Made by a program: the position numbers and the translations under genes
Shown here: positions 1-44,631 of the stretch, one piece after another
Numbering within the stretch: the first letter of the stretch is position 1
How the letters are laid out: every line of letters begins with the position of its first letter
Notes under the pieces: model-generated
Seen by the model: only the letters and a program-made list of their open reading frames with translations
Database searches by the model: none
Told to the model about the DNA's origin: nothing
Virus record (IMG/VR): IMGVR_UViG_3300046477_000157
Location: 1 to 44,631 of that record
DNA length: 44,631 nucleotides
Origin: a virus
Strand: one strand, 5' to 3'

Positions 1-146
1 AGCACCATCATCGACTCGCGATCATTCTTCTGATCGTTCGCCTTAGCCCAGCACTTGCGCCATCTGTTTGAGTCAAACGTTTGATCGTAGTAGCTTCTCT
101 CTTGCTTCGGCTTGCCGAACAAACGTGTTGCTGTCGATAGGGCGTG
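1..146. repeat. Terminal redundancy (circle-closing overlap), left copy
   Basis: Bases 1-146 are repeated at 44486-44631. The only difference is G at 127 against A at 44612. Genes run through the junction, so the molecule is circular or circularly permuted with a unique length near 44,485 bp. The overlap may be an assembly overlap carrying a population variant rather than a physical direct terminal repeat; the sequence alone cannot decide this. Confidence 0.95.
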
Positions 147-209
147 CTGCGGCAATAGCTGCACTCGATGTAGTTGCCATATGCGGAGCGCGGCGAACAC
201 TTCGTGCAT
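1..209 (-). CDS. Cas4/RecB-type nuclease, N-terminal part (continues from the right end)
   Basis: Circle-junction portion of the nuclease encoded at 43774-44631. Extending that frame upstream through the repeat reaches an ATG at 209-207. A good ribosome-binding sequence (GGGAG, 5 nt spacing, with GGAGG further upstream) precedes it, giving about 306 aa in total. The extension overlaps the end of the 180-aa gene by some 137 bp in another frame. Alternative starts are TTG at 155 or TTG at 122 (equivalent to 44607). The ATG is preferred only for its ribosome-binding site. Confidence 0.6.
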   Translation of the reverse strand, partial: MHEVFAALRIWQLHRVQLLPQHALSTATRLFGKPKQERSYYDQTFDSNRWRKCWAKANDQKNDRESMMV

Positions 210-615
210 CAACGCTCCCGCCTCCAGCGCCATCGACCGGGCCGTTGTCTCGTACTGCCTCTGTGCTGATACCGCTCCGTACGTCGGGCACGTGTTGATG
301 TTCGTCAAGCGACTGTTCGAGAACGGGTGCAGCAGCTTCTGTGCGGCTGTCGTTGGCGTGATCGACACTATCTGGTGCTGTCCCGGCCCCCGGTCGCGGA
401 CCTGTGGCTTCGCTCTTTTCGTAGCCAGCTTTGGCATCTAAGTACCTCCTGAGTTGTTCCTGGCAGCCCTCGACTACGATCATGAACTTAACCGGGTCTG
501 CCCCTATGTTCCTAACAGAAAACTCCAATGCGTGAAGCGCCTCATATAGCTCTGCGTCCGCCTTGGCATCGAAGTATGTCCCGTCGTCAGCAAGGAATCC
601 GTTGACGCTTTTCAT
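73..615 (-). CDS. Hypothetical protein, 180 aa, last gene before the nuclease
   Basis: Function unknown. The N-terminus (MKSVNGFLADDGTYFDAKAD) resembles small phage proteins that begin with a short domain of the type 'DDGTxFxxxxxAxxYE'. The middle and C-terminus are Ala/Pro/Asp-rich and look disordered. The start at 615 is chosen because its ATG overlaps the TGA of the preceding gene (ATGA coupling). An ATG 30 nt upstream lies in the same frame but inside that gene. The TGA stop at 75-73 lies in a TGTTTGAGTCAAAC palindrome. The single base difference between the two terminal copies is synonymous in this frame, which weakly supports coding. Confidence 0.7.
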   Translation of the reverse strand: MKSVNGFLADDGTYFDAKADAELYEALHALEFSVRNIGADPVKFMIVVEGCQEQLRRYLDAKAGYEKSEATGPRPGAGTAPDSVDHANDSRTEAAAPVLEQSLDEHQHVPDVRSGISTEAVRDNGPVDGAGGGSVDARSVRRAPHMATTSSAAIAAARPIDSNTFVRQAEAREKLLRSNV

Positions 616-785
616 TTCTTCTGCCTCTGCAAACTTTCCTCGCATCGCTTTGCCAATATCTCAGCGACTTCACGAGGAAGCACGACATGCGCCAATGTAC
701 GACCTGACGGGCCACGCCATAACAGTTGGCTATGTATCTCTGCAATCGCCATCTCTAGCGCCTCTAGCGTTTCCACTTTAGTCAT
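612..785 (-). CDS. Small hypothetical protein, 57 aa
   Basis: A small helical-looking protein beginning MTKVETLEALEMAIAEIH and ending in a Lys-rich tail (LQRQKK). No family was recognised. The evidence is arrangement: its ATG at 785 overlaps the end of the upstream gene (ATGACTAA) and its TGA overlaps the next ATG (ATGA). It therefore fills an otherwise unexplained gap in a tightly coupled minus-strand operon. Confidence 0.7.
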   Translation of the reverse strand: MTKVETLEALEMAIAEIHSQLLWRGPSGRTLAHVVLPREVAEILAKRCEESLQRQKK

Positions 786-1014
786 CCTTCTTTTGAGTCA
801 CACAGTTGCTCGCGTGCTTCACAATCGAATCGGCAAACTGCTTTGCGTCCTGTGGCCCGAAGCCGATCCATGCGATGCGCGTACCGAAGTCTACACGCAC
901 CATCTCACCGTCATCACTGATACTTACCATCAGTGCGCCTTCATCATCTGGAGTCGCCTTGCCCTGTGGGAATTCTCCGGTAGGCCCCAACCCTACGAAT
1001 ATCATCTTAACCAT
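778..1014 (-). CDS. Conserved-looking phage protein, 78 aa
   Basis: Small soluble protein with GEFPQGKATPDDEGAL near the N-terminus and a central VRVDFGTRIAWIGF stretch. This pattern is seen in uncharacterised phage early proteins; the function is unknown. An AGGAGG lies about 10 nt upstream of the ATG. The last codons (CVTQKKDD) run through a degenerate copy of the 15-bp palindrome at 790-804, so the repeat has supplied part of the C-terminus. The end overlaps the next ATG. Confidence 0.75.
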   Translation of the reverse strand: MVKMIFVGLGPTGEFPQGKATPDDEGALMVSISDDGEMVRVDFGTRIAWIGFGPQDAKQFADSIVKHASNCVTQKKDD

Positions 1015-1045
1015 TCACTTGTCCCTCCTGTGCCTGTGATGTGCA

Positions 1046-1139
1046 GCCCGCCGGGGAGGAGCCATTGGTGGTGGACCAACCCGGCGGGCCTTCTTCACCC
1101 CCGCCTACGCGAGGGCATGCCTGACCTCACCGTCAGGCA
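1046..1139. terminator. Two inverted repeats after the Acb2-like gene
   Basis: GCCCGCCGGG at 1046-1055 pairs perfectly with CCCGGCGGGC at 1080-1089 (24-nt loop). TGCCTGAC at 1118-1125 pairs with GTCAGGCA at 1132-1139 (6-nt loop), starting a few bases past the stop of the 75-aa gene. Neither is followed by a U-tract, so intrinsic termination is uncertain; RNA processing or stabilisation is equally possible. A copy of the mini-hairpin repeat (1099-1119) lies between them. The rest of 1015-1142 shows no gene. Confidence 0.55.
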
Positions 1140-1142
1140 AGC

Positions 1143-1370
1143 CTACTTCTGCGTTGTAGCAGCTTTGACTGCCCACATGGCAGCGTCTTCGTAGTGCGTC
1201 ATAGCCAGTGCCCACAAACGAGCCTCCTCCGACTCAACGCCCTTGTCCTGCTCGTCATGACACAAATCAATCAGGTCGGCAGAGTACCGCTTGATCTTCG
1301 TGACAAGATCGTTCTTGGACGGGTTGAAGTCCTCCCGTACCCGTGATGCGCCTAGACTTCCTGCTGGCAT
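1143..1370 (-). CDS. Acb2-like cyclic oligonucleotide sponge (anti-CBASS candidate), 75 aa
   Basis: The protein matches the Acb2/Tad1-type helical hairpin pattern by eye. It has an N-terminal FNPSKNDLVTKIK segment, a middle helix (ADLIDLCHD), then EEARLWALAMTHYEDAAMWAVKAAT. The run ending in AAMWAVKAAT is typical of the family. Acb2 proteins sequester the cyclic di- and trinucleotides made by CBASS and so block effector activation. About 75 aa is normal for the family. GGAGGATAGT directly precedes the ATG, and a palindrome lies upstream at 1388-1402. The first 14 residues (MPAGSLGASRVRED) could be a non-family extension. The function here is inferred. Confidence 0.8.
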   Translation of the reverse strand: MPAGSLGASRVREDFNPSKNDLVTKIKRYSADLIDLCHDEQDKGVESEEARLWALAMTHYEDAAMWAVKAATTQK

Positions 1371-1490
1371 ACTATCCTCCTGCTATGTGTGTGACTCAAA
1401 CAGTGGCCCGCCGGAGTAGCGATGGGTGGCGGAACTCCGACTGGCCTGTACGCTGGCAGAGCGGGAACTATGCCAGCCTACCTCTGTCGC
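1371..1490. other. Intergenic unit boundary with palindrome and inverted repeats
   Basis: Holds a 15-bp palindrome (1388-1402) upstream of the Acb2-like gene and short inverted repeats such as GGAGT/ACTCC and CTGGCA/TGCCAG. No gene was seen. A degenerate mini-hairpin repeat (CGCCTACGCGAGCC) runs into the last codons of the neighbouring secreted-protein gene. Confidence 0.5.
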
Positions 1491-2252
1491 CTACGCGAGC
1501 CTATTCGTCTTCTGCTTCCGTACCAGTCCAGCCAAACCGACCAGACCAATACCGAACAACAGGAACGATGCAGGCAATGGCGTCTGAGCCACTGCCGGTG
1601 CCGCTTCGATAAAGAAGCTATCCGGGCCATCGTTCAACCCAGACATGAGCGCCACGAAACCGATCGTGTCACCCACATGCACATCGTTCAGGTTCAGCAG
1701 CGCCCCGGTGATGGAGTAATCCGGGAAGCCGGTGCCGTTGTTCTTCGATGGCACGTTGCCGGTCGTCCCACCCGTGAAGCTCGCCAGCACGGTATGCGTC
1801 GTGAAGTCGAGGAAGAAAAACGAATTCAGCGTCTGCGGCTGGTTCGTATCATTCACGTCCACGCCGATGCTGAACCCCAGGCTGGTGTCGTTGTTGGCAA
1901 GCAAGAATGCCAGGAACGGACTGCCTGCACCAATCGTGTAGCCGGTGGCGAACGTGTTATCCGCCAGCGTATTGCGACCACCGTTGCCTTGATCGCTGAA
2001 CGCTGTGATCGAGGACACATTGCCATTGTTGCTGTAGTCGTTGTAGCCGAAGTTTGCAGGCTGGTTCGGCTGGTTGGCACCGCAGATGACACACGGCGCG
2101 TTCTGCGGCTGATTCCCGGCAGGCACGACAGCCCCCAGACTCAAACTGCCGGAGTTGGTCGTGTCCCAAGTAGCACCACCCAGCGTGATGGTACTTGCAG
2201 ACGCCGGAATGGCGAGCATGAGCAACATACTCGCTAGCAAGAGCTTCTTCAT
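1491..2252 (-). CDS. Secreted protein with VPLPA/PEP-CTERM-type sorting domain, 253 aa
   Basis: Residues 1-20 form a clear signal peptide (Lys2-Lys3, hydrophobic core, AxA cleavage site near ASA-STI). Residues 21-220 are a Thr/Asn/Gly-rich, beta-type extracellular domain with two close cysteines (CVIC). The C-terminus has all three parts of a PEP-CTERM signal: TPLPAS, a hydrophobic helix (FLLFGIGLVGLAGLV) and a basic tail (RKQKTNR). Such proteins are normally host surface or EPS proteins processed by exosortase. The gene is a stand-alone unit between palindromes at 1388 and 2319, with GAAGGA about 9 nt before the ATG. Roles in superinfection exclusion, altering the host surface or EPS binding are speculation. 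Confidence 0.85.
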   Translation of the reverse strand: MKKLLLASMLLMLAIPASASTITLGGATWDTTNSGSLSLGAVVPAGNQPQNAPCVICGANQPNQPANFGYNDYSNNGNVSSITAFSDQGNGGRNTLADNTFATGYTIGAGSPFLAFLLANNDTSLGFSIGVDVNDTNQPQTLNSFFFLDFTTHTVLASFTGGTTGNVPSKNNGTGFPDYSITGALLNLNDVHVGDTIGFVALMSGLNDGPDSFFIEAAPAVAQTPLPASFLLFGIGLVGLAGLVRKQKTNRLA

Positions 2253-2326
2253 TTAGCACGTCCTTCTGTTCTGGGTCTTTGCACTCAGCAACAACCTAAT
2301 AGACCCTTGATCTTAGGCTGTTTGAC

Positions 2327-2434
2327 TCAAACAGGACCAATCGGCTGCGGTACGTCCGCGAACCAATAGATGGCCAATGCTGCAATAATCAAAGCAATAA
2401 GGATTGCAGCCGCAACGTACACCGAACGTTCCAT
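2327..2434 (-). CDS. Single-span membrane miniprotein, 35 aa
   Basis: Begins MERSVYVAAAILIALIIAAL and continues through a single hydrophobic segment (about residues 5-24), then a short polar tail (FADVPQPIGPV). The ATG follows the stop of the upstream gene by one base, with GAGGA about 8 nt ahead. The TGA stop lies within the palindrome at 2319-2333. A lysis or host-membrane role is possible; nothing specific identifies it. Confidence 0.65.
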   Translation of the reverse strand: MERSVYVAAAILIALIIAALAIYWFADVPQPIGPV

Positions 2435-2435
2435 C

Positions 2436-2705
2436 TCAGTCGTCCTCCGGCTCGTTCGCCACACTCGCAACCTCGACGCCATCCGGCCTGCCACCACGAA
2501 TGAACTGGCGCATCTCCCGTTGCTGCACTTCGTTAAGCTGCACGAACCCCTGCATGGACGTTGCCATATTCTCAACCAGCCTGGCACACAACGTAAGCTG
2601 ATTCTCCGTCTCGATCAGCCGCTCGTACAGCAATGTGAAGAAGTACGCGGGCGGCCCCTCTACACCATGAGCGCGCAACTCTCGCTGGAACTCGTTGAAA
2701 GTCAT
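2436..2705 (-). CDS. Hypothetical protein, 89 aa
   Basis: A predicted helical protein of unknown function (MTFNEFQRELRAHGVEGPPA, then LYERLIETENQLTLCARLVENMATSM), with an acidic end (NEPEDD). The middle looks coiled-coil-like. The start overlaps the end of the upstream zinc-ribbon gene (ATGA). The next gene starts directly after its stop. Confidence 0.7.
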   Translation of the reverse strand: MTFNEFQRELRAHGVEGPPAYFFTLLYERLIETENQLTLCARLVENMATSMQGFVQLNEVQQREMRQFIRGGRPDGVEVASVANEPEDD

Positions 2706-2953
2706 GTGTTCATCTCCGTGATGACTTCCATCGGCTCACCGCATTCGGGACACAGAGGCGTGCTATCCCTACCCTCTGCGTAGCACAGCCATGTCTGCAC
2801 ACCTTGACTGCACCTAGCCATGAACGTATGCTGCGGCAATATCTGCGGATACCGCGTCCTCATGACGTGATTACCCACCTGGCGGTCTTCCTGCTCTGAT
2901 AAACCCGTTAATCTTTCCGCTCTCTTTATGCTCTCGCTCGTCGTCGTCGCCAT
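2702..2953 (-). CDS. Zinc-ribbon-like small protein, 83 aa (or 53 aa)
   Basis: The C-terminal half carries LCYAEGRDSTPLCPECGEPM, suggesting a metal site from the CPEC pair plus upstream cysteines. The function is unknown. The ATG at 2953 has GGAG about 8 nt upstream but makes the gene overlap the preceding one by 83 bp. An in-frame ATG at 2863 (MRTRYPQIL) would start just after that gene's stop, with a weaker ribosome-binding site. The end overlaps the next start (ATGA). Confidence 0.65.
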   Translation of the reverse strand: MATTTSESIKRAERLTGLSEQEDRQVGNHVMRTRYPQILPQHTFMARCSQGVQTWLCYAEGRDSTPLCPECGEPMEVITEMNT

Positions 2954-3254
2954 CTGGTATCTCCACTATGTTACTGAGATGAAAGTCCAACTCCTGCTGA
3001 TGCTGCACAATCCTGTTCAGTCGATCATTGATTGCCTTGTCGAGCCTGTGCATCCTGTCCAGGTCACGCTTCAACATCTGGTATTCACGCATGACCCGCA
3101 GTCGTTCCTTCGATACCAGATGCATGTTCTTGGCATTCACACCTGCGTAGTACGTCACAACCGCAGCCATGCGGCGCGCTCTAACCTCCAGCAGGTGGTT
3201 CTCGATCTGATCCCGTGTCTTGTCACTGAATGTCGGCTGCAACACTAGAGGCAT
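2871..3254 (-). CDS. Hypothetical coiled-coil protein, 127 aa
   Basis: Mostly charged helix (ENHLLEVRARRMAAVV, then MREYQMLKRDLDRMHRLDKA), probably a coiled coil, with an acidic DGDDDEREH stretch. The function is unknown. The start at 3254 (MPLVLQ) is preferred over a GTG at 3308. The upstream 57-aa gene ends inside it (ATGCCTCTAG overlap) and GGTGGAG lies about 10 nt before the ATG. Confidence 0.7.
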   Translation of the reverse strand: MPLVLQPTFSDKTRDQIENHLLEVRARRMAAVVTYYAGVNAKNMHLVSKERLRVMREYQMLKRDLDRMHRLDKAINDRLNRIVQHQQELDFHLSNIVEIPDGDDDEREHKESGKINGFIRAGRPPGG

Positions 3255-3418
3255 TTTGGCTTTCTCCACCTTGGCTGATAACGGCCCCAGATCGTGCCTT
3301 TCATCCACGAGATGCCACTACCTTCCTGACAGCCTGCACCGTCCGAACGCCACCAGACTATATGGCGTGGACAACGGCAAAGACTATCTGCCCATATGGC
3401 TTCCAACAACGCTCGCAT
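3245..3418 (-). CDS. Small Trp/Arg-rich hypothetical protein, 57 aa
   Basis: Starts MRALLEAIWADSLCRCPRHI. It is rich in Trp, Arg and Cys, with no recognised family. The case for a gene is positional: its ATG is one base after the TGA of the upstream zinc protein, and its TAG lies just inside the next gene's start. Without it a 165-bp hole would break the compact operon. Confidence 0.55.
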   Translation of the reverse strand: MRALLEAIWADSLCRCPRHIVWWRSDGAGCQEGSGISWMKGTIWGRYQPRWRKPKCL

Positions 3419-3419
3419 C

Positions 3420-3599
3420 TCAGGCTCCTACGCACTTGCCGCAGTAATGATGCCATTCATCACCCTTCTTACGTGCCCTCCAATGCTCTCGGTGCAGCAG
3501 GTTCATGGCTGTATCCCAATTAGCAGTATCTGTTTCCAATACCTCATGGCACCCATTGCACTCGAAAACAATGTTACCCTTCTGACGGTCTATGGTCAT
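3420..3599 (-). CDS. Four-cysteine zinc-binding miniprotein, 59 aa (paralogue A)
   Basis: Has FECNGCHEV near the N-terminus and HHYCGKC near the C-terminus: a CxxC plus CxxC pair separated by a charged helix (LLHREHWRARKKGDEWHHYC), as in treble-clef or zinc-ribbon folds. It is a clear paralogue of the protein at 10194-10424. Both share the order IDR, (V/F)xCxGC, (M)(N/D)L(L/V)RxxHW, and W(H/S)HYC. It overlaps the upstream gene by 26 bp. A nucleic-acid-binding role is inferred from the fold type only. Confidence 0.75.
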   Translation of the reverse strand: MTIDRQKGNIVFECNGCHEVLETDTANWDTAMNLLHREHWRARKKGDEWHHYCGKCVGA

Positions 3600-3903
3600 C
3601 GCGATCCTCCTTCGGTGGAAACGTCACACCCTTACCAGCCTTCCATTCGAAGACTGTCATATCACCGCCGTCTGTGATAATGACTCGATTCACAATGCCC
3701 ATCCTCACCGCAACGTTACTGGAGTAATGCCTCGCAGCCTTCACCGCCTCCTCAGCATCCACATACCTGCGAACGTATTCATATCCACCATTGGCAAAGA
3801 ACTGGCATACCGAAAACTTTTCGTCGTTCATGTTAACCCTCCTTGAATAGCACCTACATGCAGGACAGCAACCCCAGAAGCAACATGTGCATTTCTTGAA
3901 CAT
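3574..3903 (-). CDS. Hypothetical protein with optional Cys-rich N-terminal extension, 109 aa
   Basis: Two well-placed starts share one frame. ATG at 3903 (AGGGGG, about 6 nt spacing) adds a 24-residue leader packed with cysteines (CTCCFWGCCPACRC). ATG at 3831 has an even better AGGAGGGTTAAC and gives an 85-aa core beginning MNDEKFSVCQFFANGGYEYV. The core contains YVRRYVDAEEAVKAARHYSS and FEWKAGKGVTFP; the function is unknown. The palindrome at 3928-3942 sits upstream of the first start, as it does for other unit-opening genes. Two isoforms are possible. Confidence 0.7.
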   Translation of the reverse strand: MFKKCTCCFWGCCPACRCYSRRVNMNDEKFSVCQFFANGGYEYVRRYVDAEEAVKAARHYSSNVAVRMGIVNRVIITDGGDMTVFEWKAGKGVTFPPKEDRDDHRPSEG

Positions 3904-3990
3904 CTGATCCCCCTTCGCAATCTGCGCTGTGTGAGTCAAACACCCGCTCCCCACCTTCGTGAGGACATGCTTCGCGAGTGCAGCCAGGCA

Positions 3991-4066
3991 GGGAGGCCGA
4001 CCGGAGTGCGATCAAGTCGGCCTCCCCTTCACCAAGCGTCCTGTGGAGGGCGATCCTAAGGACGCT
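3991..4066 (-). terminator. Perfect 11-bp stem plus a 7-bp stem after the 161-aa gene
   Basis: GGGAGGCCGAC at 3991-4001 pairs perfectly with GTCGGCCTCCC at 4016-4026. AGCGTCC at 4035-4041 pairs with GGACGCT at 4060-4066, overlapping the gene's last codons. No U-tract follows the strong stem. Placement between a gene end and the next palindrome suggests a unit boundary, either a terminator or an RNase-resistant 3' end. Confidence 0.6.
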
Positions 4067-4541
4067 CAGTTATCACAATGCGTTTCTGTGGTTTGGTCGG
4101 CACCTTGGCGCGCTCGACCTGTTCCTTCATGAGCGGGACCGGAACGTTGTACGCCTTGTATGCCCATGCAGCCAGCACATCTGGATCAAACCTTTTCACA
4201 GGCTCGGTCACAGCAACAGTCACAACGAAATGCCTGCTCTCCGCTGCAATATGCGTGCCTGTCTCCAAGTCAGCAACCTCAATTACACCGTTCCCCTTGG
4301 CAATGTCCATCAGACGCTCGTAGTGACCATCAGCCATCTTACTGATCTGCGCCCACATATACATCTCCGCCAGGACACTCGACAGGTTCGCACCCCTGCC
4401 AGTATCCGGCTTGACCTTCGCCAGCAAGTCACCCGTCAGCTTGCCCAACTCCTTCACGATCCTACCTTGGAACGTGCTCGCCTGAGCCCCACTCGGCTCC
4501 GGCCTCTCCGCAGCTTCCTTCATCTTCGCTCTAGTTGCCAT
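4056..4541 (-). CDS. Hypothetical protein, 161 aa
   Basis: Starts MATRAKMKEAAERPEPSG after AGGAG (9 nt). A longer frame back to 4574 would only translate the palindrome. The body has VLAEMYMWAQISKMADGHYE and FDPDVLAAWAYKAYNVPV. No recognised domain and no membrane segments, so probably a cytoplasmic early protein. It opens a unit with a palindrome directly upstream (4559-4573). Confidence 0.7.
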   Translation of the reverse strand: MATRAKMKEAAERPEPSGAQASTFQGRIVKELGKLTGDLLAKVKPDTGRGANLSSVLAEMYMWAQISKMADGHYERLMDIAKGNGVIEVADLETGTHIAAESRHFVVTVAVTEPVKRFDPDVLAAWAYKAYNVPVPLMKEQVERAKVPTKPQKRIVITERP

Positions 4542-4573
4542 GTTCTGCACTCCTGTTGTGTGTGACTCAAACA

Positions 4574-4891
4574 CTATCGCCGACCATCGATCGGCGACGG
4601 AACAGACCTTTGGTTCTTCCCAAGCTCGTCCAATGCCCTTGGGTCGATCCTATGCGAGAGGTTCTCGTTGGTCTTGAACACATCGTTCATGCGCCGAACG
4701 AAATCAGAGAGATCATCCGAAGCGCGCATGGTCTGCTCCCTGATGGCATTCGCAAACGCCCTCAGATGATCGCCTTTCACCTTCGCCTCTGCCTCCAATT
4801 GCTCGGCGGCATCCTCCAATTGCTTGGCTGCGTTGTTCCCAATCTGCTCGACAGCCCGCACCGTGAGCCCTGTAATCTCTTCCTTAGTCAT
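4574..4891 (-). CDS. Coiled-coil hypothetical protein, 105 aa
   Basis: Almost entirely helical: AKQLEDAAEQLEAEAKVKGD, then FANAIREQTMRASDDLSDFV. This suggests a coiled coil or a small DNA- or protein-binding bundle. The ATG overlaps the upstream stop (ATGA). The gene ends one base from a palindrome at 4559-4573, which then opens the next unit. Function unknown. Confidence 0.7.
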   Translation of the reverse strand: MTKEEITGLTVRAVEQIGNNAAKQLEDAAEQLEAEAKVKGDHLRAFANAIREQTMRASDDLSDFVRRMNDVFKTNENLSHRIDPRALDELGKNQRSVPSPIDGRR

Positions 4892-5331
4892 TTCGCACTC
4901 CTTTCGCTCTGTTCGATTTCGCTTTGCTCTACTGGTTTGTAAATGCCTATCAGCTTGTTGTCGCTGTTCACATCGCTCTCGTCAAAATAGTGATGCCCGG
5001 CCTCGCACGAGAACGATATGCCCACCTTGTCGTACTCAATACGCGACACGCCCCCAGGATGACAGGTGACGCTGCCCCCATCTACCACCACAAGATCGCC
5101 ATGCTTCAGATCGCGCATCCCGACCTGACGCAACGCAACCAACTTGTCATCCCTTATCATGTAGTTGATGGGATCGAAACTTTCCCCGGCTCGGTGATTA
5201 GTCACCATTATCCAACGCCGAGCCAAGTCCCTCGCACTCGTCTCGGCCTCTTCTTTCGTAGCGAACCGCAGCGCGTTATCGAGCCACTTCTCGCCCTCAC
5301 CAGCAACCTGTACCTGCGGCTTCCAACTCAT
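4888..5331 (-). CDS. Hypothetical phage protein, 147 aa
   Basis: The start at 5331 (MSWKPQVQVAGEGEKW) is fixed by the ATGA overlap with the upstream stop. The segment ARRWIMVTNHRAGESFDPIN resembles a recurrent motif in uncharacterised phage proteins. The C-terminal half is beta-rich (GDLVVVDGGSV, VGISFSCEAGHHYFDESDV). No catalytic residues were recognised. Confidence 0.75.
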   Translation of the reverse strand: MSWKPQVQVAGEGEKWLDNALRFATKEEAETSARDLARRWIMVTNHRAGESFDPINYMIRDDKLVALRQVGMRDLKHGDLVVVDGGSVTCHPGGVSRIEYDKVGISFSCEAGHHYFDESDVNSDNKLIGIYKPVEQSEIEQSERSAK

Positions 5332-5543
5332 ATCACACCCCCCTTCGGCATGTTCGGCACTAGCGCCATCGCCTCTTGCTTGGTCCGCTGCGGCCTTCGC
5401 GTAGCCTGCCAAGGATCGTACTCCCTGCTCCCCTTCCCCATCTTCTCCTGCGGTATCCATGTTTCGTTCGGCCCACTGATGACCCGACCGTTGCCATCCT
5501 TGTTATAGACCGGCGCTCGTTCCATCTTCTTAGTCTGCTTCAT
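5328..5543 (-). CDS. Small basic hypothetical protein, 71 aa
   Basis: Begins MKQTKKMERAPVYNKDGNGR and is Lys/Arg/Gly-rich with little hydrophobic core. AGGAG lies 7 nt upstream of the ATG at 5543. The longer frame to 5591 only reads the repeat elements (palindrome 5580-5594, mini-hairpin 5560-5580). The end is coupled to the next gene by ATGA. Function unknown. Confidence 0.65.
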   Translation of the reverse strand: MKQTKKMERAPVYNKDGNGRVISGPNETWIPQEKMGKGSREYDPWQATRRPQRTKQEAMALVPNMPKGGVI

Positions 5544-5763
5544 TTTGCACTCCTGTCTTCCCCGCCTTCGCGAGGACATGGTTTGAGTCAAACACCAACC
5601 TGCTCACTGCACTCCCACGCGAATGAGCCCGTATGTGGCCACTGCTACCATCCGACAACTCGTAATAATACAGCGGCACGCCAGTACCGAAGTACTGGCG
5701 CCCACCGTACGCATAGCCTTGGCCATTCACAGACACTCTTCGGCATACCGTTACCGTCACCAT
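5530..5763 (-). CDS. Hypothetical protein with repeat-encoded C-terminus, 77 aa
   Basis: Residues 1-56 (MVTVTVCRRVSVNGQGYAYG onward, Gly/Tyr-rich) look like a small beta protein. The last 20 or so residues (VFDSNHVLAKAGKTGVQ) are simply the palindrome and mini-hairpin read in frame. The gene therefore continues through the element and into the next gene's ribosome-binding site before stopping at 5530. Its ATG overlaps the end of the upstream gene. An ancestral protein probably ended near the palindrome. Confidence 0.65.
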   Translation of the reverse strand: MVTVTVCRRVSVNGQGYAYGGRQYFGTGVPLYYYELSDGSSGHIRAHSRGSAVSRLVFDSNHVLAKAGKTGVQNEAD

Positions 5764-6089
5764 ATCACGCCCTTCCGCAGCTTGGCCAGATCGAAGTGAC
5801 CCTCGATATACACCGTCTTGCCGGTCACGATCACGGTCGTATCCTTTACTCCCGCATCGCGCATCTTCTTTTCGAAGTCTACGGTCTGGTCATCTGTCAG
5901 CTTCAGATGCTTGCCGATCCGTAGCACAGTCTGCACAAACCGATAATACAGACTGTGCCGCACTTCACCACGCCCACCGAACTCACCTGCCAACAACTCA
6001 GCTTGCACAACCGCAAGCTCGACTGCTGCTGACCGATCACGTATGCGCTTACCACGCTCGAACTCTTCACTGTGCGGAAATATTGTCAT
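5757..6089 (-). CDS. Hypothetical protein, 110 aa
   Basis: Helical N-terminal half (FERGKRIRDRSAAVELAVVQ) followed by FVQTVLRIGKHLKLTDDQTV and a short beta end (VIVTGKTVYIEGHFDLA). No family was recognised. It overlaps its upstream neighbour by 23 bp and the downstream start by 7 bp, consistent with translational coupling in the operon reading down from the 6583-6611 promoter. Confidence 0.7.
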   Translation of the reverse strand: MTIFPHSEEFERGKRIRDRSAAVELAVVQAELLAGEFGGRGEVRHSLYYRFVQTVLRIGKHLKLTDDQTVDFEKKMRDAGVKDTTVIVTGKTVYIEGHFDLAKLRKGVIW

Positions 6090-6255
6090 CTTCGCCCTCC
6101 TTCATTGGAAGCAACACAACAACCAAACTGGACCACTCACCTAACCCATGATCGCCAATTATCTCTCGCAGTTCAGCCAGCGTCATGTTCACATCCAACT
6201 CATGCTCGTTATCACCGAGATTTACCGTAATCGTAACAACCTTTGCGTTTCGCAT
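6067..6255 (-). CDS. Small hypothetical protein, 62 aa, first gene of leftward operon
   Basis: Begins MRNAKVVTITVNLGDNEHEL and looks like a small alpha/beta domain. AGGAG lies 7 nt before the ATG. Upstream in the gene direction come the palindrome (6295-6309) and mini-hairpin (6273-6293), then a leader of over 200 nt and the sigma70 promoter at 6583-6611. It is probably one of the first genes expressed. Function unknown. Confidence 0.7.
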   Translation of the reverse strand: MRNAKVVTITVNLGDNEHELDVNMTLAELREIIGDHGLGEWSSLVVVLLPMKEGEDDNISAQ

Positions 6256-6309
6256 TTTGCACTCCTATCGTGCCCCACCTCCGTGAGGCCATGGTGTTTG
6301 ACTCAAACA

Positions 6310-6582
6310 CTCACTGCCGGTCTGCCAACTGCTAATCCCCTTGCGCTGCTGGGCTGTGTTCATGACCACATGTGCAAACAGCTAGAGCGGAGGTAGTTAG
6401 ACTTGTCGTCAACAGACCGGCGGTACTCAACACTCGCTTGACATGGCACGTAACTCAACAGATCAGCCCACTAACTGACTACACCATGTTCAAGGCTTGT
6501 ATTGCATTCGGTGTGTGACTCAAACAGACCGGCCCATGGACCGATCACTCGACTAACCACCCCGTGTGCAAACAAGATCAAC
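6310..6582 (-). other. Leader region of the leftward operon, no gene seen
   Basis: About 270 nt between the leftward promoter and the first gene. It contains palindromes at 6295-6309 and 6512-6526. GCCGGTCTG at 6316-6324 can pair with CAGACCGGC at 6413-6421, and CAGACCGGC appears again at about 6524-6532. The alternative pairings could form competing RNA stems. No ORF with a convincing start was found. Confidence 0.45.
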
Positions 6583-6611
6583 AGTATATCACTTTGATAG
6601 CAATCTGTCAA
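6583..6611 (-). promoter_or_regulatory. Consensus sigma70 promoter, leftward
   Basis: On the minus strand: TTGACA (6611-6606), 17-bp spacer, TATACT (6588-6583). The spacer contains GCTATCAAAGTGA, a form of the CTATCAAA motif repeated elsewhere in the control region. A 25-bp palindromic operator lies just upstream. It reads into the 6255-to-1 gene block. Confidence 0.85.
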
Positions 6612-6622
6612 GCACAATCGTA

Positions 6623-6647
6623 GGGGTGCGACAATATGTCACACCCC
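6623..6647. promoter_or_regulatory. Operator copy 1, core GTGCGACAATATGTCACAC
   Basis: Near-perfect 25-bp inverted repeat with GGGG/CCCC outer arms around the core. It lies upstream of the -35 of the leftward promoter. Related sites are at 9289-9305, 9726-9742 and 10035-10057. Confidence 0.8.
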
Positions 6648-6653
6648 CCTCAG

Positions 6654-6896
6654 TCAGTGCCATTCTCCCTCGCATTCGTTGCATTTCCCACTCCCAATGA
6701 GCCTACCACACCACTTGCACGCCCGTCGAACGATCCATCGCTGTCCAGGTTTGTCGCCTACCCATGCAAGTATGATCACAAAGTCAAGCTCTGGCCGTTC
6801 ATCGACGACCCGTGCGGCATACGCTCGCGCCTGTCCATCGGTGTCAAATCGCAGCTTGTCCTTGTCCGTTATGCGAACCTCGTACTCGACCTTCAT
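6654..6896 (-). CDS. Zinc-ribbon hypothetical protein, 80 aa
   Basis: N-terminal alpha/beta part (MKVEYEVRITDKDKLRFDTD) and a C-terminal zinc-ribbon motif, CKWCG...KCNEC, separated by about 8 residues. AGGAG sits 7-8 nt before the ATG. Longer in-frame starts read only the repeat elements at 6911-6946. Function unknown; an early regulatory protein is possible. Confidence 0.75.
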   Translation of the reverse strand: MKVEYEVRITDKDKLRFDTDGQARAYAARVVDERPELDFVIILAWVGDKPGQRWIVRRACKWCGRLIGSGKCNECEGEWH

Positions 6897-7153
6897 GCGC
6901 CTGCTCCTTTCCCCGCCTTCGCGAGGACATGTGTGTGAGTCAAACACGTGCGCCTGTACCCCCGCCTGTCCCAGAGGCAAGCCTCGGCCATATCTGGTGC
7001 GCCTGTCCCAGAGGGGGGGGGGACGGCCGAAATGTGGCAAGATTGTGGCAGCGGCTGGACGCGGAACAGGCCGTGAACGCTGTGTGAGTCAAACAAGACC
7101 GCTCCAGGAATAGGACCGGATCGGCCCTATTCCTGGCGTTGCGTTGCATGCGG
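6897..7153 (-). other. Unit boundary with repeats and G10 run, no gene
   Basis: Holds the mini-hairpin (6911-6931), palindromes at 6932-6946 and 7081-7095, and a run of ten G at 7013-7022. It also holds a perfect 11-bp stem, CCAGGAATAGG (7104-7114) with CCTATTCCTGG (7126-7136), just past the stop of the 75-aa gene. No coding region was identified. Confidence 0.6.
7104..7136 (-). terminator. Perfect 11-bp hairpin after the 75-aa gene
   Basis: CCAGGAATAGG pairs with CCTATTCCTGG around an 11-nt loop, within 20 nt downstream of the stop at 7154. There is no uridine tract after the stem on the gene strand. It is the same class of boundary hairpin as at 3991, 7420 and 42071. Confidence 0.6.
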
Positions 7154-7381
7154 TTACTTAACCATTGCCTTTAGTTCGGCCTTCACACGTCGCGCGACAT
7201 CTCCGCGCCACGTCGCTGCATTCGAGAGGAAGTAGAGCACAATGCTTTCCGCGCTCTCCGCCCCATAGGTGTCATCGATGCCATGCAATGAATACATAGC
7301 CGCGATGTAGGGCATTGCACCGAAATAGGGCCGTTTCCATTCCCGCCTTATCTCTTGGGCAATCTCATATATTGGTCGCAT
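7154..7381 (-). CDS. Conserved-looking phage protein, 75 aa
   Basis: MRPIYEIAQEIRREWKRPYF begins a small helical protein with SAESIVLYFLSNAATWRG and a basic C-terminus (VARRVKAELKAMVK). Proteins of this pattern occur in many phages of proteobacteria without assigned function. TGGAG lies 9 nt before the ATG. The palindrome at 7399-7413 is upstream. The longer frame (to 7429) only translates the repeat. Confidence 0.8.
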   Translation of the reverse strand: MRPIYEIAQEIRREWKRPYFGAMPYIAAMYSLHGIDDTYGAESAESIVLYFLSNAATWRGDVARRVKAELKAMVK

Positions 7382-7419
7382 AGTCGCACTCCATTTTCTG
7401 TGTGAGTCAAACAAGGATC

Positions 7420-7447
7420 GGCCCGGCATCCTTTCGAATGCCGGGCC
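7420..7447 (-). terminator. Perfect 10-bp hairpin after the 355-aa gene
   Basis: GGCCCGGCAT at 7420-7429 pairs with ATGCCGGGCC at 7438-7447 (8-nt loop), 7 nt past the stop codon of the 355-aa gene. It lacks a U-tract and is followed immediately by the palindrome at 7399-7413. Confidence 0.6.
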
Positions 7448-7454
7448 GTATCAT

Positions 7455-8522
7455 TTAGCTAGCGAGCTTCACCTCGATTGCGTTTTTCGTTTCCTCCAGT
7501 GCAGCGGCCGCACCCTTCGACAAGGCACCCTGCGTCTTTTCCAACGCAGTACGAAGCGCCTTACAGATAGTCACGATAGCAGCGTCAAGGCTTTCCTTGC
7601 CCGTCACTTCCGCGACCTTAACGGCTTGCTGCGCGAGTGTACCGCCCACAGTACCGCTTTGTTTGCCGCGATGCTGTGCGCCGCCCGCTCCCGGTGCCGC
7701 TGGCGCAACTCCTTGCGTTGCCGCGCCAATGTTCGCGAGAGCCTGGAACGAAGGTTTTTCGCTGAGTTTAACCGCAGCGTCACCAGTGCCGATAGTCTGG
7801 CGTTCGTCCAAGAGCACACGATCCTGCCCGAAATGCTTTTTGACCGCAGGGCCGGAGATCATAAGCGTACCCGACTTAGTGTCGAGCTTCGCTTCAATCT
7901 TTTGTTCGATCAGGCCGTGCGCGGCTTGTGCGCATTTCTTAAGCTGCGTCATAAAATTGGACCGGAAGGTATTTTTCTGGTCAAAGTTTTTGACGGTATC
8001 GCGGGTCTCTCCCGGCAATGGGAAGCAATCGCCAACGGCCTTAGCCGTGACAACCGCCTCATATGTCAGGCCATTACGATCAACCGTGCCTTTGATTTCA
8101 CGAAAACCAAGGGCAATGCCGAGTTGATCGTTAAGGCGTTCCATTGCCTTCTTATCGCCGCTGTAGGTCGCGGCAAGGTCAATGGAAGTATCGGCCCTTG
8201 CGGCTTTGGCAACCGCAAGCGTCAATTCCGACAATTGCTCGTAACGCTTCACACCACGCAACGTATGCAACTCTTCGACCAATTGCCCGACGCGGGCTTC
8301 GGCCGAAAACATCGCATGAATGACGCGCGGGCCGACATCTAAGGACAACGCAGACTTTTTGAGCGGGACTATACCGCCCGTCGTTTCGTTAGCCGCGCGT
8401 TCCGCAGCCGTTTCGGCCCTGCCTTGCGGCGGAGACTTAACGGCCCTAGTCGCGACTTTCGCCGCGACTGTCTTAGTGACCACCTTACCGGCGACCACCT
8501 TATTCGACACTATCTTAACCAT
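7455..8522 (-). CDS. Hypothetical protein with Lys/Ala-rich N-terminus, 355 aa
   Basis: Residues 2-35 are a basic Val/Lys/Ala stretch (NKVVAGKVVTKTVAAKVATR), possibly nucleic-acid binding. The centre is globular (VEELHTLRGVKRYEQLSELT, AVGDCFPLPGETRDTVKNF, SNFMTQLKKCAQAAHGLIEQ). A Gly/Ala linker and a helical C-terminus (CKALRTALEKTQGALSKGAA) follow. No catalytic motif was recognised. It is the largest gene of the early-like block and lies next to the control region, so a nucleoid- or regulation-related role is conceivable. GGAAATGGG lies upstream of the ATG chosen; a longer frame runs to 8579. Confidence 0.75.
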   Translation of the reverse strand: MVKIVSNKVVAGKVVTKTVAAKVATRAVKSPPQGRAETAAERAANETTGGIVPLKKSALSLDVGPRVIHAMFSAEARVGQLVEELHTLRGVKRYEQLSELTLAVAKAARADTSIDLAATYSGDKKAMERLNDQLGIALGFREIKGTVDRNGLTYEAVVTAKAVGDCFPLPGETRDTVKNFDQKNTFRSNFMTQLKKCAQAAHGLIEQKIEAKLDTKSGTLMISGPAVKKHFGQDRVLLDERQTIGTGDAAVKLSEKPSFQALANIGAATQGVAPAAPGAGGAQHRGKQSGTVGGTLAQQAVKVAEVTGKESLDAAIVTICKALRTALEKTQGALSKGAAAALEETKNAIEVKLAS

Positions 8523-8600
8523 ATCCCATTTCCTTTCCCAGGAATGACCACCCGTGCGATTGCGCGGATGGCTTGCCACTATCCTAGCAGCAAGTGAAAA

Positions 8601-8636
8601 GGCAACGTACGGCCCTCCTAATGGCCGTACGTTGCC
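8601..8636 (-). terminator. Intrinsic terminator, 14-bp perfect stem
   Basis: GGCAACGTACGGCC at 8601-8614 pairs perfectly with GGCCGTACGTTGCC at 8623-8636. On the minus strand it is followed by TTTTC. It begins a few bases after the stop of the exported-protein gene and is the best Rho-independent terminator of the leftward block. Confidence 0.85.
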
Positions 8637-8644
8637 CTTGATAC

Positions 8645-8992
8645 TTACTGCGCTTGCGGAACCTTCAAGGGATTGGCTTCAAGATAAGCGCGAATAGCGT
8701 CATCATGCGACCTTGCGACATTGCGCGGCGCGGCCCGGTTTTCACCAGCACCACAACCGCCCTCAGTCGAAGGCGCTCGCATGAACGCCAAATAAGCGTC
8801 GCGACCAGCGGCACCCGTAGCAGCGCGATATGCACGCCACTTGTAACCGCAAATCGCTTGCCACGATGGCGTTGTAGACTTGTTCGCCATTGCGTCGGTT
8901 ACGCTTTGGATTGGCGCAATCTCTTGCGATTTCGCCACACCACAAGCGACACACAACGCAACGGCAACAACAACCGACATTCTCTTAAACAT
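8645..8992 (-). CDS. Exported small protein, 115 aa
   Basis: The N-terminus MFKRMSVVVAVALCVACGVA is a signal peptide: basic start, hydrophobic core, cleavage likely near AKS-QE. The Cys in VACG is not in a canonical lipobox. The mature part has four cysteines (ICGYKW, GGCGAGEN) and WRAYRAATGAAGRDAYLAFM. GGAG lies about 9 nt before the ATG at 8992. The gene has its own strong terminator. A periplasmic role is inferred; superinfection or receptor-related functions are guesses. Confidence 0.75.
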   Translation of the reverse strand: MFKRMSVVVAVALCVACGVAKSQEIAPIQSVTDAMANKSTTPSWQAICGYKWRAYRAATGAAGRDAYLAFMRAPSTEGGCGAGENRAAPRNVARSHDDAIRAYLEANPLKVPQAQ

Positions 8993-9099
8993 AGTTCGCA
9001 CTCCAGATGGGCGTTATTGCCCGCAATAGACCGCTCGCGACCCATTGCATGCAACAACGTCCACGACCCACATTTGCCGCCTCATCTGTCGCAAGCGCC

Positions 9100-9219
9100 T
9101 TACGTTGTCCGCAACGGGAAACAGAGCGCGCGCAATGTGGGAAATGCCGTCACCGGCAAGTCATCGAAACGCGCGGGATATGCTTCATAGCGGCCCGCGA
9201 GCCCCTTGCAGTCAACCAT
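9100..9219 (-). CDS. Possible 39-aa peptide gene
   Basis: ATG at 9219 preceded by AAAGGAGG (11 nt spacing). The product begins MVDCKGLAGRYEAYPARFDD and ends CFPLRTT. No homologue was recognised. After the stop, another frame reads MRRQMWVVDVVACNGSRAVY, so this may be the remnant of a longer frameshifted gene. Weak support. Confidence 0.4.
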   Translation of the reverse strand: MVDCKGLAGRYEAYPARFDDLPVTAFPTLRALCFPLRTT

Positions 9220-9404
9220 CTGTCTGCGAACCTCCTTTCCAATCAATTAACTATCAAAATCTTAGCATTGTTTGACACAAACAGTCCATGCGACATAGTG
9301 TCGCACCCTAAGCCATTGATTTCATTGGGGAAATGACAGGTTGCGGAAAGCTATCAACACAACCTTATCATCCGGGATAGGACTTCCCTCGCCGCAAGGC
9401 ACGG
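9220..9404. other. Non-coding control segment
   Basis: Contains CTATCAAA at about 9251, a variant palindrome (9269-9283), operator copy 2 (9289-9305) and the start of a stem GATAGGAC (9376-9383) / GTCCTATC (9408-9415). No ORF with a plausible start was found and no clear -10/-35 pair was seen. Confidence 0.5.
9289..9305. promoter_or_regulatory. Operator copy 2, TGCGACATAGTGTCGCA
   Basis: Perfect 7-3-7 inverted repeat followed by CCCT. It matches the operators flanking the promoters at 6.6 and 10.05 kb. Confidence 0.75.
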
Positions 9405-9640
9405 AATGTCCTATCAACAACCAAATCGCGCACCGATCATCAATCAACAACCAAACAAACACCAATCAAACATCAAACAAACATTGCCGTGCATGATTTG
9501 CCGTGCCGATCCGCGCCGCCGGCACGTTTCCACGAAACCCCCACGAAACCCTATCTGTTTGACTCAAAAAGGGAGGCTCCAAAACCACATTATCAAACAA
9601 ACATCAAACAACAACCAAACAACATGCCGCTCCTACTCAA
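9405..9640. repeat. CAAAC/ATCAAACA-iterated, strand-skewed tract (origin candidate)
   Basis: The plus strand is strongly A+C biased, with many iterations of AACCAAAC, ATCAAACAAAC and CAACAACC. They are split by a short GC-rich block (9490-9545) and a variant palindrome (9556-9570). No gene is evident. Iterated repeats, strand asymmetry and position between the two divergent transcription units fit a replication origin or primer-RNA region. This is inference. Confidence 0.5.
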
Positions 9641-9725
9641 CCCATGCGTGCGTAGGTTCCTGATCTGTTCCTGATCCGTTCTCGTTCTGTTCACGGTCGC
9701 CGACCCTCGCCCCCGTTTTCCAAAC

Positions 9726-9742
9726 TGCGACAATATGACGCG
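9726..9742. promoter_or_regulatory. Operator copy 3 (degenerate)
   Basis: TGCGACA-ATA-TGACGCG: the left arm is intact and the right arm has two changes. It is followed at once by TTGACT and then the poly-G run, with no -10 visible. Confidence 0.5.
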
Positions 9743-9750
9743 TTGACTTT

Positions 9751-9770
9751 GGGGGGGGGTGGGGGGGGGG
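9751..9770. repeat. G9-T-G10 homopolymer run
   Basis: Nineteen guanines interrupted by one T on the plus strand. It could stack as a G-quadruplex. A sequencing or assembly length error is also plausible. A G10 run lies at 7013-7022. Confidence 0.8.
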
Positions 9771-9882
9771 ATGCGGCACCGGCGGAACCTCAATACGATG
9801 AATAATGGCAGAATGCATGGTACGATGCACTGTGTGAGTCAAACACGGGCTGTTTTGTGTGGATGCAGGGTGGGATAATGAT

Positions 9883-9925
9883 GGGGTAAGACTATCCGTG
9901 CCTTCGGCGAGGAGAGTCTTACCCC
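9883..9925. terminator. Large hairpin, perfect 11-bp stem
   Basis: GGGGTAAGACT (9883-9893) pairs with AGTCTTACCCC (9915-9925). The loop itself contains a GCCTTCGGCGAGG mini-hairpin like the dispersed repeat. There is no adjacent gene end, so this may be an origin structure, a processing site or a barrier between divergent units. Confidence 0.55.
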
Positions 9926-10034
9926 CTAACCCGGTGGAGAGAAGTGGCTTTAGAACACCATGCGAGCGACAAAATATACCCCGCGACACGTCACGCGCTC
10001 ACGCGCTGTGGGCACTGTGAAATGATAGTTGGTA

Positions 10035-10057
10035 GGTGTGACATATTGTCGCACCCC
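10035..10057. promoter_or_regulatory. Operator copy 4, GGTGTGACATATTGTCGCAC
   Basis: Inverted repeat GGTGTGACA-TAT-TGTCGCACC, one base before the -35 of the rightward promoter. The same architecture occurs in mirror image at 6623-6647. Confidence 0.8.
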
Positions 10058-10058
10058 A

Positions 10059-10087
10059 TTGACAAATGAATAGAAATGTGCTAAAAT
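10059..10087 (+). promoter_or_regulatory. Sigma70 promoter, rightward, for the 76-aa zinc protein
   Basis: TTGACA (10059-10064), 17-bp spacer, TAAAAT (10082-10087). The operator abuts the -35. The gene starts about 100 nt downstream after the palindrome at 10166-10180. Confidence 0.8.
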
Positions 10088-10193
10088 AGCGAAGTTTCGC
10101 GTGAGAGCGAGAACGGATGCTGGTTATGGGTGGGGAGGGGTATATATACAATTCCGGCTCATCTCCGTTTGACTCAAACATCAGGTGTTGATC

Positions 10194-10424
10194 ATGGCTA
10201 TTGATCGTAGCTATCAGCGAAAGGGTACTGTTACCTTCGTATGCGATGGATGCGATAGAAGACTGGTCGTAGGCGTTAATCAAGGTTGGCCCAATGCCAT
10301 GGATTTGGTACGTCGAAAGCATTGGAAGATATGCAAAGAGGATGGCAAGTGGAGTCATTACTGTTGTAGTGGTTGTGCAATGCTTGGTAGCCTGTTCGGA
10401 AGCGTGCATTCGGTTGCTGTTTGA
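10194..10424 (+). CDS. Four-cysteine zinc-binding miniprotein, 76 aa (paralogue B)
   Basis: Contains FVCDGCDRR near the N-terminus and HYCCSGCAM near the C-terminus. The intervening NAMDLVRRKHWKICKEDGKW helix aligns with the minus-strand protein at 3420-3599. As the first rightward gene with its own operator-controlled promoter, it is a candidate regulator or early effector. ATG at 10194 (AGGTG, about 8 nt) is preferred over GTG at 10185. The TGA stop lies inside the palindrome at 10418-10432. Confidence 0.8.
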   Translation: MAIDRSYQRKGTVTFVCDGCDRRLVVGVNQGWPNAMDLVRRKHWKICKEDGKWSHYCCSGCAMLGSLFGSVHSVAV

Positions 10425-10432
10425 CTCAAACA

Positions 10433-10572
10433 CGGTGTATTTTTTGTGTATTTTGATAGTTTTGTGGTGTGTTTTTGAGTATTGTTTGAGTCAAACAGTG
10501 AATTTTGTGGTGTATTTTGATAGTTTGTTGAAAAAAAGTGCTATCAAATTGATAGTTTAGTGAAAATAATGC
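10433..10572. repeat. AT-rich repeat block with CTATCAAATTGATAG palindrome
   Basis: Two near-copies of TTTTGTGGTGT with TATTTTGATAGTTT (about 10448-10470 and 10503-10526) flank a perfect 15-bp palindrome at 10483-10497. A different perfect palindrome, CTATCAA-A-TTGATAG, is at 10542-10556. The half-site CTATCAAA also occurs at 6590-6600, 9251 and elsewhere in the control zone. This looks like a multi-site operator upstream of the next promoter. Confidence 0.7.
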
Positions 10573-10601
10573 TTGACACGCACGCGAATATGTGCTATAT
10601 T
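10573..10601 (+). promoter_or_regulatory. Sigma70 promoter for the late structural block
   Basis: TTGACA (10573-10578), 17-bp spacer, TATATT (10596-10601). The CTATCAA palindrome lies 16 bp upstream. The transcript would begin near 10608 and meet a terminator at 10780-10828 before the first structural gene. Confidence 0.85.
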
Positions 10602-10779
10602 TGGTTGTAATGATGGGATTGTATGGTATAGCTGCGCGTGTCTTTAATCCTTTCCAGCGCGCACCTATTTGGAAGTCTTGAGTACCTGGAGGCCGGGTGC
10701 TTTTTGAGACGACCAGTGAAGTGGGTAATGAGCGCGTCGCGGCCGCTGCTTTTACCCTCGTGCCATGCCCATCTTTACA
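10602..10779 (+). ncRNA. Leader RNA of the late block (putative)
   Basis: About 175 nt without a convincing ORF, between a strong promoter and a strong terminator. It contains short stems such as TGCGCG/CGCGCA near 10634-10665. It could be an attenuator or antitermination leader, or a small RNA of about 220 nt. No known RNA family was recognised. Confidence 0.45.
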
Positions 10780-10828
10780 GGGGACCGAGTGCATGAGTCA
10801 GCAAATGCGCTCGGTCCCCACTCTTTTT
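10780..10828 (+). terminator. Intrinsic terminator upstream of the structural genes
   Basis: GGGGACCGAG (10780-10789) pairs perfectly with CTCGGTCCCC (10810-10819), with partial pairing continuing inward. ACTCTTTTT follows. It lies between the late promoter and the first packaging gene, so either read-through or antitermination is needed or the palindrome-marked unit at 10857 has another promoter. Confidence 0.85.
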
Positions 10829-10882
10829 CCGGTCCCCGATCGTAGTCGAGGACAAGTGTTTGACTCAAACAGGAGACTTGAA

Positions 10883-11152
10883 ATGACCGGACCGACCACA
10901 GATCAGACGCAAGACATCATCGATCGGCATGCACAGAAGAAGCGGGCCGAGATTCACGAGATTGTCCAGGTGAAACTGGCGAAGTGGAGGGCGGCGGGGT
11001 CGCCGGAACTCAATCCGAATGCAGACATGCCGCAGGGTGTGTGGGACAAGGAAACTGAAGTCGCAGTGAAGTCGGCGATCATTGCGGAACAGTTGCAGAA
11101 ACAGCAGGCTGCGATCGATGCCGAGCAAGCCATTCGGCAGGAGCAGATGTAA
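10883..11152 (+). CDS. Hypothetical protein, 89 aa, first gene of late block
   Basis: Highly charged helical protein (DIIDRHAQKKRAEIHEIVQV, then QLQKQQAAIDAEQAIRQEQM) of unknown function, probably virion assembly or packaging related by position. AGGAG lies 8 nt before the ATG, with the palindrome at 10857-10871 immediately upstream. The stop overlaps the next start (TAATG). Confidence 0.75.
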   Translation: MTGPTTDQTQDIIDRHAQKKRAEIHEIVQVKLAKWRAAGSPELNPNADMPQGVWDKETEVAVKSAIIAEQLQKQQAAIDAEQAIRQEQM

Positions 11153-11358
11153 TGGCGCAAGATCAGAGCATGGCCGATATGGATGCGGTCCATAAGAAGA
11201 ATTCGGTGCAGGTCGCGGCGCAGGTGGCGGTCAATACAGCGAAGGCAGTGTTGGTACCGCCGAATGTCGGGCGTAGTGAACCTGGCAGCAATCCGAACTT
11301 CATGCAAGGGACGGCGAATGGCATCAAGCCGAACGCCTTTATGCTTAATCGCGCGTAA
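11152..11358 (+). CDS. Hypothetical protein, 68 aa
   Basis: MAQDQSMADMDAVHKKNSVQ followed by an Ala/Val helix and a Gly/Asn/Pro-rich end (GSNPNFMQGTANGIKPNAF). It is translationally coupled to the gene before it (TAATG). No family was recognised; its position suggests a packaging or minor virion component. Confidence 0.7.
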   Translation: MAQDQSMADMDAVHKKNSVQVAAQVAVNTAKAVLVPPNVGRSEPGSNPNFMQGTANGIKPNAFMLNRA

Positions 11359-11369
11359 CAGGAGGTTTC

Positions 11370-11765
11370 ATGGGAACGAACACAGCTACAGCGAAGGTCA
11401 AGGGTGGTTTGTTTGCTGACTCTGCTGGGTTGTTGACACTGACCAGTATCCTTGGCAGGGAAGGCCGACGGACTTATGCGGCTCACGAACTTGGCACGAA
11501 GATCGGTTTTCCGCTTCGTGCCATTATGAATGCAACCGCCGGTGTGGCTCCCGGCGGTACTGCCACGTATACGTTTCCGAGTATTGAGCCGAATGTCGAG
11601 CTTGGCGGCAAGCGCACGATCAATCAGATTGCTCTTATTAATCGTGCGACGACGGCCGCGGACGTGACCGAGTACAAGAATGACATCTTGAAGTGGTCGC
11701 AGCGTTCGACGTTTGGCTCGAATGCGGTGCCGAACAAGGATGGGAACCCGCTGGGGACTTGGTAA
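11370..11765 (+). CDS. Hypothetical structural-block protein, 131 aa
   Basis: MGTNTATAKVKGGLFADSAG, then EGRRTYAAHELGTKIGFPLR and a beta-rich C-terminal half (ATYTFPSIEPNVELGGKRTI). It has no hydrophobic segment, and no function was recognised. AGGAGG lies 6 nt before the ATG. Confidence 0.7.
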   Translation: MGTNTATAKVKGGLFADSAGLLTLTSILGREGRRTYAAHELGTKIGFPLRAIMNATAGVAPGGTATYTFPSIEPNVELGGKRTINQIALINRATTAADVTEYKNDILKWSQRSTFGSNAVPNKDGNPLGTW

Positions 11766-11766
11766 C

Positions 11767-12420
11767 ATGGTGTTTGAGTCAAACGGAAAGAAGTACCGTG
11801 GCAAGAGTTCTGGACGGGCTGTTGCTACGAGGTCGAGGCTGGCAGCTTGGGGCGATCCTTACGTGACGGCGGACGGCAAGACGATTCCTCCTGAGGTCTT
11901 GTTTGATGATGTAGCGAAGAGTCACGTGAAGTCGAGTAGTGAGTACAAACCGGCACGTAAGCGGGCCGTTCCTGAGTTGCCAGCCTCACCGAAAGCCATG
12001 AAGGGTATCGCGATCGTATTCACCCTGACGATTATGGGGATTACAGATCGCGACATTGCTGAGATGTTGCAGATGACGCCAGCCGAAGTGCGGCAGGTGC
12101 GGCAGCATCCAGGGTACAGCGAGACATTCGAAATCGTTGCGAGCGAATTCGTCAGCGCGAAGTCGAAGCGTCTCGTTTCGAAGATTGCGGCATATGCAGA
12201 CGATGCATTGGATAGTGTGCATCGTATTGCTATGTACGGGGAAAAGGAGAGCAACGTTCTGCGTGCCAACATTGACATCCTTGATCGTGCGGGCGTTCGG
12301 CCAAAGGATATGGCTGAGAACAAGGGTGCGCATAGTGAACTCCGCATTACGATTGTCAAGGGTGACAGTGATGCTGAGGTTGCTGTCAACGGTATGACCA
12401 TCGACAACGTAGGAGGATGA
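11767..12420 (+). CDS. Putative terminase small subunit, 217 aa
   Basis: The central segment (VFTLTIMGITDRDIAEMLQM, then TPAEVRQVRQHPGYSETFEI) has the helix-turn-helix plus 'HPxYxE' pattern seen in phage small terminases. The helices that follow (VSKIAAYADDALDSVHRIAM) are typical of the oligomerisation part. It lies two genes before TerL. The palindrome at 11771-11785 overlaps codons 2-6, so the protein begins MVFESNGKK; the ribosome-binding site is weak. The role is to recognise phage DNA for packaging. The subunit call rests on motif and position. Confidence 0.7.
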   Translation: MVFESNGKKYRGKSSGRAVATRSRLAAWGDPYVTADGKTIPPEVLFDDVAKSHVKSSSEYKPARKRAVPELPASPKAMKGIAIVFTLTIMGITDRDIAEMLQMTPAEVRQVRQHPGYSETFEIVASEFVSAKSKRLVSKIAAYADDALDSVHRIAMYGEKESNVLRANIDILDRAGVRPKDMAENKGAHSELRITIVKGDSDAEVAVNGMTIDNVGG

Positions 12421-12421
12421 A

Positions 12422-12739
12422 ATGACGAAGAAGAAATCGCATACAGGATACGAGAACGATGCGGAGCAACCGGCAGATGTGGAAGACCCGAAGGCGAAGC
12501 ATGAATACACTGTGCTGACCGATGGTGCCATCTTCCATAAGGACCATTTCAAGATGAAGAAGGCTGACGTGCCGCCGCCCGAGGAGAAGGAAGGCGATCA
12601 CGTCACGTGCGGCATCGGTGATGTTGTGGCACTGACGAAGGAAGAAGCCTATGCGGTGCGGTCCAGTGGCGTCGCGTTGGCTGAGAGGCCGGAGCCGGCT
12701 GGTAGACCGTCGGCAGAAGAGCGGAGGCAATACGAATGA
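12422..12739 (+). CDS. Hypothetical protein, 105 aa
   Basis: Charged, Pro/Glu/Lys-rich protein with a small central domain (HEYTVLTDGAIFHKDHFKM, then GIGDVVALTKEEAYAVRSSG). The latter segment resembles small phage domains that cap or decorate virion proteins, but no function can be named. It starts one base after the TerS stop and overlaps the next gene (ATGA). Confidence 0.7.
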   Translation: MTKKKSHTGYENDAEQPADVEDPKAKHEYTVLTDGAIFHKDHFKMKKADVPPPEEKEGDHVTCGIGDVVALTKEEAYAVRSSGVALAERPEPAGRPSAEERRQYE

Positions 12740-12954
12740 CGTGGGTTCCGAACAAGGCAGGCACCGATGCTATGTCAGGATCGGTCGATCCGCCGTATTC
12801 GAAGGTGAATCGCTATGTCGCGAACGTGGCGGCGGTCGCGGCGGCAACGCCTCAGTATCCGGGAGAAACCCTTGTCACGGTGGATACGCTTGAAACGTAT
12901 CAAGCAGCAGATTCGACAACGGGCCATTGGCAAAAACAAGCCGTCCGACAATAA
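12736..12954 (+). CDS. Small hypothetical protein, 72 aa
   Basis: MTWVPNKAGTDAMSGSVDPP then NVAAVAAATPQYPGETLVTV; predicted beta-rich. No family was recognised. Coupled to its upstream neighbour by ATGA. The palindrome that opens the TerL gene follows at 12964. Confidence 0.65.
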   Translation: MTWVPNKAGTDAMSGSVDPPYSKVNRYVANVAAVAAATPQYPGETLVTVDTLETYQAADSTTGHWQKQAVRQ

Positions 12955-12975
12955 CCCTCAAGGTGTTTGACTCAA

Positions 12976-14493
12976 ATGCCGAATTACAAACTCATCGAAG
13001 GGTCTGTGCAGTCTGGCTTTTATCATAGCCGGGCAAAGATACAGGTATTCGGCGGAGCGTTTGCTAATGGAAAGACGACTGCACTCGCGGTCAAGGCGCT
13101 GAAGCTGGTCAAGGACTATCCAGGTTGCAATGGACTCCTTGCCCGCGAGACATATCCGAAGCTGAATGATACGCTCAGGCGCGTGTTCTTTAAGTGGTGC
13201 CCGCCTGATTGGATTTTGAAGAAGCCGACTATCGACGACAATACGTGCTATATGAAGAATGGCTCGATTGTCAATTTCCGATACATATCGCAGCGTGGCA
13301 GGGGTCGTAGCGATGGCAGCGCGACGAGCAATTTGTTGTCTGCGACGTACGATTGGGTAGGGGTCGATCAGGTCGAAGACCCTGGCATCATACACAAGGA
13401 CTTCCTGGATTTGCTTGGCCGTCTCCGTGGCGATGCATCGTATCTAGCGGACGACGAAGACTTGACGATGCCAGCGAGTGGTCCACGGTGGTTGATGCTG
13501 ACGGCGAACCCATCGCACAACTGGTTCTACAAGGAATTGATCCAGCCGTACTTGTTGTGGCTGAAGACTGGTCAGAAGGTCGAGAAGCTGCTCATCGATT
13601 CCGACACGGGGCTGCCTCTCATGGAACTGTTTGAGTCAGACACGTATGCGAACAAGGCGAATCTGTCCCATGACTATATTGTCGGACTCGAAGCCACTTA
13701 CAAGGGCCAGATGCGTGACCGTTTCTTGCTCGGAAAGTGGGTTGCATTCGAGGGGCTGGTCCATCCAGATTACGATCCGGCGGTACATACCCTATCGCGT
13801 GCGGAGGCCGAAAATTACCTTGCAGAGTGTCTATTGCGACACGTACAAATTCAAGCAGTGGAGGCTTACGATTTTGGTATAGTCTCGCCAAGCTGTTATT
13901 TGCTGGGATTTGTGGACGACCGTGGGCGTGTGATCGTTCTTGATGGGTTCTACCAGAGCGACTTTCCATACAACATGCAGCCGCAGGCGATTAGGGACAT
14001 CAGGGCAAGGTATGCCGGATTGCTGATGTTCAATAATCGTATCCATGCTGATCCTTCCATATTCAAGAAGACGGTCGTTGCTGGGATGAAGGAAACCGGC
14101 TCGACAATTGCGAAGCTGTATCAGGATGACAAGATTTACATGCGACCTTCGAGCAACAATATCGTCACAGGTATTGCGAAGGTCAATTCGTATTTGGCAG
14201 GCAAGAAGGGTGTGCCACACATTATTACGAGGGAAGACCCTGGGCCAATGATTTACTTCGTCGATGACTTGGTGTTCATTGGTGACGAGATGTCGTCGTA
14301 CTACTGGAAGCAGAACACTGCTGGCCAGCGGATTGACGAGCCGATGGATGCGCATGATCATGCGATGAATGCGCTGAAGTACATGCTAAGCTATCTGCCA
14401 GAGGTAAGCAAGATCATAGTGCCAGAGTCGGCGCTGCCGCCGAAGTGGCAGTATTGGCATGAGACAGAGCTTGGATACAGAGGTAATCACTGA
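12976..14493 (+). CDS. terL: Terminase large subunit, 505 aa
   Basis: ATP-driven DNA packaging motor and headful nuclease. Walker A is FGGAFANGKTTA (about residues 25-36) and Walker B is VGVDQVED. The C-terminal RNase H-like nuclease begins near AYDFGIVSPSCYLLGFVDDR, with later acidic residues (HADPS; MDAHDHAMNALKYML). Length is normal for the family. ATG at 12976 overlaps the last bases of a palindrome (12964-12978). A TTG at 12967 inside the palindrome is in frame and would add MTQ. A variant palindrome lies in the gene at 13628-13642 (LFESDT). Confidence 0.93.
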   Translation: MPNYKLIEGSVQSGFYHSRAKIQVFGGAFANGKTTALAVKALKLVKDYPGCNGLLARETYPKLNDTLRRVFFKWCPPDWILKKPTIDDNTCYMKNGSIVNFRYISQRGRGRSDGSATSNLLSATYDWVGVDQVEDPGIIHKDFLDLLGRLRGDASYLADDEDLTMPASGPRWLMLTANPSHNWFYKELIQPYLLWLKTGQKVEKLLIDSDTGLPLMELFESDTYANKANLSHDYIVGLEATYKGQMRDRFLLGKWVAFEGLVHPDYDPAVHTLSRAEAENYLAECLLRHVQIQAVEAYDFGIVSPSCYLLGFVDDRGRVIVLDGFYQSDFPYNMQPQAIRDIRARYAGLLMFNNRIHADPSIFKKTVVAGMKETGSTIAKLYQDDKIYMRPSSNNIVTGIAKVNSYLAGKKGVPHIITREDPGPMIYFVDDLVFIGDEMSSYYWKQNTAGQRIDEPMDAHDHAMNALKYMLSYLPEVSKIIVPESALPPKWQYWHETELGYRGNH

Positions 14494-14544
14494 CTGTGTG
14501 AGTCAAACCATGTCCTCGCGAAGGTGGGGAATAAGGAGGAAGCA

Positions 14545-14724
14545 ATGCAGAACGTTGGTTTGGTTTTACTTGTGTTCGCATTCGTATGTGCTTTTCTTGC
14601 TGCGATATGGAATCAGTACCCAGCCGGTCCAAATACGCGATGGCATCTTGGGTGGGCAGCAGTTGCTTTCTGGATAGCTGCCGAACTATTCGGTGGTATC
14701 GCTAGGAACCTTGGGCTGCACTAA
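14545..14724 (+). CDS. Two-span membrane protein, 59 aa (holin candidate)
   Basis: Hydrophobic segments at about 3-24 (NVGLVLLVFAFVCAFLAAIW) and 38-55 (GWAAVAFWIAAELFGGIARN) are joined by a polar loop. AGGAGG lies 6 nt before the ATG; the palindrome (14495-14509) and inverted mini-hairpin (14509-14529) precede it. Its size and two-span topology fit a small holin, but its place between TerL and portal is unusual and no lysis partner is adjacent. Confidence 0.7.
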   Translation: MQNVGLVLLVFAFVCAFLAAIWNQYPAGPNTRWHLGWAAVAFWIAAELFGGIARNLGLH

Positions 14725-14745
14725 CATTTTACTAGGGGCTGGCAA

Positions 14746-17124
14746 ATGACCTTCGCAGATATTAACGATAGCGATCCGACCGATGTGGGCGACGATGCTA
14801 GTGCACCTGCAAAGCCTGGCAAAGAGCCTGCGCCAGTATATCAGATTTACGAAGGCAGTCGCATAGCGATTAGCTCGTCCGTGGGTAAGTTGTGGCAGCG
14901 CAGGATCAATGCGGCTACGAAAGCCTACGAACAAATCACGTTGATGTGGGACGAGATTTTCCGATACTACAACAACAGCCAAGGTCGTGCGATTGAGTCG
15001 TCGCGTGGCGTCTTCAAGCGTGGCGATGTGACCGAAAACGTGGTGTTCTCGAACCTGAACATCATGCTGCCTGCGGTCTATAGCAAAAACCCAGACATTA
15101 CTGTCAGCACGTCCGATGACTCGGATCAAGAGTTCTGTCGAGCGATGGAGAAGCTGATAAATACACTATTCAGAACATCGTTGCATGCGAAGCAGAAGAT
15201 CAAGAAGTGCGTCGGCATTGGGCTGCTAACGAATTTCGGTGTCATGAAGCTGGACTATACTCGAAAAGACGATTCGAGGGAAATCGCTATTCAGCAGATG
15301 AGTCAGATTACACAGGAGCTAGCCACTGCGAAGACGCAAGAGGCAGTTTCTATGCTCTACGGGCAGATGGAAGCCCTAGAGATGAACATGGAAGTGATGA
15401 AGCCTAGCGGTCCAAGCCTTGGCAATATCTTGCCGCACAATCTGATCATCGATCCGTACTCGGAATTGCAGGACGGCACGGATGCTGAGTGGATGGCTGA
15501 GCGTGTCTTTTTGCCGACTGCAATGCTCACACAGCGATTCACGAAGCCCGATCCAGAATCTGCGTCTGAGTCAAACGACCCTGGATCGAGCAATTACGAC
15601 TGTGGCGCGCGTGTTCTTATTTACAAGCCTACGCACAAGGCTTCATTCGACACGTCTGACGGCAAGCGTGATGACGGGTTGGGGTTTGTGCAGCAGGCTA
15701 TGGAAGACGCTGTGGATAGCGCACATCATACGGATGATGAGCGTACTGCGTATTTGAGAATGTATACGACAGAGTGCTATTTGGTCTGGGACAAGCTGAC
15801 GCATCGCGTTATGCTGTTCCATCGTGACGATTGGAAATGGCCCTTGTGGGTGTGGGATGATCCGTTGCACATCACACGCTTTTTTCCGTATTTCATTATT
15901 GGTTACACTATGAGCACCGGCGGAACAGTCGGTGTGGGCGAGACTGCATACTATTTGGATCAGCAAGACGAAATCAACACAATCAATCGCAAGCTGCGAC
16001 GCATGCGAACGTCTGTGTTTGACTTCTTTTTCTACAATTCGGACAAGGTGGATGGCGATCAGGTCGAGAAGATGCTGAACGGCATTCGTGGGGAAAGCAT
16101 CGGAAGTGACTTGAAACACATCTGCGGCATCAAGGCTGGTGAGGGCAAGATTTCGGACATTTTCGAGTCGTTGTATCCTCGAATGGATGCGTACAAGGAA
16201 TTGTTCAACAAAGAAGACCTGTTTGACTCAATCAACCGTATCACGAATACGAGCGATGCGTTGCGCGGTGTTCAGTTCAAGACGAACACGAACGAAGATG
16301 CCGTCAACACGTATCAGGAGTCGATGAAGCTATCGGTTGGGGCGAAGGTTGACGTTGTGGAGGATGTTGTTGCTGACATAGCGATTTCACTCGCCGAAAT
16401 GTGTGTGCAGTACATGAGCGTGGAGGATGTGATTGGGCTCATTGGGCCTGCGTTGGGTCGGAATTACAAGCAAATGTCTGTTGCGATGCTGAATAGTACG
16501 TTCAGTATGGAAATCGTTGCTGGTAGCATGGAGAAGCCGAATAGTATATTCAAGAAGAAGGAGGCGATTCAGATTGCGCAGGCCGTTGGGCAATTTGCGC
16601 AAGCGGCACCCGGCGCGACGCTGAAAGTGATGCTGAAGGTGCTGCAACAGGCATTCACAGAGGTTGTGATCCAGCCAGAGGATTGGGCAGCAATCGATGC
16701 GGAGATTACGGCAAAGACTGGTCAGGGTGCTGGCTCGGCTGGTGGAACACAGCCTGGTGGAAACGTGCCCGCAGATCAGTCTCCAGGTGGTGCGGATGCT
16801 GGAACGCCAGGAGCGCCTACACCATCCCCGACACAGGGACCAGGTACGATGCCTGGGCAGAACATTGAGCAGTTGCTTGCTAGTATTCCGCCCGATGTCA
16901 AGGCACAGGTTGTGCAGATGAAGAACTCGGGCGCTGATCCGCACATGATTATGAGCTACTTGCTACAGCATGTTGCACAGTTGCATGCGCAGAATGCCCA
17001 ACAAGGCGCGCCCCCGGCTGGGCCAGCACCGCCGCCGTCTGGTGGTGGGGCTGCTCCGCCAAAGGCGCCGCCACCGATACTACCCAAGAAGTCCCCACTA
17101 GCCAAATTGAACCCAATGCAGTAG
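14746..17124 (+). CDS. Portal protein, 792 aa
   Basis: Dodecameric vertex channel for DNA packaging and exit. Position between TerL and scaffold, length near 800 aa (typical of podovirus portals) and sequence fit: SSVGKLWQRRINAATKAYEQ, NNSQGRAIESSRGVFKRGDV and LNIMLPAVYSKNPDITVSTS near the N-terminus; NTINRKLRRMRTSVFDFFFY in the crown region. The last 150 residues are Gly/Pro/Gln-rich (GPAPPPSGGGAAPPKAPPPI) and probably disordered. Degenerate palindromes lie at 15563 and 16220. The ribosome-binding site is modest (GGGG, 8 nt). Confidence 0.88.
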   Translation: MTFADINDSDPTDVGDDASAPAKPGKEPAPVYQIYEGSRIAISSSVGKLWQRRINAATKAYEQITLMWDEIFRYYNNSQGRAIESSRGVFKRGDVTENVVFSNLNIMLPAVYSKNPDITVSTSDDSDQEFCRAMEKLINTLFRTSLHAKQKIKKCVGIGLLTNFGVMKLDYTRKDDSREIAIQQMSQITQELATAKTQEAVSMLYGQMEALEMNMEVMKPSGPSLGNILPHNLIIDPYSELQDGTDAEWMAERVFLPTAMLTQRFTKPDPESASESNDPGSSNYDCGARVLIYKPTHKASFDTSDGKRDDGLGFVQQAMEDAVDSAHHTDDERTAYLRMYTTECYLVWDKLTHRVMLFHRDDWKWPLWVWDDPLHITRFFPYFIIGYTMSTGGTVGVGETAYYLDQQDEINTINRKLRRMRTSVFDFFFYNSDKVDGDQVEKMLNGIRGESIGSDLKHICGIKAGEGKISDIFESLYPRMDAYKELFNKEDLFDSINRITNTSDALRGVQFKTNTNEDAVNTYQESMKLSVGAKVDVVEDVVADIAISLAEMCVQYMSVEDVIGLIGPALGRNYKQMSVAMLNSTFSMEIVAGSMEKPNSIFKKKEAIQIAQAVGQFAQAAPGATLKVMLKVLQQAFTEVVIQPEDWAAIDAEITAKTGQGAGSAGGTQPGGNVPADQSPGGADAGTPGAPTPSPTQGPGTMPGQNIEQLLASIPPDVKAQVVQMKNSGADPHMIMSYLLQHVAQLHAQNAQQGAPPAGPAPPPSGGGAAPPKAPPPILPKKSPLAKLNPMQ

Positions 17125-17134
17125 GAGAAGTGTA

Positions 17135-18241
17135 ATGACGGAACGGAACCTGGACGGTGGTTCAGAGAGCGCCATGGATATGGTGCTGGATAACCTCGGA
17201 ATGGACGAGGCTGATCTTGGCGGCGATGAAGGCGGAGAAGAGTTAGGAGGTGGCGAAGACTACGGTGAGATAGAAGAGCCACGATCACGCGGTGAAGCGT
17301 TTGAGTCAAACGAGGATCGCAGACAGGCTCGACAACAGCAACCGCAGCGACAACAGCCTGGACAGCAACAGGCACGACAGCAACAGCCCGGACAGTTGCC
17401 GCGTGGTGCGGAAGTACAGGCGGACCAGCGTGGGAACCTCATTGGACCTGATGGCAAAGTCGTCGCCAAGGCGGGATTTGAAGCCCGCATGTATCAGGAG
17501 GCGCAGCGTTCGAGGCGCGAGCTTGCCACGGAGCAGATTCGGTCCCAGGACTTGTCTGGGCGTCTGAACCGTGCTATCGAGTTGGGACAGCAGTTCCATG
17601 GACGTGTGGAGCAGTTAACGGCTCAGTTGAACGACCGGAATACGGCTGCGGCACGTCTTGGGTTGGACGATTCTGAGTCCATCACGGCGATGCAGATCGC
17701 GTCTGAGGCGAAACGTGACCCTGTGAGTGCGCTCAAACGCATTCTGACGATGGCTGCGGCTGCTGGCGTCGATGTGACAAAGATCGGCATTGCGCCCGGC
17801 GGTGTGGATACTCATGCTCTCATGGGCATGGTGCAGAACGAGATTAGGGGTGCGTTGACGCCGTTACAGCAACGTATGCAGGCTGAGCAGCAAACTCAGC
17901 AGCAGCAGGAGACGGCGCAACGTGTCTATCAGGAGACGGAGCGTGAAGTTCAAGGTTTCTTCATTCAGAACCCCTCGGCGAGGGAGTACATACCCATCTT
18001 CCATGCTGTTCTGAGCCAGCCTCAGTTTCAGCATATGTCGATGAGTGAAGTATGGGCCAGAATACAGTTGAACCACATGCGGTTGACATCTCAGAACGGC
18101 AACCGGCAGGTGAGGCAGGCAAGACGAGTAATGCCGACCGGACGTGGAGCACCCTCGTTCGCTGGGCAAGGCGACATGGCACCAGTAAACCAATCGTACG
18201 ACTCGATCCTTCGGGAGACACTCGACGCTTTGGGTGTTTGA
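17135..18241 (+). CDS. Scaffolding-type protein, 368 aa
   Basis: Acidic Gly/Glu N-terminus, a Gln/Arg tract (QARQQQPQRQQPGQQQARQQ, about residues 65-88) and long helices. This composition and the place directly before the capsid gene are typical of scaffolds. A palindrome (17298-17312) is read in frame as AFESNED. The terminal TGA at 18239-18241 is supplied by the palindrome at 18235-18249. It would guide procapsid assembly and be removed on maturation. Confidence 0.75.
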   Translation: MTERNLDGGSESAMDMVLDNLGMDEADLGGDEGGEELGGGEDYGEIEEPRSRGEAFESNEDRRQARQQQPQRQQPGQQQARQQQPGQLPRGAEVQADQRGNLIGPDGKVVAKAGFEARMYQEAQRSRRELATEQIRSQDLSGRLNRAIELGQQFHGRVEQLTAQLNDRNTAAARLGLDDSESITAMQIASEAKRDPVSALKRILTMAAAAGVDVTKIGIAPGGVDTHALMGMVQNEIRGALTPLQQRMQAEQQTQQQQETAQRVYQETEREVQGFFIQNPSAREYIPIFHAVLSQPQFQHMSMSEVWARIQLNHMRLTSQNGNRQVRQARRVMPTGRGAPSFAGQGDMAPVNQSYDSILRETLDALGV

Positions 18242-18259
18242 GTCACACACAGGAGCAAT

Positions 18260-19231
18260 ATGATGGCAACTCTCGACACGGTTGTCAACGCTATGTTGAC
18301 TCGCAGCCGCGCCAAGCTGATTATGGCATCTGCGATTTCCGGTACAGTCAGCGCATACCTCCATGCGAAGAAGCGCGTGGTGGTCGAGGATGGCGGCCCG
18401 CAGATCAGCAATCCGCTGATTACTGGCCTCAATCCCAATGTGACATCGATGCAGTACTACGACACTGTGCCGGTGAACCAGACTAACGAATTCGTGACGG
18501 TCAATCACTTCATGTCACGGGTCGTCGGATCGCTTATCATCTCCGACCAGGAAGAGGACGAGAACCAGGGTCGTGCGGCGATCTTCAAGATCATCAAGGG
18601 CAAGATCATGGCCTTGGATGAGTCCATCTCTCGTCAGTTCGCTATGTACCATACGAGTGTGGGCGCCGGAACCGACCCAAACGGCCTCGGCAATCTCATT
18701 CCGGTTGATCCTACCAGTGGCTCGGTTGGTGGCATCAGCATGGCGACGGAGAGCCAGTGGAGAACGTCGGCGTACGACTTCACGGGGACGCTCACGCCTG
18801 AGAACATCGAGGAGGCATTCGATGACATCACCGAACTTGACCTCAATCGGTCAACAGACGGCCAAAGCTCTCCGCAGCCTACTGTCATCTTTGCCGGTCG
18901 CAACATCTACAGAATGCACAAGGCTGCGGCCCGTGACAAGCAACACATCGACCTGGACGCCACAGGAACTGGCAAGAAACTTGTCAATCTGGGGATTGTC
19001 GGCACAACCCACAACGGCATTCCGTTGCTGTTCGACGAGAAACTGAACGCCAATCAGGCGTACTTCGTCAATGACGGCTACATGACGCTGCATGTGCTGC
19101 GTGGTGTCAACATGAAGATCAAGCAGCTTGTTGCGCCATGGTCGATGGATGCTACGGGTCGTCGTGTCGTGTGGGAAGGTCAACTCTGCACATGGCGCAA
19201 CTACCGGACGCATGCCTTCCTCACCAATTAG
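18260..19231 (+). CDS. Major capsid protein, 323 aa
   Basis: Position after the scaffold, length and sequence style fit an HK97-fold capsid subunit: MMATLDTVVNAMLTRSRAKL, then MSRVVGSLIISDQEEDENQG (E-loop/spine region) and VIFAGRNIYRMHKAAARDKQ, ending VVWEGQLCTWRNYRTHAFLT. GGAGCA lies before the double ATG. It should be among the most abundant virion proteins. The fold is inferred; no cleavage prodomain is obvious. Confidence 0.85.
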   Translation: MMATLDTVVNAMLTRSRAKLIMASAISGTVSAYLHAKKRVVVEDGGPQISNPLITGLNPNVTSMQYYDTVPVNQTNEFVTVNHFMSRVVGSLIISDQEEDENQGRAAIFKIIKGKIMALDESISRQFAMYHTSVGAGTDPNGLGNLIPVDPTSGSVGGISMATESQWRTSAYDFTGTLTPENIEEAFDDITELDLNRSTDGQSSPQPTVIFAGRNIYRMHKAAARDKQHIDLDATGTGKKLVNLGIVGTTHNGIPLLFDEKLNANQAYFVNDGYMTLHVLRGVNMKIKQLVAPWSMDATGRRVVWEGQLCTWRNYRTHAFLTN

Positions 19232-19243
19232 GAGTAACGTCAC

Positions 19244-19678
19244 ATGATGACTGCGAATATGATCGGTGCGCGACTCTCGTTTGTGGTGCGGGAGTTGCAG
19301 GGCACAGTCAAGCGAGAGAAGGTGCGTCTTGTCTTGACCAAGAAAGGTAATGCCAAGTCGCGCGATCAGTACGAGTGGAAGCGCGAGATGGTCGAGGAGC
19401 CTGCGGGGTACATGGTGTACTTCCCGCGTGGTCACGTCGCGCGGTTTCCGACCAGGCAGCTTCTGGAGCACTACAATCTGCACCTGAAGCCTCGGGTCAT
19501 CAACCTTGATGGCTTGACGGACCCGAACAGCCCGCTCGGACGGGTGATGCTGGCGCAAGACAATGACGCTCGCGCCGGTGCCATGATAGACATGGAAACC
19601 ATGGTCATCCAGATGGCTTGCGCAAAGACTGGTCCGCAGTTGATGCCTGAGCAGATCGTAGACAGGGAGGCAGCATAA
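19244..19678 (+). CDS. Hypothetical head protein, 144 aa
   Basis: Basic protein (KREKVRLVLTKKGNAKSRDQ, then YMVYFPRGHVARFPTRQLLE) located directly after the capsid gene. It overlaps the next start by one base (TAATG). A head-associated role is inferred from position only. Confidence 0.65.
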   Translation: MMTANMIGARLSFVVRELQGTVKREKVRLVLTKKGNAKSRDQYEWKREMVEEPAGYMVYFPRGHVARFPTRQLLEHYNLHLKPRVINLDGLTDPNSPLGRVMLAQDNDARAGAMIDMETMVIQMACAKTGPQLMPEQIVDREAA

Positions 19679-20385
19679 TGGGCGCTCAGGACCGTAAGTT
19701 CTTCCAGCAAGGCGTCAATATGTATGTCAAGGCGATGTCGTATTCGTCTGACATGCTTGACCTTGAACCGCAGTCGTTCAGTCTCGGTACTCCGGCGGCT
19801 GCGAATCCTACCAAGTACGGAACGCTCATTGCAGCCAACTCTGCGGCGAATACGAGTGTGGCAATATCGCCTGTTGGTGTTGCCGACTCTCCGTACGGAC
19901 GCAATATCGTCGTTACACCGTCGGGCGTTCCTGGCAATGCAAACGTTATGGATGTCTACGGCCAGGACTATCTCGGTCAGCCGATGGTTGAACGGTTTAC
20001 TGGTTCGGCGGCTGCGTCGGCTGGACTTGTTGGCAAAAAAGCGTTCTACCGTGTTCTGTCGGCGAAGAATATCACTCCGGCGACGAACGCGATCACGGTC
20101 TCGATCGGTACTGACGTGAAACTTGGCTTCCCGTACAAGGGCATCATTGCCTTTGCTCGTGAAGCGGGTGCGACGATCCTGGCGGCTGCCATCACTGGCA
20201 CGAACCAGGTGCTGGCGGACCTGACCGATCCAGCAACGAACGTCACCGGCGACCCTCGCGGCACGTACCAGGCTGCGGCTGCACTGAACGGAACGACCAA
20301 GATCGAAATCGAACTGTTCGGTGACGGGAGCGTGAATGCAGCAGGCAATGGTGGCTTGTTGGGCATTCAGCACTTCGGCGGTTAG
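19678..20385 (+). CDS. Putative capsid decoration or head-fibre protein, 235 aa
   Basis: Ala/Gly/Thr-rich, beta-type protein (GTPAAANPTKYGTLIAANSA, GFPYKGIIAFAREAGATILA) of the kind often found beside capsid genes as minor structural or decoration proteins. No enzymatic motif. A palindrome (20386-20400) and a hairpin follow immediately. Confidence 0.6.
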   Translation: MGAQDRKFFQQGVNMYVKAMSYSSDMLDLEPQSFSLGTPAAANPTKYGTLIAANSAANTSVAISPVGVADSPYGRNIVVTPSGVPGNANVMDVYGQDYLGQPMVERFTGSAAASAGLVGKKAFYRVLSAKNITPATNAITVSIGTDVKLGFPYKGIIAFAREAGATILAAAITGTNQVLADLTDPATNVTGDPRGTYQAAAALNGTTKIEIELFGDGSVNAAGNGGLLGIQHFGG

Positions 20386-20400
20386 TGTGTGACTCAAACA

Positions 20401-20425
20401 GGGGTGGGTCATCGCGATCCACCCC
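20401..20425 (+). terminator. GC-rich hairpin between head and connector genes
   Basis: GGGGTGGGTC pairs with GATCCACCCC (one G-T pair) around a 5-nt loop, 15 bp after the stop and next to the palindrome. No U-tract. Confidence 0.5.
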
Positions 20426-20439
20426 CTCGGAGATGAGCA

Positions 20440-21135
20440 ATGCCTGCAACGATTCGAAATATTGTTGATGACGCTCAGGAACTCGTTGGTGAGGTTTCCG
20501 GTCCTGGTGTGCAAATGTACTCGGATGATCGCATGTTCGCGGATGCCATCCGGGCGTTCAATATGCTCTACAAGAAATACAACTGGCGTCACTACTGTAA
20601 TTGGGTCCAGTTGACGCTCGACGGTGTGAAGGGCATACCTACGACCAACGAGCTAGAGTCTGTACTAGACTTCGAGGACATCATTGCGGTACGTCGGGAT
20701 GGTGCCCACGCGAATCTGAGCATTGCGCCGCGGTCTATAAGCCCGTTTCAGGGGGACATGCTGTCAGGATCAGGTCCGGTGTATTGGAACAGTCTCAATG
20801 TGCTTGACCCAGACTATGCCCTGAAGCGTATCTACATACTGCCAAGGACTTCTACTGGCAAGATCAATGTGTTCGCCAAGTTCTACCCAATTCTTCGTGA
20901 TGCTTGGGACTGGCAGGACACAATGTATCTGGATCGTGACATGTTGGTCTATGGTACGGCTTGGGCTACGCTAGCTACAGACGATCTGAATGCTGCGGCT
21001 GCCGATATGACGAAGAACATGATGGAGATGCGATACAAGGACATTCAACAGCAACTGTCGTCGTTCGAGATTACGTTCGGCTCCGGTGGTCGTTCCGGCA
21101 TACCGAACGAATGGGTAATCGGCAACGTTGGGTGA
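20440..21135 (+). CDS. Head-tail connector/adaptor protein, 231 aa
   Basis: MPATIRNIVDDAQELVGEVS, FADAIRAFNMLYKKYNWRHY and the late beta segment RIYILPRTSTGKINVFAKFY followed by a long helix resemble T7 gp11 / P22 gp4-like adaptors that dock below the portal. Position before the nozzle gene agrees. The stop codon sits in a degenerate palindrome (21129-21143). Confidence 0.7.
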   Translation: MPATIRNIVDDAQELVGEVSGPGVQMYSDDRMFADAIRAFNMLYKKYNWRHYCNWVQLTLDGVKGIPTTNELESVLDFEDIIAVRRDGAHANLSIAPRSISPFQGDMLSGSGPVYWNSLNVLDPDYALKRIYILPRTSTGKINVFAKFYPILRDAWDWQDTMYLDRDMLVYGTAWATLATDDLNAAAADMTKNMMEMRYKDIQQQLSSFEITFGSGGRSGIPNEWVIGNVG

Positions 21136-21152
21136 GTCAAACACCCATTTTC

Positions 21153-22985
21153 ATGAGTGCATGCACCATGTCCGCACTGTTCCCAAAGACGTTTCAGCAC
21201 AAGACGCCAGCGTCAAAGCTCCTGGACCTATCGCTCAGGAACTTTGGCGGAGGGCTGAATGCTGTCGATGACGACTTCAGTATGGAGCCTAAGTATGCCG
21301 TAACGTTGAAGAACTATCGGCGCACTCCGTCTGGTGGTCAGCAAGTACGTTTTGGTAGTAACTGGTTCACTGATTTGACCGGCATCGTGACCGGCACAAT
21401 CATGGACATGACGTATTTCAATGGTCGTCTGATCGTTGTGACGACGACTGGCCAGATAGCTTCGGTGCAGCCTAATGGTGTCGCCAATGCGATCTGGAGT
21501 TCGACGATAGCGGCTACATTGCCTGGGGCTCCAGGTGGCTGGGGTGCTGCCTTTGTCGCGGTTAGCTTCGTGCCATTCAAGGACCAGCTTATCATCCATA
21601 ATGGAGTTGATAAGCCAATCAGCATCGACAAAGTGTTTCACGTCACGTACTTGCAGGACTTGGCCACTGGCAGTAACGTGAACACGCCAATAGGCAAATA
21701 CGGATGCGTTGCGCAGAATTACCATTGCGTTGCTGGGATTGTGAACCAGCCAACGACCATCTACATATCGGCAGTGGGCACTTCTGGTGTGTTTCCTGGC
21801 GATCCGGTGCCGAACGACTCGATTTCTATTGACGTGGGAGCGTACTCGCCGCAAGGTGCCGCTGCCATTCGCGGTCTTGCTGGTTTTCGTAGCTATCTGC
21901 TCATATTCTTTCAGGGTCAAACGCTGCTCGTTCTGCTTGGGAACTACGATTCGGGAGGTACTCACAAGCCACAGTTTCCTGATACGCTACCGAAATTCGG
22001 TCTTTTGGGTCATCGCTGTGTGACTCAAGTTGAACACGACATGATCTTTACTGGCCTCGATGGGTTCAGTGATGCGAAACGTAATCTGTTCAGTGGCAAC
22101 GTTACCAGCGATCATGTCAGTGACCGTATTGAGCCATTTTACCGAAACGTAACAGGTAATCTGACGGATGCGCAGCAGCAGAACAACTGCTTCCTGATCC
22201 ATGATCCGCTGTGGCATGATACGATTTTGTTCAATCCGTCTGGACGTGCTTTTGTGCATACCGGGAGCGAGAACCTACACTATAGTTCGTGGTCCGAGTA
22301 CGACTTTCCGACGCTGTGGACGTGTGCATGCACTACGTTCCTTGGACGTGTGTTTTACGGTGCTGGTATGCGAATATTCCAGCATGGCAATCCTGTGTTC
22401 CTGGGAGAGAACTGGAACGCGGATCGCATGAATGACAGAGATGCTAATTGGGCACCCAGCACAGCGTATGTGGTCAATAAGATCATTCGAGATACTGTCA
22501 ATAACATATCGTACACATGCATGCAGGCACATACAAGCGGCACAACTACGATGGCGGCTGACGTTGCTGCATTCCCTGGTTATTGGGCGGTATACAATGG
22601 CATTCCGATCCAGTTCGAAATGGAGTTACCGTGGCTCTCGGGCAAAGACCCGATGAAGTCTAAACACTTGCGGTTCATTAGTATCGGAACAGTGGGTTCG
22701 GCCGAGTACACAGTAGAGGCGTATGTGGATGGGTTGTATAAGGACGATACTGGCATTGTGCGGTTTGGTCCTGCGCTGTCGATGAAATTCATTGGAGGCG
22801 GAACGCTTGGCGCAGGTTACAATGATGGGCCGATGGGTGGTGGCAGGCGTGGAGACGATCCTAGACTGTGGGGCTCTCCGGTCAAGTTCAAGTTGCTGAA
22901 ATTGAGAGTCGTCGGAACAACCACGAAGCCTCTCCAAGTCCTCAGCGCATCGTTCCTGTACTCTCGTGGTAGGTATAAACGTTAG
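21153..22985 (+). CDS. Tail nozzle / P22 gp10-like DNA stabilisation protein, 610 aa
   Basis: Opens with SLRNFGGGLNAVDDDFSMEP and KYAVTLKNYRRTPSGGQQVR. A beta-propeller-like body follows (MDMTYFNGRLIVVTTTGQIA; MIFTGLDGFSDAKRNLFSGN), which matches the podovirus nozzle/plug family closing the tail after packaging. The start is uncertain between in-frame ATGs at 21153 and 21168, both weakly led; the frame is open far upstream. A partial palindrome at 22017 reads CVTQ. Confidence 0.75.
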   Translation: MSACTMSALFPKTFQHKTPASKLLDLSLRNFGGGLNAVDDDFSMEPKYAVTLKNYRRTPSGGQQVRFGSNWFTDLTGIVTGTIMDMTYFNGRLIVVTTTGQIASVQPNGVANAIWSSTIAATLPGAPGGWGAAFVAVSFVPFKDQLIIHNGVDKPISIDKVFHVTYLQDLATGSNVNTPIGKYGCVAQNYHCVAGIVNQPTTIYISAVGTSGVFPGDPVPNDSISIDVGAYSPQGAAAIRGLAGFRSYLLIFFQGQTLLVLLGNYDSGGTHKPQFPDTLPKFGLLGHRCVTQVEHDMIFTGLDGFSDAKRNLFSGNVTSDHVSDRIEPFYRNVTGNLTDAQQQNNCFLIHDPLWHDTILFNPSGRAFVHTGSENLHYSSWSEYDFPTLWTCACTTFLGRVFYGAGMRIFQHGNPVFLGENWNADRMNDRDANWAPSTAYVVNKIIRDTVNNISYTCMQAHTSGTTTMAADVAAFPGYWAVYNGIPIQFEMELPWLSGKDPMKSKHLRFISIGTVGSAEYTVEAYVDGLYKDDTGIVRFGPALSMKFIGGGTLGAGYNDGPMGGGRRGDDPRLWGSPVKFKLLKLRVVGTTTKPLQVLSASFLYSRGRYKR

Positions 22986-23044
22986 CTCCCCGATCGTGGT
23001 CGAGGAGAACGTTTGACTCAAACAGCCATTCGTGAGGTAGGTCC
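22986..23044 (+). other. Unit boundary before the tail fibre
   Basis: The CTCCCCGA / TCGAGGAG hairpin (22986-23007) is followed by a palindrome (23010-23024) and the ribosome-binding region. Same layout as 10832-10871. Confidence 0.7.
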
Positions 23045-24853
23045 ATGACACTTACATACACCAAGAACTATCGGTTCCCAAAGACCGACTTCATGTCTGA
23101 GCCTTGGATTCAGGGCATCTGGGACTCGTTCGATGCTATCGATTCCTTGATGTACGGTCAGGCGGCGAGCAATGGCACGTCGATATGGCAGAACTCGTAC
23201 CAGTACAATCTGGGCCTTCAGGTAATTGATTCAGTCGATAGCTCGACATGGGTGTGCGTAACTTCGCATACGAGTGCTGCATCGCCGACGACGTTTGCGC
23301 AGGATCGAGCGGCTCATCCGACATACTGGAATGCAATCATGCTCTCGTTCAAAGTGCGAGGGCAGTGGCTGAACAATACTGCGTACAACCCTGGTGATAT
23401 GGTGTACGACACAACGGCAGGTCGGAACATTCAGGCAGTATGTGCGACCAAGCATGTCAGCAATGCTGCTGGTACGATCAATGACGATGCTGCCTATTGG
23501 GGATTCACATACAACAGCTTATCGCCTCAGACGGCCTCTGGCATTGGCTACAGCAATGCAGTAAGCCATCTGGTGGCTACCAATGTGCAAACTGCTATTG
23601 ACGAAGTTGTTGTTGGTTCTAATGCATCTCCTGCAATGGACGGTATTGCTACGGCGGGCGTGTTGCAAAAGCTCTCGCGTGGCGACCATGTACATCCAAC
23701 TGATACATCGCGAGCGCCACTGAATAGTCCTGCGTTTACTGGTGTACCGACAGCACCTACAGTAGCGTCGATGATAGATGCCACAACAAAGCTAGCCACG
23801 ACTGCATTTGTGCAAAATGCTATAGTAAACGTGACCGGCGGCGGGAGTATACCTCCACCTAGCGGCGCTATGCCGTTGATGGATGCGACGCCAGGCGTTG
23901 TAGGAGTGTCGCCATCCTATACGCGTGAGGATCATGTCCATCCGACCGATACGTCAAGGTATGCTGCAAGTAATCCACTTGGTTATCAGACAGCGGCGCA
24001 AGTAACTGCGGCGATGCCTGTGGTTGCAACTGTTGCGCCAGTAATGGACGGTGTTGCAACGATTGGAGCGAGTGGAAAATGGGCAGACGGAGCGCATATT
24101 CATCCAAGTGACACGTCGCGGGTGGCCAAGGCCGGCGATACCATGACCGGGGCGCTGTCGATCAACATCGCAGGCAACAACAGTGTACTTACATTGACAC
24201 GACCGGCAGGGTTCGGTGCCGATCTGTACGGGCAAACCGGCGCCAGCGTAAGATGGCTGATGCGATTGGGCGACACCACTGCCGAAACCGGCGCTAATGC
24301 TGGCAGCAACTTTGTGCTTTATCGCGCCAGCGATGCCGGGGCACTTATCGATTCGCCGTTGAGCATCAATCGAGCAACTGCGCTGGTAACAGTCGCATAC
24401 AATCTCTCAGCCAACAACGTCACGGGCGGCAACATCACAGCGAACTTCAACGGCTACAAGCCAGGTGGCGGCGCATGGGCTGACAGTTCCGACATTCGCA
24501 TCAAAAACGTGCAAGGCGAGTACAAGCGTGGCCTCGACGATATTGCCAAATTGCAACCTGTTATCTACACATACAAAGGCAATGACACGCAGGACGCACC
24601 GGATGCCACGAAGACAGTACCTTATCCAAACAGCAGTCATGCTCAATCGGCGGCTGATGAACGAAAATTTGCTGGTTTGATTGCGCAAGAAGTCGAGACC
24701 GCGCTCCCGGAAATGGTCACGCTGACCAGTGCCTACATTGACGGTGTGCCGGTCGATGATATGCGTGTACTCGACACTACGCCGCTGATTTTCGCACTGG
24801 TGAATGCGGTGAAGGAATTGAAGGCGCGTATCGAAGTGCTAGAATCTGTTTGA
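23045..24853 (+). CDS. Tail fibre/spike with S74 intramolecular chaperone, 602 aa
   Basis: Receptor-binding candidate. The N-terminal ~170 residues contain carbohydrate-module-like segments. A repeat region follows, with three copies of a DHVHPTDTSR-type motif (DHVHPTDTSR, DHVHPTDTSR, AHIHPSDTSR) and SPAFTGVPTAPTVASM repeats typical of fibres. The last ~120 residues are a peptidase S74 domain: DSSDIRIKNVQGEYKRGLDD, then AGLIAQEVETALPEMV and a C-terminal helix (LVNAVKELKARIEVLE). The Ser and Lys in SSDIRIK fit the autocleavage dyad. It should trimerise and shed the chaperone. Confidence 0.9.
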   Translation: MTLTYTKNYRFPKTDFMSEPWIQGIWDSFDAIDSLMYGQAASNGTSIWQNSYQYNLGLQVIDSVDSSTWVCVTSHTSAASPTTFAQDRAAHPTYWNAIMLSFKVRGQWLNNTAYNPGDMVYDTTAGRNIQAVCATKHVSNAAGTINDDAAYWGFTYNSLSPQTASGIGYSNAVSHLVATNVQTAIDEVVVGSNASPAMDGIATAGVLQKLSRGDHVHPTDTSRAPLNSPAFTGVPTAPTVASMIDATTKLATTAFVQNAIVNVTGGGSIPPPSGAMPLMDATPGVVGVSPSYTREDHVHPTDTSRYAASNPLGYQTAAQVTAAMPVVATVAPVMDGVATIGASGKWADGAHIHPSDTSRVAKAGDTMTGALSINIAGNNSVLTLTRPAGFGADLYGQTGASVRWLMRLGDTTAETGANAGSNFVLYRASDAGALIDSPLSINRATALVTVAYNLSANNVTGGNITANFNGYKPGGGAWADSSDIRIKNVQGEYKRGLDDIAKLQPVIYTYKGNDTQDAPDATKTVPYPNSSHAQSAADERKFAGLIAQEVETALPEMVTLTSAYIDGVPVDDMRVLDTTPLIFALVNAVKELKARIEVLESV

Positions 24854-24896
24854 GTCAAACTTCATTCTCGCGAAGGCGGGAAACAGGGCTGCGGAC

Positions 24897-25133
24897 ATGA
24901 CTATTCTCGCCGGTTCAACGGTGATCATTGTCCTGCATGGCTTGGCGGGAGAGGAGATTGACATCAATGCACCATCGATCACTAGCATGCGTGCGGCGCC
25001 GTCGAGCAAGAGCAACAAACATTTCACCGAGGGGGTTCGTTGCATGGTCAGCACTTCAGACGGCAAATACGTGACGGTAACAGAGACTTGTGACGAAATA
25101 CGCCGGGCTATTGAGCAGACCAAACACAGGTAA
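24897..25133 (+). CDS. Hypothetical protein, 78 aa
   Basis: MTILAGSTVIIVLHGLAGEE, then a polar middle and EGVRCMVSTSDGKYVTVTET. It resembles short phage proteins built on a KxVxVxEs(P/C)xEI motif. Function unknown. Its place after the fibre, and the palindrome plus inverted mini-hairpin (24847-24880) upstream, mark a new unit. Confidence 0.7.
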   Translation: MTILAGSTVIIVLHGLAGEEIDINAPSITSMRAAPSSKSNKHFTEGVRCMVSTSDGKYVTVTETCDEIRRAIEQTKHR

Positions 25134-25138
25134 GTGAG

Positions 25139-25654
25139 ATGCCGTCAAGAACACGAGACAAGAGCACTACCTTACGGCGCTATGGGATGGGTGACATTCC
25201 ATACATAGTCGAGGTTGCTGTGCGCGAAGTGCCAAAACTTCAGAACTACGCTGGAGTGGTTGTTGATCGCAGTCGTGTCACGACCCTGTTGGAGCAGAAC
25301 GTCAATAACGATGGTTACTTCGTGACGTTTCTGTTGGTGAACGACGTAGGGGAGATAGTTGGTGGCATCGGTGCCTACTGCGTGACGATGGCATTCTCGT
25401 GGGATCGAGCAACAAACGATGTGTTTTTCTTCATACTGCCGGAGTGGCGTACGCTGCCTAATGCCTTGAAGCTCATGCGCGCGTACCTTAATTGGGCACT
25501 CGCGCGCAAGGCGACAATCATAGGAGCGACGTATACCGGAGGAGGGAACGATGAAGGAATGGATAGGCTGATCAAGAGCATCGGTTTTGAGTCAATAGGG
25601 AAACTGTACCACTACCGTCCCCGCCTTCGCGAGGACAAGCAGAGGAGCAAATGA
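25139..25654 (+). CDS. GNAT-family N-acetyltransferase, 171 aa
   Basis: Order and spacing fit a GNAT fold: LRRYGMGDIPYIVEVAVREV (alpha1), VTFLLVNDVGEIVGGIGAYC (beta2-3), DVFFFILPEWRTLPNALKLM (beta4 and the acetyl-CoA pyrophosphate-loop region, with RTLPNALK in place of the usual R/QxxGxG/A), and a C-terminal GFESIGKLYHYRPRL. Such genes are common near phage fibre genes; the substrate is unknown. The C-terminus (PRLREDKQ) is encoded by a mini-hairpin copy (25619-25637), and GFES by a degenerate palindrome. Confidence 0.85.
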   Translation: MPSRTRDKSTTLRRYGMGDIPYIVEVAVREVPKLQNYAGVVVDRSRVTTLLEQNVNNDGYFVTFLLVNDVGEIVGGIGAYCVTMAFSWDRATNDVFFFILPEWRTLPNALKLMRAYLNWALARKATIIGATYTGGGNDEGMDRLIKSIGFESIGKLYHYRPRLREDKQRSK

Positions 25655-25655
25655 A

Positions 25656-26561
25656 ATGTCGTCACCCAGCATGCCTCCAGACAATAGCGTACAGGTCGAG
25701 CAAATGCAGGAAGCGGCTGCACAGAAGGCACAAGATGCAGCTACTGCAAAGGCGGCACAAGACAAGGCCGATCTGTTGGCTCTCCGTACTAGCTCAGCAG
25801 CGGGCGGTACTGCGTCTGCCAGAGACTACTTCCAGCAGCAGGGTCTTGACCCTGGACAATACGCAACCGACATCGATTCGCAAATTTCCAGTATCCTTGC
25901 TGGCATTTCGCCGACCGATCCGAATCCTGGCGCAGCATTCCAGGACGTTGGTGCGCGCATCTATAACACAGAGACTTCTGGCGCCCAGGCCAAAGCAAAT
26001 GCGCAACTCGACAAGTTGTTCCCTGGGAACTTCGATACAACACGCGTCAACATGCAGACCATCAGTCCATACACGACAGGTATCGATGCTGAACAACGCC
26101 AGAGCGCAGATGCAATCATTCAAAACATGCTCTCGCGTGGTGTCATCACCCCATCGGGACAGACAGCGGCTGAAGCGGAACTTGACCGTCAGAACCCTGG
26201 CGTGCTGGCGAAGCTGAACGAAATCGGCACCACCACAGTTGCTGGCGAGCAGCAGAGCCTACGCGACATTGCGAATCAGGGACGTACAGCGGCATCCACG
26301 CTCAAGCTCGGCGACAACTTCGACCCGAACACGTATGGCAGCAGTGCGGATACGCAGTTTAACGACTTCATTACGAACCTCGGCACGACACTGCGAGGCA
26401 AGATCGGCTCCGGCAATCTGTTCAACACCGCTGGGCTGGCTGCAATCGCCGGTGCTGGCCAGGGCGCGCAGAACCTGCCGTTCGATCCTACAGCACAGGC
26501 TGGCGTCGTCGATCCAAATGCTCAGGCGAATCAGAACAAAGACTCGCAACTCGTGTTCTGA
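25656..26561 (+). CDS. Putative virion/ejection protein, 301 aa
   Basis: Ala/Gln/Asp-rich helical protein (VEQMQEAAAQKAQDAATAKA; DADSQIS-type turns; TAAEAELDRQNPGVLAKLNE) with no membrane span or catalytic motif. Composition and place between fibre and giant ejection protein suggest an internal virion or ejection component. Not identified. Confidence 0.6.
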   Translation: MSSPSMPPDNSVQVEQMQEAAAQKAQDAATAKAAQDKADLLALRTSSAAGGTASARDYFQQQGLDPGQYATDIDSQISSILAGISPTDPNPGAAFQDVGARIYNTETSGAQAKANAQLDKLFPGNFDTTRVNMQTISPYTTGIDAEQRQSADAIIQNMLSRGVITPSGQTAAEAELDRQNPGVLAKLNEIGTTTVAGEQQSLRDIANQGRTAASTLKLGDNFDPNTYGSSADTQFNDFITNLGTTLRGKIGSGNLFNTAGLAAIAGAGQGAQNLPFDPTAQAGVVDPNAQANQNKDSQLVF

Positions 26562-26598
26562 GTCTACCGTTAGCGTTTGACTCAAACAGGAGGACGCC

Positions 26599-27819
26599 AT
26601 GTCTGGTCCATCAGTCGGTGGAGGGGGTCGCGGTGATCCCTTCGGCAATATCTTTGGCAGCGGTGGAGGGGACAAGCAGGTGTATCCGCCTGCCCCTCCT
26701 GGATACAAGTACGTCGATCTGAGCATTCCGCAAGCGCCTCCTGGGTACAGCGTTGCAAAGATGTCCAGCATCGCGAACAACCAATCGATCCCTGCGCCCG
26801 CATATGGAGTGCAGGGCGGCGGCGCGTACGGTGGCAACGCTGGACTGTACGGCAGAGGTACAGGTGCGCGTACATCGTATCAGTTCAATGCACATTCGGC
26901 AGAAGGCATTAGGGAGCGACTACAAGCAGAGCAAATGGCAAAGCAGGTACGTGCTAATCAATACGCCGAACTGCAAGGGCTGGCTCCTCCATATCCAGTG
27001 TCGGGCCAGCAGGGTGCGGCTCCTGGCATGGCTGCTAACCAATACGGTGGTGGTCAGGGTTACAGACCGCCGCCGTCTGCGATGATTTCTGGTACGCCTT
27101 GGGCTACAGTCAATCCGGGCGCAGGCAATACGACACCGTTCCATATGCCAGGCGATCCTCTGGCTCCTCCTGTGGCAGGGCCTGCGGGTGCTCCTTCCGT
27201 TTTGAATCCCATGGTCCCGTCCGGTGGGTCTGCTAAGCCTGCTGCACCTGTCGATCCTAACAAGGGTGGTATAGTAACGCTATCGAACGGAGGGCAGGCA
27301 TTGCAAATACCAGGGATGGATCATCTCATCCCACTGAAGATGACAGCATCTGGCCCTGTTCCGCAATTCACGCATCCTAAATTCTCACCGGAGGGAGCGG
27401 CTGAGCGTATCGCTGTTCAGAAGTTCGTCGGTGGACTGAACCTTGAAGCTACGACCAATGCACTGAATCCGCCTGTTGCTGCGCCTCCTCCTGTTGCTAT
27501 GCCGCCTCCTCCTCGCGGTGCGCCTCCTGCTGCGAACAATGCGCCTCCTGTGGGGACAAACCAGCCTCCCGCAGGTGCTCCTGCTGCTGCACCGGAACAG
27601 TCACTTATCCAAAGGTTCATACCTGATGTACTATGGAAGATGGGAAGTGGCGCATACGAAGCCTTGACAGGACCGCCTGTGCTTCAGTCTCAGGGTGCTG
27701 GGACGGGGCCTAGCGGGATAGTTGCTCCCAATGCGCCAACTGCTCCAAATCCGTCAGCCCCTCCTGTGTCAGCCCAGCAATACGATCCGATAAACAACGG
27801 CCAAGAAGAGGATCAGTGA
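26599..27819 (+). CDS. Gly/Pro-rich virion-associated protein, 406 aa
   Basis: Low-complexity protein: Gly-rich N-terminus, repeated P-(G/A)-Y turns (PPAPPGYKYVDLSIPQAPPG) and long Pro/Ala stretches (NPPVAAPPPVAMPPPPRGAP). AGGAGG lies 6 nt before the ATG and the palindrome at 26574-26588 opens the unit. Probably a disordered virion linker or ejection component; the function was not recognised. Confidence 0.6.
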   Translation: MSGPSVGGGGRGDPFGNIFGSGGGDKQVYPPAPPGYKYVDLSIPQAPPGYSVAKMSSIANNQSIPAPAYGVQGGGAYGGNAGLYGRGTGARTSYQFNAHSAEGIRERLQAEQMAKQVRANQYAELQGLAPPYPVSGQQGAAPGMAANQYGGGQGYRPPPSAMISGTPWATVNPGAGNTTPFHMPGDPLAPPVAGPAGAPSVLNPMVPSGGSAKPAAPVDPNKGGIVTLSNGGQALQIPGMDHLIPLKMTASGPVPQFTHPKFSPEGAAERIAVQKFVGGLNLEATTNALNPPVAAPPPVAMPPPPRGAPPAANNAPPVGTNQPPAGAPAAAPEQSLIQRFIPDVLWKMGSGAYEALTGPPVLQSQGAGTGPSGIVAPNAPTAPNPSAPPVSAQQYDPINNGQEEDQ

Positions 27820-27820
27820 C

Positions 27821-28951
27821 ATGGCAGAGATTATGGGAGCACTGGTCGGCCTGGTCGGTGCAGGTCTACAGGCTAGCGCGCAGGCTCAGGAGCAGACAAT
27901 TCAGCTTGCGCAACTACAGTTTCAGAAGCAACAGGCTGCGAAGAACCAGCGTTTTGCCGCAGCGACACGTACTGATGCCTATGGCAATACGCAGCGTTAC
28001 AATGCAGCTACAAACACTTGGGAGACTGATCTAACACCAACACAGAGGGCGATTGTTGGTGCAGGCGAACAGGAGCAACTGAAGAAGCTAACCGAGGACG
28101 CCACTCGCAATAGGCTCATTCTCGAAGAACAGCGCCAACGCGGTCTGCAAGCCGTTCCTGACTACAACAAGGCACTTGCAGGCTTCCGGTACGATCAAGC
28201 ACCAAGCCGCGGAGCCGACGAGAATCAGCTATATACGCTGATGTCGTTGGCGAGTCAGGATGTCATCGGAGGAGATAGGCAAGCCATTGGACGAACGATG
28301 CTCCGCCAGGGCCGTGGTGCAGACTATGCAACAGCTATCAAGGCACTGGACGATGCTCAGGGTCAGAGTGTTGGTCCGAACCTGCTGAGTGCTTACGAGA
28401 AGTCAATTCCGCAGTTTGCGCAAGATGTTGCACAACGCCAGAACTACTACTTGCCACGGCTTCAGGCATTGCAACAAATGATGGCAGGTGGTTCGTCCAG
28501 TGCGCCGTCTCCGTATTCGACAGTGCCACAGGAACTCAATGCAATTGAAGGTCAACAAGCTGCTGCAATTCAGTCAGCCAATCAGTCAGGAGCGGCTGCG
28601 GTCGGTGGAGCATACAACGAACTTGCCAAAGCCTATGGTCAGTCACCAAACCTAAGTGGTGTTGCGTCAGCACTAGCTGGGTTGGGCAAAGGCGGAGGCA
28701 AAGGTTCGCAACCCCAATATGGACTAGTGCAGGATCAGCCAGGAACCACCCCAGGTGTAGGCTATGTCGATCAGTCTGGAGGAGGAGGAATGGCACCGTA
28801 CTCTCCACCACTATACGACCCAAACCCTGGCTTTACCAACTTCCAGCAGAAAGGCGACACCTACGGGAGCACGCAATACGATCCAGCCTCGCCGTGGAGT
28901 TCGTCATGGAACGATTCTGGTGGTGGCGGCGACTGGAGCAGCTTCGCCTAG
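27821..28951 (+). CDS. Putative internal virion protein, 376 aa
   Basis: The N-terminus MAEIMGALVGLVGAGLQASA is a hydrophobic Gly-zipper-like helix, followed by a long Gln-rich helix (EQTIQLAQLQFQKQQAAKNQ). This is the arrangement of small podovirus ejection proteins that insert into the host envelope. A second helical domain (LLSAYEKSIPQFAQDVAQRQ) and a Gly/Ser/Pro-rich tail follow. It starts one base after the previous stop. Confidence 0.65.
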   Translation: MAEIMGALVGLVGAGLQASAQAQEQTIQLAQLQFQKQQAAKNQRFAAATRTDAYGNTQRYNAATNTWETDLTPTQRAIVGAGEQEQLKKLTEDATRNRLILEEQRQRGLQAVPDYNKALAGFRYDQAPSRGADENQLYTLMSLASQDVIGGDRQAIGRTMLRQGRGADYATAIKALDDAQGQSVGPNLLSAYEKSIPQFAQDVAQRQNYYLPRLQALQQMMAGGSSSAPSPYSTVPQELNAIEGQQAAAIQSANQSGAAAVGGAYNELAKAYGQSPNLSGVASALAGLGKGGGKGSQPQYGLVQDQPGTTPGVGYVDQSGGGGMAPYSPPLYDPNPGFTNFQQKGDTYGSTQYDPASPWSSSWNDSGGGGDWSSFA

Positions 28952-29011
28952 CTCCATTCCCTGTTTGACTCAAACGGACCCTCGATCGCAGTCGAGGGCA
29001 GGAGGTAGACC
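28952..29011 (+). other. Unit boundary: palindrome plus CCCTCGA hairpin
   Basis: Palindrome at 28962-28976, then CCCTCGA (28979-28985) pairing perfectly with TCGAGGG (28992-28998), then GGAGG before the next ATG. Confidence 0.7.
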
Positions 29012-29218
29012 ATGCCAATCGTATCCAAGGCGCAGCAACGGTACATGTTCGCGCATCAGAACGATCGGAGTCAAATGGGCGCTGTTGCTCGTGACTTCAT
29101 ACGGAAGACGCCGGAAGGAGCATACAAGAGACTACCGGATCGTGCAACTCCTCCGACAAGACCAGACTACAGAGTGCATGTACTGAATAACATTCTGAAC
29201 CAACTGAACCAGGAGTAG
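29012..29218 (+). CDS. Small phage protein of the 'VSKAQQRYMFA' type, 68 aa
   Basis: Begins MPIVSKAQQRYMFAHQNDRS, a signature found in many short phage proteins of unknown role, usually near ejection or structural genes. The middle is basic. AGGAGG lies 7 nt before the ATG. The function is unknown but the family resemblance is clear by eye. Confidence 0.8.
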   Translation: MPIVSKAQQRYMFAHQNDRSQMGAVARDFIRKTPEGAYKRLPDRATPPTRPDYRVHVLNNILNQLNQE

Positions 29219-29223
29219 AAGCC

Positions 29224-29706
29224 ATGACAATGATGCCCCCCGGAGGAGGAATGCCCCCACGAGGAATGCCACCCGCAGGTGGTCCGCCAGTCGGTGGGAT
29301 GCCTGGTGGTGGTGGTGGCTTAGCAGCAACTGCCCAGCCTATCGTGCAGATGATCATGAAGATGCTACCGCCGCAACTGGTGCAGCAAATTGCAACCAAT
29401 CCAGCGATCATCCCGCAGATCATTCAGAAATTCATGCCTATGGTGCTTGGTGGCATGATGCCTCGCGGCGGTGGAGCGCCAGGTGGCATGCCCCCAGGAG
29501 CAGGTGGTATGCCCCCAATGCCTCCAAGAGGTATGCCACCCGGCATGCCGAGGCGTGGTCCTCCTATGGGCGGCGTACCACCTGCTGCGTTCAGTGGCAA
29601 TGGACCGCCCCAGCCGTCGTCGCAAGGATCAATCGAGCCTATGTCTACGGAAGAGGAACTTGCAGAGGCGCAGCAGAACATGGGTTCGAAGAAGAAGGCA
29701 TACTAG
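29224..29706 (+). CDS. Met/Gly/Pro-rich protein, 160 aa
   Basis: Two tracts of GGMPPRG-type repeats (MMPPGGGMPPRGMPPAGGPP; later PPMPPRGMPPGMPRRG) flank a helical core (AQPIVQMIMKMLPPQLVQQI) that could be amphipathic. Probably disordered with one membrane-active or oligomerising helix. Function unknown; a virion component by position. Confidence 0.6.
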   Translation: MTMMPPGGGMPPRGMPPAGGPPVGGMPGGGGGLAATAQPIVQMIMKMLPPQLVQQIATNPAIIPQIIQKFMPMVLGGMMPRGGGAPGGMPPGAGGMPPMPPRGMPPGMPRRGPPMGGVPPAAFSGNGPPQPSSQGSIEPMSTEEELAEAQQNMGSKKKAY

Positions 29707-29758
29707 TTCCACACCTTCGTGAGGACAGGCTGTTTGACTCAAACACGGGGCAACTCCG
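29707..29758 (+). other. Unit boundary before the giant gene
   Basis: Mini-hairpin variant CACACCTTCGTGAGGACAG (29710-29728) directly followed by a perfect palindrome (29731-29745) and the start region. Confidence 0.7.
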
Positions 29759-32700
29759 ATGGCTGAAGACGATGACTACACGGACGATACTGACAACAAC
29801 AACCTTGAGGAGTTGAACAACCTTGCCATCGACGAGCAACAGCCTGGATTAGTAGCGCCTATTCCTGCAGTTGATCCTCTGCCGTTGCCTCCAGAGGATC
29901 AACACATTCCATTGGGTCATGCAGTCGCACTGGCGTCGCCTCCTGCTGATGAAGGCCCCCCTGTGGCTACCATTGGCATGTCGCCGTTACCTCCGCAGCC
30001 TGTGCAGGAAGAGCCTGTGCAGGGAGCGCCTGTGCCGCTGCCTGTTATTCCGTCCGCACCGACCCTGGCCGAACTGTCACCGCTATCTGCCGGTCCTGGC
30101 TATAGGGCACCAGCCTCGGCCGTTCAACAGCCTGTGCAGTATGGTCCGTCATCTGTCGCAGCGCAGGTGGACCCTTACCAATACCTGCTCAACAAAGGCC
30201 AAGGACTCAGTTCGCACAATCTCAATCCTGTATTTGCCAGCAGACTTTCGCAGGCTATTCAGGCTGCGGAGGCTGCCACAGGTTCCAAAGCGACTCTGAC
30301 TGATCTGTATCGTTCGCCAGAGACTCAGGCGCAATACTATGCAAACTATACAGGTCGCTCTGTCTCCTTCGGTGGCGTTCGTTATTCACCACAGGGTCAA
30401 GGTGGACTAGCAGCAGCACCTGGTACTAGCCGACATGAGCGAGGTACTGCGGCGGATGTCTCGCACGGCCCGGTGCTTGACTGGCTGCACCAGCATGCTG
30501 GTCAGTTTGGCCTGGAGTTCTTGAAGGGCAGTGCGTATGCTAGAGACCCTGTGCATGTTCAACTAGCAGGTGGCGGCGGCAGGGGACAGCCTTCCGATCA
30601 GCAGCCTTTTGCAGAACCATCAAATGTAGCCGGTCCTGGCTATCGTGCGCCTGCGTCGTCCATTCGGTCATCTGCTCAACCGTCCTTCGAGGGCGTGCCT
30701 GTCCAGACCTTAGCGCAGGCGCGACAGGCTAAGTTCGGTACTGAACTTCAAAACCCGAACGTACGTAGGCTACTTGCAGCTTCGACGCAGGCCGAAGTCG
30801 GTGGACAAGGACCACAGGCGGAGCAGGCTTATATCGAGTCTGTAATGAATCGTGCGCTATCCCGAGGCTACTCACTGACCAGGGCTATCCAAGACTCTAG
30901 GTACTATCCTCAATCGACTATGAGCCAACTCGGTCATGGCTACGGACCCGACATTCAAGGCCGTATCAACAACCTTGCCACCAACGCACTACAAGGATCA
31001 AACGTTAGTAACTTCGCTACTGGAAACGAGAGTGGTCGTAATCGCTCCGGCGGTGCGAATATTGCATTCAATCCGGGAACTGGCGAACGTTTTGTGCATG
31101 AACTCAAAGACCTCAAGTGGATCAACAGCTTGGGCGCTTACACACCGCAGATGCGTGATGTAGGCACTACGCAGCCTCGCGGTCGTCAATATGCAATGCT
31201 CGACACAGGTATTAGGTCGGATGCGAGCCCTGAGCCGTACGAAGGTGCGCAGTATGCTGAAATCAACCCGAGCGAAATGTCAGACGCAAGCCCAGACGTT
31301 GGCGAAGAAGATCAGACTCCGTACCAGATGGCACAAGCACTATCCCCGCCTTCGCGAGGATTTGGTTTGAGTCAAACACTCTCTCAGCCGAACATCGAGA
31401 CGCAGAATCTGCAAGACTATGTGAAGAGCTTAAACCTGCCTGCATCGCCGGTGAACTTGCAACCTTCTTCGATTCCTGCTCAGGTTCCTAACTTTGCTGG
31501 CATGGCGCCTCCGTTCCATTCAGTCACGGTGACTGGTGCCGACGGCAATCCGCAGACGATCAACGTCATGGACGCAATGGTCGATCCTACGATTGGCATG
31601 TCTAAGGGCGCCTTCATGGCACCGGAGGCATTGGACAGGATGCGTCGAGGCTTGACACCGACGTATGAAGAGACGACGGCACCGAACTTCACAGACGAAG
31701 AACTGCATTCGATGTCGCATGAGGCCCAGAAGCTGTTCAGCAAACCTGGTATGCCATATGCGCGGCGACCACTGACCGCAGGCGAGATGGCTGCAATAGC
31801 CACTCTGGGACTGCCTATTCGTGCGGCTCAAGGCTTTTACCATGGAGCGGAAGAGGCTCAAAATACTGCTATGGACGTTGGAGGCAACCCGTACGCACAT
31901 GGGCCAGTCGGTGACTTCAATGATACTGTAGGGTCGTCTGTCCCGACGCAGGATAGCACATGGCTTGGCAAGGCGCTTGGCATCGGGCCGATGGGCTATT
32001 CTTCTTTGCCAGAGGATCGAGCCGCAGCAGCCGCGACGGAAGCAGCTATGAATGTCGTAGGTGCAAGATTCCCGTCCGCTACGATGGAAACGCATGCACT
32101 CGGTATGGGTGGTGGTGGAAAATTCCGATACCCGATAGACCCTGAGACTGGACGATTTGTCCCGCATGATCTGCCTGTACGTCCAAGAGACCCCGAAACT
32201 GGACAGTTCCTTCCCGACGAAGCTATCGAAGCACCTCCTACACAGACTGTCGAACCTGGCAAGACCGGCCTGAGCCCCGTAGGTCAGCTACTTGCTGAAC
32301 GTGAAGCTGCAAAGCCCGAACTGCCACCTGCACCGGAGGCAGCAGTAGCCCCTGAGCCCAAACTGCCGCCTGCGCCACAACTTGCGCCGCCCAAAAACCG
32401 CAGGATGGCTGGCACAAACCTTCGTGGGCTCGGACTCAATCCGCGAGCAGTAGCCGCTAGGAAGGCTGCTGAAGAAGCTGCTGCGGCTGCGAAGAGCCCC
32501 ATCGACGAACTGAATGCACTGAAGGAGAAGCTGCCGGAACTGAGCGACATAAAGCCTGGGGCTCCTGGGTCTGTAGCACCTTTACCGCCTGCGGCAGCAA
32601 CCGCGCCTAGGAAGGCACCGCGAGTTCCTATCGTAGCGAAGCCGGGCACTGTTGGTCCTGCTGCGCATGCACCTGCGCCCATCAATGCAGAAATCGTACC

Positions 32701-35700
32701 GCCTCCTGCACCGGCATGGCCGCCTCCTGGCTATGTCGAGGTAGACCCTGAAATGGTACGACAGTCGCAGTTGCAGCCTCCCCCTGCACCTACGCCTCCT
32801 GCTGCGCCAGCACCTACGTCCGTACCGACAACTCCCCGTGTGAGTCAAACACCGCCTGCACCCGCTGGGCCGCAAATTCCCCAAACGGCAGTCGGGAACG
32901 TTCCTATTCCAGACTATCCGGCGACTTCGTTCAGCCCTATCAGTTATGCACGTATGGCCGATGACCAGACCGCCCCGATCACGAGTTATTACAGAAAGTC
33001 AGGTGCAAGCTATGAAGCCCTCCAGAGACTCAAGGAGATTCTTCGGCTCCATACAGGAGGACAGGCATCTGCTATTGCAAGGGCAGCAGCAGAGAATGGC
33101 CATGCCCTAACTCCAGCTGTTAACTTCCACGTCGATACATCGTTGTCAGAGATTGCACGATATGCGAAGCACAACCCAGACTTTAATGACTATTTGCATG
33201 CAGGGGATACGCTTGATGAACTGCAAGCAATGCAGCGTAATCTATCCAATAGAAACAATCCACAACAGCAAGGGCTATTCTCTGGTTTGCCATCGACTAC
33301 AAAGGCTGGCCCAATGACTCTGCACGGCTATACCGAAGCCGACTTGCAGAAATACATACGAGATGCAGAACAGCTAAACCCAGACTTCGCACGAGTCGGT
33401 GAATTGTATCGTGCGAACATACGAGAAACGCGGCGTGCCATGGCTGAAGGTGAATATGCAACCATGACAAGCAAGAACCATGCAGACGCGAATGCCCTCA
33501 ATCCTAATGAGGTTCCGCAACACCGTCGAGACAGGAGCCGAGGGCGAGTCGATGCCGAAGGTCAGCCTATCAAGCGGCCTGATCCTATTGCGGCTGCGAT
33601 TGATTTCATCCACAGAGCTATCCGTAAGCGACTGACCAATGAGGCTGTGGGTCAGACAATCCATGCCCTTCACAACAATCCTGGTAGTCGTGGCATGTTC
33701 AGGCCAATCACATCAGCAGAACTGAGGCAATCCCCTCATCTGCTCTCGCGTGTGGTGACGTTCAGGCGTCGCGGTCAGTACGAGCACTGGCTAGCAAATA
33801 GCCAAACAATGGCAGACCTACTCAAAATGGACCCGTACCATTTCGCATCTCATTCAGGTACGCACATGCTGGATGCTGCCAGACGCTTGCAAGTGGCTAA
33901 CACCACCGGCTTGATGGCGCCTTGGTTTGCGAAGACCGATGCAGATCGCAACTGGCTCATTGGACAGATGACAGTAGGAGCCGCAAACAAAGGCATGGGG
34001 CCTGGACGGATAATTCCGAAAATGGTCATGGGCAGAAAACTTGGCTTCATTCCAGTTCCAGCGTTCCCCCGCAGACCGCCTAGCCGTTACGGAATAAGAC
34101 AAACCCTGGGACTTACCGGCTTTCCGCTTGGACCTGGTACGTTGCCATGGGCGGCCGCGTCACAACTCGTTCCAAGACTGGCGAAGCATGCAGCATTCTC
34201 GCTTAATGCAACAAGCGGTCACTGGATGAGGCGTGCGTTTGGCAATAAGGTGGCAGATCATCTAGCTACAGTACTAGCCGGTGCGTACCATCGCAGCACC
34301 CTCGCTCAGCTAGAAGCTAGAGGTACGCACAGTGGCGGTTTGATGCGTGCCGGAGAGAATCGACAGTTACAGAACAGCTACATAGATCAGGCAATCGCGC
34401 GGTCGAAAGCGGCAATACCTGGATTGGACACATCACTCTCAGGTGCAAGAAATGTGATCAACGCAGTGCATAGCATGCCGCAGTTCGCGTACATACAGCG
34501 CAATCTGAAGCATGTAGCGCGGCAGATTAGGAAGGAGATGGGTCCAAACGCAACGCACGAACAGGTGATGGAAGAGACACTTAATCGCTTACATCTAGAA
34601 GCGAACGACATGGCAGGTGATCCGCTGATTACAGGACGTGCCTACACACCTAGCGGTAGCAAAATCAGGTACGATCCTGGAGCGCAAGTAACCGGCTTCA
34701 AGAGATTTGCAGCATTGACAGCCGGGAAAATTGCTGAACACGGGTGGGTAGGGCTTAATGAATTCTTGCGCCACATGGCTTCTTGGCACAACATGACGAT
34801 GCAAGGTGCCAAGCGGTTTCCGGCTGCGTTTGTGAAGAACCCGACTGAGTTCCTGGCCAGGGCATTCACGTACGGCGCGGTCCCGTCTGCGCTTTCCTAT
34901 TGGTACAACACCAGTTTGGGAACAGACCCGCAAGGCATTCCATACGTTGACCATATGATGAATGGTAGAACTGAGTACAGGAAAGCTATGTATCATTACT
35001 TGGGCATCAAGGGGCTTCCTGCTTGGATGGGTCTTGAGTACCCGTCATTTCAGGAACTCATACCGATGAAGATGATGGTAGAGGCCGGAATGGACCATCT
35101 ATATGGAAAGAACATCTGGACCATGGGGCAGGATGCTCAGGCCGCACTAACATCAACCCTGGACAATGCAGTGCTTCCTCCATTGCATCCTCTGATGCAG
35201 GCTGTGTTTGAAGCTGCCGGCGTTGCAGCACCTGCAAACTATGGAGGGCTATGGCCGTTGAACAGGATGTTCGGCGGGATGCTTGGACAGAACACTGGAA
35301 ATGTCGATCTTGGCGGTGAAGTGTACGTACGCAGAGGCGACAAGTACATTGACCAAAACCGACCTGTATCGCAAATAATGTCAAGCACGTTCAGAGCCAT
35401 CGCTGCTGCCTCAGCCGATATGCTATTGGCAGGCTACGCTGCTGCCGCGCATACAGATGGCAGCCTGACAGATGCACTTGAGAATGCAGCTAAGGCGACA
35501 GGGAAGTTGGTCTTGAGACGCACGCCGGAGGTTGGAAACCTTTTGGGCTACGACAATCCTCTATCCAACAACACGCGCGTTACGGCTGAGATGATGGCTC
35601 GTCGAAATGCTGTTGATAGAATCAACAACTACTTCAATGCCTATGGCGTCACTGGAGTAGGTCATATCGGTCATGCCAAACCGATCAGTAAAAGCGGTGA

Positions 35701-36223
35701 GATGATGGCAACAGCAAAACTTGGTCAGCCTTTGCCACCAGAGCCAATGGGACTTAACGAGCCACCACCGACTAATCCGCTGTATCTAAAGTTCATCCAA
35801 TTCCTGCACGCTCGTACGGAATCCGACTCGCTTGAGAAGGGCGGTATGGGCTATAAGTCACTCTGGAGGCGATACAATGATGCCGGTGCAGATGTGCGCA
35901 CGCTGTTCAACATCGACCCAGGCAATCAGACGCAGTGGGAAGCACTACTCCAGACGCGTCCTTCAGCCGTGAGACTGCTACAGAACACAGGCGTGGACAT
36001 GAAGAACCCCACAGCGGTAAGGAGCTATCTCGTTCATGAGCAACAACGTGCTGCGCGTGCAATAAATGATGCTATCACTAGCGTCGAACGCGACATGTCC
36101 AAAGCATACGGAAGGCCAATCAAGATAGAAGACCTCGATCCGTACAATGCACCGAACATGACAGATGCGGCCAATGCGCGATACATAGATCGCCTGCAAC
36201 AGGGACAAGGACAAGGCCCATGA
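29759..36223 (+). CDS. Giant ejection protein with two peptidoglycan-hydrolase domains, 2154 aa
   Basis: Acidic/Pro N-terminus (1-135). An M15/VanY-like DD-peptidase domain occupies about 140-268 (LTDLYRSPETQAQYY; SRHERGTAADVSHGPVLDWL; ending DPVHVQLA with the zinc-binding His). A second wall-hydrolase-like domain at about 314-470 has STQAEVGGQGPQAEQAYIES and VMNRALSRG, with a likely catalytic Glu. A duplicated linker (PGYRAPASAVQ / PGYRAPASSIR, about residues 113 and 291) brackets the first domain. A Pro/Ala-rich stretch spans about 840-1060, then about 1,000 residues of mostly helical unknown sequence. Likely injected to breach the wall and form a DNA conduit. The composite repeat is read in frame at about 528-540. 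Confidence 0.8.
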   Translation: MAEDDDYTDDTDNNNLEELNNLAIDEQQPGLVAPIPAVDPLPLPPEDQHIPLGHAVALASPPADEGPPVATIGMSPLPPQPVQEEPVQGAPVPLPVIPSAPTLAELSPLSAGPGYRAPASAVQQPVQYGPSSVAAQVDPYQYLLNKGQGLSSHNLNPVFASRLSQAIQAAEAATGSKATLTDLYRSPETQAQYYANYTGRSVSFGGVRYSPQGQGGLAAAPGTSRHERGTAADVSHGPVLDWLHQHAGQFGLEFLKGSAYARDPVHVQLAGGGGRGQPSDQQPFAEPSNVAGPGYRAPASSIRSSAQPSFEGVPVQTLAQARQAKFGTELQNPNVRRLLAASTQAEVGGQGPQAEQAYIESVMNRALSRGYSLTRAIQDSRYYPQSTMSQLGHGYGPDIQGRINNLATNALQGSNVSNFATGNESGRNRSGGANIAFNPGTGERFVHELKDLKWINSLGAYTPQMRDVGTTQPRGRQYAMLDTGIRSDASPEPYEGAQYAEINPSEMSDASPDVGEEDQTPYQMAQALSPPSRGFGLSQTLSQPNIETQNLQDYVKSLNLPASPVNLQPSSIPAQVPNFAGMAPPFHSVTVTGADGNPQTINVMDAMVDPTIGMSKGAFMAPEALDRMRRGLTPTYEETTAPNFTDEELHSMSHEAQKLFSKPGMPYARRPLTAGEMAAIATLGLPIRAAQGFYHGAEEAQNTAMDVGGNPYAHGPVGDFNDTVGSSVPTQDSTWLGKALGIGPMGYSSLPEDRAAAAATEAAMNVVGARFPSATMETHALGMGGGGKFRYPIDPETGRFVPHDLPVRPRDPETGQFLPDEAIEAPPTQTVEPGKTGLSPVGQLLAEREAAKPELPPAPEAAVAPEPKLPPAPQLAPPKNRRMAGTNLRGLGLNPRAVAARKAAEEAAAAAKSPIDELNALKEKLPELSDIKPGAPGSVAPLPPAAATAPRKAPRVPIVAKPGTVGPAAHAPAPINAEIVPPPAPAWPPPGYVEVDPEMVRQSQLQPPPAPTPPAAPAPTSVPTTPRVSQTPPAPAGPQIPQTAVGNVPIPDYPATSFSPISYARMADDQTAPITSYYRKSGASYEALQRLKEILRLHTGGQASAIARAAAENGHALTPAVNFHVDTSLSEIARYAKHNPDFNDYLHAGDTLDELQAMQRNLSNRNNPQQQGLFSGLPSTTKAGPMTLHGYTEADLQKYIRDAEQLNPDFARVGELYRANIRETRRAMAEGEYATMTSKNHADANALNPNEVPQHRRDRSRGRVDAEGQPIKRPDPIAAAIDFIHRAIRKRLTNEAVGQTIHALHNNPGSRGMFRPITSAELRQSPHLLSRVVTFRRRGQYEHWLANSQTMADLLKMDPYHFASHSGTHMLDAARRLQVANTTGLMAPWFAKTDADRNWLIGQMTVGAANKGMGPGRIIPKMVMGRKLGFIPVPAFPRRPPSRYGIRQTLGLTGFPLGPGTLPWAAASQLVPRLAKHAAFSLNATSGHWMRRAFGNKVADHLATVLAGAYHRSTLAQLEARGTHSGGLMRAGENRQLQNSYIDQAIARSKAAIPGLDTSLSGARNVINAVHSMPQFAYIQRNLKHVARQIRKEMGPNATHEQVMEETLNRLHLEANDMAGDPLITGRAYTPSGSKIRYDPGAQVTGFKRFAALTAGKIAEHGWVGLNEFLRHMASWHNMTMQGAKRFPAAFVKNPTEFLARAFTYGAVPSALSYWYNTSLGTDPQGIPYVDHMMNGRTEYRKAMYHYLGIKGLPAWMGLEYPSFQELIPMKMMVEAGMDHLYGKNIWTMGQDAQAALTSTLDNAVLPPLHPLMQAVFEAAGVAAPANYGGLWPLNRMFGGMLGQNTGNVDLGGEVYVRRGDKYIDQNRPVSQIMSSTFRAIAAASADMLLAGYAAAAHTDGSLTDALENAAKATGKLVLRRTPEVGNLLGYDNPLSNNTRVTAEMMARRNAVDRINNYFNAYGVTGVGHIGHAKPISKSGEMMATAKLGQPLPPEPMGLNEPPPTNPLYLKFIQFLHARTESDSLEKGGMGYKSLWRRYNDAGADVRTLFNIDPGNQTQWEALLQTRPSAVRLLQNTGVDMKNPTAVRSYLVHEQQRAARAINDAITSVERDMSKAYGRPIKIEDLDPYNAPNMTDAANARYIDRLQQGQGQGP
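31344..31378 (+). repeat. Complete composite element inside the giant gene
   Basis: Mini-hairpin (CCCCGCCTTCGCGAGGA, 31344-31360) followed by the palindrome GGTTTGAGTCAAACA (31364-31378), read in frame as SPPSRGFGLSQT. It has no gene start or stop nearby, so here it cannot serve as a gene-junction signal. Confidence 0.85.
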
Positions 36224-36447
36224 AAGACGAAGACTGGCAAGTCAAGATCACACGCTTCATGATCGAAGGCGGTACGCAGGGACGAAGGCAGTCCGACATC
36301 ATCAAGAAAGCTGGCGGCAACATACGCGACGGTGATGTGATAGCCTTCCTGCGTACACTCGCCGCAGACAAAAAGGCCCAGAAGTTTATACTTCCGGGCC
36401 AGATCGCTCAATGGCGTGCTACTCGCGAGATTGAGAAGCTGCACTAA
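36220..36447 (+). CDS. Small helical protein, 75 aa, last rightward gene
   Basis: MKDEDWQVKITRFMIEGGTQ then RRQSDIIKKAGGNIRDGDVI: a small winged-helix or HTH-like appearance. The C-terminus is basic. Coupled to the giant gene by ATGA. Its TAA overlaps the convergent minus-strand stop (36444-36446). A DNA-binding role is possible but unproven. Confidence 0.7.
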   Translation: MKDEDWQVKITRFMIEGGTQGRRQSDIIKKAGGNIRDGDVIAFLRTLAADKKAQKFILPGQIAQWRATREIEKLH

Positions 36448-36629
36448 ACCATGGGATTTTGCTCTAGGCAACGAAGATACGCTTCCCATCGCTTGGCGTC
36501 GTCCTTCTCGAATAGATCGGGCTGGCAACACGAGAAGTCCGGGCAGCATTCGTCGTCAATTAGATTGTGGTACGGTGCTCCCATGGCCCATTTCAGGGTT
36601 TGGGCCTTTACTCGTTCCTGATAGCTCAT
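36444..36629 (-). CDS. Small Cys-rich hypothetical protein, 61 aa
   Basis: MSYQERVKAQTLKWAMGAPY with CCPDFSCCQPDLF and a later Cys (LRCLEQ), giving a possible metal site. The ATG overlaps the upstream stop (ATGA). It ends tail to tail with the rightward block, sharing bases of both stop codons. Function unknown. Confidence 0.7.
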   Translation of the reverse strand: MSYQERVKAQTLKWAMGAPYHNLIDDECCPDFSCCQPDLFEKDDAKRWEAYLRCLEQNPMV

Positions 36630-36895
36630 GGGGATTTCTTGAGCGCCGTCCGCAGCTGTTCGATCTCAGCCTCCAGCACAGCAATGTAGTCGATCTCAGC
36701 CTCCAGCGCAGCAATGTAGTCGATGAGCCTGTTGATGTTAGCGTCTGCATCCATCCTTCCTCTCCGTCTGTTTGACTCAAACGCCACAACCATGCCAATA
36801 CAAGGTAGCGGCAGAATGTAGAGCTTGCGTGCGCTCCGATCCCAGAACGCACCAATCCACAAATCATACCAAGCGAAAATTGGTCTGATCGTCAT
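36626..36895 (-). CDS. Hypothetical protein, apparent fusion through the palindrome, 89 aa
   Basis: Residues 1-36 (FAWYDLWIGAFWDRSARKLY, then ILPLPCIG) follow a pattern familiar from very short phage proteins with Trp-rich sequence. Residues 37-47 (AFESNRRRGR) come from the palindrome at 36769-36783. Residues 48-89 are a coiled coil made by a 30-bp tandem repeat. An in-frame ATG at 36754 with AGAGGAAGG could start the coiled coil separately. The ATG at 36895 overlaps the polymerase stop (ATGA). Function unknown. Confidence 0.7.
   Translation of the reverse strand: MTIRPIFAWYDLWIGAFWDRSARKLYILPLPCIGMVVAFESNRRRGRMDADANINRLIDYIAALEAEIDYIAVLEAEIEQLRTALKKSP
36661..36720 (-). repeat. Two 30-bp tandem repeats in a coiled-coil gene
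   Basis: 36661-36690 and 36691-36720 differ at one base (ACA/GCA). Each encodes one 10-residue unit (IAALEAEIDY / IAVLEAEIEQ type), so the duplication lengthened the coiled coil in frame. Confidence 0.9.
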
Positions 36896-39363
36896 AGCTC
36901 GATACTCTTCATGTTACTCCATCGGTGCAGACCCTTGGCGTCCTCGACAAACCGTTTCGTCTTCTCGTCCCAGCTTGTCGGGTATGAAATCTTGCAGTCT
37001 GCACCGATGGACAATGGTTCAGCCGGCCTCCGACCCCAAGCATCCTGAATGAGTAGCGGGCTCTCCGCGTACTTCTTCAGGATGCGCAAGGCCACTTTGG
37101 CATACTTCGTCTCAGCAATGCCAACCAGATTGTCATGTACATTGATGGCGACACGCGCATGACCCTTCGGCCAATCATCATCCTCCTCTGCCTGATACCA
37201 TACCTGCACAACCTTATCCCCGATTGTGCTCTGGGGATAGAACGCCACAACCGACTTGGAGACTTCATCATCGACAGGCTGCAACACCCTGAACCTCCTT
37301 CCAAGTGCATTGAACAGCATTCGCTCCTTCTTGAATACCCTTTCCTCCTCCGCCCACCAGTCCTGCAACTCTGGCGTAATCTTGTGGTACAGCATGAATG
37401 CCCGTGCAGCAGTGTGATATGGTAGACCAGTCACTTCAGACAACTTGAACCGCTCCATGCGATAGTTCAGTCCATGCCGACAACGCTTCGATATGTAGCG
37501 CATCGTCGGATGGTTGTCTTCGTCCCAATCCTTTGTCGGCACCTGGGCATATGGCACACTGAACATCTCTGACGCCAGCGCACGATGACAGTCGTAGCTA
37601 CCGTCACGCTTCGCCCTGGCAAACTGCTCCTTCCATTTCGGTATGTCCGCCCTGAACGACACCACCTGAGCCTCTGCCTGCGCTAGATCAAAGTATATGT
37701 ATACGCATCCAGGATCAGCAATGAAGAATCCTCTGGCGCGCATCGGTTGGTTCTGAATGTTACCACCCTCTCCGTTGATTAACGCAGACGACGACAACCT
37801 TCCTGGTGCGTTCTGCACACCGAACTGCTTGAACTCGAACCTGAACCGACCATCCTTCGACTCCTTCGACTGCGCGTACGTGCCTCGGAACTTATCCTCA
37901 GTCTTGTACTTGTTGAGCGCAGCAAGCATCTCACGCTCGACAGGCCGCGTCCTTGCATGCTTCATTATGTGATCGCGATTCGTCTTATCCGTTGACAGCC
38001 CAACACCATTCAGGCTGAGCCGTCCAAAGAACAGTTCACGTAACTGCTGCCATGATGCCGGATTGGGAAAGTACGTTGTGTCATCCACACACTCATGCAC
38101 AAGCCGATGGAACTCACGCTCCAGATCGTCCACGTCCTTGTCGATCTCTTGTGCAATCGCCGCCTTGACCGTGGTGTCTACTGGCAACCCATGCACAGTC
38201 GCTTGGACCAAGTGTGGCTGCGCTCGCATCACATGATCGAAGAAGAACTTGTCCAGCTTCTGGTTCTTCAGTTCGAACTGTTCTCTCTCCGCGACAGCCC
38301 AGGTGATGGCGGCATCACGACAGTTGTAGACCCAAAACTCATTGATGTCTCCGCCCTCTTTCCAGTAGTCGCCCTCGTCTTTGTAATACGGATGATTCGT
38401 ATATTGGGCAGTGAGATAACCAAGATTATGCGGAAGTTGCGGATAGAGAGTGTGATGCGCAAGCAGCGTGTCAAAGTATACATGAATGCGTAGCCAATCT
38501 CGAAGCCAGCACCAATACGCATCGAATCCTCCGTTCTGTGCGATGACCTTGTGTGAGTCAAACAGCTTCTGTATCCGCATCCATATCTCACACTCCTCAC
38601 GAAGCGTAAACCGATTGCGGTCAGCATCTCTGAAGTTGATACATATGGCGCGATGCGCTTCGTTTGCCAACCCCATGCATGCTGTCTCGCCATTCAATCC
38701 TTCGATGTCAGCAGCTACCGGCTTGTCGCTGCGCATCAGATCGTCCATGAACATCATCACATCACGATACCCTGGATTGATGATTGCATCCACCTCATGT
38801 GGTTTGAACTTACCTGTGATGACCTTCCCAACCTTCTGCATATCCATCATGAACGTGATTTCAGACTTAGGCTCGTGCAGCAGATACGCTGGATTGTTGG
38901 CACAGATCGCCCTGCCATGCTTACCATTCGGCAAGTCAATATCAACAACAGACCCACGCCACGAGCCTATGCCTTCCTTGTTCAGGATGGCCGACAGCGC
39001 GTAGTTACCCAGCAGCACAACCGTTTTCAGGTTCGGCAACTGCGCCAGTTCCCACCTGAGCAACTCCTGCCACTGCGCAAGCTCGTCGCGATGCACCTTG
39101 AATGCGTCATTGCTTGATGCACTGATCTGACGTTTAATGACGTTGGTTGAATACACACCGCCTTGTGCTAGCCCATACCGTGCGACATGCTTCCACAGCA
39201 GTTGACCAGACTTACCTACAAACGGCGCATTCTTCCTGACCTCAACCTCACCCAGCCCTTCACCAATAAATGCAATCTCTGCATCCTCTGGACCGCTGGA
39301 TATAGCTTTCGGCTCAAGCCCAAATCCCTGCGCTATTGCAACAAACTCCTCAGCTACACTCAT
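36892..39363 (-). CDS. UDG-like / 3'-5' exonuclease / family A DNA polymerase fusion, 823 aa
   Basis: Replicative polymerase. Residues 1-190 are a family-4-like uracil-DNA glycosylase fold: FIGEGLGEVEVRKNAPFVGK and, near 155, NNPAYLLHE where active enzymes usually have HP, so the catalytic His appears replaced by Asn. The exonuclease follows: Exo I AADIEGL (D219, E221), Exo II QNGGFDAYW, Exo III YNCRDAAITW, all intact. Polymerase motif A is YFDLAQAEAQVVSF, motif B KRCRHGLNYRMERFKL, motif C INVHDNLVG (VHDN for VHDE). A UDG-PolA fusion is known from SPO1-type polymerases. A palindrome copy (38550-38564) encodes the LFDSH before Exo II. Confidence 0.92.
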   Translation of the reverse strand: MSVAEEFVAIAQGFGLEPKAISSGPEDAEIAFIGEGLGEVEVRKNAPFVGKSGQLLWKHVARYGLAQGGVYSTNVIKRQISASSNDAFKVHRDELAQWQELLRWELAQLPNLKTVVLLGNYALSAILNKEGIGSWRGSVVDIDLPNGKHGRAICANNPAYLLHEPKSEITFMMDMQKVGKVITGKFKPHEVDAIINPGYRDVMMFMDDLMRSDKPVAADIEGLNGETACMGLANEAHRAICINFRDADRNRFTLREECEIWMRIQKLFDSHKVIAQNGGFDAYWCWLRDWLRIHVYFDTLLAHHTLYPQLPHNLGYLTAQYTNHPYYKDEGDYWKEGGDINEFWVYNCRDAAITWAVAEREQFELKNQKLDKFFFDHVMRAQPHLVQATVHGLPVDTTVKAAIAQEIDKDVDDLEREFHRLVHECVDDTTYFPNPASWQQLRELFFGRLSLNGVGLSTDKTNRDHIMKHARTRPVEREMLAALNKYKTEDKFRGTYAQSKESKDGRFRFEFKQFGVQNAPGRLSSSALINGEGGNIQNQPMRARGFFIADPGCVYIYFDLAQAEAQVVSFRADIPKWKEQFARAKRDGSYDCHRALASEMFSVPYAQVPTKDWDEDNHPTMRYISKRCRHGLNYRMERFKLSEVTGLPYHTAARAFMLYHKITPELQDWWAEEERVFKKERMLFNALGRRFRVLQPVDDEVSKSVVAFYPQSTIGDKVVQVWYQAEEDDDWPKGHARVAINVHDNLVGIAETKYAKVALRILKKYAESPLLIQDAWGRRPAEPLSIGADCKISYPTSWDEKTKRFVEDAKGLHRWSNMKSIEL

Positions 39364-39557
39364 TTGTCTTCCTCCAAAAAAGCCTTCACGATTGCATGCG
39401 CAGCCTCAAACTCCATACGTCGCATTTGAATAGACGACGGCGGTGTCCATTGTTGACAGGCCTGCTCGATCTTAGCAGACCAGTTGCTAAACTGTTGCCG
39501 TGCTCGGTTTAATGGAGTGTCTTGTCGCATCTCGGCGATTACTTCCTCGTCACTCAT
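39360..39557 (-). CDS. Small hypothetical protein, 65 aa
   Basis: MSDEEVIAEMRQDTPLNRAR, then an amphipathic helical C-terminus (MEFEAAHAIVKAFLEEDK). It is coupled by ATGA to both neighbours in the replication operon. Its C-terminal EEDK and the sequence at its end (GGAAGACAAATGAG) repeat those of the upstream kinase-like gene, whose end has the same ribosome-binding block. Function unknown. Confidence 0.7.
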   Translation of the reverse strand: MSDEEVIAEMRQDTPLNRARQQFSNWSAKIEQACQQWTPPSSIQMRRMEFEAAHAIVKAFLEEDK

Positions 39558-40084
39558 TTGTCTTCCTCCAATTTGTCAGCAACTAGCTTCATCTTCACTT
39601 CGAGTTCCGCGATCGAACCATTGTTGCGAATGATTACATGTGCGTTCGGGATCATGAACGGATAGACGCGTTCCACACTATCGCGTGTGATCTGGATCAA
39701 TCTATAATTGCCCAACACGCGGCAATCCAGAACGTTCGTACCGTCATCCACCACAATGTATTTAGGATTAATCACATTCTCCTTAGCCCTCGTCTGAAGC
39801 ATCTTGCCCATGACGTTCGGTCCATAATTGAACCTAAGATGCGCTGCCTCTAGCCTCAAGAAGTCCCTCGGCGTCTTCCACAACAACTCCCCCATTGACT
39901 CTTCCAGTCTGATCGCACTTGCCTTTCGACCCAACAGCGCGCCAAGATACTGCCTCATGGGAGACGTGAATGAGTGATGCATAGCCAGCAGGCCCATGCT
40001 TCGCAACGCCGCTACAAGCAACGATGCGGCAAGCGTCTTCCCACTCTGTGACGGACCTGTGAAAATCACATATGTTTGACTCAC
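39554..40084 (-). CDS. P-loop nucleotide (dNMP) kinase-like protein, 176 aa
   Basis: Walker A FTGPSQSGKTLA near residues 8-19, then MHHSFTSPMRQYLGALLGRK resembling a dNMP-kinase substrate region, IVVDDGTNVLDCRVL (Walker B-like) and a late YRLIQITRDSVERV as in kinase lid regions. The role would be to phosphorylate deoxynucleotides for replication; the specific substrate is not shown. The start codon is GTG at 40084, and both it and the helicase TGA (40083-40081) are supplied by the palindrome at 40073-40087. Confidence 0.72.
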   Translation of the reverse strand: MSQTYVIFTGPSQSGKTLAASLLVAALRSMGLLAMHHSFTSPMRQYLGALLGRKASAIRLEESMGELLWKTPRDFLRLEAAHLRFNYGPNVMGKMLQTRAKENVINPKYIVVDDGTNVLDCRVLGNYRLIQITRDSVERVYPFMIPNAHVIIRNNGSIAELEVKMKLVADKLEEDK

Positions 40085-41319
40085 ACACGCTTCTCCCTTC
40101 GCAGGCCGAGCATCATGGCACGACGATCAGTAATGACAATCACCTTACTCTTGGCTCGCGTTATGGCTGTGTAAAAGTTGTTGCGGTTCAGCAGGAATGC
40201 CGACGCTGCTGATATGCAGTATATCACCTGCTCGAACTCACTGCCCTGGGACTTGTGTGTCGTGATCGCGTAGCCCAACTCGATCTGCTTGCGAGGATCG
40301 TAATTGATTACGCATCGCAGGTACGTGTTATACGTGCGAATGCTCGGCGGCACTTCGATACACCGCCCATCCTCATTCTTCAGCCACAACGTTCCATCCT
40401 CCGTATCAATTCTATCCACGCGCCCAATCTCACCATTGAACATGGACAGCGCATAGTCGTTCTTGACCCATAGAAACTTGTCATTCGCACGCACAACCAA
40501 CTCGTTCTCGTGCTTGTCGAACCTCGGTAGTCGCAGCAGTTCCTTGCCTTTGTTCAACTTCACCTGTATGGATGGGTTGATGCGCAGCGTCCCGACGTTT
40601 CCCTTGCGAGTAGGCATGATGATCTGACTACTATCATCTCCGAACTCTGGATGCTTTTCCATATGCCTAATCAATGCCAACACGGGATAGTCTGTATACC
40701 AGACATCGAATCTCGGACTGCGAACTGGCACCTGTCCATGCAGTATCCGGTACGCGTTACTAACAATTTCATCGCCTGATCGAAAGTTGAACGTCAGCTT
40801 CACCGCTGGGAACTTCTCTAGCACTGTCCTGAACGGCGGATCGCCCTCCTCGACCGGGAGCAGTTGGTTGTTGTCACCAAAGAACCTGATTACGCCCTTC
40901 TTCTGAAGCGCATTTATCATTTGCCTATATAGCTCAGGCCCCACCATAGACGACTCGTCAACGAGAATGACGAACTCCTCGAATGGGTTGGCTGCGTTCC
41001 GTCTTGGCTCGTGTATGTTCTCGACTTCCTCATCGCCATCACCGAATATCGGATCACTGCCAGGCTGCGGAAACTCCAACAACTTGTGAATCGTCTTCGC
41101 TTGGATGCCGGTAAGCTCGTATATGCGCTTGGCTGCTCTGCCTGTTGGAGCGCATAGAGCAACCTTGTACCTCTTGGCTAGTTCTCGGTACACATGACCA
41201 AGCACTAGCGTCTTGCCTGTGCCTGCCCCACCCGTAACCCCTGCGATACGATTGGTCACATCGCAGCACATCTCGATTGCATGCTCCTGCTCGCCACTCA
41301 GATTCTGCTCATCGCTCAT
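40081..41319 (-). CDS. RecD/Dda-type SF1 helicase, 412 aa
   Basis: 5'-3' DNA helicase for replication or recombination. Walker A is VTGGAGTGKTLVLG (about residues 30-43), motif Ia LCAPTGRAAKRI, Walker B VILVDESSMVGPELY, motif III RFFGDNNQLLPVEEGDPPF. The C-terminal UvrD_C_2-type segment is GYAITTHKSQGSEFEQVIY, with motif VI FYTAITRAKSKV. At 412 aa it lacks the long N-terminal part of RecD2 and is of Dda-like size. It starts 2 nt after the upstream stop. Confidence 0.92.
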   Translation of the reverse strand: MSDEQNLSGEQEHAIEMCCDVTNRIAGVTGGAGTGKTLVLGHVYRELAKRYKVALCAPTGRAAKRIYELTGIQAKTIHKLLEFPQPGSDPIFGDGDEEVENIHEPRRNAANPFEEFVILVDESSMVGPELYRQMINALQKKGVIRFFGDNNQLLPVEEGDPPFRTVLEKFPAVKLTFNFRSGDEIVSNAYRILHGQVPVRSPRFDVWYTDYPVLALIRHMEKHPEFGDDSSQIIMPTRKGNVGTLRINPSIQVKLNKGKELLRLPRFDKHENELVVRANDKFLWVKNDYALSMFNGEIGRVDRIDTEDGTLWLKNEDGRCIEVPPSIRTYNTYLRCVINYDPRKQIELGYAITTHKSQGSEFEQVIYCISAASAFLLNRNNFYTAITRAKSKVIVITDRRAMMLGLRREKRV

Positions 41320-41320
41320 G

Positions 41321-41623
41321 CTATCGTCCCTTCACCACACCCGGAGGAGCATTCGGATCGAGCACTGCCGACATGTGCGCGTCCCGCTGCTGAACCTTCG
41401 TACCGTCCTTATCGACACTCTCCTTGATTATAGTCAGACGATACACGTAGAGCGTATCCTCTCGCAACGCTGCTGCGTCTGTCGTATTCGTGCAGACAAG
41501 CGCCTGTGGTGGAGCATCCCCAGCCATTGCACTATTCCAATTGGTCCCATCGCTGTACGAGAACAAGTCGCCCGGCTTCAAATCACCGAGCGTTATCTTG
41601 GTTGCTACTACTCTAGCACGCAT
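41321..41623 (-). CDS. Hypothetical protein, 100 aa
   Basis: Small beta-rich domain: KITLGDLKPGDLFSYSDGTN, then PQALVCTNTTDAAALREDTL and YVYRLTI. No identified family; similar patterns occur in phage early proteins. TAATG coupling to the upstream gene. Confidence 0.72.
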   Translation of the reverse strand: MRARVVATKITLGDLKPGDLFSYSDGTNWNSAMAGDAPPQALVCTNTTDAAALREDTLYVYRLTIIKESVDKDGTKVQQRDAHMSAVLDPNAPPGVVKGR

Positions 41624-41829
41624 TACGCTGCCTCCTCAGATTTCGCCTCTGCCAGGACTGCTCTTGCCGCCTGGACCACCACATTACGAGTGAACTGCGC
41701 CTGGGTAATCTTCAGCAACCTTGCCGCTTCCGTAACATCGCGCCTGTCGTCAAGCCGAATCCTGACAACGATCTGGCACACGCCTTTGATGACCGACTCC
41801 CCAAGCCGTAGCTGAATTGCCTCAACCAT
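41623..41829 (-). CDS. Ribbon-helix-helix-like small protein, 68 aa
   Basis: VRIRLDDRRDVTEAARLLKI then TQAQFTRNVVVQAARAVLAE: a beta strand followed by two helices in the spacing of ribbon-helix-helix or DUF1778-type DNA-binding proteins, dimers that bind short palindromes. It is therefore one candidate for the factor that reads the dispersed 15-bp palindrome; that link is speculation. Overlaps the upstream gene by 8 bp. Confidence 0.6.
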   Translation of the reverse strand: MVEAIQLRLGESVIKGVCQIVVRIRLDDRRDVTEAARLLKITQAQFTRNVVVQAARAVLAEAKSEEAA

Positions 41830-42013
41830 CTTCTCGCTCCAGGCGCAGTGTGTTCAGATACCCCACGAACGCATGATACGTATCGCGTTCACATGCTGTC
41901 TCCTTCAACAACACCATGATCGCATCCGCTTGCTGATCTATAGTTGAGTAGGAGTCACCCTTCTTTAGCGCCGCAACGATCCTGTCTCGAACCCAATTAG
42001 AATCCTCGCTCAT
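41822..42013 (-). CDS. Small hypothetical protein, 63 aa
   Basis: MSEDSNWVRDRIVAALKKGD, then a helical remainder (QQADAIMVLLKETACERDTY). No recognised family. GGAGAGG lies 7-8 nt before the ATG. It opens a unit: the mini-hairpin (42031-42050) and palindrome (42051-42065) precede it. Confidence 0.7.
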   Translation of the reverse strand: MSEDSNWVRDRIVAALKKGDSYSTIDQQADAIMVLLKETACERDTYHAFVGYLNTLRLEREDG

Positions 42014-42070
42014 CTTTGGCCTCTCCTCTTCCCCGCCTTCGCGAGGACATGGTTTGACTCAAACAGAGAA

Positions 42071-42098
42071 GGCGCTGCGGAGTCGCCCCCGCAGCGCC
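42071..42098 (-). terminator. Perfect 10-bp hairpin after the ssDNA-binding gene
   Basis: GGCGCTGCGG (42071-42080) pairs with CCGCAGCGCC (42089-42098), 8 nt past the stop at 42107. On the gene strand TTCTCTGTTT follows, a weak U-rich tail. Confidence 0.65.
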
Positions 42099-42106
42099 TG
42101 CATTAC

Positions 42107-42640
42107 TTACCGGCGAGCGCGGGTTGCCCTACGCGCAGGCGGTGCTGTTTCCTCTTCGACTTCCGGCTCCCTTGCGCGAGCCGGTGCCGCCTCCTCAAGT
42201 GGCTCAACCGACGCAATCTCGGCACGCTTTCCAGATGCCGGATCGCGAGGGTTGACAGTCTGCCGAACCCTCAGACGGGCACGACAACCCATCCAATCGT
42301 TCGGGTCAATCGACGTAGTGTTCGCATCCAGCCCAAGGGCTTCAACGAACTTGCGCAGATTGAACAGCGCACGACGGTCTTTGCCGTCCCTCGGCTTGAT
42401 TTGCCGATTCCAGAACAGGACGGCACCGTCTTCGAAGTCGTCCTGAATGTCAGCAGGAATCTCGTCGGGCAGGATGATGAACCTGACCGCGTAGTACGCA
42501 TTACCCTTGGCAGACGTACCAACCTGCACGTCCTGGACTTCGCCCACGTAAATTCCGGGCGGCAGCTCTGCAGGGCGCTCAATATCAGAGAGCGACTCCT
42601 CCAGTTCGATCACGTCAAGGCTTTCGCCGTCGTCAATCAT
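42107..42640 (-). CDS. DUF669-like putative ssDNA-binding protein, 177 aa
   Basis: LPPGIYVGEVQDVQVGTSAK then GNAYYAVRFIILPDEIPAD: the 'pG.Y...v......T..G..y....f.i' layout of OB-like DUF669-type proteins found beside phage RecA-like recombinases. An RKFVEALGLD helix follows, then a disordered Arg/Glu/Ala-rich tail (EPEVEEETAPPARRATRARR). AGGAGG lies before the ATG at 42640. Presumed single-strand binding partner of the Sak4-like ATPase. Confidence 0.65.
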   Translation of the reverse strand: MIDDGESLDVIELEESLSDIERPAELPPGIYVGEVQDVQVGTSAKGNAYYAVRFIILPDEIPADIQDDFEDGAVLFWNRQIKPRDGKDRRALFNLRKFVEALGLDANTTSIDPNDWMGCRARLRVRQTVNPRDPASGKRAEIASVEPLEEAAPARAREPEVEEETAPPARRATRARR

Positions 42641-42698
42641 TACAATTCCTCCTGATGAGCAAGTCGGACAGCACCTGCTCACAACGGGTTTCAGATAC

Positions 42699-43550
42699 TC
42701 ACTGTCCTGAGCCGTTCGGGTTAATCTTCATGCCCTTCTTGGCCCATTCGCCATACCATCTTGCTATGGTCATCTGGCCCTTGTCAGGCAATTCCGCATT
42801 GTACTTCAACTCAAACTCTGCATCACTGCTACTCGAAAACATACGCGACTTCATTGGTCTTCGGAGACGAACCGAGCGCACCGCCAGCCTTCGATTTTCC
42901 TTGTTTGCTGACATATGCCATATCTCCGACAGACGGAATGTTACATTGTTGACCAACTGCCCTCCAAGCATGATGCTTATATGACTCACAACTTCCTTAC
43001 CGTCGCGAATTTCCATTACAGGATCGGCTTCGTGCGCAGTAGCAATCAAATGTACCCCATGCTTCGCAGTTACCCTGAGCAACCCTGTCAGCACCTTCAG
43101 CATTAAGGCATTGCGAGCACCGTACGCAGACTGCCCTGGCTCCTCAACCGTCGGGATGAAACCACGTCTGCCTGCTCCAATGCCCATCTCCACCGACCGC
43201 TGCAATGCCATATACACCAACGCCGTTACTGAGTCACACACAACTGTCTTGATGTCAGTATGCTGCGAGAGTATCTGGTCTAATCCAAAAGGATTGTCGC
43301 TTTTCCCGTGCTTGAATATCTCCTCTGGTGTGAGTCCCGACAAATCAGCCACGCGAACATCAGGACGATGCGCGACTGACACATGCTCTTGGTCGCCGAA
43401 CGACAGCCACAGTTTGTTTCCAGGTGCTGTTGCCGCGAAGGTGGTCTTTCCACAAGAGGATGGTCCCCATATGAGCACAGCCATTCTTCGAGGCGCTTCT
43501 GCTCCAGTCGTTACAGCAACTGGCCCTATCTTGAATGGCAATAGCGCCAT
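42699..43550 (-). CDS. Sak4-like RecA-fold ATPase (AAA_24 type), 283 aa
   Basis: Walker A LIWGPSSCGKTTFAA (about residues 28-42) and Walker B TVVCDSVTALVY, with an intervening GNKLWLSFGDQEH. A Gly/Arg loop (GIGAGRRGFIPTVEEPGQSA) precedes LLRVTAKHGVHLIATAHEAD, the sensor strand. This is the pattern of phage single-strand annealing/recombination ATPases. Located between the ssDNA-binding candidate and the nuclease, it probably forms a recombination module. Confidence 0.85.
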   Translation of the reverse strand: MALLPFKIGPVAVTTGAEAPRRMAVLIWGPSSCGKTTFAATAPGNKLWLSFGDQEHVSVAHRPDVRVADLSGLTPEEIFKHGKSDNPFGLDQILSQHTDIKTVVCDSVTALVYMALQRSVEMGIGAGRRGFIPTVEEPGQSAYGARNALMLKVLTGLLRVTAKHGVHLIATAHEADPVMEIRDGKEVVSHISIMLGGQLVNNVTFRLSEIWHMSANKENRRLAVRSVRLRRPMKSRMFSSSSDAEFELKYNAELPDKGQMTIARWYGEWAKKGMKINPNGSGQ

Positions 43551-43553
43551 AGC

Positions 43554-43772
43554 CTACCTCTTTCCTATAGAATCTGCCGGTATCACTATTGCTGTTTGAA
43601 TCAAACTCTTCTGCATCTCCGCAATCCGTTCGAGCACCACAGCTATACGCTCAAGCCGCGCACCGATAAACATAGCCGCACCAAGGATTGCATCCACGTC
43701 ACCAAGCCTTGGCGTATCCTCTTCGATTGCATGTATCGCGTCGAGCAGTTCGTCCACGACAAGCACATTCAT
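43554..43772 (-). CDS. Small helical hypothetical protein, 72 aa
   Basis: MNVLVVDELLDAIHAIEEDT, then IGARLERIAVVLERIAEMQK: an amphipathic helical protein, possibly oligomeric. It lies 1 nt after the nuclease stop and 3 nt before the ATPase start. A variant palindrome (43593-43607) is inside its C-terminal codons. Confidence 0.7.
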   Translation of the reverse strand: MNVLVVDELLDAIHAIEEDTPRLGDVDAILGAAMFIGARLERIAVVLERIAEMQKSLIQTAIVIPADSIGKR

Positions 43773-43773
43773 G

Positions 43774-44631
43774 TCAGTCTCCCTCTGCTGCTAGCTCCGA
43801 TGGGCTTGACTTCGCAGGAACCATCTCGTTCCATTGCTCGACCCTGCCATCTTGGGTGTCGCAGCAGAACGACAATAACGAACATGGCCGAAAGTATCGA
43901 TTGCAAGAATGCGTATACCGAGGCGCATGCTCATAGTTGTCCTTGTACTGCTCGTACATCTCCGCCGTGTGCCTGAACCAGAACGCCCAACGCTGTAGCT
44001 GTTCGCCTGTCCTATTCGTCACCAAAGGCCACACGTCTTCGCCCTTACCCGTTGGCTTGATCTTGAGCCCCAGGATGCGTGCGTTGTAGATGTCGAACCC
44101 ATACACAGACGCGGCGCATGCAAGATAGCCTGTCACCTGGTTCGACAACTGGAACGACGCCTTCCAACCTGCGTCCAGCCTCGATGCTGTCTTGTTGTCT
44201 TCGAGCGTAGAGAATCCCTTGGCGTTGTTGTACGTCAGGCCATCGAACGTCCCGATGAACCTAAACTGCTTACCGTCGTCGTACGTCAGCACCACATCGA
44301 ACGTGTTTTCGATCCCAACGACGGAGTTTGGATTCTTCTTGTCCTGTACGTAGATCGGGAAGTTGGACAAGGTAGGCAAGATGGTGTCGATATACACGAT
44401 ACACGCCATCTCCATGTTGCCAACAGTCCTGATCTTGTCCTCTGGACTGTCCTCCCAGCCACTACTACGCAGCATCTCGAACGCAAGCACCATCATCGAC
44501 TCGCGATCATTCTTCTGATCGTTCGCCTTAGCCCAGCACTTGCGCCATCTGTTTGAGTCAAACGTTTGATCGTAGTAGCTTCTCTCTTGCTTCGGCTTGC
44601 CGAACAAACGTATTGCTGTCGATAGGGCGTG
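43774..44631 (-). CDS. Cas4/RecB-type PD-(D/E)XK nuclease, C-terminal part in window
   Basis: Exonuclease-like: FIGTFDGLTY (catalytic Asp), LEDNKTAS (E-x-K-type motif) and SNQVTGYLACA (motif IV Gln..Tyr) occur in the order of Cas4/RecB nucleases. A C-terminal Cys cluster (THSCNRYFRPCSLLSFCC) plus a more N-terminal Cys could hold an Fe-S cluster. The 5' end crosses the circle junction and probably starts at the ATG at 209-207 of the left end (about 306 aa); TTG at 44607 is the alternative. Forms a module with the Sak4-like ATPase. A palindrome (44550-44564) is read in frame as TFDSNRW. Confidence 0.82.
   Translation of the reverse strand, partial: HALSTAIRLFGKPKQERSYYDQTFDSNRWRKCWAKANDQKNDRESMMVLAFEMLRSSGWEDSPEDKIRTVGNMEMACIVYIDTILPTLSNFPIYVQDKKNPNSVVGIENTFDVVLTYDDGKQFRFIGTFDGLTYNNAKGFSTLEDNKTASRLDAGWKASFQLSNQVTGYLACAASVYGFDIYNARILGLKIKPTGKGEDVWPLVTNRTGEQLQRWAFWFRHTAEMYEQYKDNYEHAPRYTHSCNRYFRPCSLLSFCCDTQDGRVEQWNEMVPAKSSPSELAAEGD
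44486..44631. repeat. Terminal redundancy, right copy
   Basis: Second copy of the 146-bp end repeat, with A at 44612 where the left copy has G at 127. The change is synonymous (Asn AAC/AAT) in the overlapping 180-aa reading frame. It is Thr/Ile in the upstream-extended nuclease frame. Confidence 0.95.

Follow-up and report, generated by a model that had tools for sequence, protein, structure and literature searches.

Genome-wide repeated operators are known from a few temperate phages. In cluster A mycobacteriophages such as L5 and TipsytheTRex, stoperators number more than 20 and are scattered over the genome at promoters and in short gaps between genes, each a 13-bp asymmetric sequence bound by a monomer and oriented with transcription (PMC9283540). 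The SPBRE of Bacillus phage SPbeta, a prophage, is a 15-bp motif in various intergenic regions that is bound by the master repressor MrpR, a protein of tyrosine-recombinase fold; its ChAP-seq motif was built from 9 peaks (PMC10516654). The start-associated sequences of cluster K mycobacteriophages are non-palindromic, have nearly one orientation and typically lie 3-7 bp from starts (PMC3203893).

Number and placement of the repeats

The window, by which we mean the whole stretch of 44,631 nucleotides analysed here, is a phage genome of ~44.5 kb. It contains 42 copies of TGTTTGA-S-TCAAACA, a 15-bp palindrome with S at its centre, at up to 3 mismatches; 6 copies are perfect and 40 have no more than 2 mismatches. 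At the same threshold of 3, 100 dinucleotide shuffles of the window averaged 1.04 matches and never gave more than 4. Because the copies at 65 and 44550 both lie in the terminal repeat (bases 1-147 = 44485-44631, one difference), they represent one place, leaving 41 distinct places. An earlier note on this DNA had described about 40 repeats and asked for codon-preserving shuffles. The unique circle (1-44484) used for this count has 39 copies at up to 2 mismatches, whereas 100 shuffles that kept the codons of each gene and permuted each intergenic stretch by pairs of neighbouring bases averaged 0.6 and never exceeded 3. The repetition is real, with about one copy expected. Its general layout is a word of ~15 bp, usually with an S centre, at ~1 copy/kb and preferentially in the gap between stop and start.

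Palindrome copies (no strand assigned; motif matches where no other remark is given) and other features:
65..79, TGTTTGAGTCAAACG, same place as 44550..44564 (TGTTTGAGTCAAACG), terminal-repeat duplicate
790..804, CTTTTGAGTCACACA, motif match, 3 mismatches
1388..1402, TGTGTGACTCAAACA
2319..2333, perfect
3928..3942, TGTGTGAGTCAAACA
4559..4573, TGTGTGACTCAAACA
5580..5594, GGTTTGAGTCAAACA
6295..6309, perfect
6512..6526, TGTGTGACTCAAACA
6932..6946, TGTGTGAGTCAAACA
7081..7095, TGTGTGAGTCAAACA
7399..7413, TGTGTGAGTCAAACA
9269..9283, TGTTTGACACAAACA, divergent control region
9556..9570, TGTTTGACTCAAAAA, control region
9831..9845, TGTGTGAGTCAAACA, control region
10166..10180, CGTTTGACTCAAACA, control region
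10418..10432, perfect, control region
10483..10497, perfect, 65 bp from the copy at 10418
10857..10871, perfect, directly 5' of the Shine-Dalgarno of the gene at 10883
11771..11785, TGTTTGAGTCAAACG
12964..12978, TGTTTGACTCAAATG, overlaps the called TerL start codon
13628..13642, TGTTTGAGTCAGACA
14495..14509, TGTGTGAGTCAAACC
15563..15577, CGTCTGAGTCAAACG, within portal gene, 3 mismatches
16220..16234, TGTTTGACTCAATCA, within portal gene
17298..17312, CGTTTGAGTCAAACG
18235..18249, TGTTTGAGTCACACA, precedes major head gene
20386..20400, TGTGTGACTCAAACA
21129..21143, TGGGTGAGTCAAACA
23010..23024, CGTTTGACTCAAACA
24847..24861, TGTTTGAGTCAAACT
26574..26588, CGTTTGACTCAAACA
28962..28976, TGTTTGACTCAAACG
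29731..29745, perfect, precedes tape-measure gene
31364..31378, GGTTTGAGTCAAACA, within tape-measure gene
32837..32851, CGTGTGAGTCAAACA, within tape-measure gene
36769..36783, TGTTTGACTCAAACG
38550..38564, TGTGTGAGTCAAACA, within polymerase gene
40073..40087, TGTTTGACTCACACA
42051..42065, GGTTTGACTCAAACA, upstream of the 41822/RHH gene pair
43593..43607, TGTTTGAATCAAACT
7455..8522, minus strand, A3, 355-aa protein, candidate only; presence tracks these palindromes
73..645, minus strand, A5, 190-aa protein, candidate only; presence tracks these palindromes
41623..41829, minus strand, ribbon-helix-helix (RHH) protein, 68 aa, rejected as binder by its distribution
10059..10087, plus strand, promoter-like TTGACA-17-TAAAAT preceded by TG, rightward, consensus match only
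10573..10601, plus strand, promoter-like TTGACA-17-TATATT preceded by TG, rightward, consensus match only

The copies were said to lie mostly between a stop codon and the next ribosome-binding site, and this holds: with our own gene calls, 28/42 are intergenic versus 4.5 expected. In the remaining 14/42, called genes, among them the tape-measure, portal and polymerase genes, cover more than 7 of the 15 bases. Pooling 19 records (the window and 18 relatives, some of them near-duplicates) gave 449/694 intergenic sites versus ~74 expected. In G028, only 17/56 sites lie between genes. Use of the same junctions by relatives is shared but not fixed: TerL has a site upstream of it in 15/18 records, the major head gene in 15/19 and the tape-measure gene in 15/18, versus 0/17 for 2871-3254.

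The divergent control region has 7 sites in 1.89 kb, several of them far from any called start codon. By our arithmetic, sites are denser here than over the genome as a whole, though no denser than is usual for intergenic DNA. No site overlaps either of the two best promoter-like sequences (10059 and 10573), and a weaker one at 9272-9299 overlaps the 9269 copy. Between 8500 and 11000, promoter-like matches (4 vs 2.7) and terminator-like matches (3 vs 2.7) are at shuffle level.

Sites occupy both transcription arms, as first noted, as well as the interior of long genes, and their spacing is more even than random placement would give, with CVs of 0.57-0.73 across seven measured records. Such spread would suit genome-organising sites, at which a phage protein binds ~40 places to structure, segregate, protect or package DNA, with gene regulation secondary. 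ParB, Noc and KorB use palindromic sites for roles of this kind. KorB of plasmid RK2 is loaded onto DNA at palindromic operators and then slides along it (PMC11790492). Gene lengths also give even spacing, however, the placement is strongly intergenic, and no ParB-, ParA- or Noc-like protein was detected among the 34/59 window proteins scanned; we regard this explanation, like the nucleoid or packaging site of the earlier note, as possible but rather unlikely.

Another role suggested for the copies was as recombination borders at which gene cassettes are shuffled. Sites do lie at gene junctions, and gene content varies among relatives, but the breakpoints in alignments of relatives show no preference for sites over gene boundaries generally. 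In seven pairs, 1/12, 1/4, 10/32, 8/39, 3/38, 2/28 and 1/2 breakpoints fell within 25 bp of a site, where random gene boundaries would give 2.8, 1.5, 12.0, 11.9, 8.8, 6.5 and 0.7, respectively, making this role extremely improbable.

Symmetry, conservation and lineage-specific words

The two arms vary independently: across 658 sites, they are identical at position 4 in 384 (418 expected) and at position 1 in 330 (350 expected). There were no compensatory arm changes, no complementarity of flanks and no extended stem; G016, counted apart, has a slight excess. Independent arms and non-complementary flanks speak for DNA recognised by a symmetric protein and against an RNA hairpin, and an mRNA cleavage signal in hairpin form, one of the roles first listed, is not supported.

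Position relative to genes speaks in part for an RNA-level element, such as an mRNA hairpin, a processing site or a cassette for translation initiation. Of the 397 sites lying no more than 150 bp ahead of a start codon, 178 have a gap of 10-19 nt, the peak of the distribution. At gaps of -2..4 nt, the centre is G in 47/48 copies, versus 99/208 at 5-45 nt (p = 2e-12), so that a site beside a start codon apparently doubles as a ribosome-binding sequence. Two G028 copies read CTACAGGAGTTGTAG-ATG and contain AGGAG. Copies touching a start codon thus seem, judging from these letters, to have become Shine-Dalgarno sequences; a compact genome would here fit two codes in one 15-bp word. The start signal among the roles first listed is partly right, for such copies. 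Only 48/256 sites with gaps of -2..45 nt fall within -2..4 nt. The 9831 copy in the control region also forms the stem of a terminator-like match, though at chance level. Against an RNA element for the repeat as a whole, besides its unpaired arms, stand the sites inside genes and those in control regions far from genes, the co-directional intergenic gaps of 60-400 bp, where 34/77 sites are nearer the stop and hence not tied to starts, and an Rfam search with no match at gathering score. We consider it highly improbable.

The core of the motif is conserved. Between the window and its closest relative, G005, core changes number 0/253 positions and flank changes 120/859 (14%); between G001 and G002 the counts are 1/158 and 69/289. 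Such low core divergence indicates purifying selection on the motif core. Conservation is weaker at larger distances (core changes of 11/171 for G004 vs G017 and 7/77 for G010 vs G011), and intragenic copies differ between the window and G001 at 33/129 positions, like coding DNA.

Each of 18/18 relatives, compared in full or part, has 24-49 copies, with the lineage-specific letters TGTTTGA, TGTGTGA, TGTATGA or AGTTTGA. Three more distant relatives have other 15-bp palindromes (ACTTTAA-S-TTAAAGT, CTACAG-N3-CTGTAG and GATTAA-S-TTAATC) with start-codon gaps similar to those of the window group. The TGTGTGA variant, reported never to occur in both arms, indeed does not do so in the window, but in G014 and other relatives TGTGTGA in both arms is the normal site. 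Given that TGTGTGA fills 14/84 half-sites of the window, we calculate that only ~1 double would be expected by chance. Once genome relatedness is taken into account, the motif letters show no consistent covariation with any gene.

A phage might instead exploit a host-encoded regulator, the letters differing as hosts differ, and the lack of an identified phage binder among the proteins examined is in keeping with this. However, one phage group uses at least four words (GTNTGA, CTTTAA, CTACAG and GATTAA) at up to 56 copies per genome, which would require a host factor to serve all lineages equally well, and relatives 97% identical in head protein already differ in motif letters. We find a host regulator distinctly unlikely.

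A putative dimeric regulator and its candidates

We give slightly better than an even chance to the repeats being double-stranded DNA operators of a symmetric, dimeric, sequence-specific regulator, most likely phage-encoded, that puts the whole genome under one switch. An operator for one dimeric regulator is the best supported of the roles proposed at the outset, on the grounds of independent half-sites, strong conservation and lineage-specific letters, while its binder is only putative. The control-region copies (9.0-10.9 kb) would act as ordinary operators; those found at roughly one gene junction in two would be stoperator-like protein roadblocks, stopping or metering transcription across the junction. 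From lineage to lineage the recognition sequence turns over rapidly but the layout persists, as expected if the regulator co-diverges with its sites, which would amount to immunity-like specificity. Weighing against this reading are the two best promoter-like sequences free of sites, the control-region density no higher than in other intergenic DNA, the weaker conservation at larger distances, the 17/56 intergenic sites of G028 and the lack of a gene covarying with the motif letters.

The 68-aa ribbon-helix-helix protein was rejected as binder: it was not found in palindrome-bearing G024, G028 and G026 (the last a 13-kb fragment), and its family is present in 45/59 distant loci without a repeated palindrome. 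The A3 and A5 families co-occur with the palindromes, a co-occurrence confounded with ancestry, and the predicted A3 model had no convincing PDB match. Scans of 34/59 window proteins with Pfam and/or PHROGs detected no repressor, integrase or partition gene besides the rejected protein, and specifically no L5-type repressor and no tyrosine-recombinase/integrase-family match. Pattern-based scans of genome contigs turned up neither the group's head protein nor its terminase. Lysogeny, the usual reason for stoperators, is therefore unsupported in the proteins and contigs scanned. As a tentative possibility, this uncultured tailed-phage group may have one genome-wide control or organising system of ~40 palindromic sites, with at least four word versions plus letter variants in a constant layout, served by a DNA-binding protein of an undescribed family (best candidates: A3 or A5) and perhaps acting without known lysogeny.

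All members compared within this diverse and uncultured phage group have the sites, which are palindromic, dense and variable in word by lineage. With 206 head-protein relatives among public contigs and a word that changes by lineage, co-evolution of a regulator with ~40 sites is directly testable. If the tentative possibility of one genome-wide system holds, the natural sets of lineages differing in word would already supply a code of protein-DNA specificity.

Comparison with described systems

Streptomyces phage phiC31 has conserved inverted repeats in many of its intergenic regions; these are palindromic sites for its repressor and resemble the sites described here but differ in sequence. 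KorB operators have a scattered placement and a consensus with a central S. They share with our sites a palindromic form and are bound by one global regulator, but belong to a plasmid and a ParB-family protein with a CTP clamp (PMC11790492), of which the 34/59 proteins scanned here gave no match. For an Arc/CopG-like ribbon-helix-helix operator system, co-occurrence of the family with the sites was not found. Cluster K start-associated sequences likewise repeat beside start codons and contain a Shine-Dalgarno core (PMC3203893), whereas the repeats described here are palindromic and many lie away from starts.

Stoperators and start-associated sequences had been named the nearest analogues; in site length, SPBRE is closer than stoperators (PMC10516654). 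Compared without the SPBRE letters, both are ~15-bp repeated intergenic motifs; the differences are 9 peaks versus ~40 sites per genome here, and the tyrosine-recombinase fold of MrpR, matched by none of the 34/59 window proteins scanned. Cluster A stoperators differ in being 13-bp and asymmetric where ours is a 15-bp palindrome needing no orientation, yet they remain a good functional analogue, with many genome-wide sites in short intergenic spaces (28/42 here) and in the control region (7 here, its promoters being consensus matches only).

Copy number, genome and relatives

Allowing up to three mismatches, we found 42 copies of the palindrome TGTTTGA-S-TCAAACA in the window, whereas 100 dinucleotide shuffles held a mean of 1.04 copies and a maximum of 4. 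The window begins and ends with a direct terminal repeat of 147 bp (1-147 and 44485-44631, one base difference); it is therefore a genome of about 44,484 bp that is terminally redundant or was assembled as a circle, and the 42 copies mark 41 distinct places. On this unique circle 39 copies were counted at ≤2 mismatches; 100 shuffles that kept the codons of every gene and shuffled each intergenic stretch averaged 0.6 copies and never exceeded 3. The roughly 40-fold repetition claimed in the earlier note is thus borne out by both controls.

The window is a tailed-phage genome, with genes for terminase, portal, major head protein, tape measure, helicase and Sak4. Searches of named phage records with the window returned no near DNA relatives, and its head protein (MCP) and TerL matched phage records at about 22-28% identity only. 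Rfam and tRNA scans across the window gave no matches. Three other genes were observed in passing:

36892-39363 (-): single protein that joins DNA polymerase A to a uracil-DNA-glycosylase domain at its N terminus
1143-1370 (-): 75-aa protein with an Acb2/Tad1 hairpin domain match (PF24729, E 9e-12), which we take to be a likely anti-CBASS/anti-Thoeris sponge; homologues in 7 of 18 relatives
1491-2252 (-): protein that bears a PEP-CTERM motif at its C terminus (E 0.00026), which may hint at the host group; of the 18 relatives, G005 alone shows the protein, and only in part

An IMG/VR scan with the major head protein gave 206 relatives, of which the best 80 were kept and 18 (G001-G018) were taken, with full or partial sequence. 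Near-duplicates are present among these records: G005 and G006 of the window, and G008 and G009 of G007. In 12 of the 19 records, the window among them, the record's own first 30 bases recur close to its end. All 18 relatives bear sites, with 24-49 copies each at ≤1 mismatch in ten fixed bases, where simple arithmetic gives a chance expectation of about 1 per genome; for G016 this common count gives 24 and its own pattern 36. The word of the window's lineage is TGTTTGACTCAAACA, and those of other lineages include TGTGTGASTCACACA and ACTTTAASTTAAAGT. Letters can differ even between relatives whose head proteins are 97% identical. The pattern GTNTGASTCANAC was present in 22 of 22 records searched, at 1-40 copies per strand (the single-copy count is that of G016, whose letters differ), and its reversed control in none of the 22.

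Half-site words among the head-protein relatives
TGTTTGA: window, G001-G006, G017, G018
[AG]GT[TG]TGA: G007-G009
loose outer G: G010/G011
TGTGTGA: G012, G014
NGTGTGA: G013
TGT[AG][TC]GA: G015
TGTGTG[TA]: G016

More distant phages were sought by a helicase-alignment scan (best 80 of 311). Three of them, G024, G026 and G028, have no excess of GT.TG sites and carry palindromes of their own, giving four clearly different words in the phage group. The gaps from their sites to a following start codon are mostly 10-21 nt, like those of the window's group, and the centre of the G028 palindrome is mostly A or T, not S. The 5-kb fragment L324 has three copies of ATCTTTAA-N-TTAAAGAT, and a repeated palindrome is absent from G029 and G030.

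Palindromes of the more distant phages
G024: ACTTTAA-S-TTAAAGT; 40 sites at ≤1 mismatch, 27 intergenic; intergenic fraction 0.076
G028: CTACAG-N3-CTGTAG; 56 sites, 17 intergenic; intergenic fraction 0.119
G026: GATTAA-S-TTAATC; 20 sites, 10 of them intergenic, on a fragment of 13 kb; intergenic fraction 0.197

Two further repeated palindromes, CAACA-2-TGTTG (L399 has 18 copies in 14 kb) and TATAC-GTATA (5-6 copies), were seen in two sets of distant loci, L399, L417 and L425, and L412 and L413, which lack the candidate binders A3 and A5. Four sampled records of the 615 phage records with a similar polymerase held no comparable palindrome; the nearest was TCCCA-3-TGGGA in Desulfofustis phage LS06, with 6 copies versus 4 in a shuffle.

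Placement and conservation of the sites

Using genes and start codons from our own gene caller, we found 449 of 694 sites in 19 records to be intergenic, compared with about 74 expected. Of the 694, 397 have a start within the next 150 bp, and in 178 of these the gap is 10-19 nt. The expectation that relatives carry sites at the same junctions holds upstream of the TerL (15 of 18 records), head (15 of 19) and tape-measure genes (15 of 18) and fails upstream of the gene at 2871-3254 (0 of 17); junctions are reused, not fixed. The 41822 gene, which forms a two-gene unit with the gene for a ribbon-helix-helix protein (RHH), is preceded by a site in all 12 records that have it.

Seven sites lie in the window's divergent control region (8,992-10,882), or 3.7 per kb versus 0.9 genome-wide. 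A region of this kind was found in 15 of 19 records, and its site density exceeded that of the genome in all 15, at a level no higher than in intergenic DNA generally. Several of its sites have no called start codon nearby. The best two promoter-like sequences in the control region are free of site overlap:

10059-10087: promoter-like sequence
10573-10601: promoter-like sequence

One site overlaps a weaker promoter-like match at 9272, and another, the copy at 9831, makes up the stem of a terminator-like match; neither promoter-like (4 vs 2.7) nor terminator-like matches (3 vs 2.7) were in excess over shuffles. Among 37 distinct site pairs <150 bp apart, spacings of 76 (four times), 86 (three times) and 65 bp (twice) recur, too few to claim helical phasing.

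Two other sequence features were observed. A long G-run, made of two G stretches split by one T, lies at about 9753-9771 in the control region, downstream of several ATCAAACAAACAT-like repeats. The hairpin-like repeat CCTCGCGAAGGYGGG(G) has 11 copies in the window, 8 in G005 and 0-4 in the other 17 records, and some copies directly follow a palindrome copy, for example near 7399 and 14495.

Comparison of the window with G005 revealed no difference at 253 positions of intergenic site core, versus 120 of 859 in the 20-bp intergenic flanks; other intergenic DNA differs by 12% and coding DNA by 5%. G001 and G002 gave a similar picture (core 1/158, flanks 69/289), and conservation was weaker between G004 and G017 (core 11/171, flanks 221/447) and between G010 and G011 (core 7/77, flanks 56/168). 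Intragenic copies differed at 2 of 248 positions between the window and G005 and at 33 of 129 between the window and G001, the latter no better than coding DNA. The suggestion in the earlier note that the palindromes are recombination points for shuffling gene cassettes found no support, since alignment breakpoints between relatives were not enriched at sites beyond gene boundaries generally, which argues against a role as recombination borders.

Probable DNA half-sites and their apparent use as ribosome-binding sequence

A role as an RNA hairpin would need matched changes in the two arms, and none were seen. In the 18 records other than G016 (658 sites), the arms agreed at position 4 in 384 sites and at position 1 in 330, compared with 418 and 350 expected under independence, and the bases just outside the palindrome showed no complementarity. 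In G016, counted apart, the first three flanking positions were complementary in 15, 15 and 16 of 36 sites, a slight excess. These data are evidence against a hairpin, while the independent variation of the arms fits half-sites read by a DNA-binding dimer.

The letters do depend on the distance to the start codon. At gaps of -2 to 4 nt the centre base was G in 47 of 48 sites, compared with 99 of 208 at 5-45 nt (p = 2e-12), and position 4 of the upstream arm was G in 42 of 48 versus 101 of 208; this comparison uses our own start calls and leaves out five near-duplicate or fragment records. Start-adjoining sites often read GTGAG at Shine-Dalgarno distance, and two zero-gap copies in G028 are CTACAGGAGTTGTAG-ATG. 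Judging from these letters, the binding word seems to be adjusted where needed to double as ribosome-binding sequence.

Candidate regulators and the operator reading

The symmetry of the sites, their conservation and their independent half-sites argue that a binding protein exists, and the lineage specificity of the words suggests that it is phage-encoded. Most likely, the sites are operators for one phage-encoded dimeric regulator, which would use them both in the control region and as roadblocks at junctions; by analogy with known systems, the predicted binder may block transcription. The proteins considered for this role were:

41623-41829 (-): RHH, 68 aa
7455-8522 (-): A3, 355 aa
73-645 (-): A5, 190 aa
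4056-4541: A4
2871-3254: the protein whose gene lacks an upstream site

RHH, the first candidate, gave weak Pfam matches to TacA1 (10 of 13 members) and NikA-like families (8 of 13), and AlphaFold modelled it well (pLDDT 87). Most of its Foldseek neighbours are ribbon-helix-helix DNA binders, at weak E-values (best 0.37). It is present in 92 of 99 sources, and searches of phage records returned no relative of it or of A3. RHH was not found in the palindrome-bearing G024, G026 and G028, and 45 of 59 distant loci (≥6 kb) have a family member but no palindrome of at least five copies. Given that palindromes occur without RHH and RHH without palindromes, we ruled it out as the binder.

A5 was found in 27 and A3 in 24 of 29 palindrome-bearing records. 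The records missed, G006 and G008 for A5 and G006, G008, G009, G012 and G054 for A3, are all fragments or linear contigs, and G012 has a piece of A3 (E 1e-4) at its extreme contig end. Neither protein was detected in 17 distant-relative records of 29-47 kb, four of which have a shorter-spaced palindrome (CAACA-2-TGTTG or TATAC-GTATA); the same searches found them in 6 of 6 palindrome-bearing records. A further search found A3 in 8 of 13 palindrome-bearing records and 0 of 4 others, the five misses being four 15-18-kb fragments and G054. This is co-occurrence and not proof of binding, since palindromes, A3 and A5 may all mark one tree branch. A3 belongs to no recognised family, with only weak matches in single members. 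Its model (pLDDT 73) had no convincing counterpart among solved folds by Foldseek (best E 0.59) or by VIA comparison (best Z 3.7 among 677 Foldseek-ranked chains), which for a predicted structure does not prove a new fold. A4 and the 2871-3254 protein track the palindromes in the fetched genomes; we dropped both, as their wider profiles match many palindrome-free loci.

A second, rare palindrome, G[CT]GACA-N3-TGTC[AG]C, occurs at 6628, 9290 and 10038 of the window. Seven of 24 A3-bearing records, of differing primary-motif classes, have a copy 52-128 bp upstream of the A3 frame, and 11 of the 24 have none at all; this second palindrome is a possible operator of A3.

We also compared motif letters with protein families by Mantel tests and per-column mutual information. 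In one Mantel set (35 of 66 sources, after identical RHH sequences were dropped), partial r was -0.16 for RHH (p 0.99), 0.17 for SSB (p 0.04) and 0.23 for helicase (p 0.001). A second analysis, without the near-duplicates G003 and G005 and records lacking a family, gave 0.24 (p 0.13, 20 genomes) and 0.14 (p 0.11, 18 genomes) for A3 and -0.31 and 0.06 for A5; p was <0.05 for SSB in both sets, and for Sak4, A4 and MCP in the larger set only. By mutual information, the top column of RHH came 92nd of 2393. Neither the distance-based nor the per-column approach consistently singled out a gene, and with so many tests we took none of these values as signal.

Of the 34 window proteins scanned (out of 59), none was recognised as an integrase or, besides the rejected RHH, as a repressor. 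Scans of genome_contigs with MCP and TerL, which rest on short peptide patterns, yielded no relative. The lack of any sign of lysogeny in these two sets is the main weakness of the operator reading, whose strongest rival is that the sites serve to organise the genome.

Repeated operators are known, and the papers listed in literature searches included no description of such a palindrome system, which is not proof of absence. Stoperators (PMC9283540) resemble the present system in their use of sites, and SPBRE/MrpR (PMC10516654) resembles it in site length. Operators that are palindromic, dense and group-wide, that change their word by lineage within a constant layout and that seem to double as ribosome-binding sequence look like a new variant of this theme.
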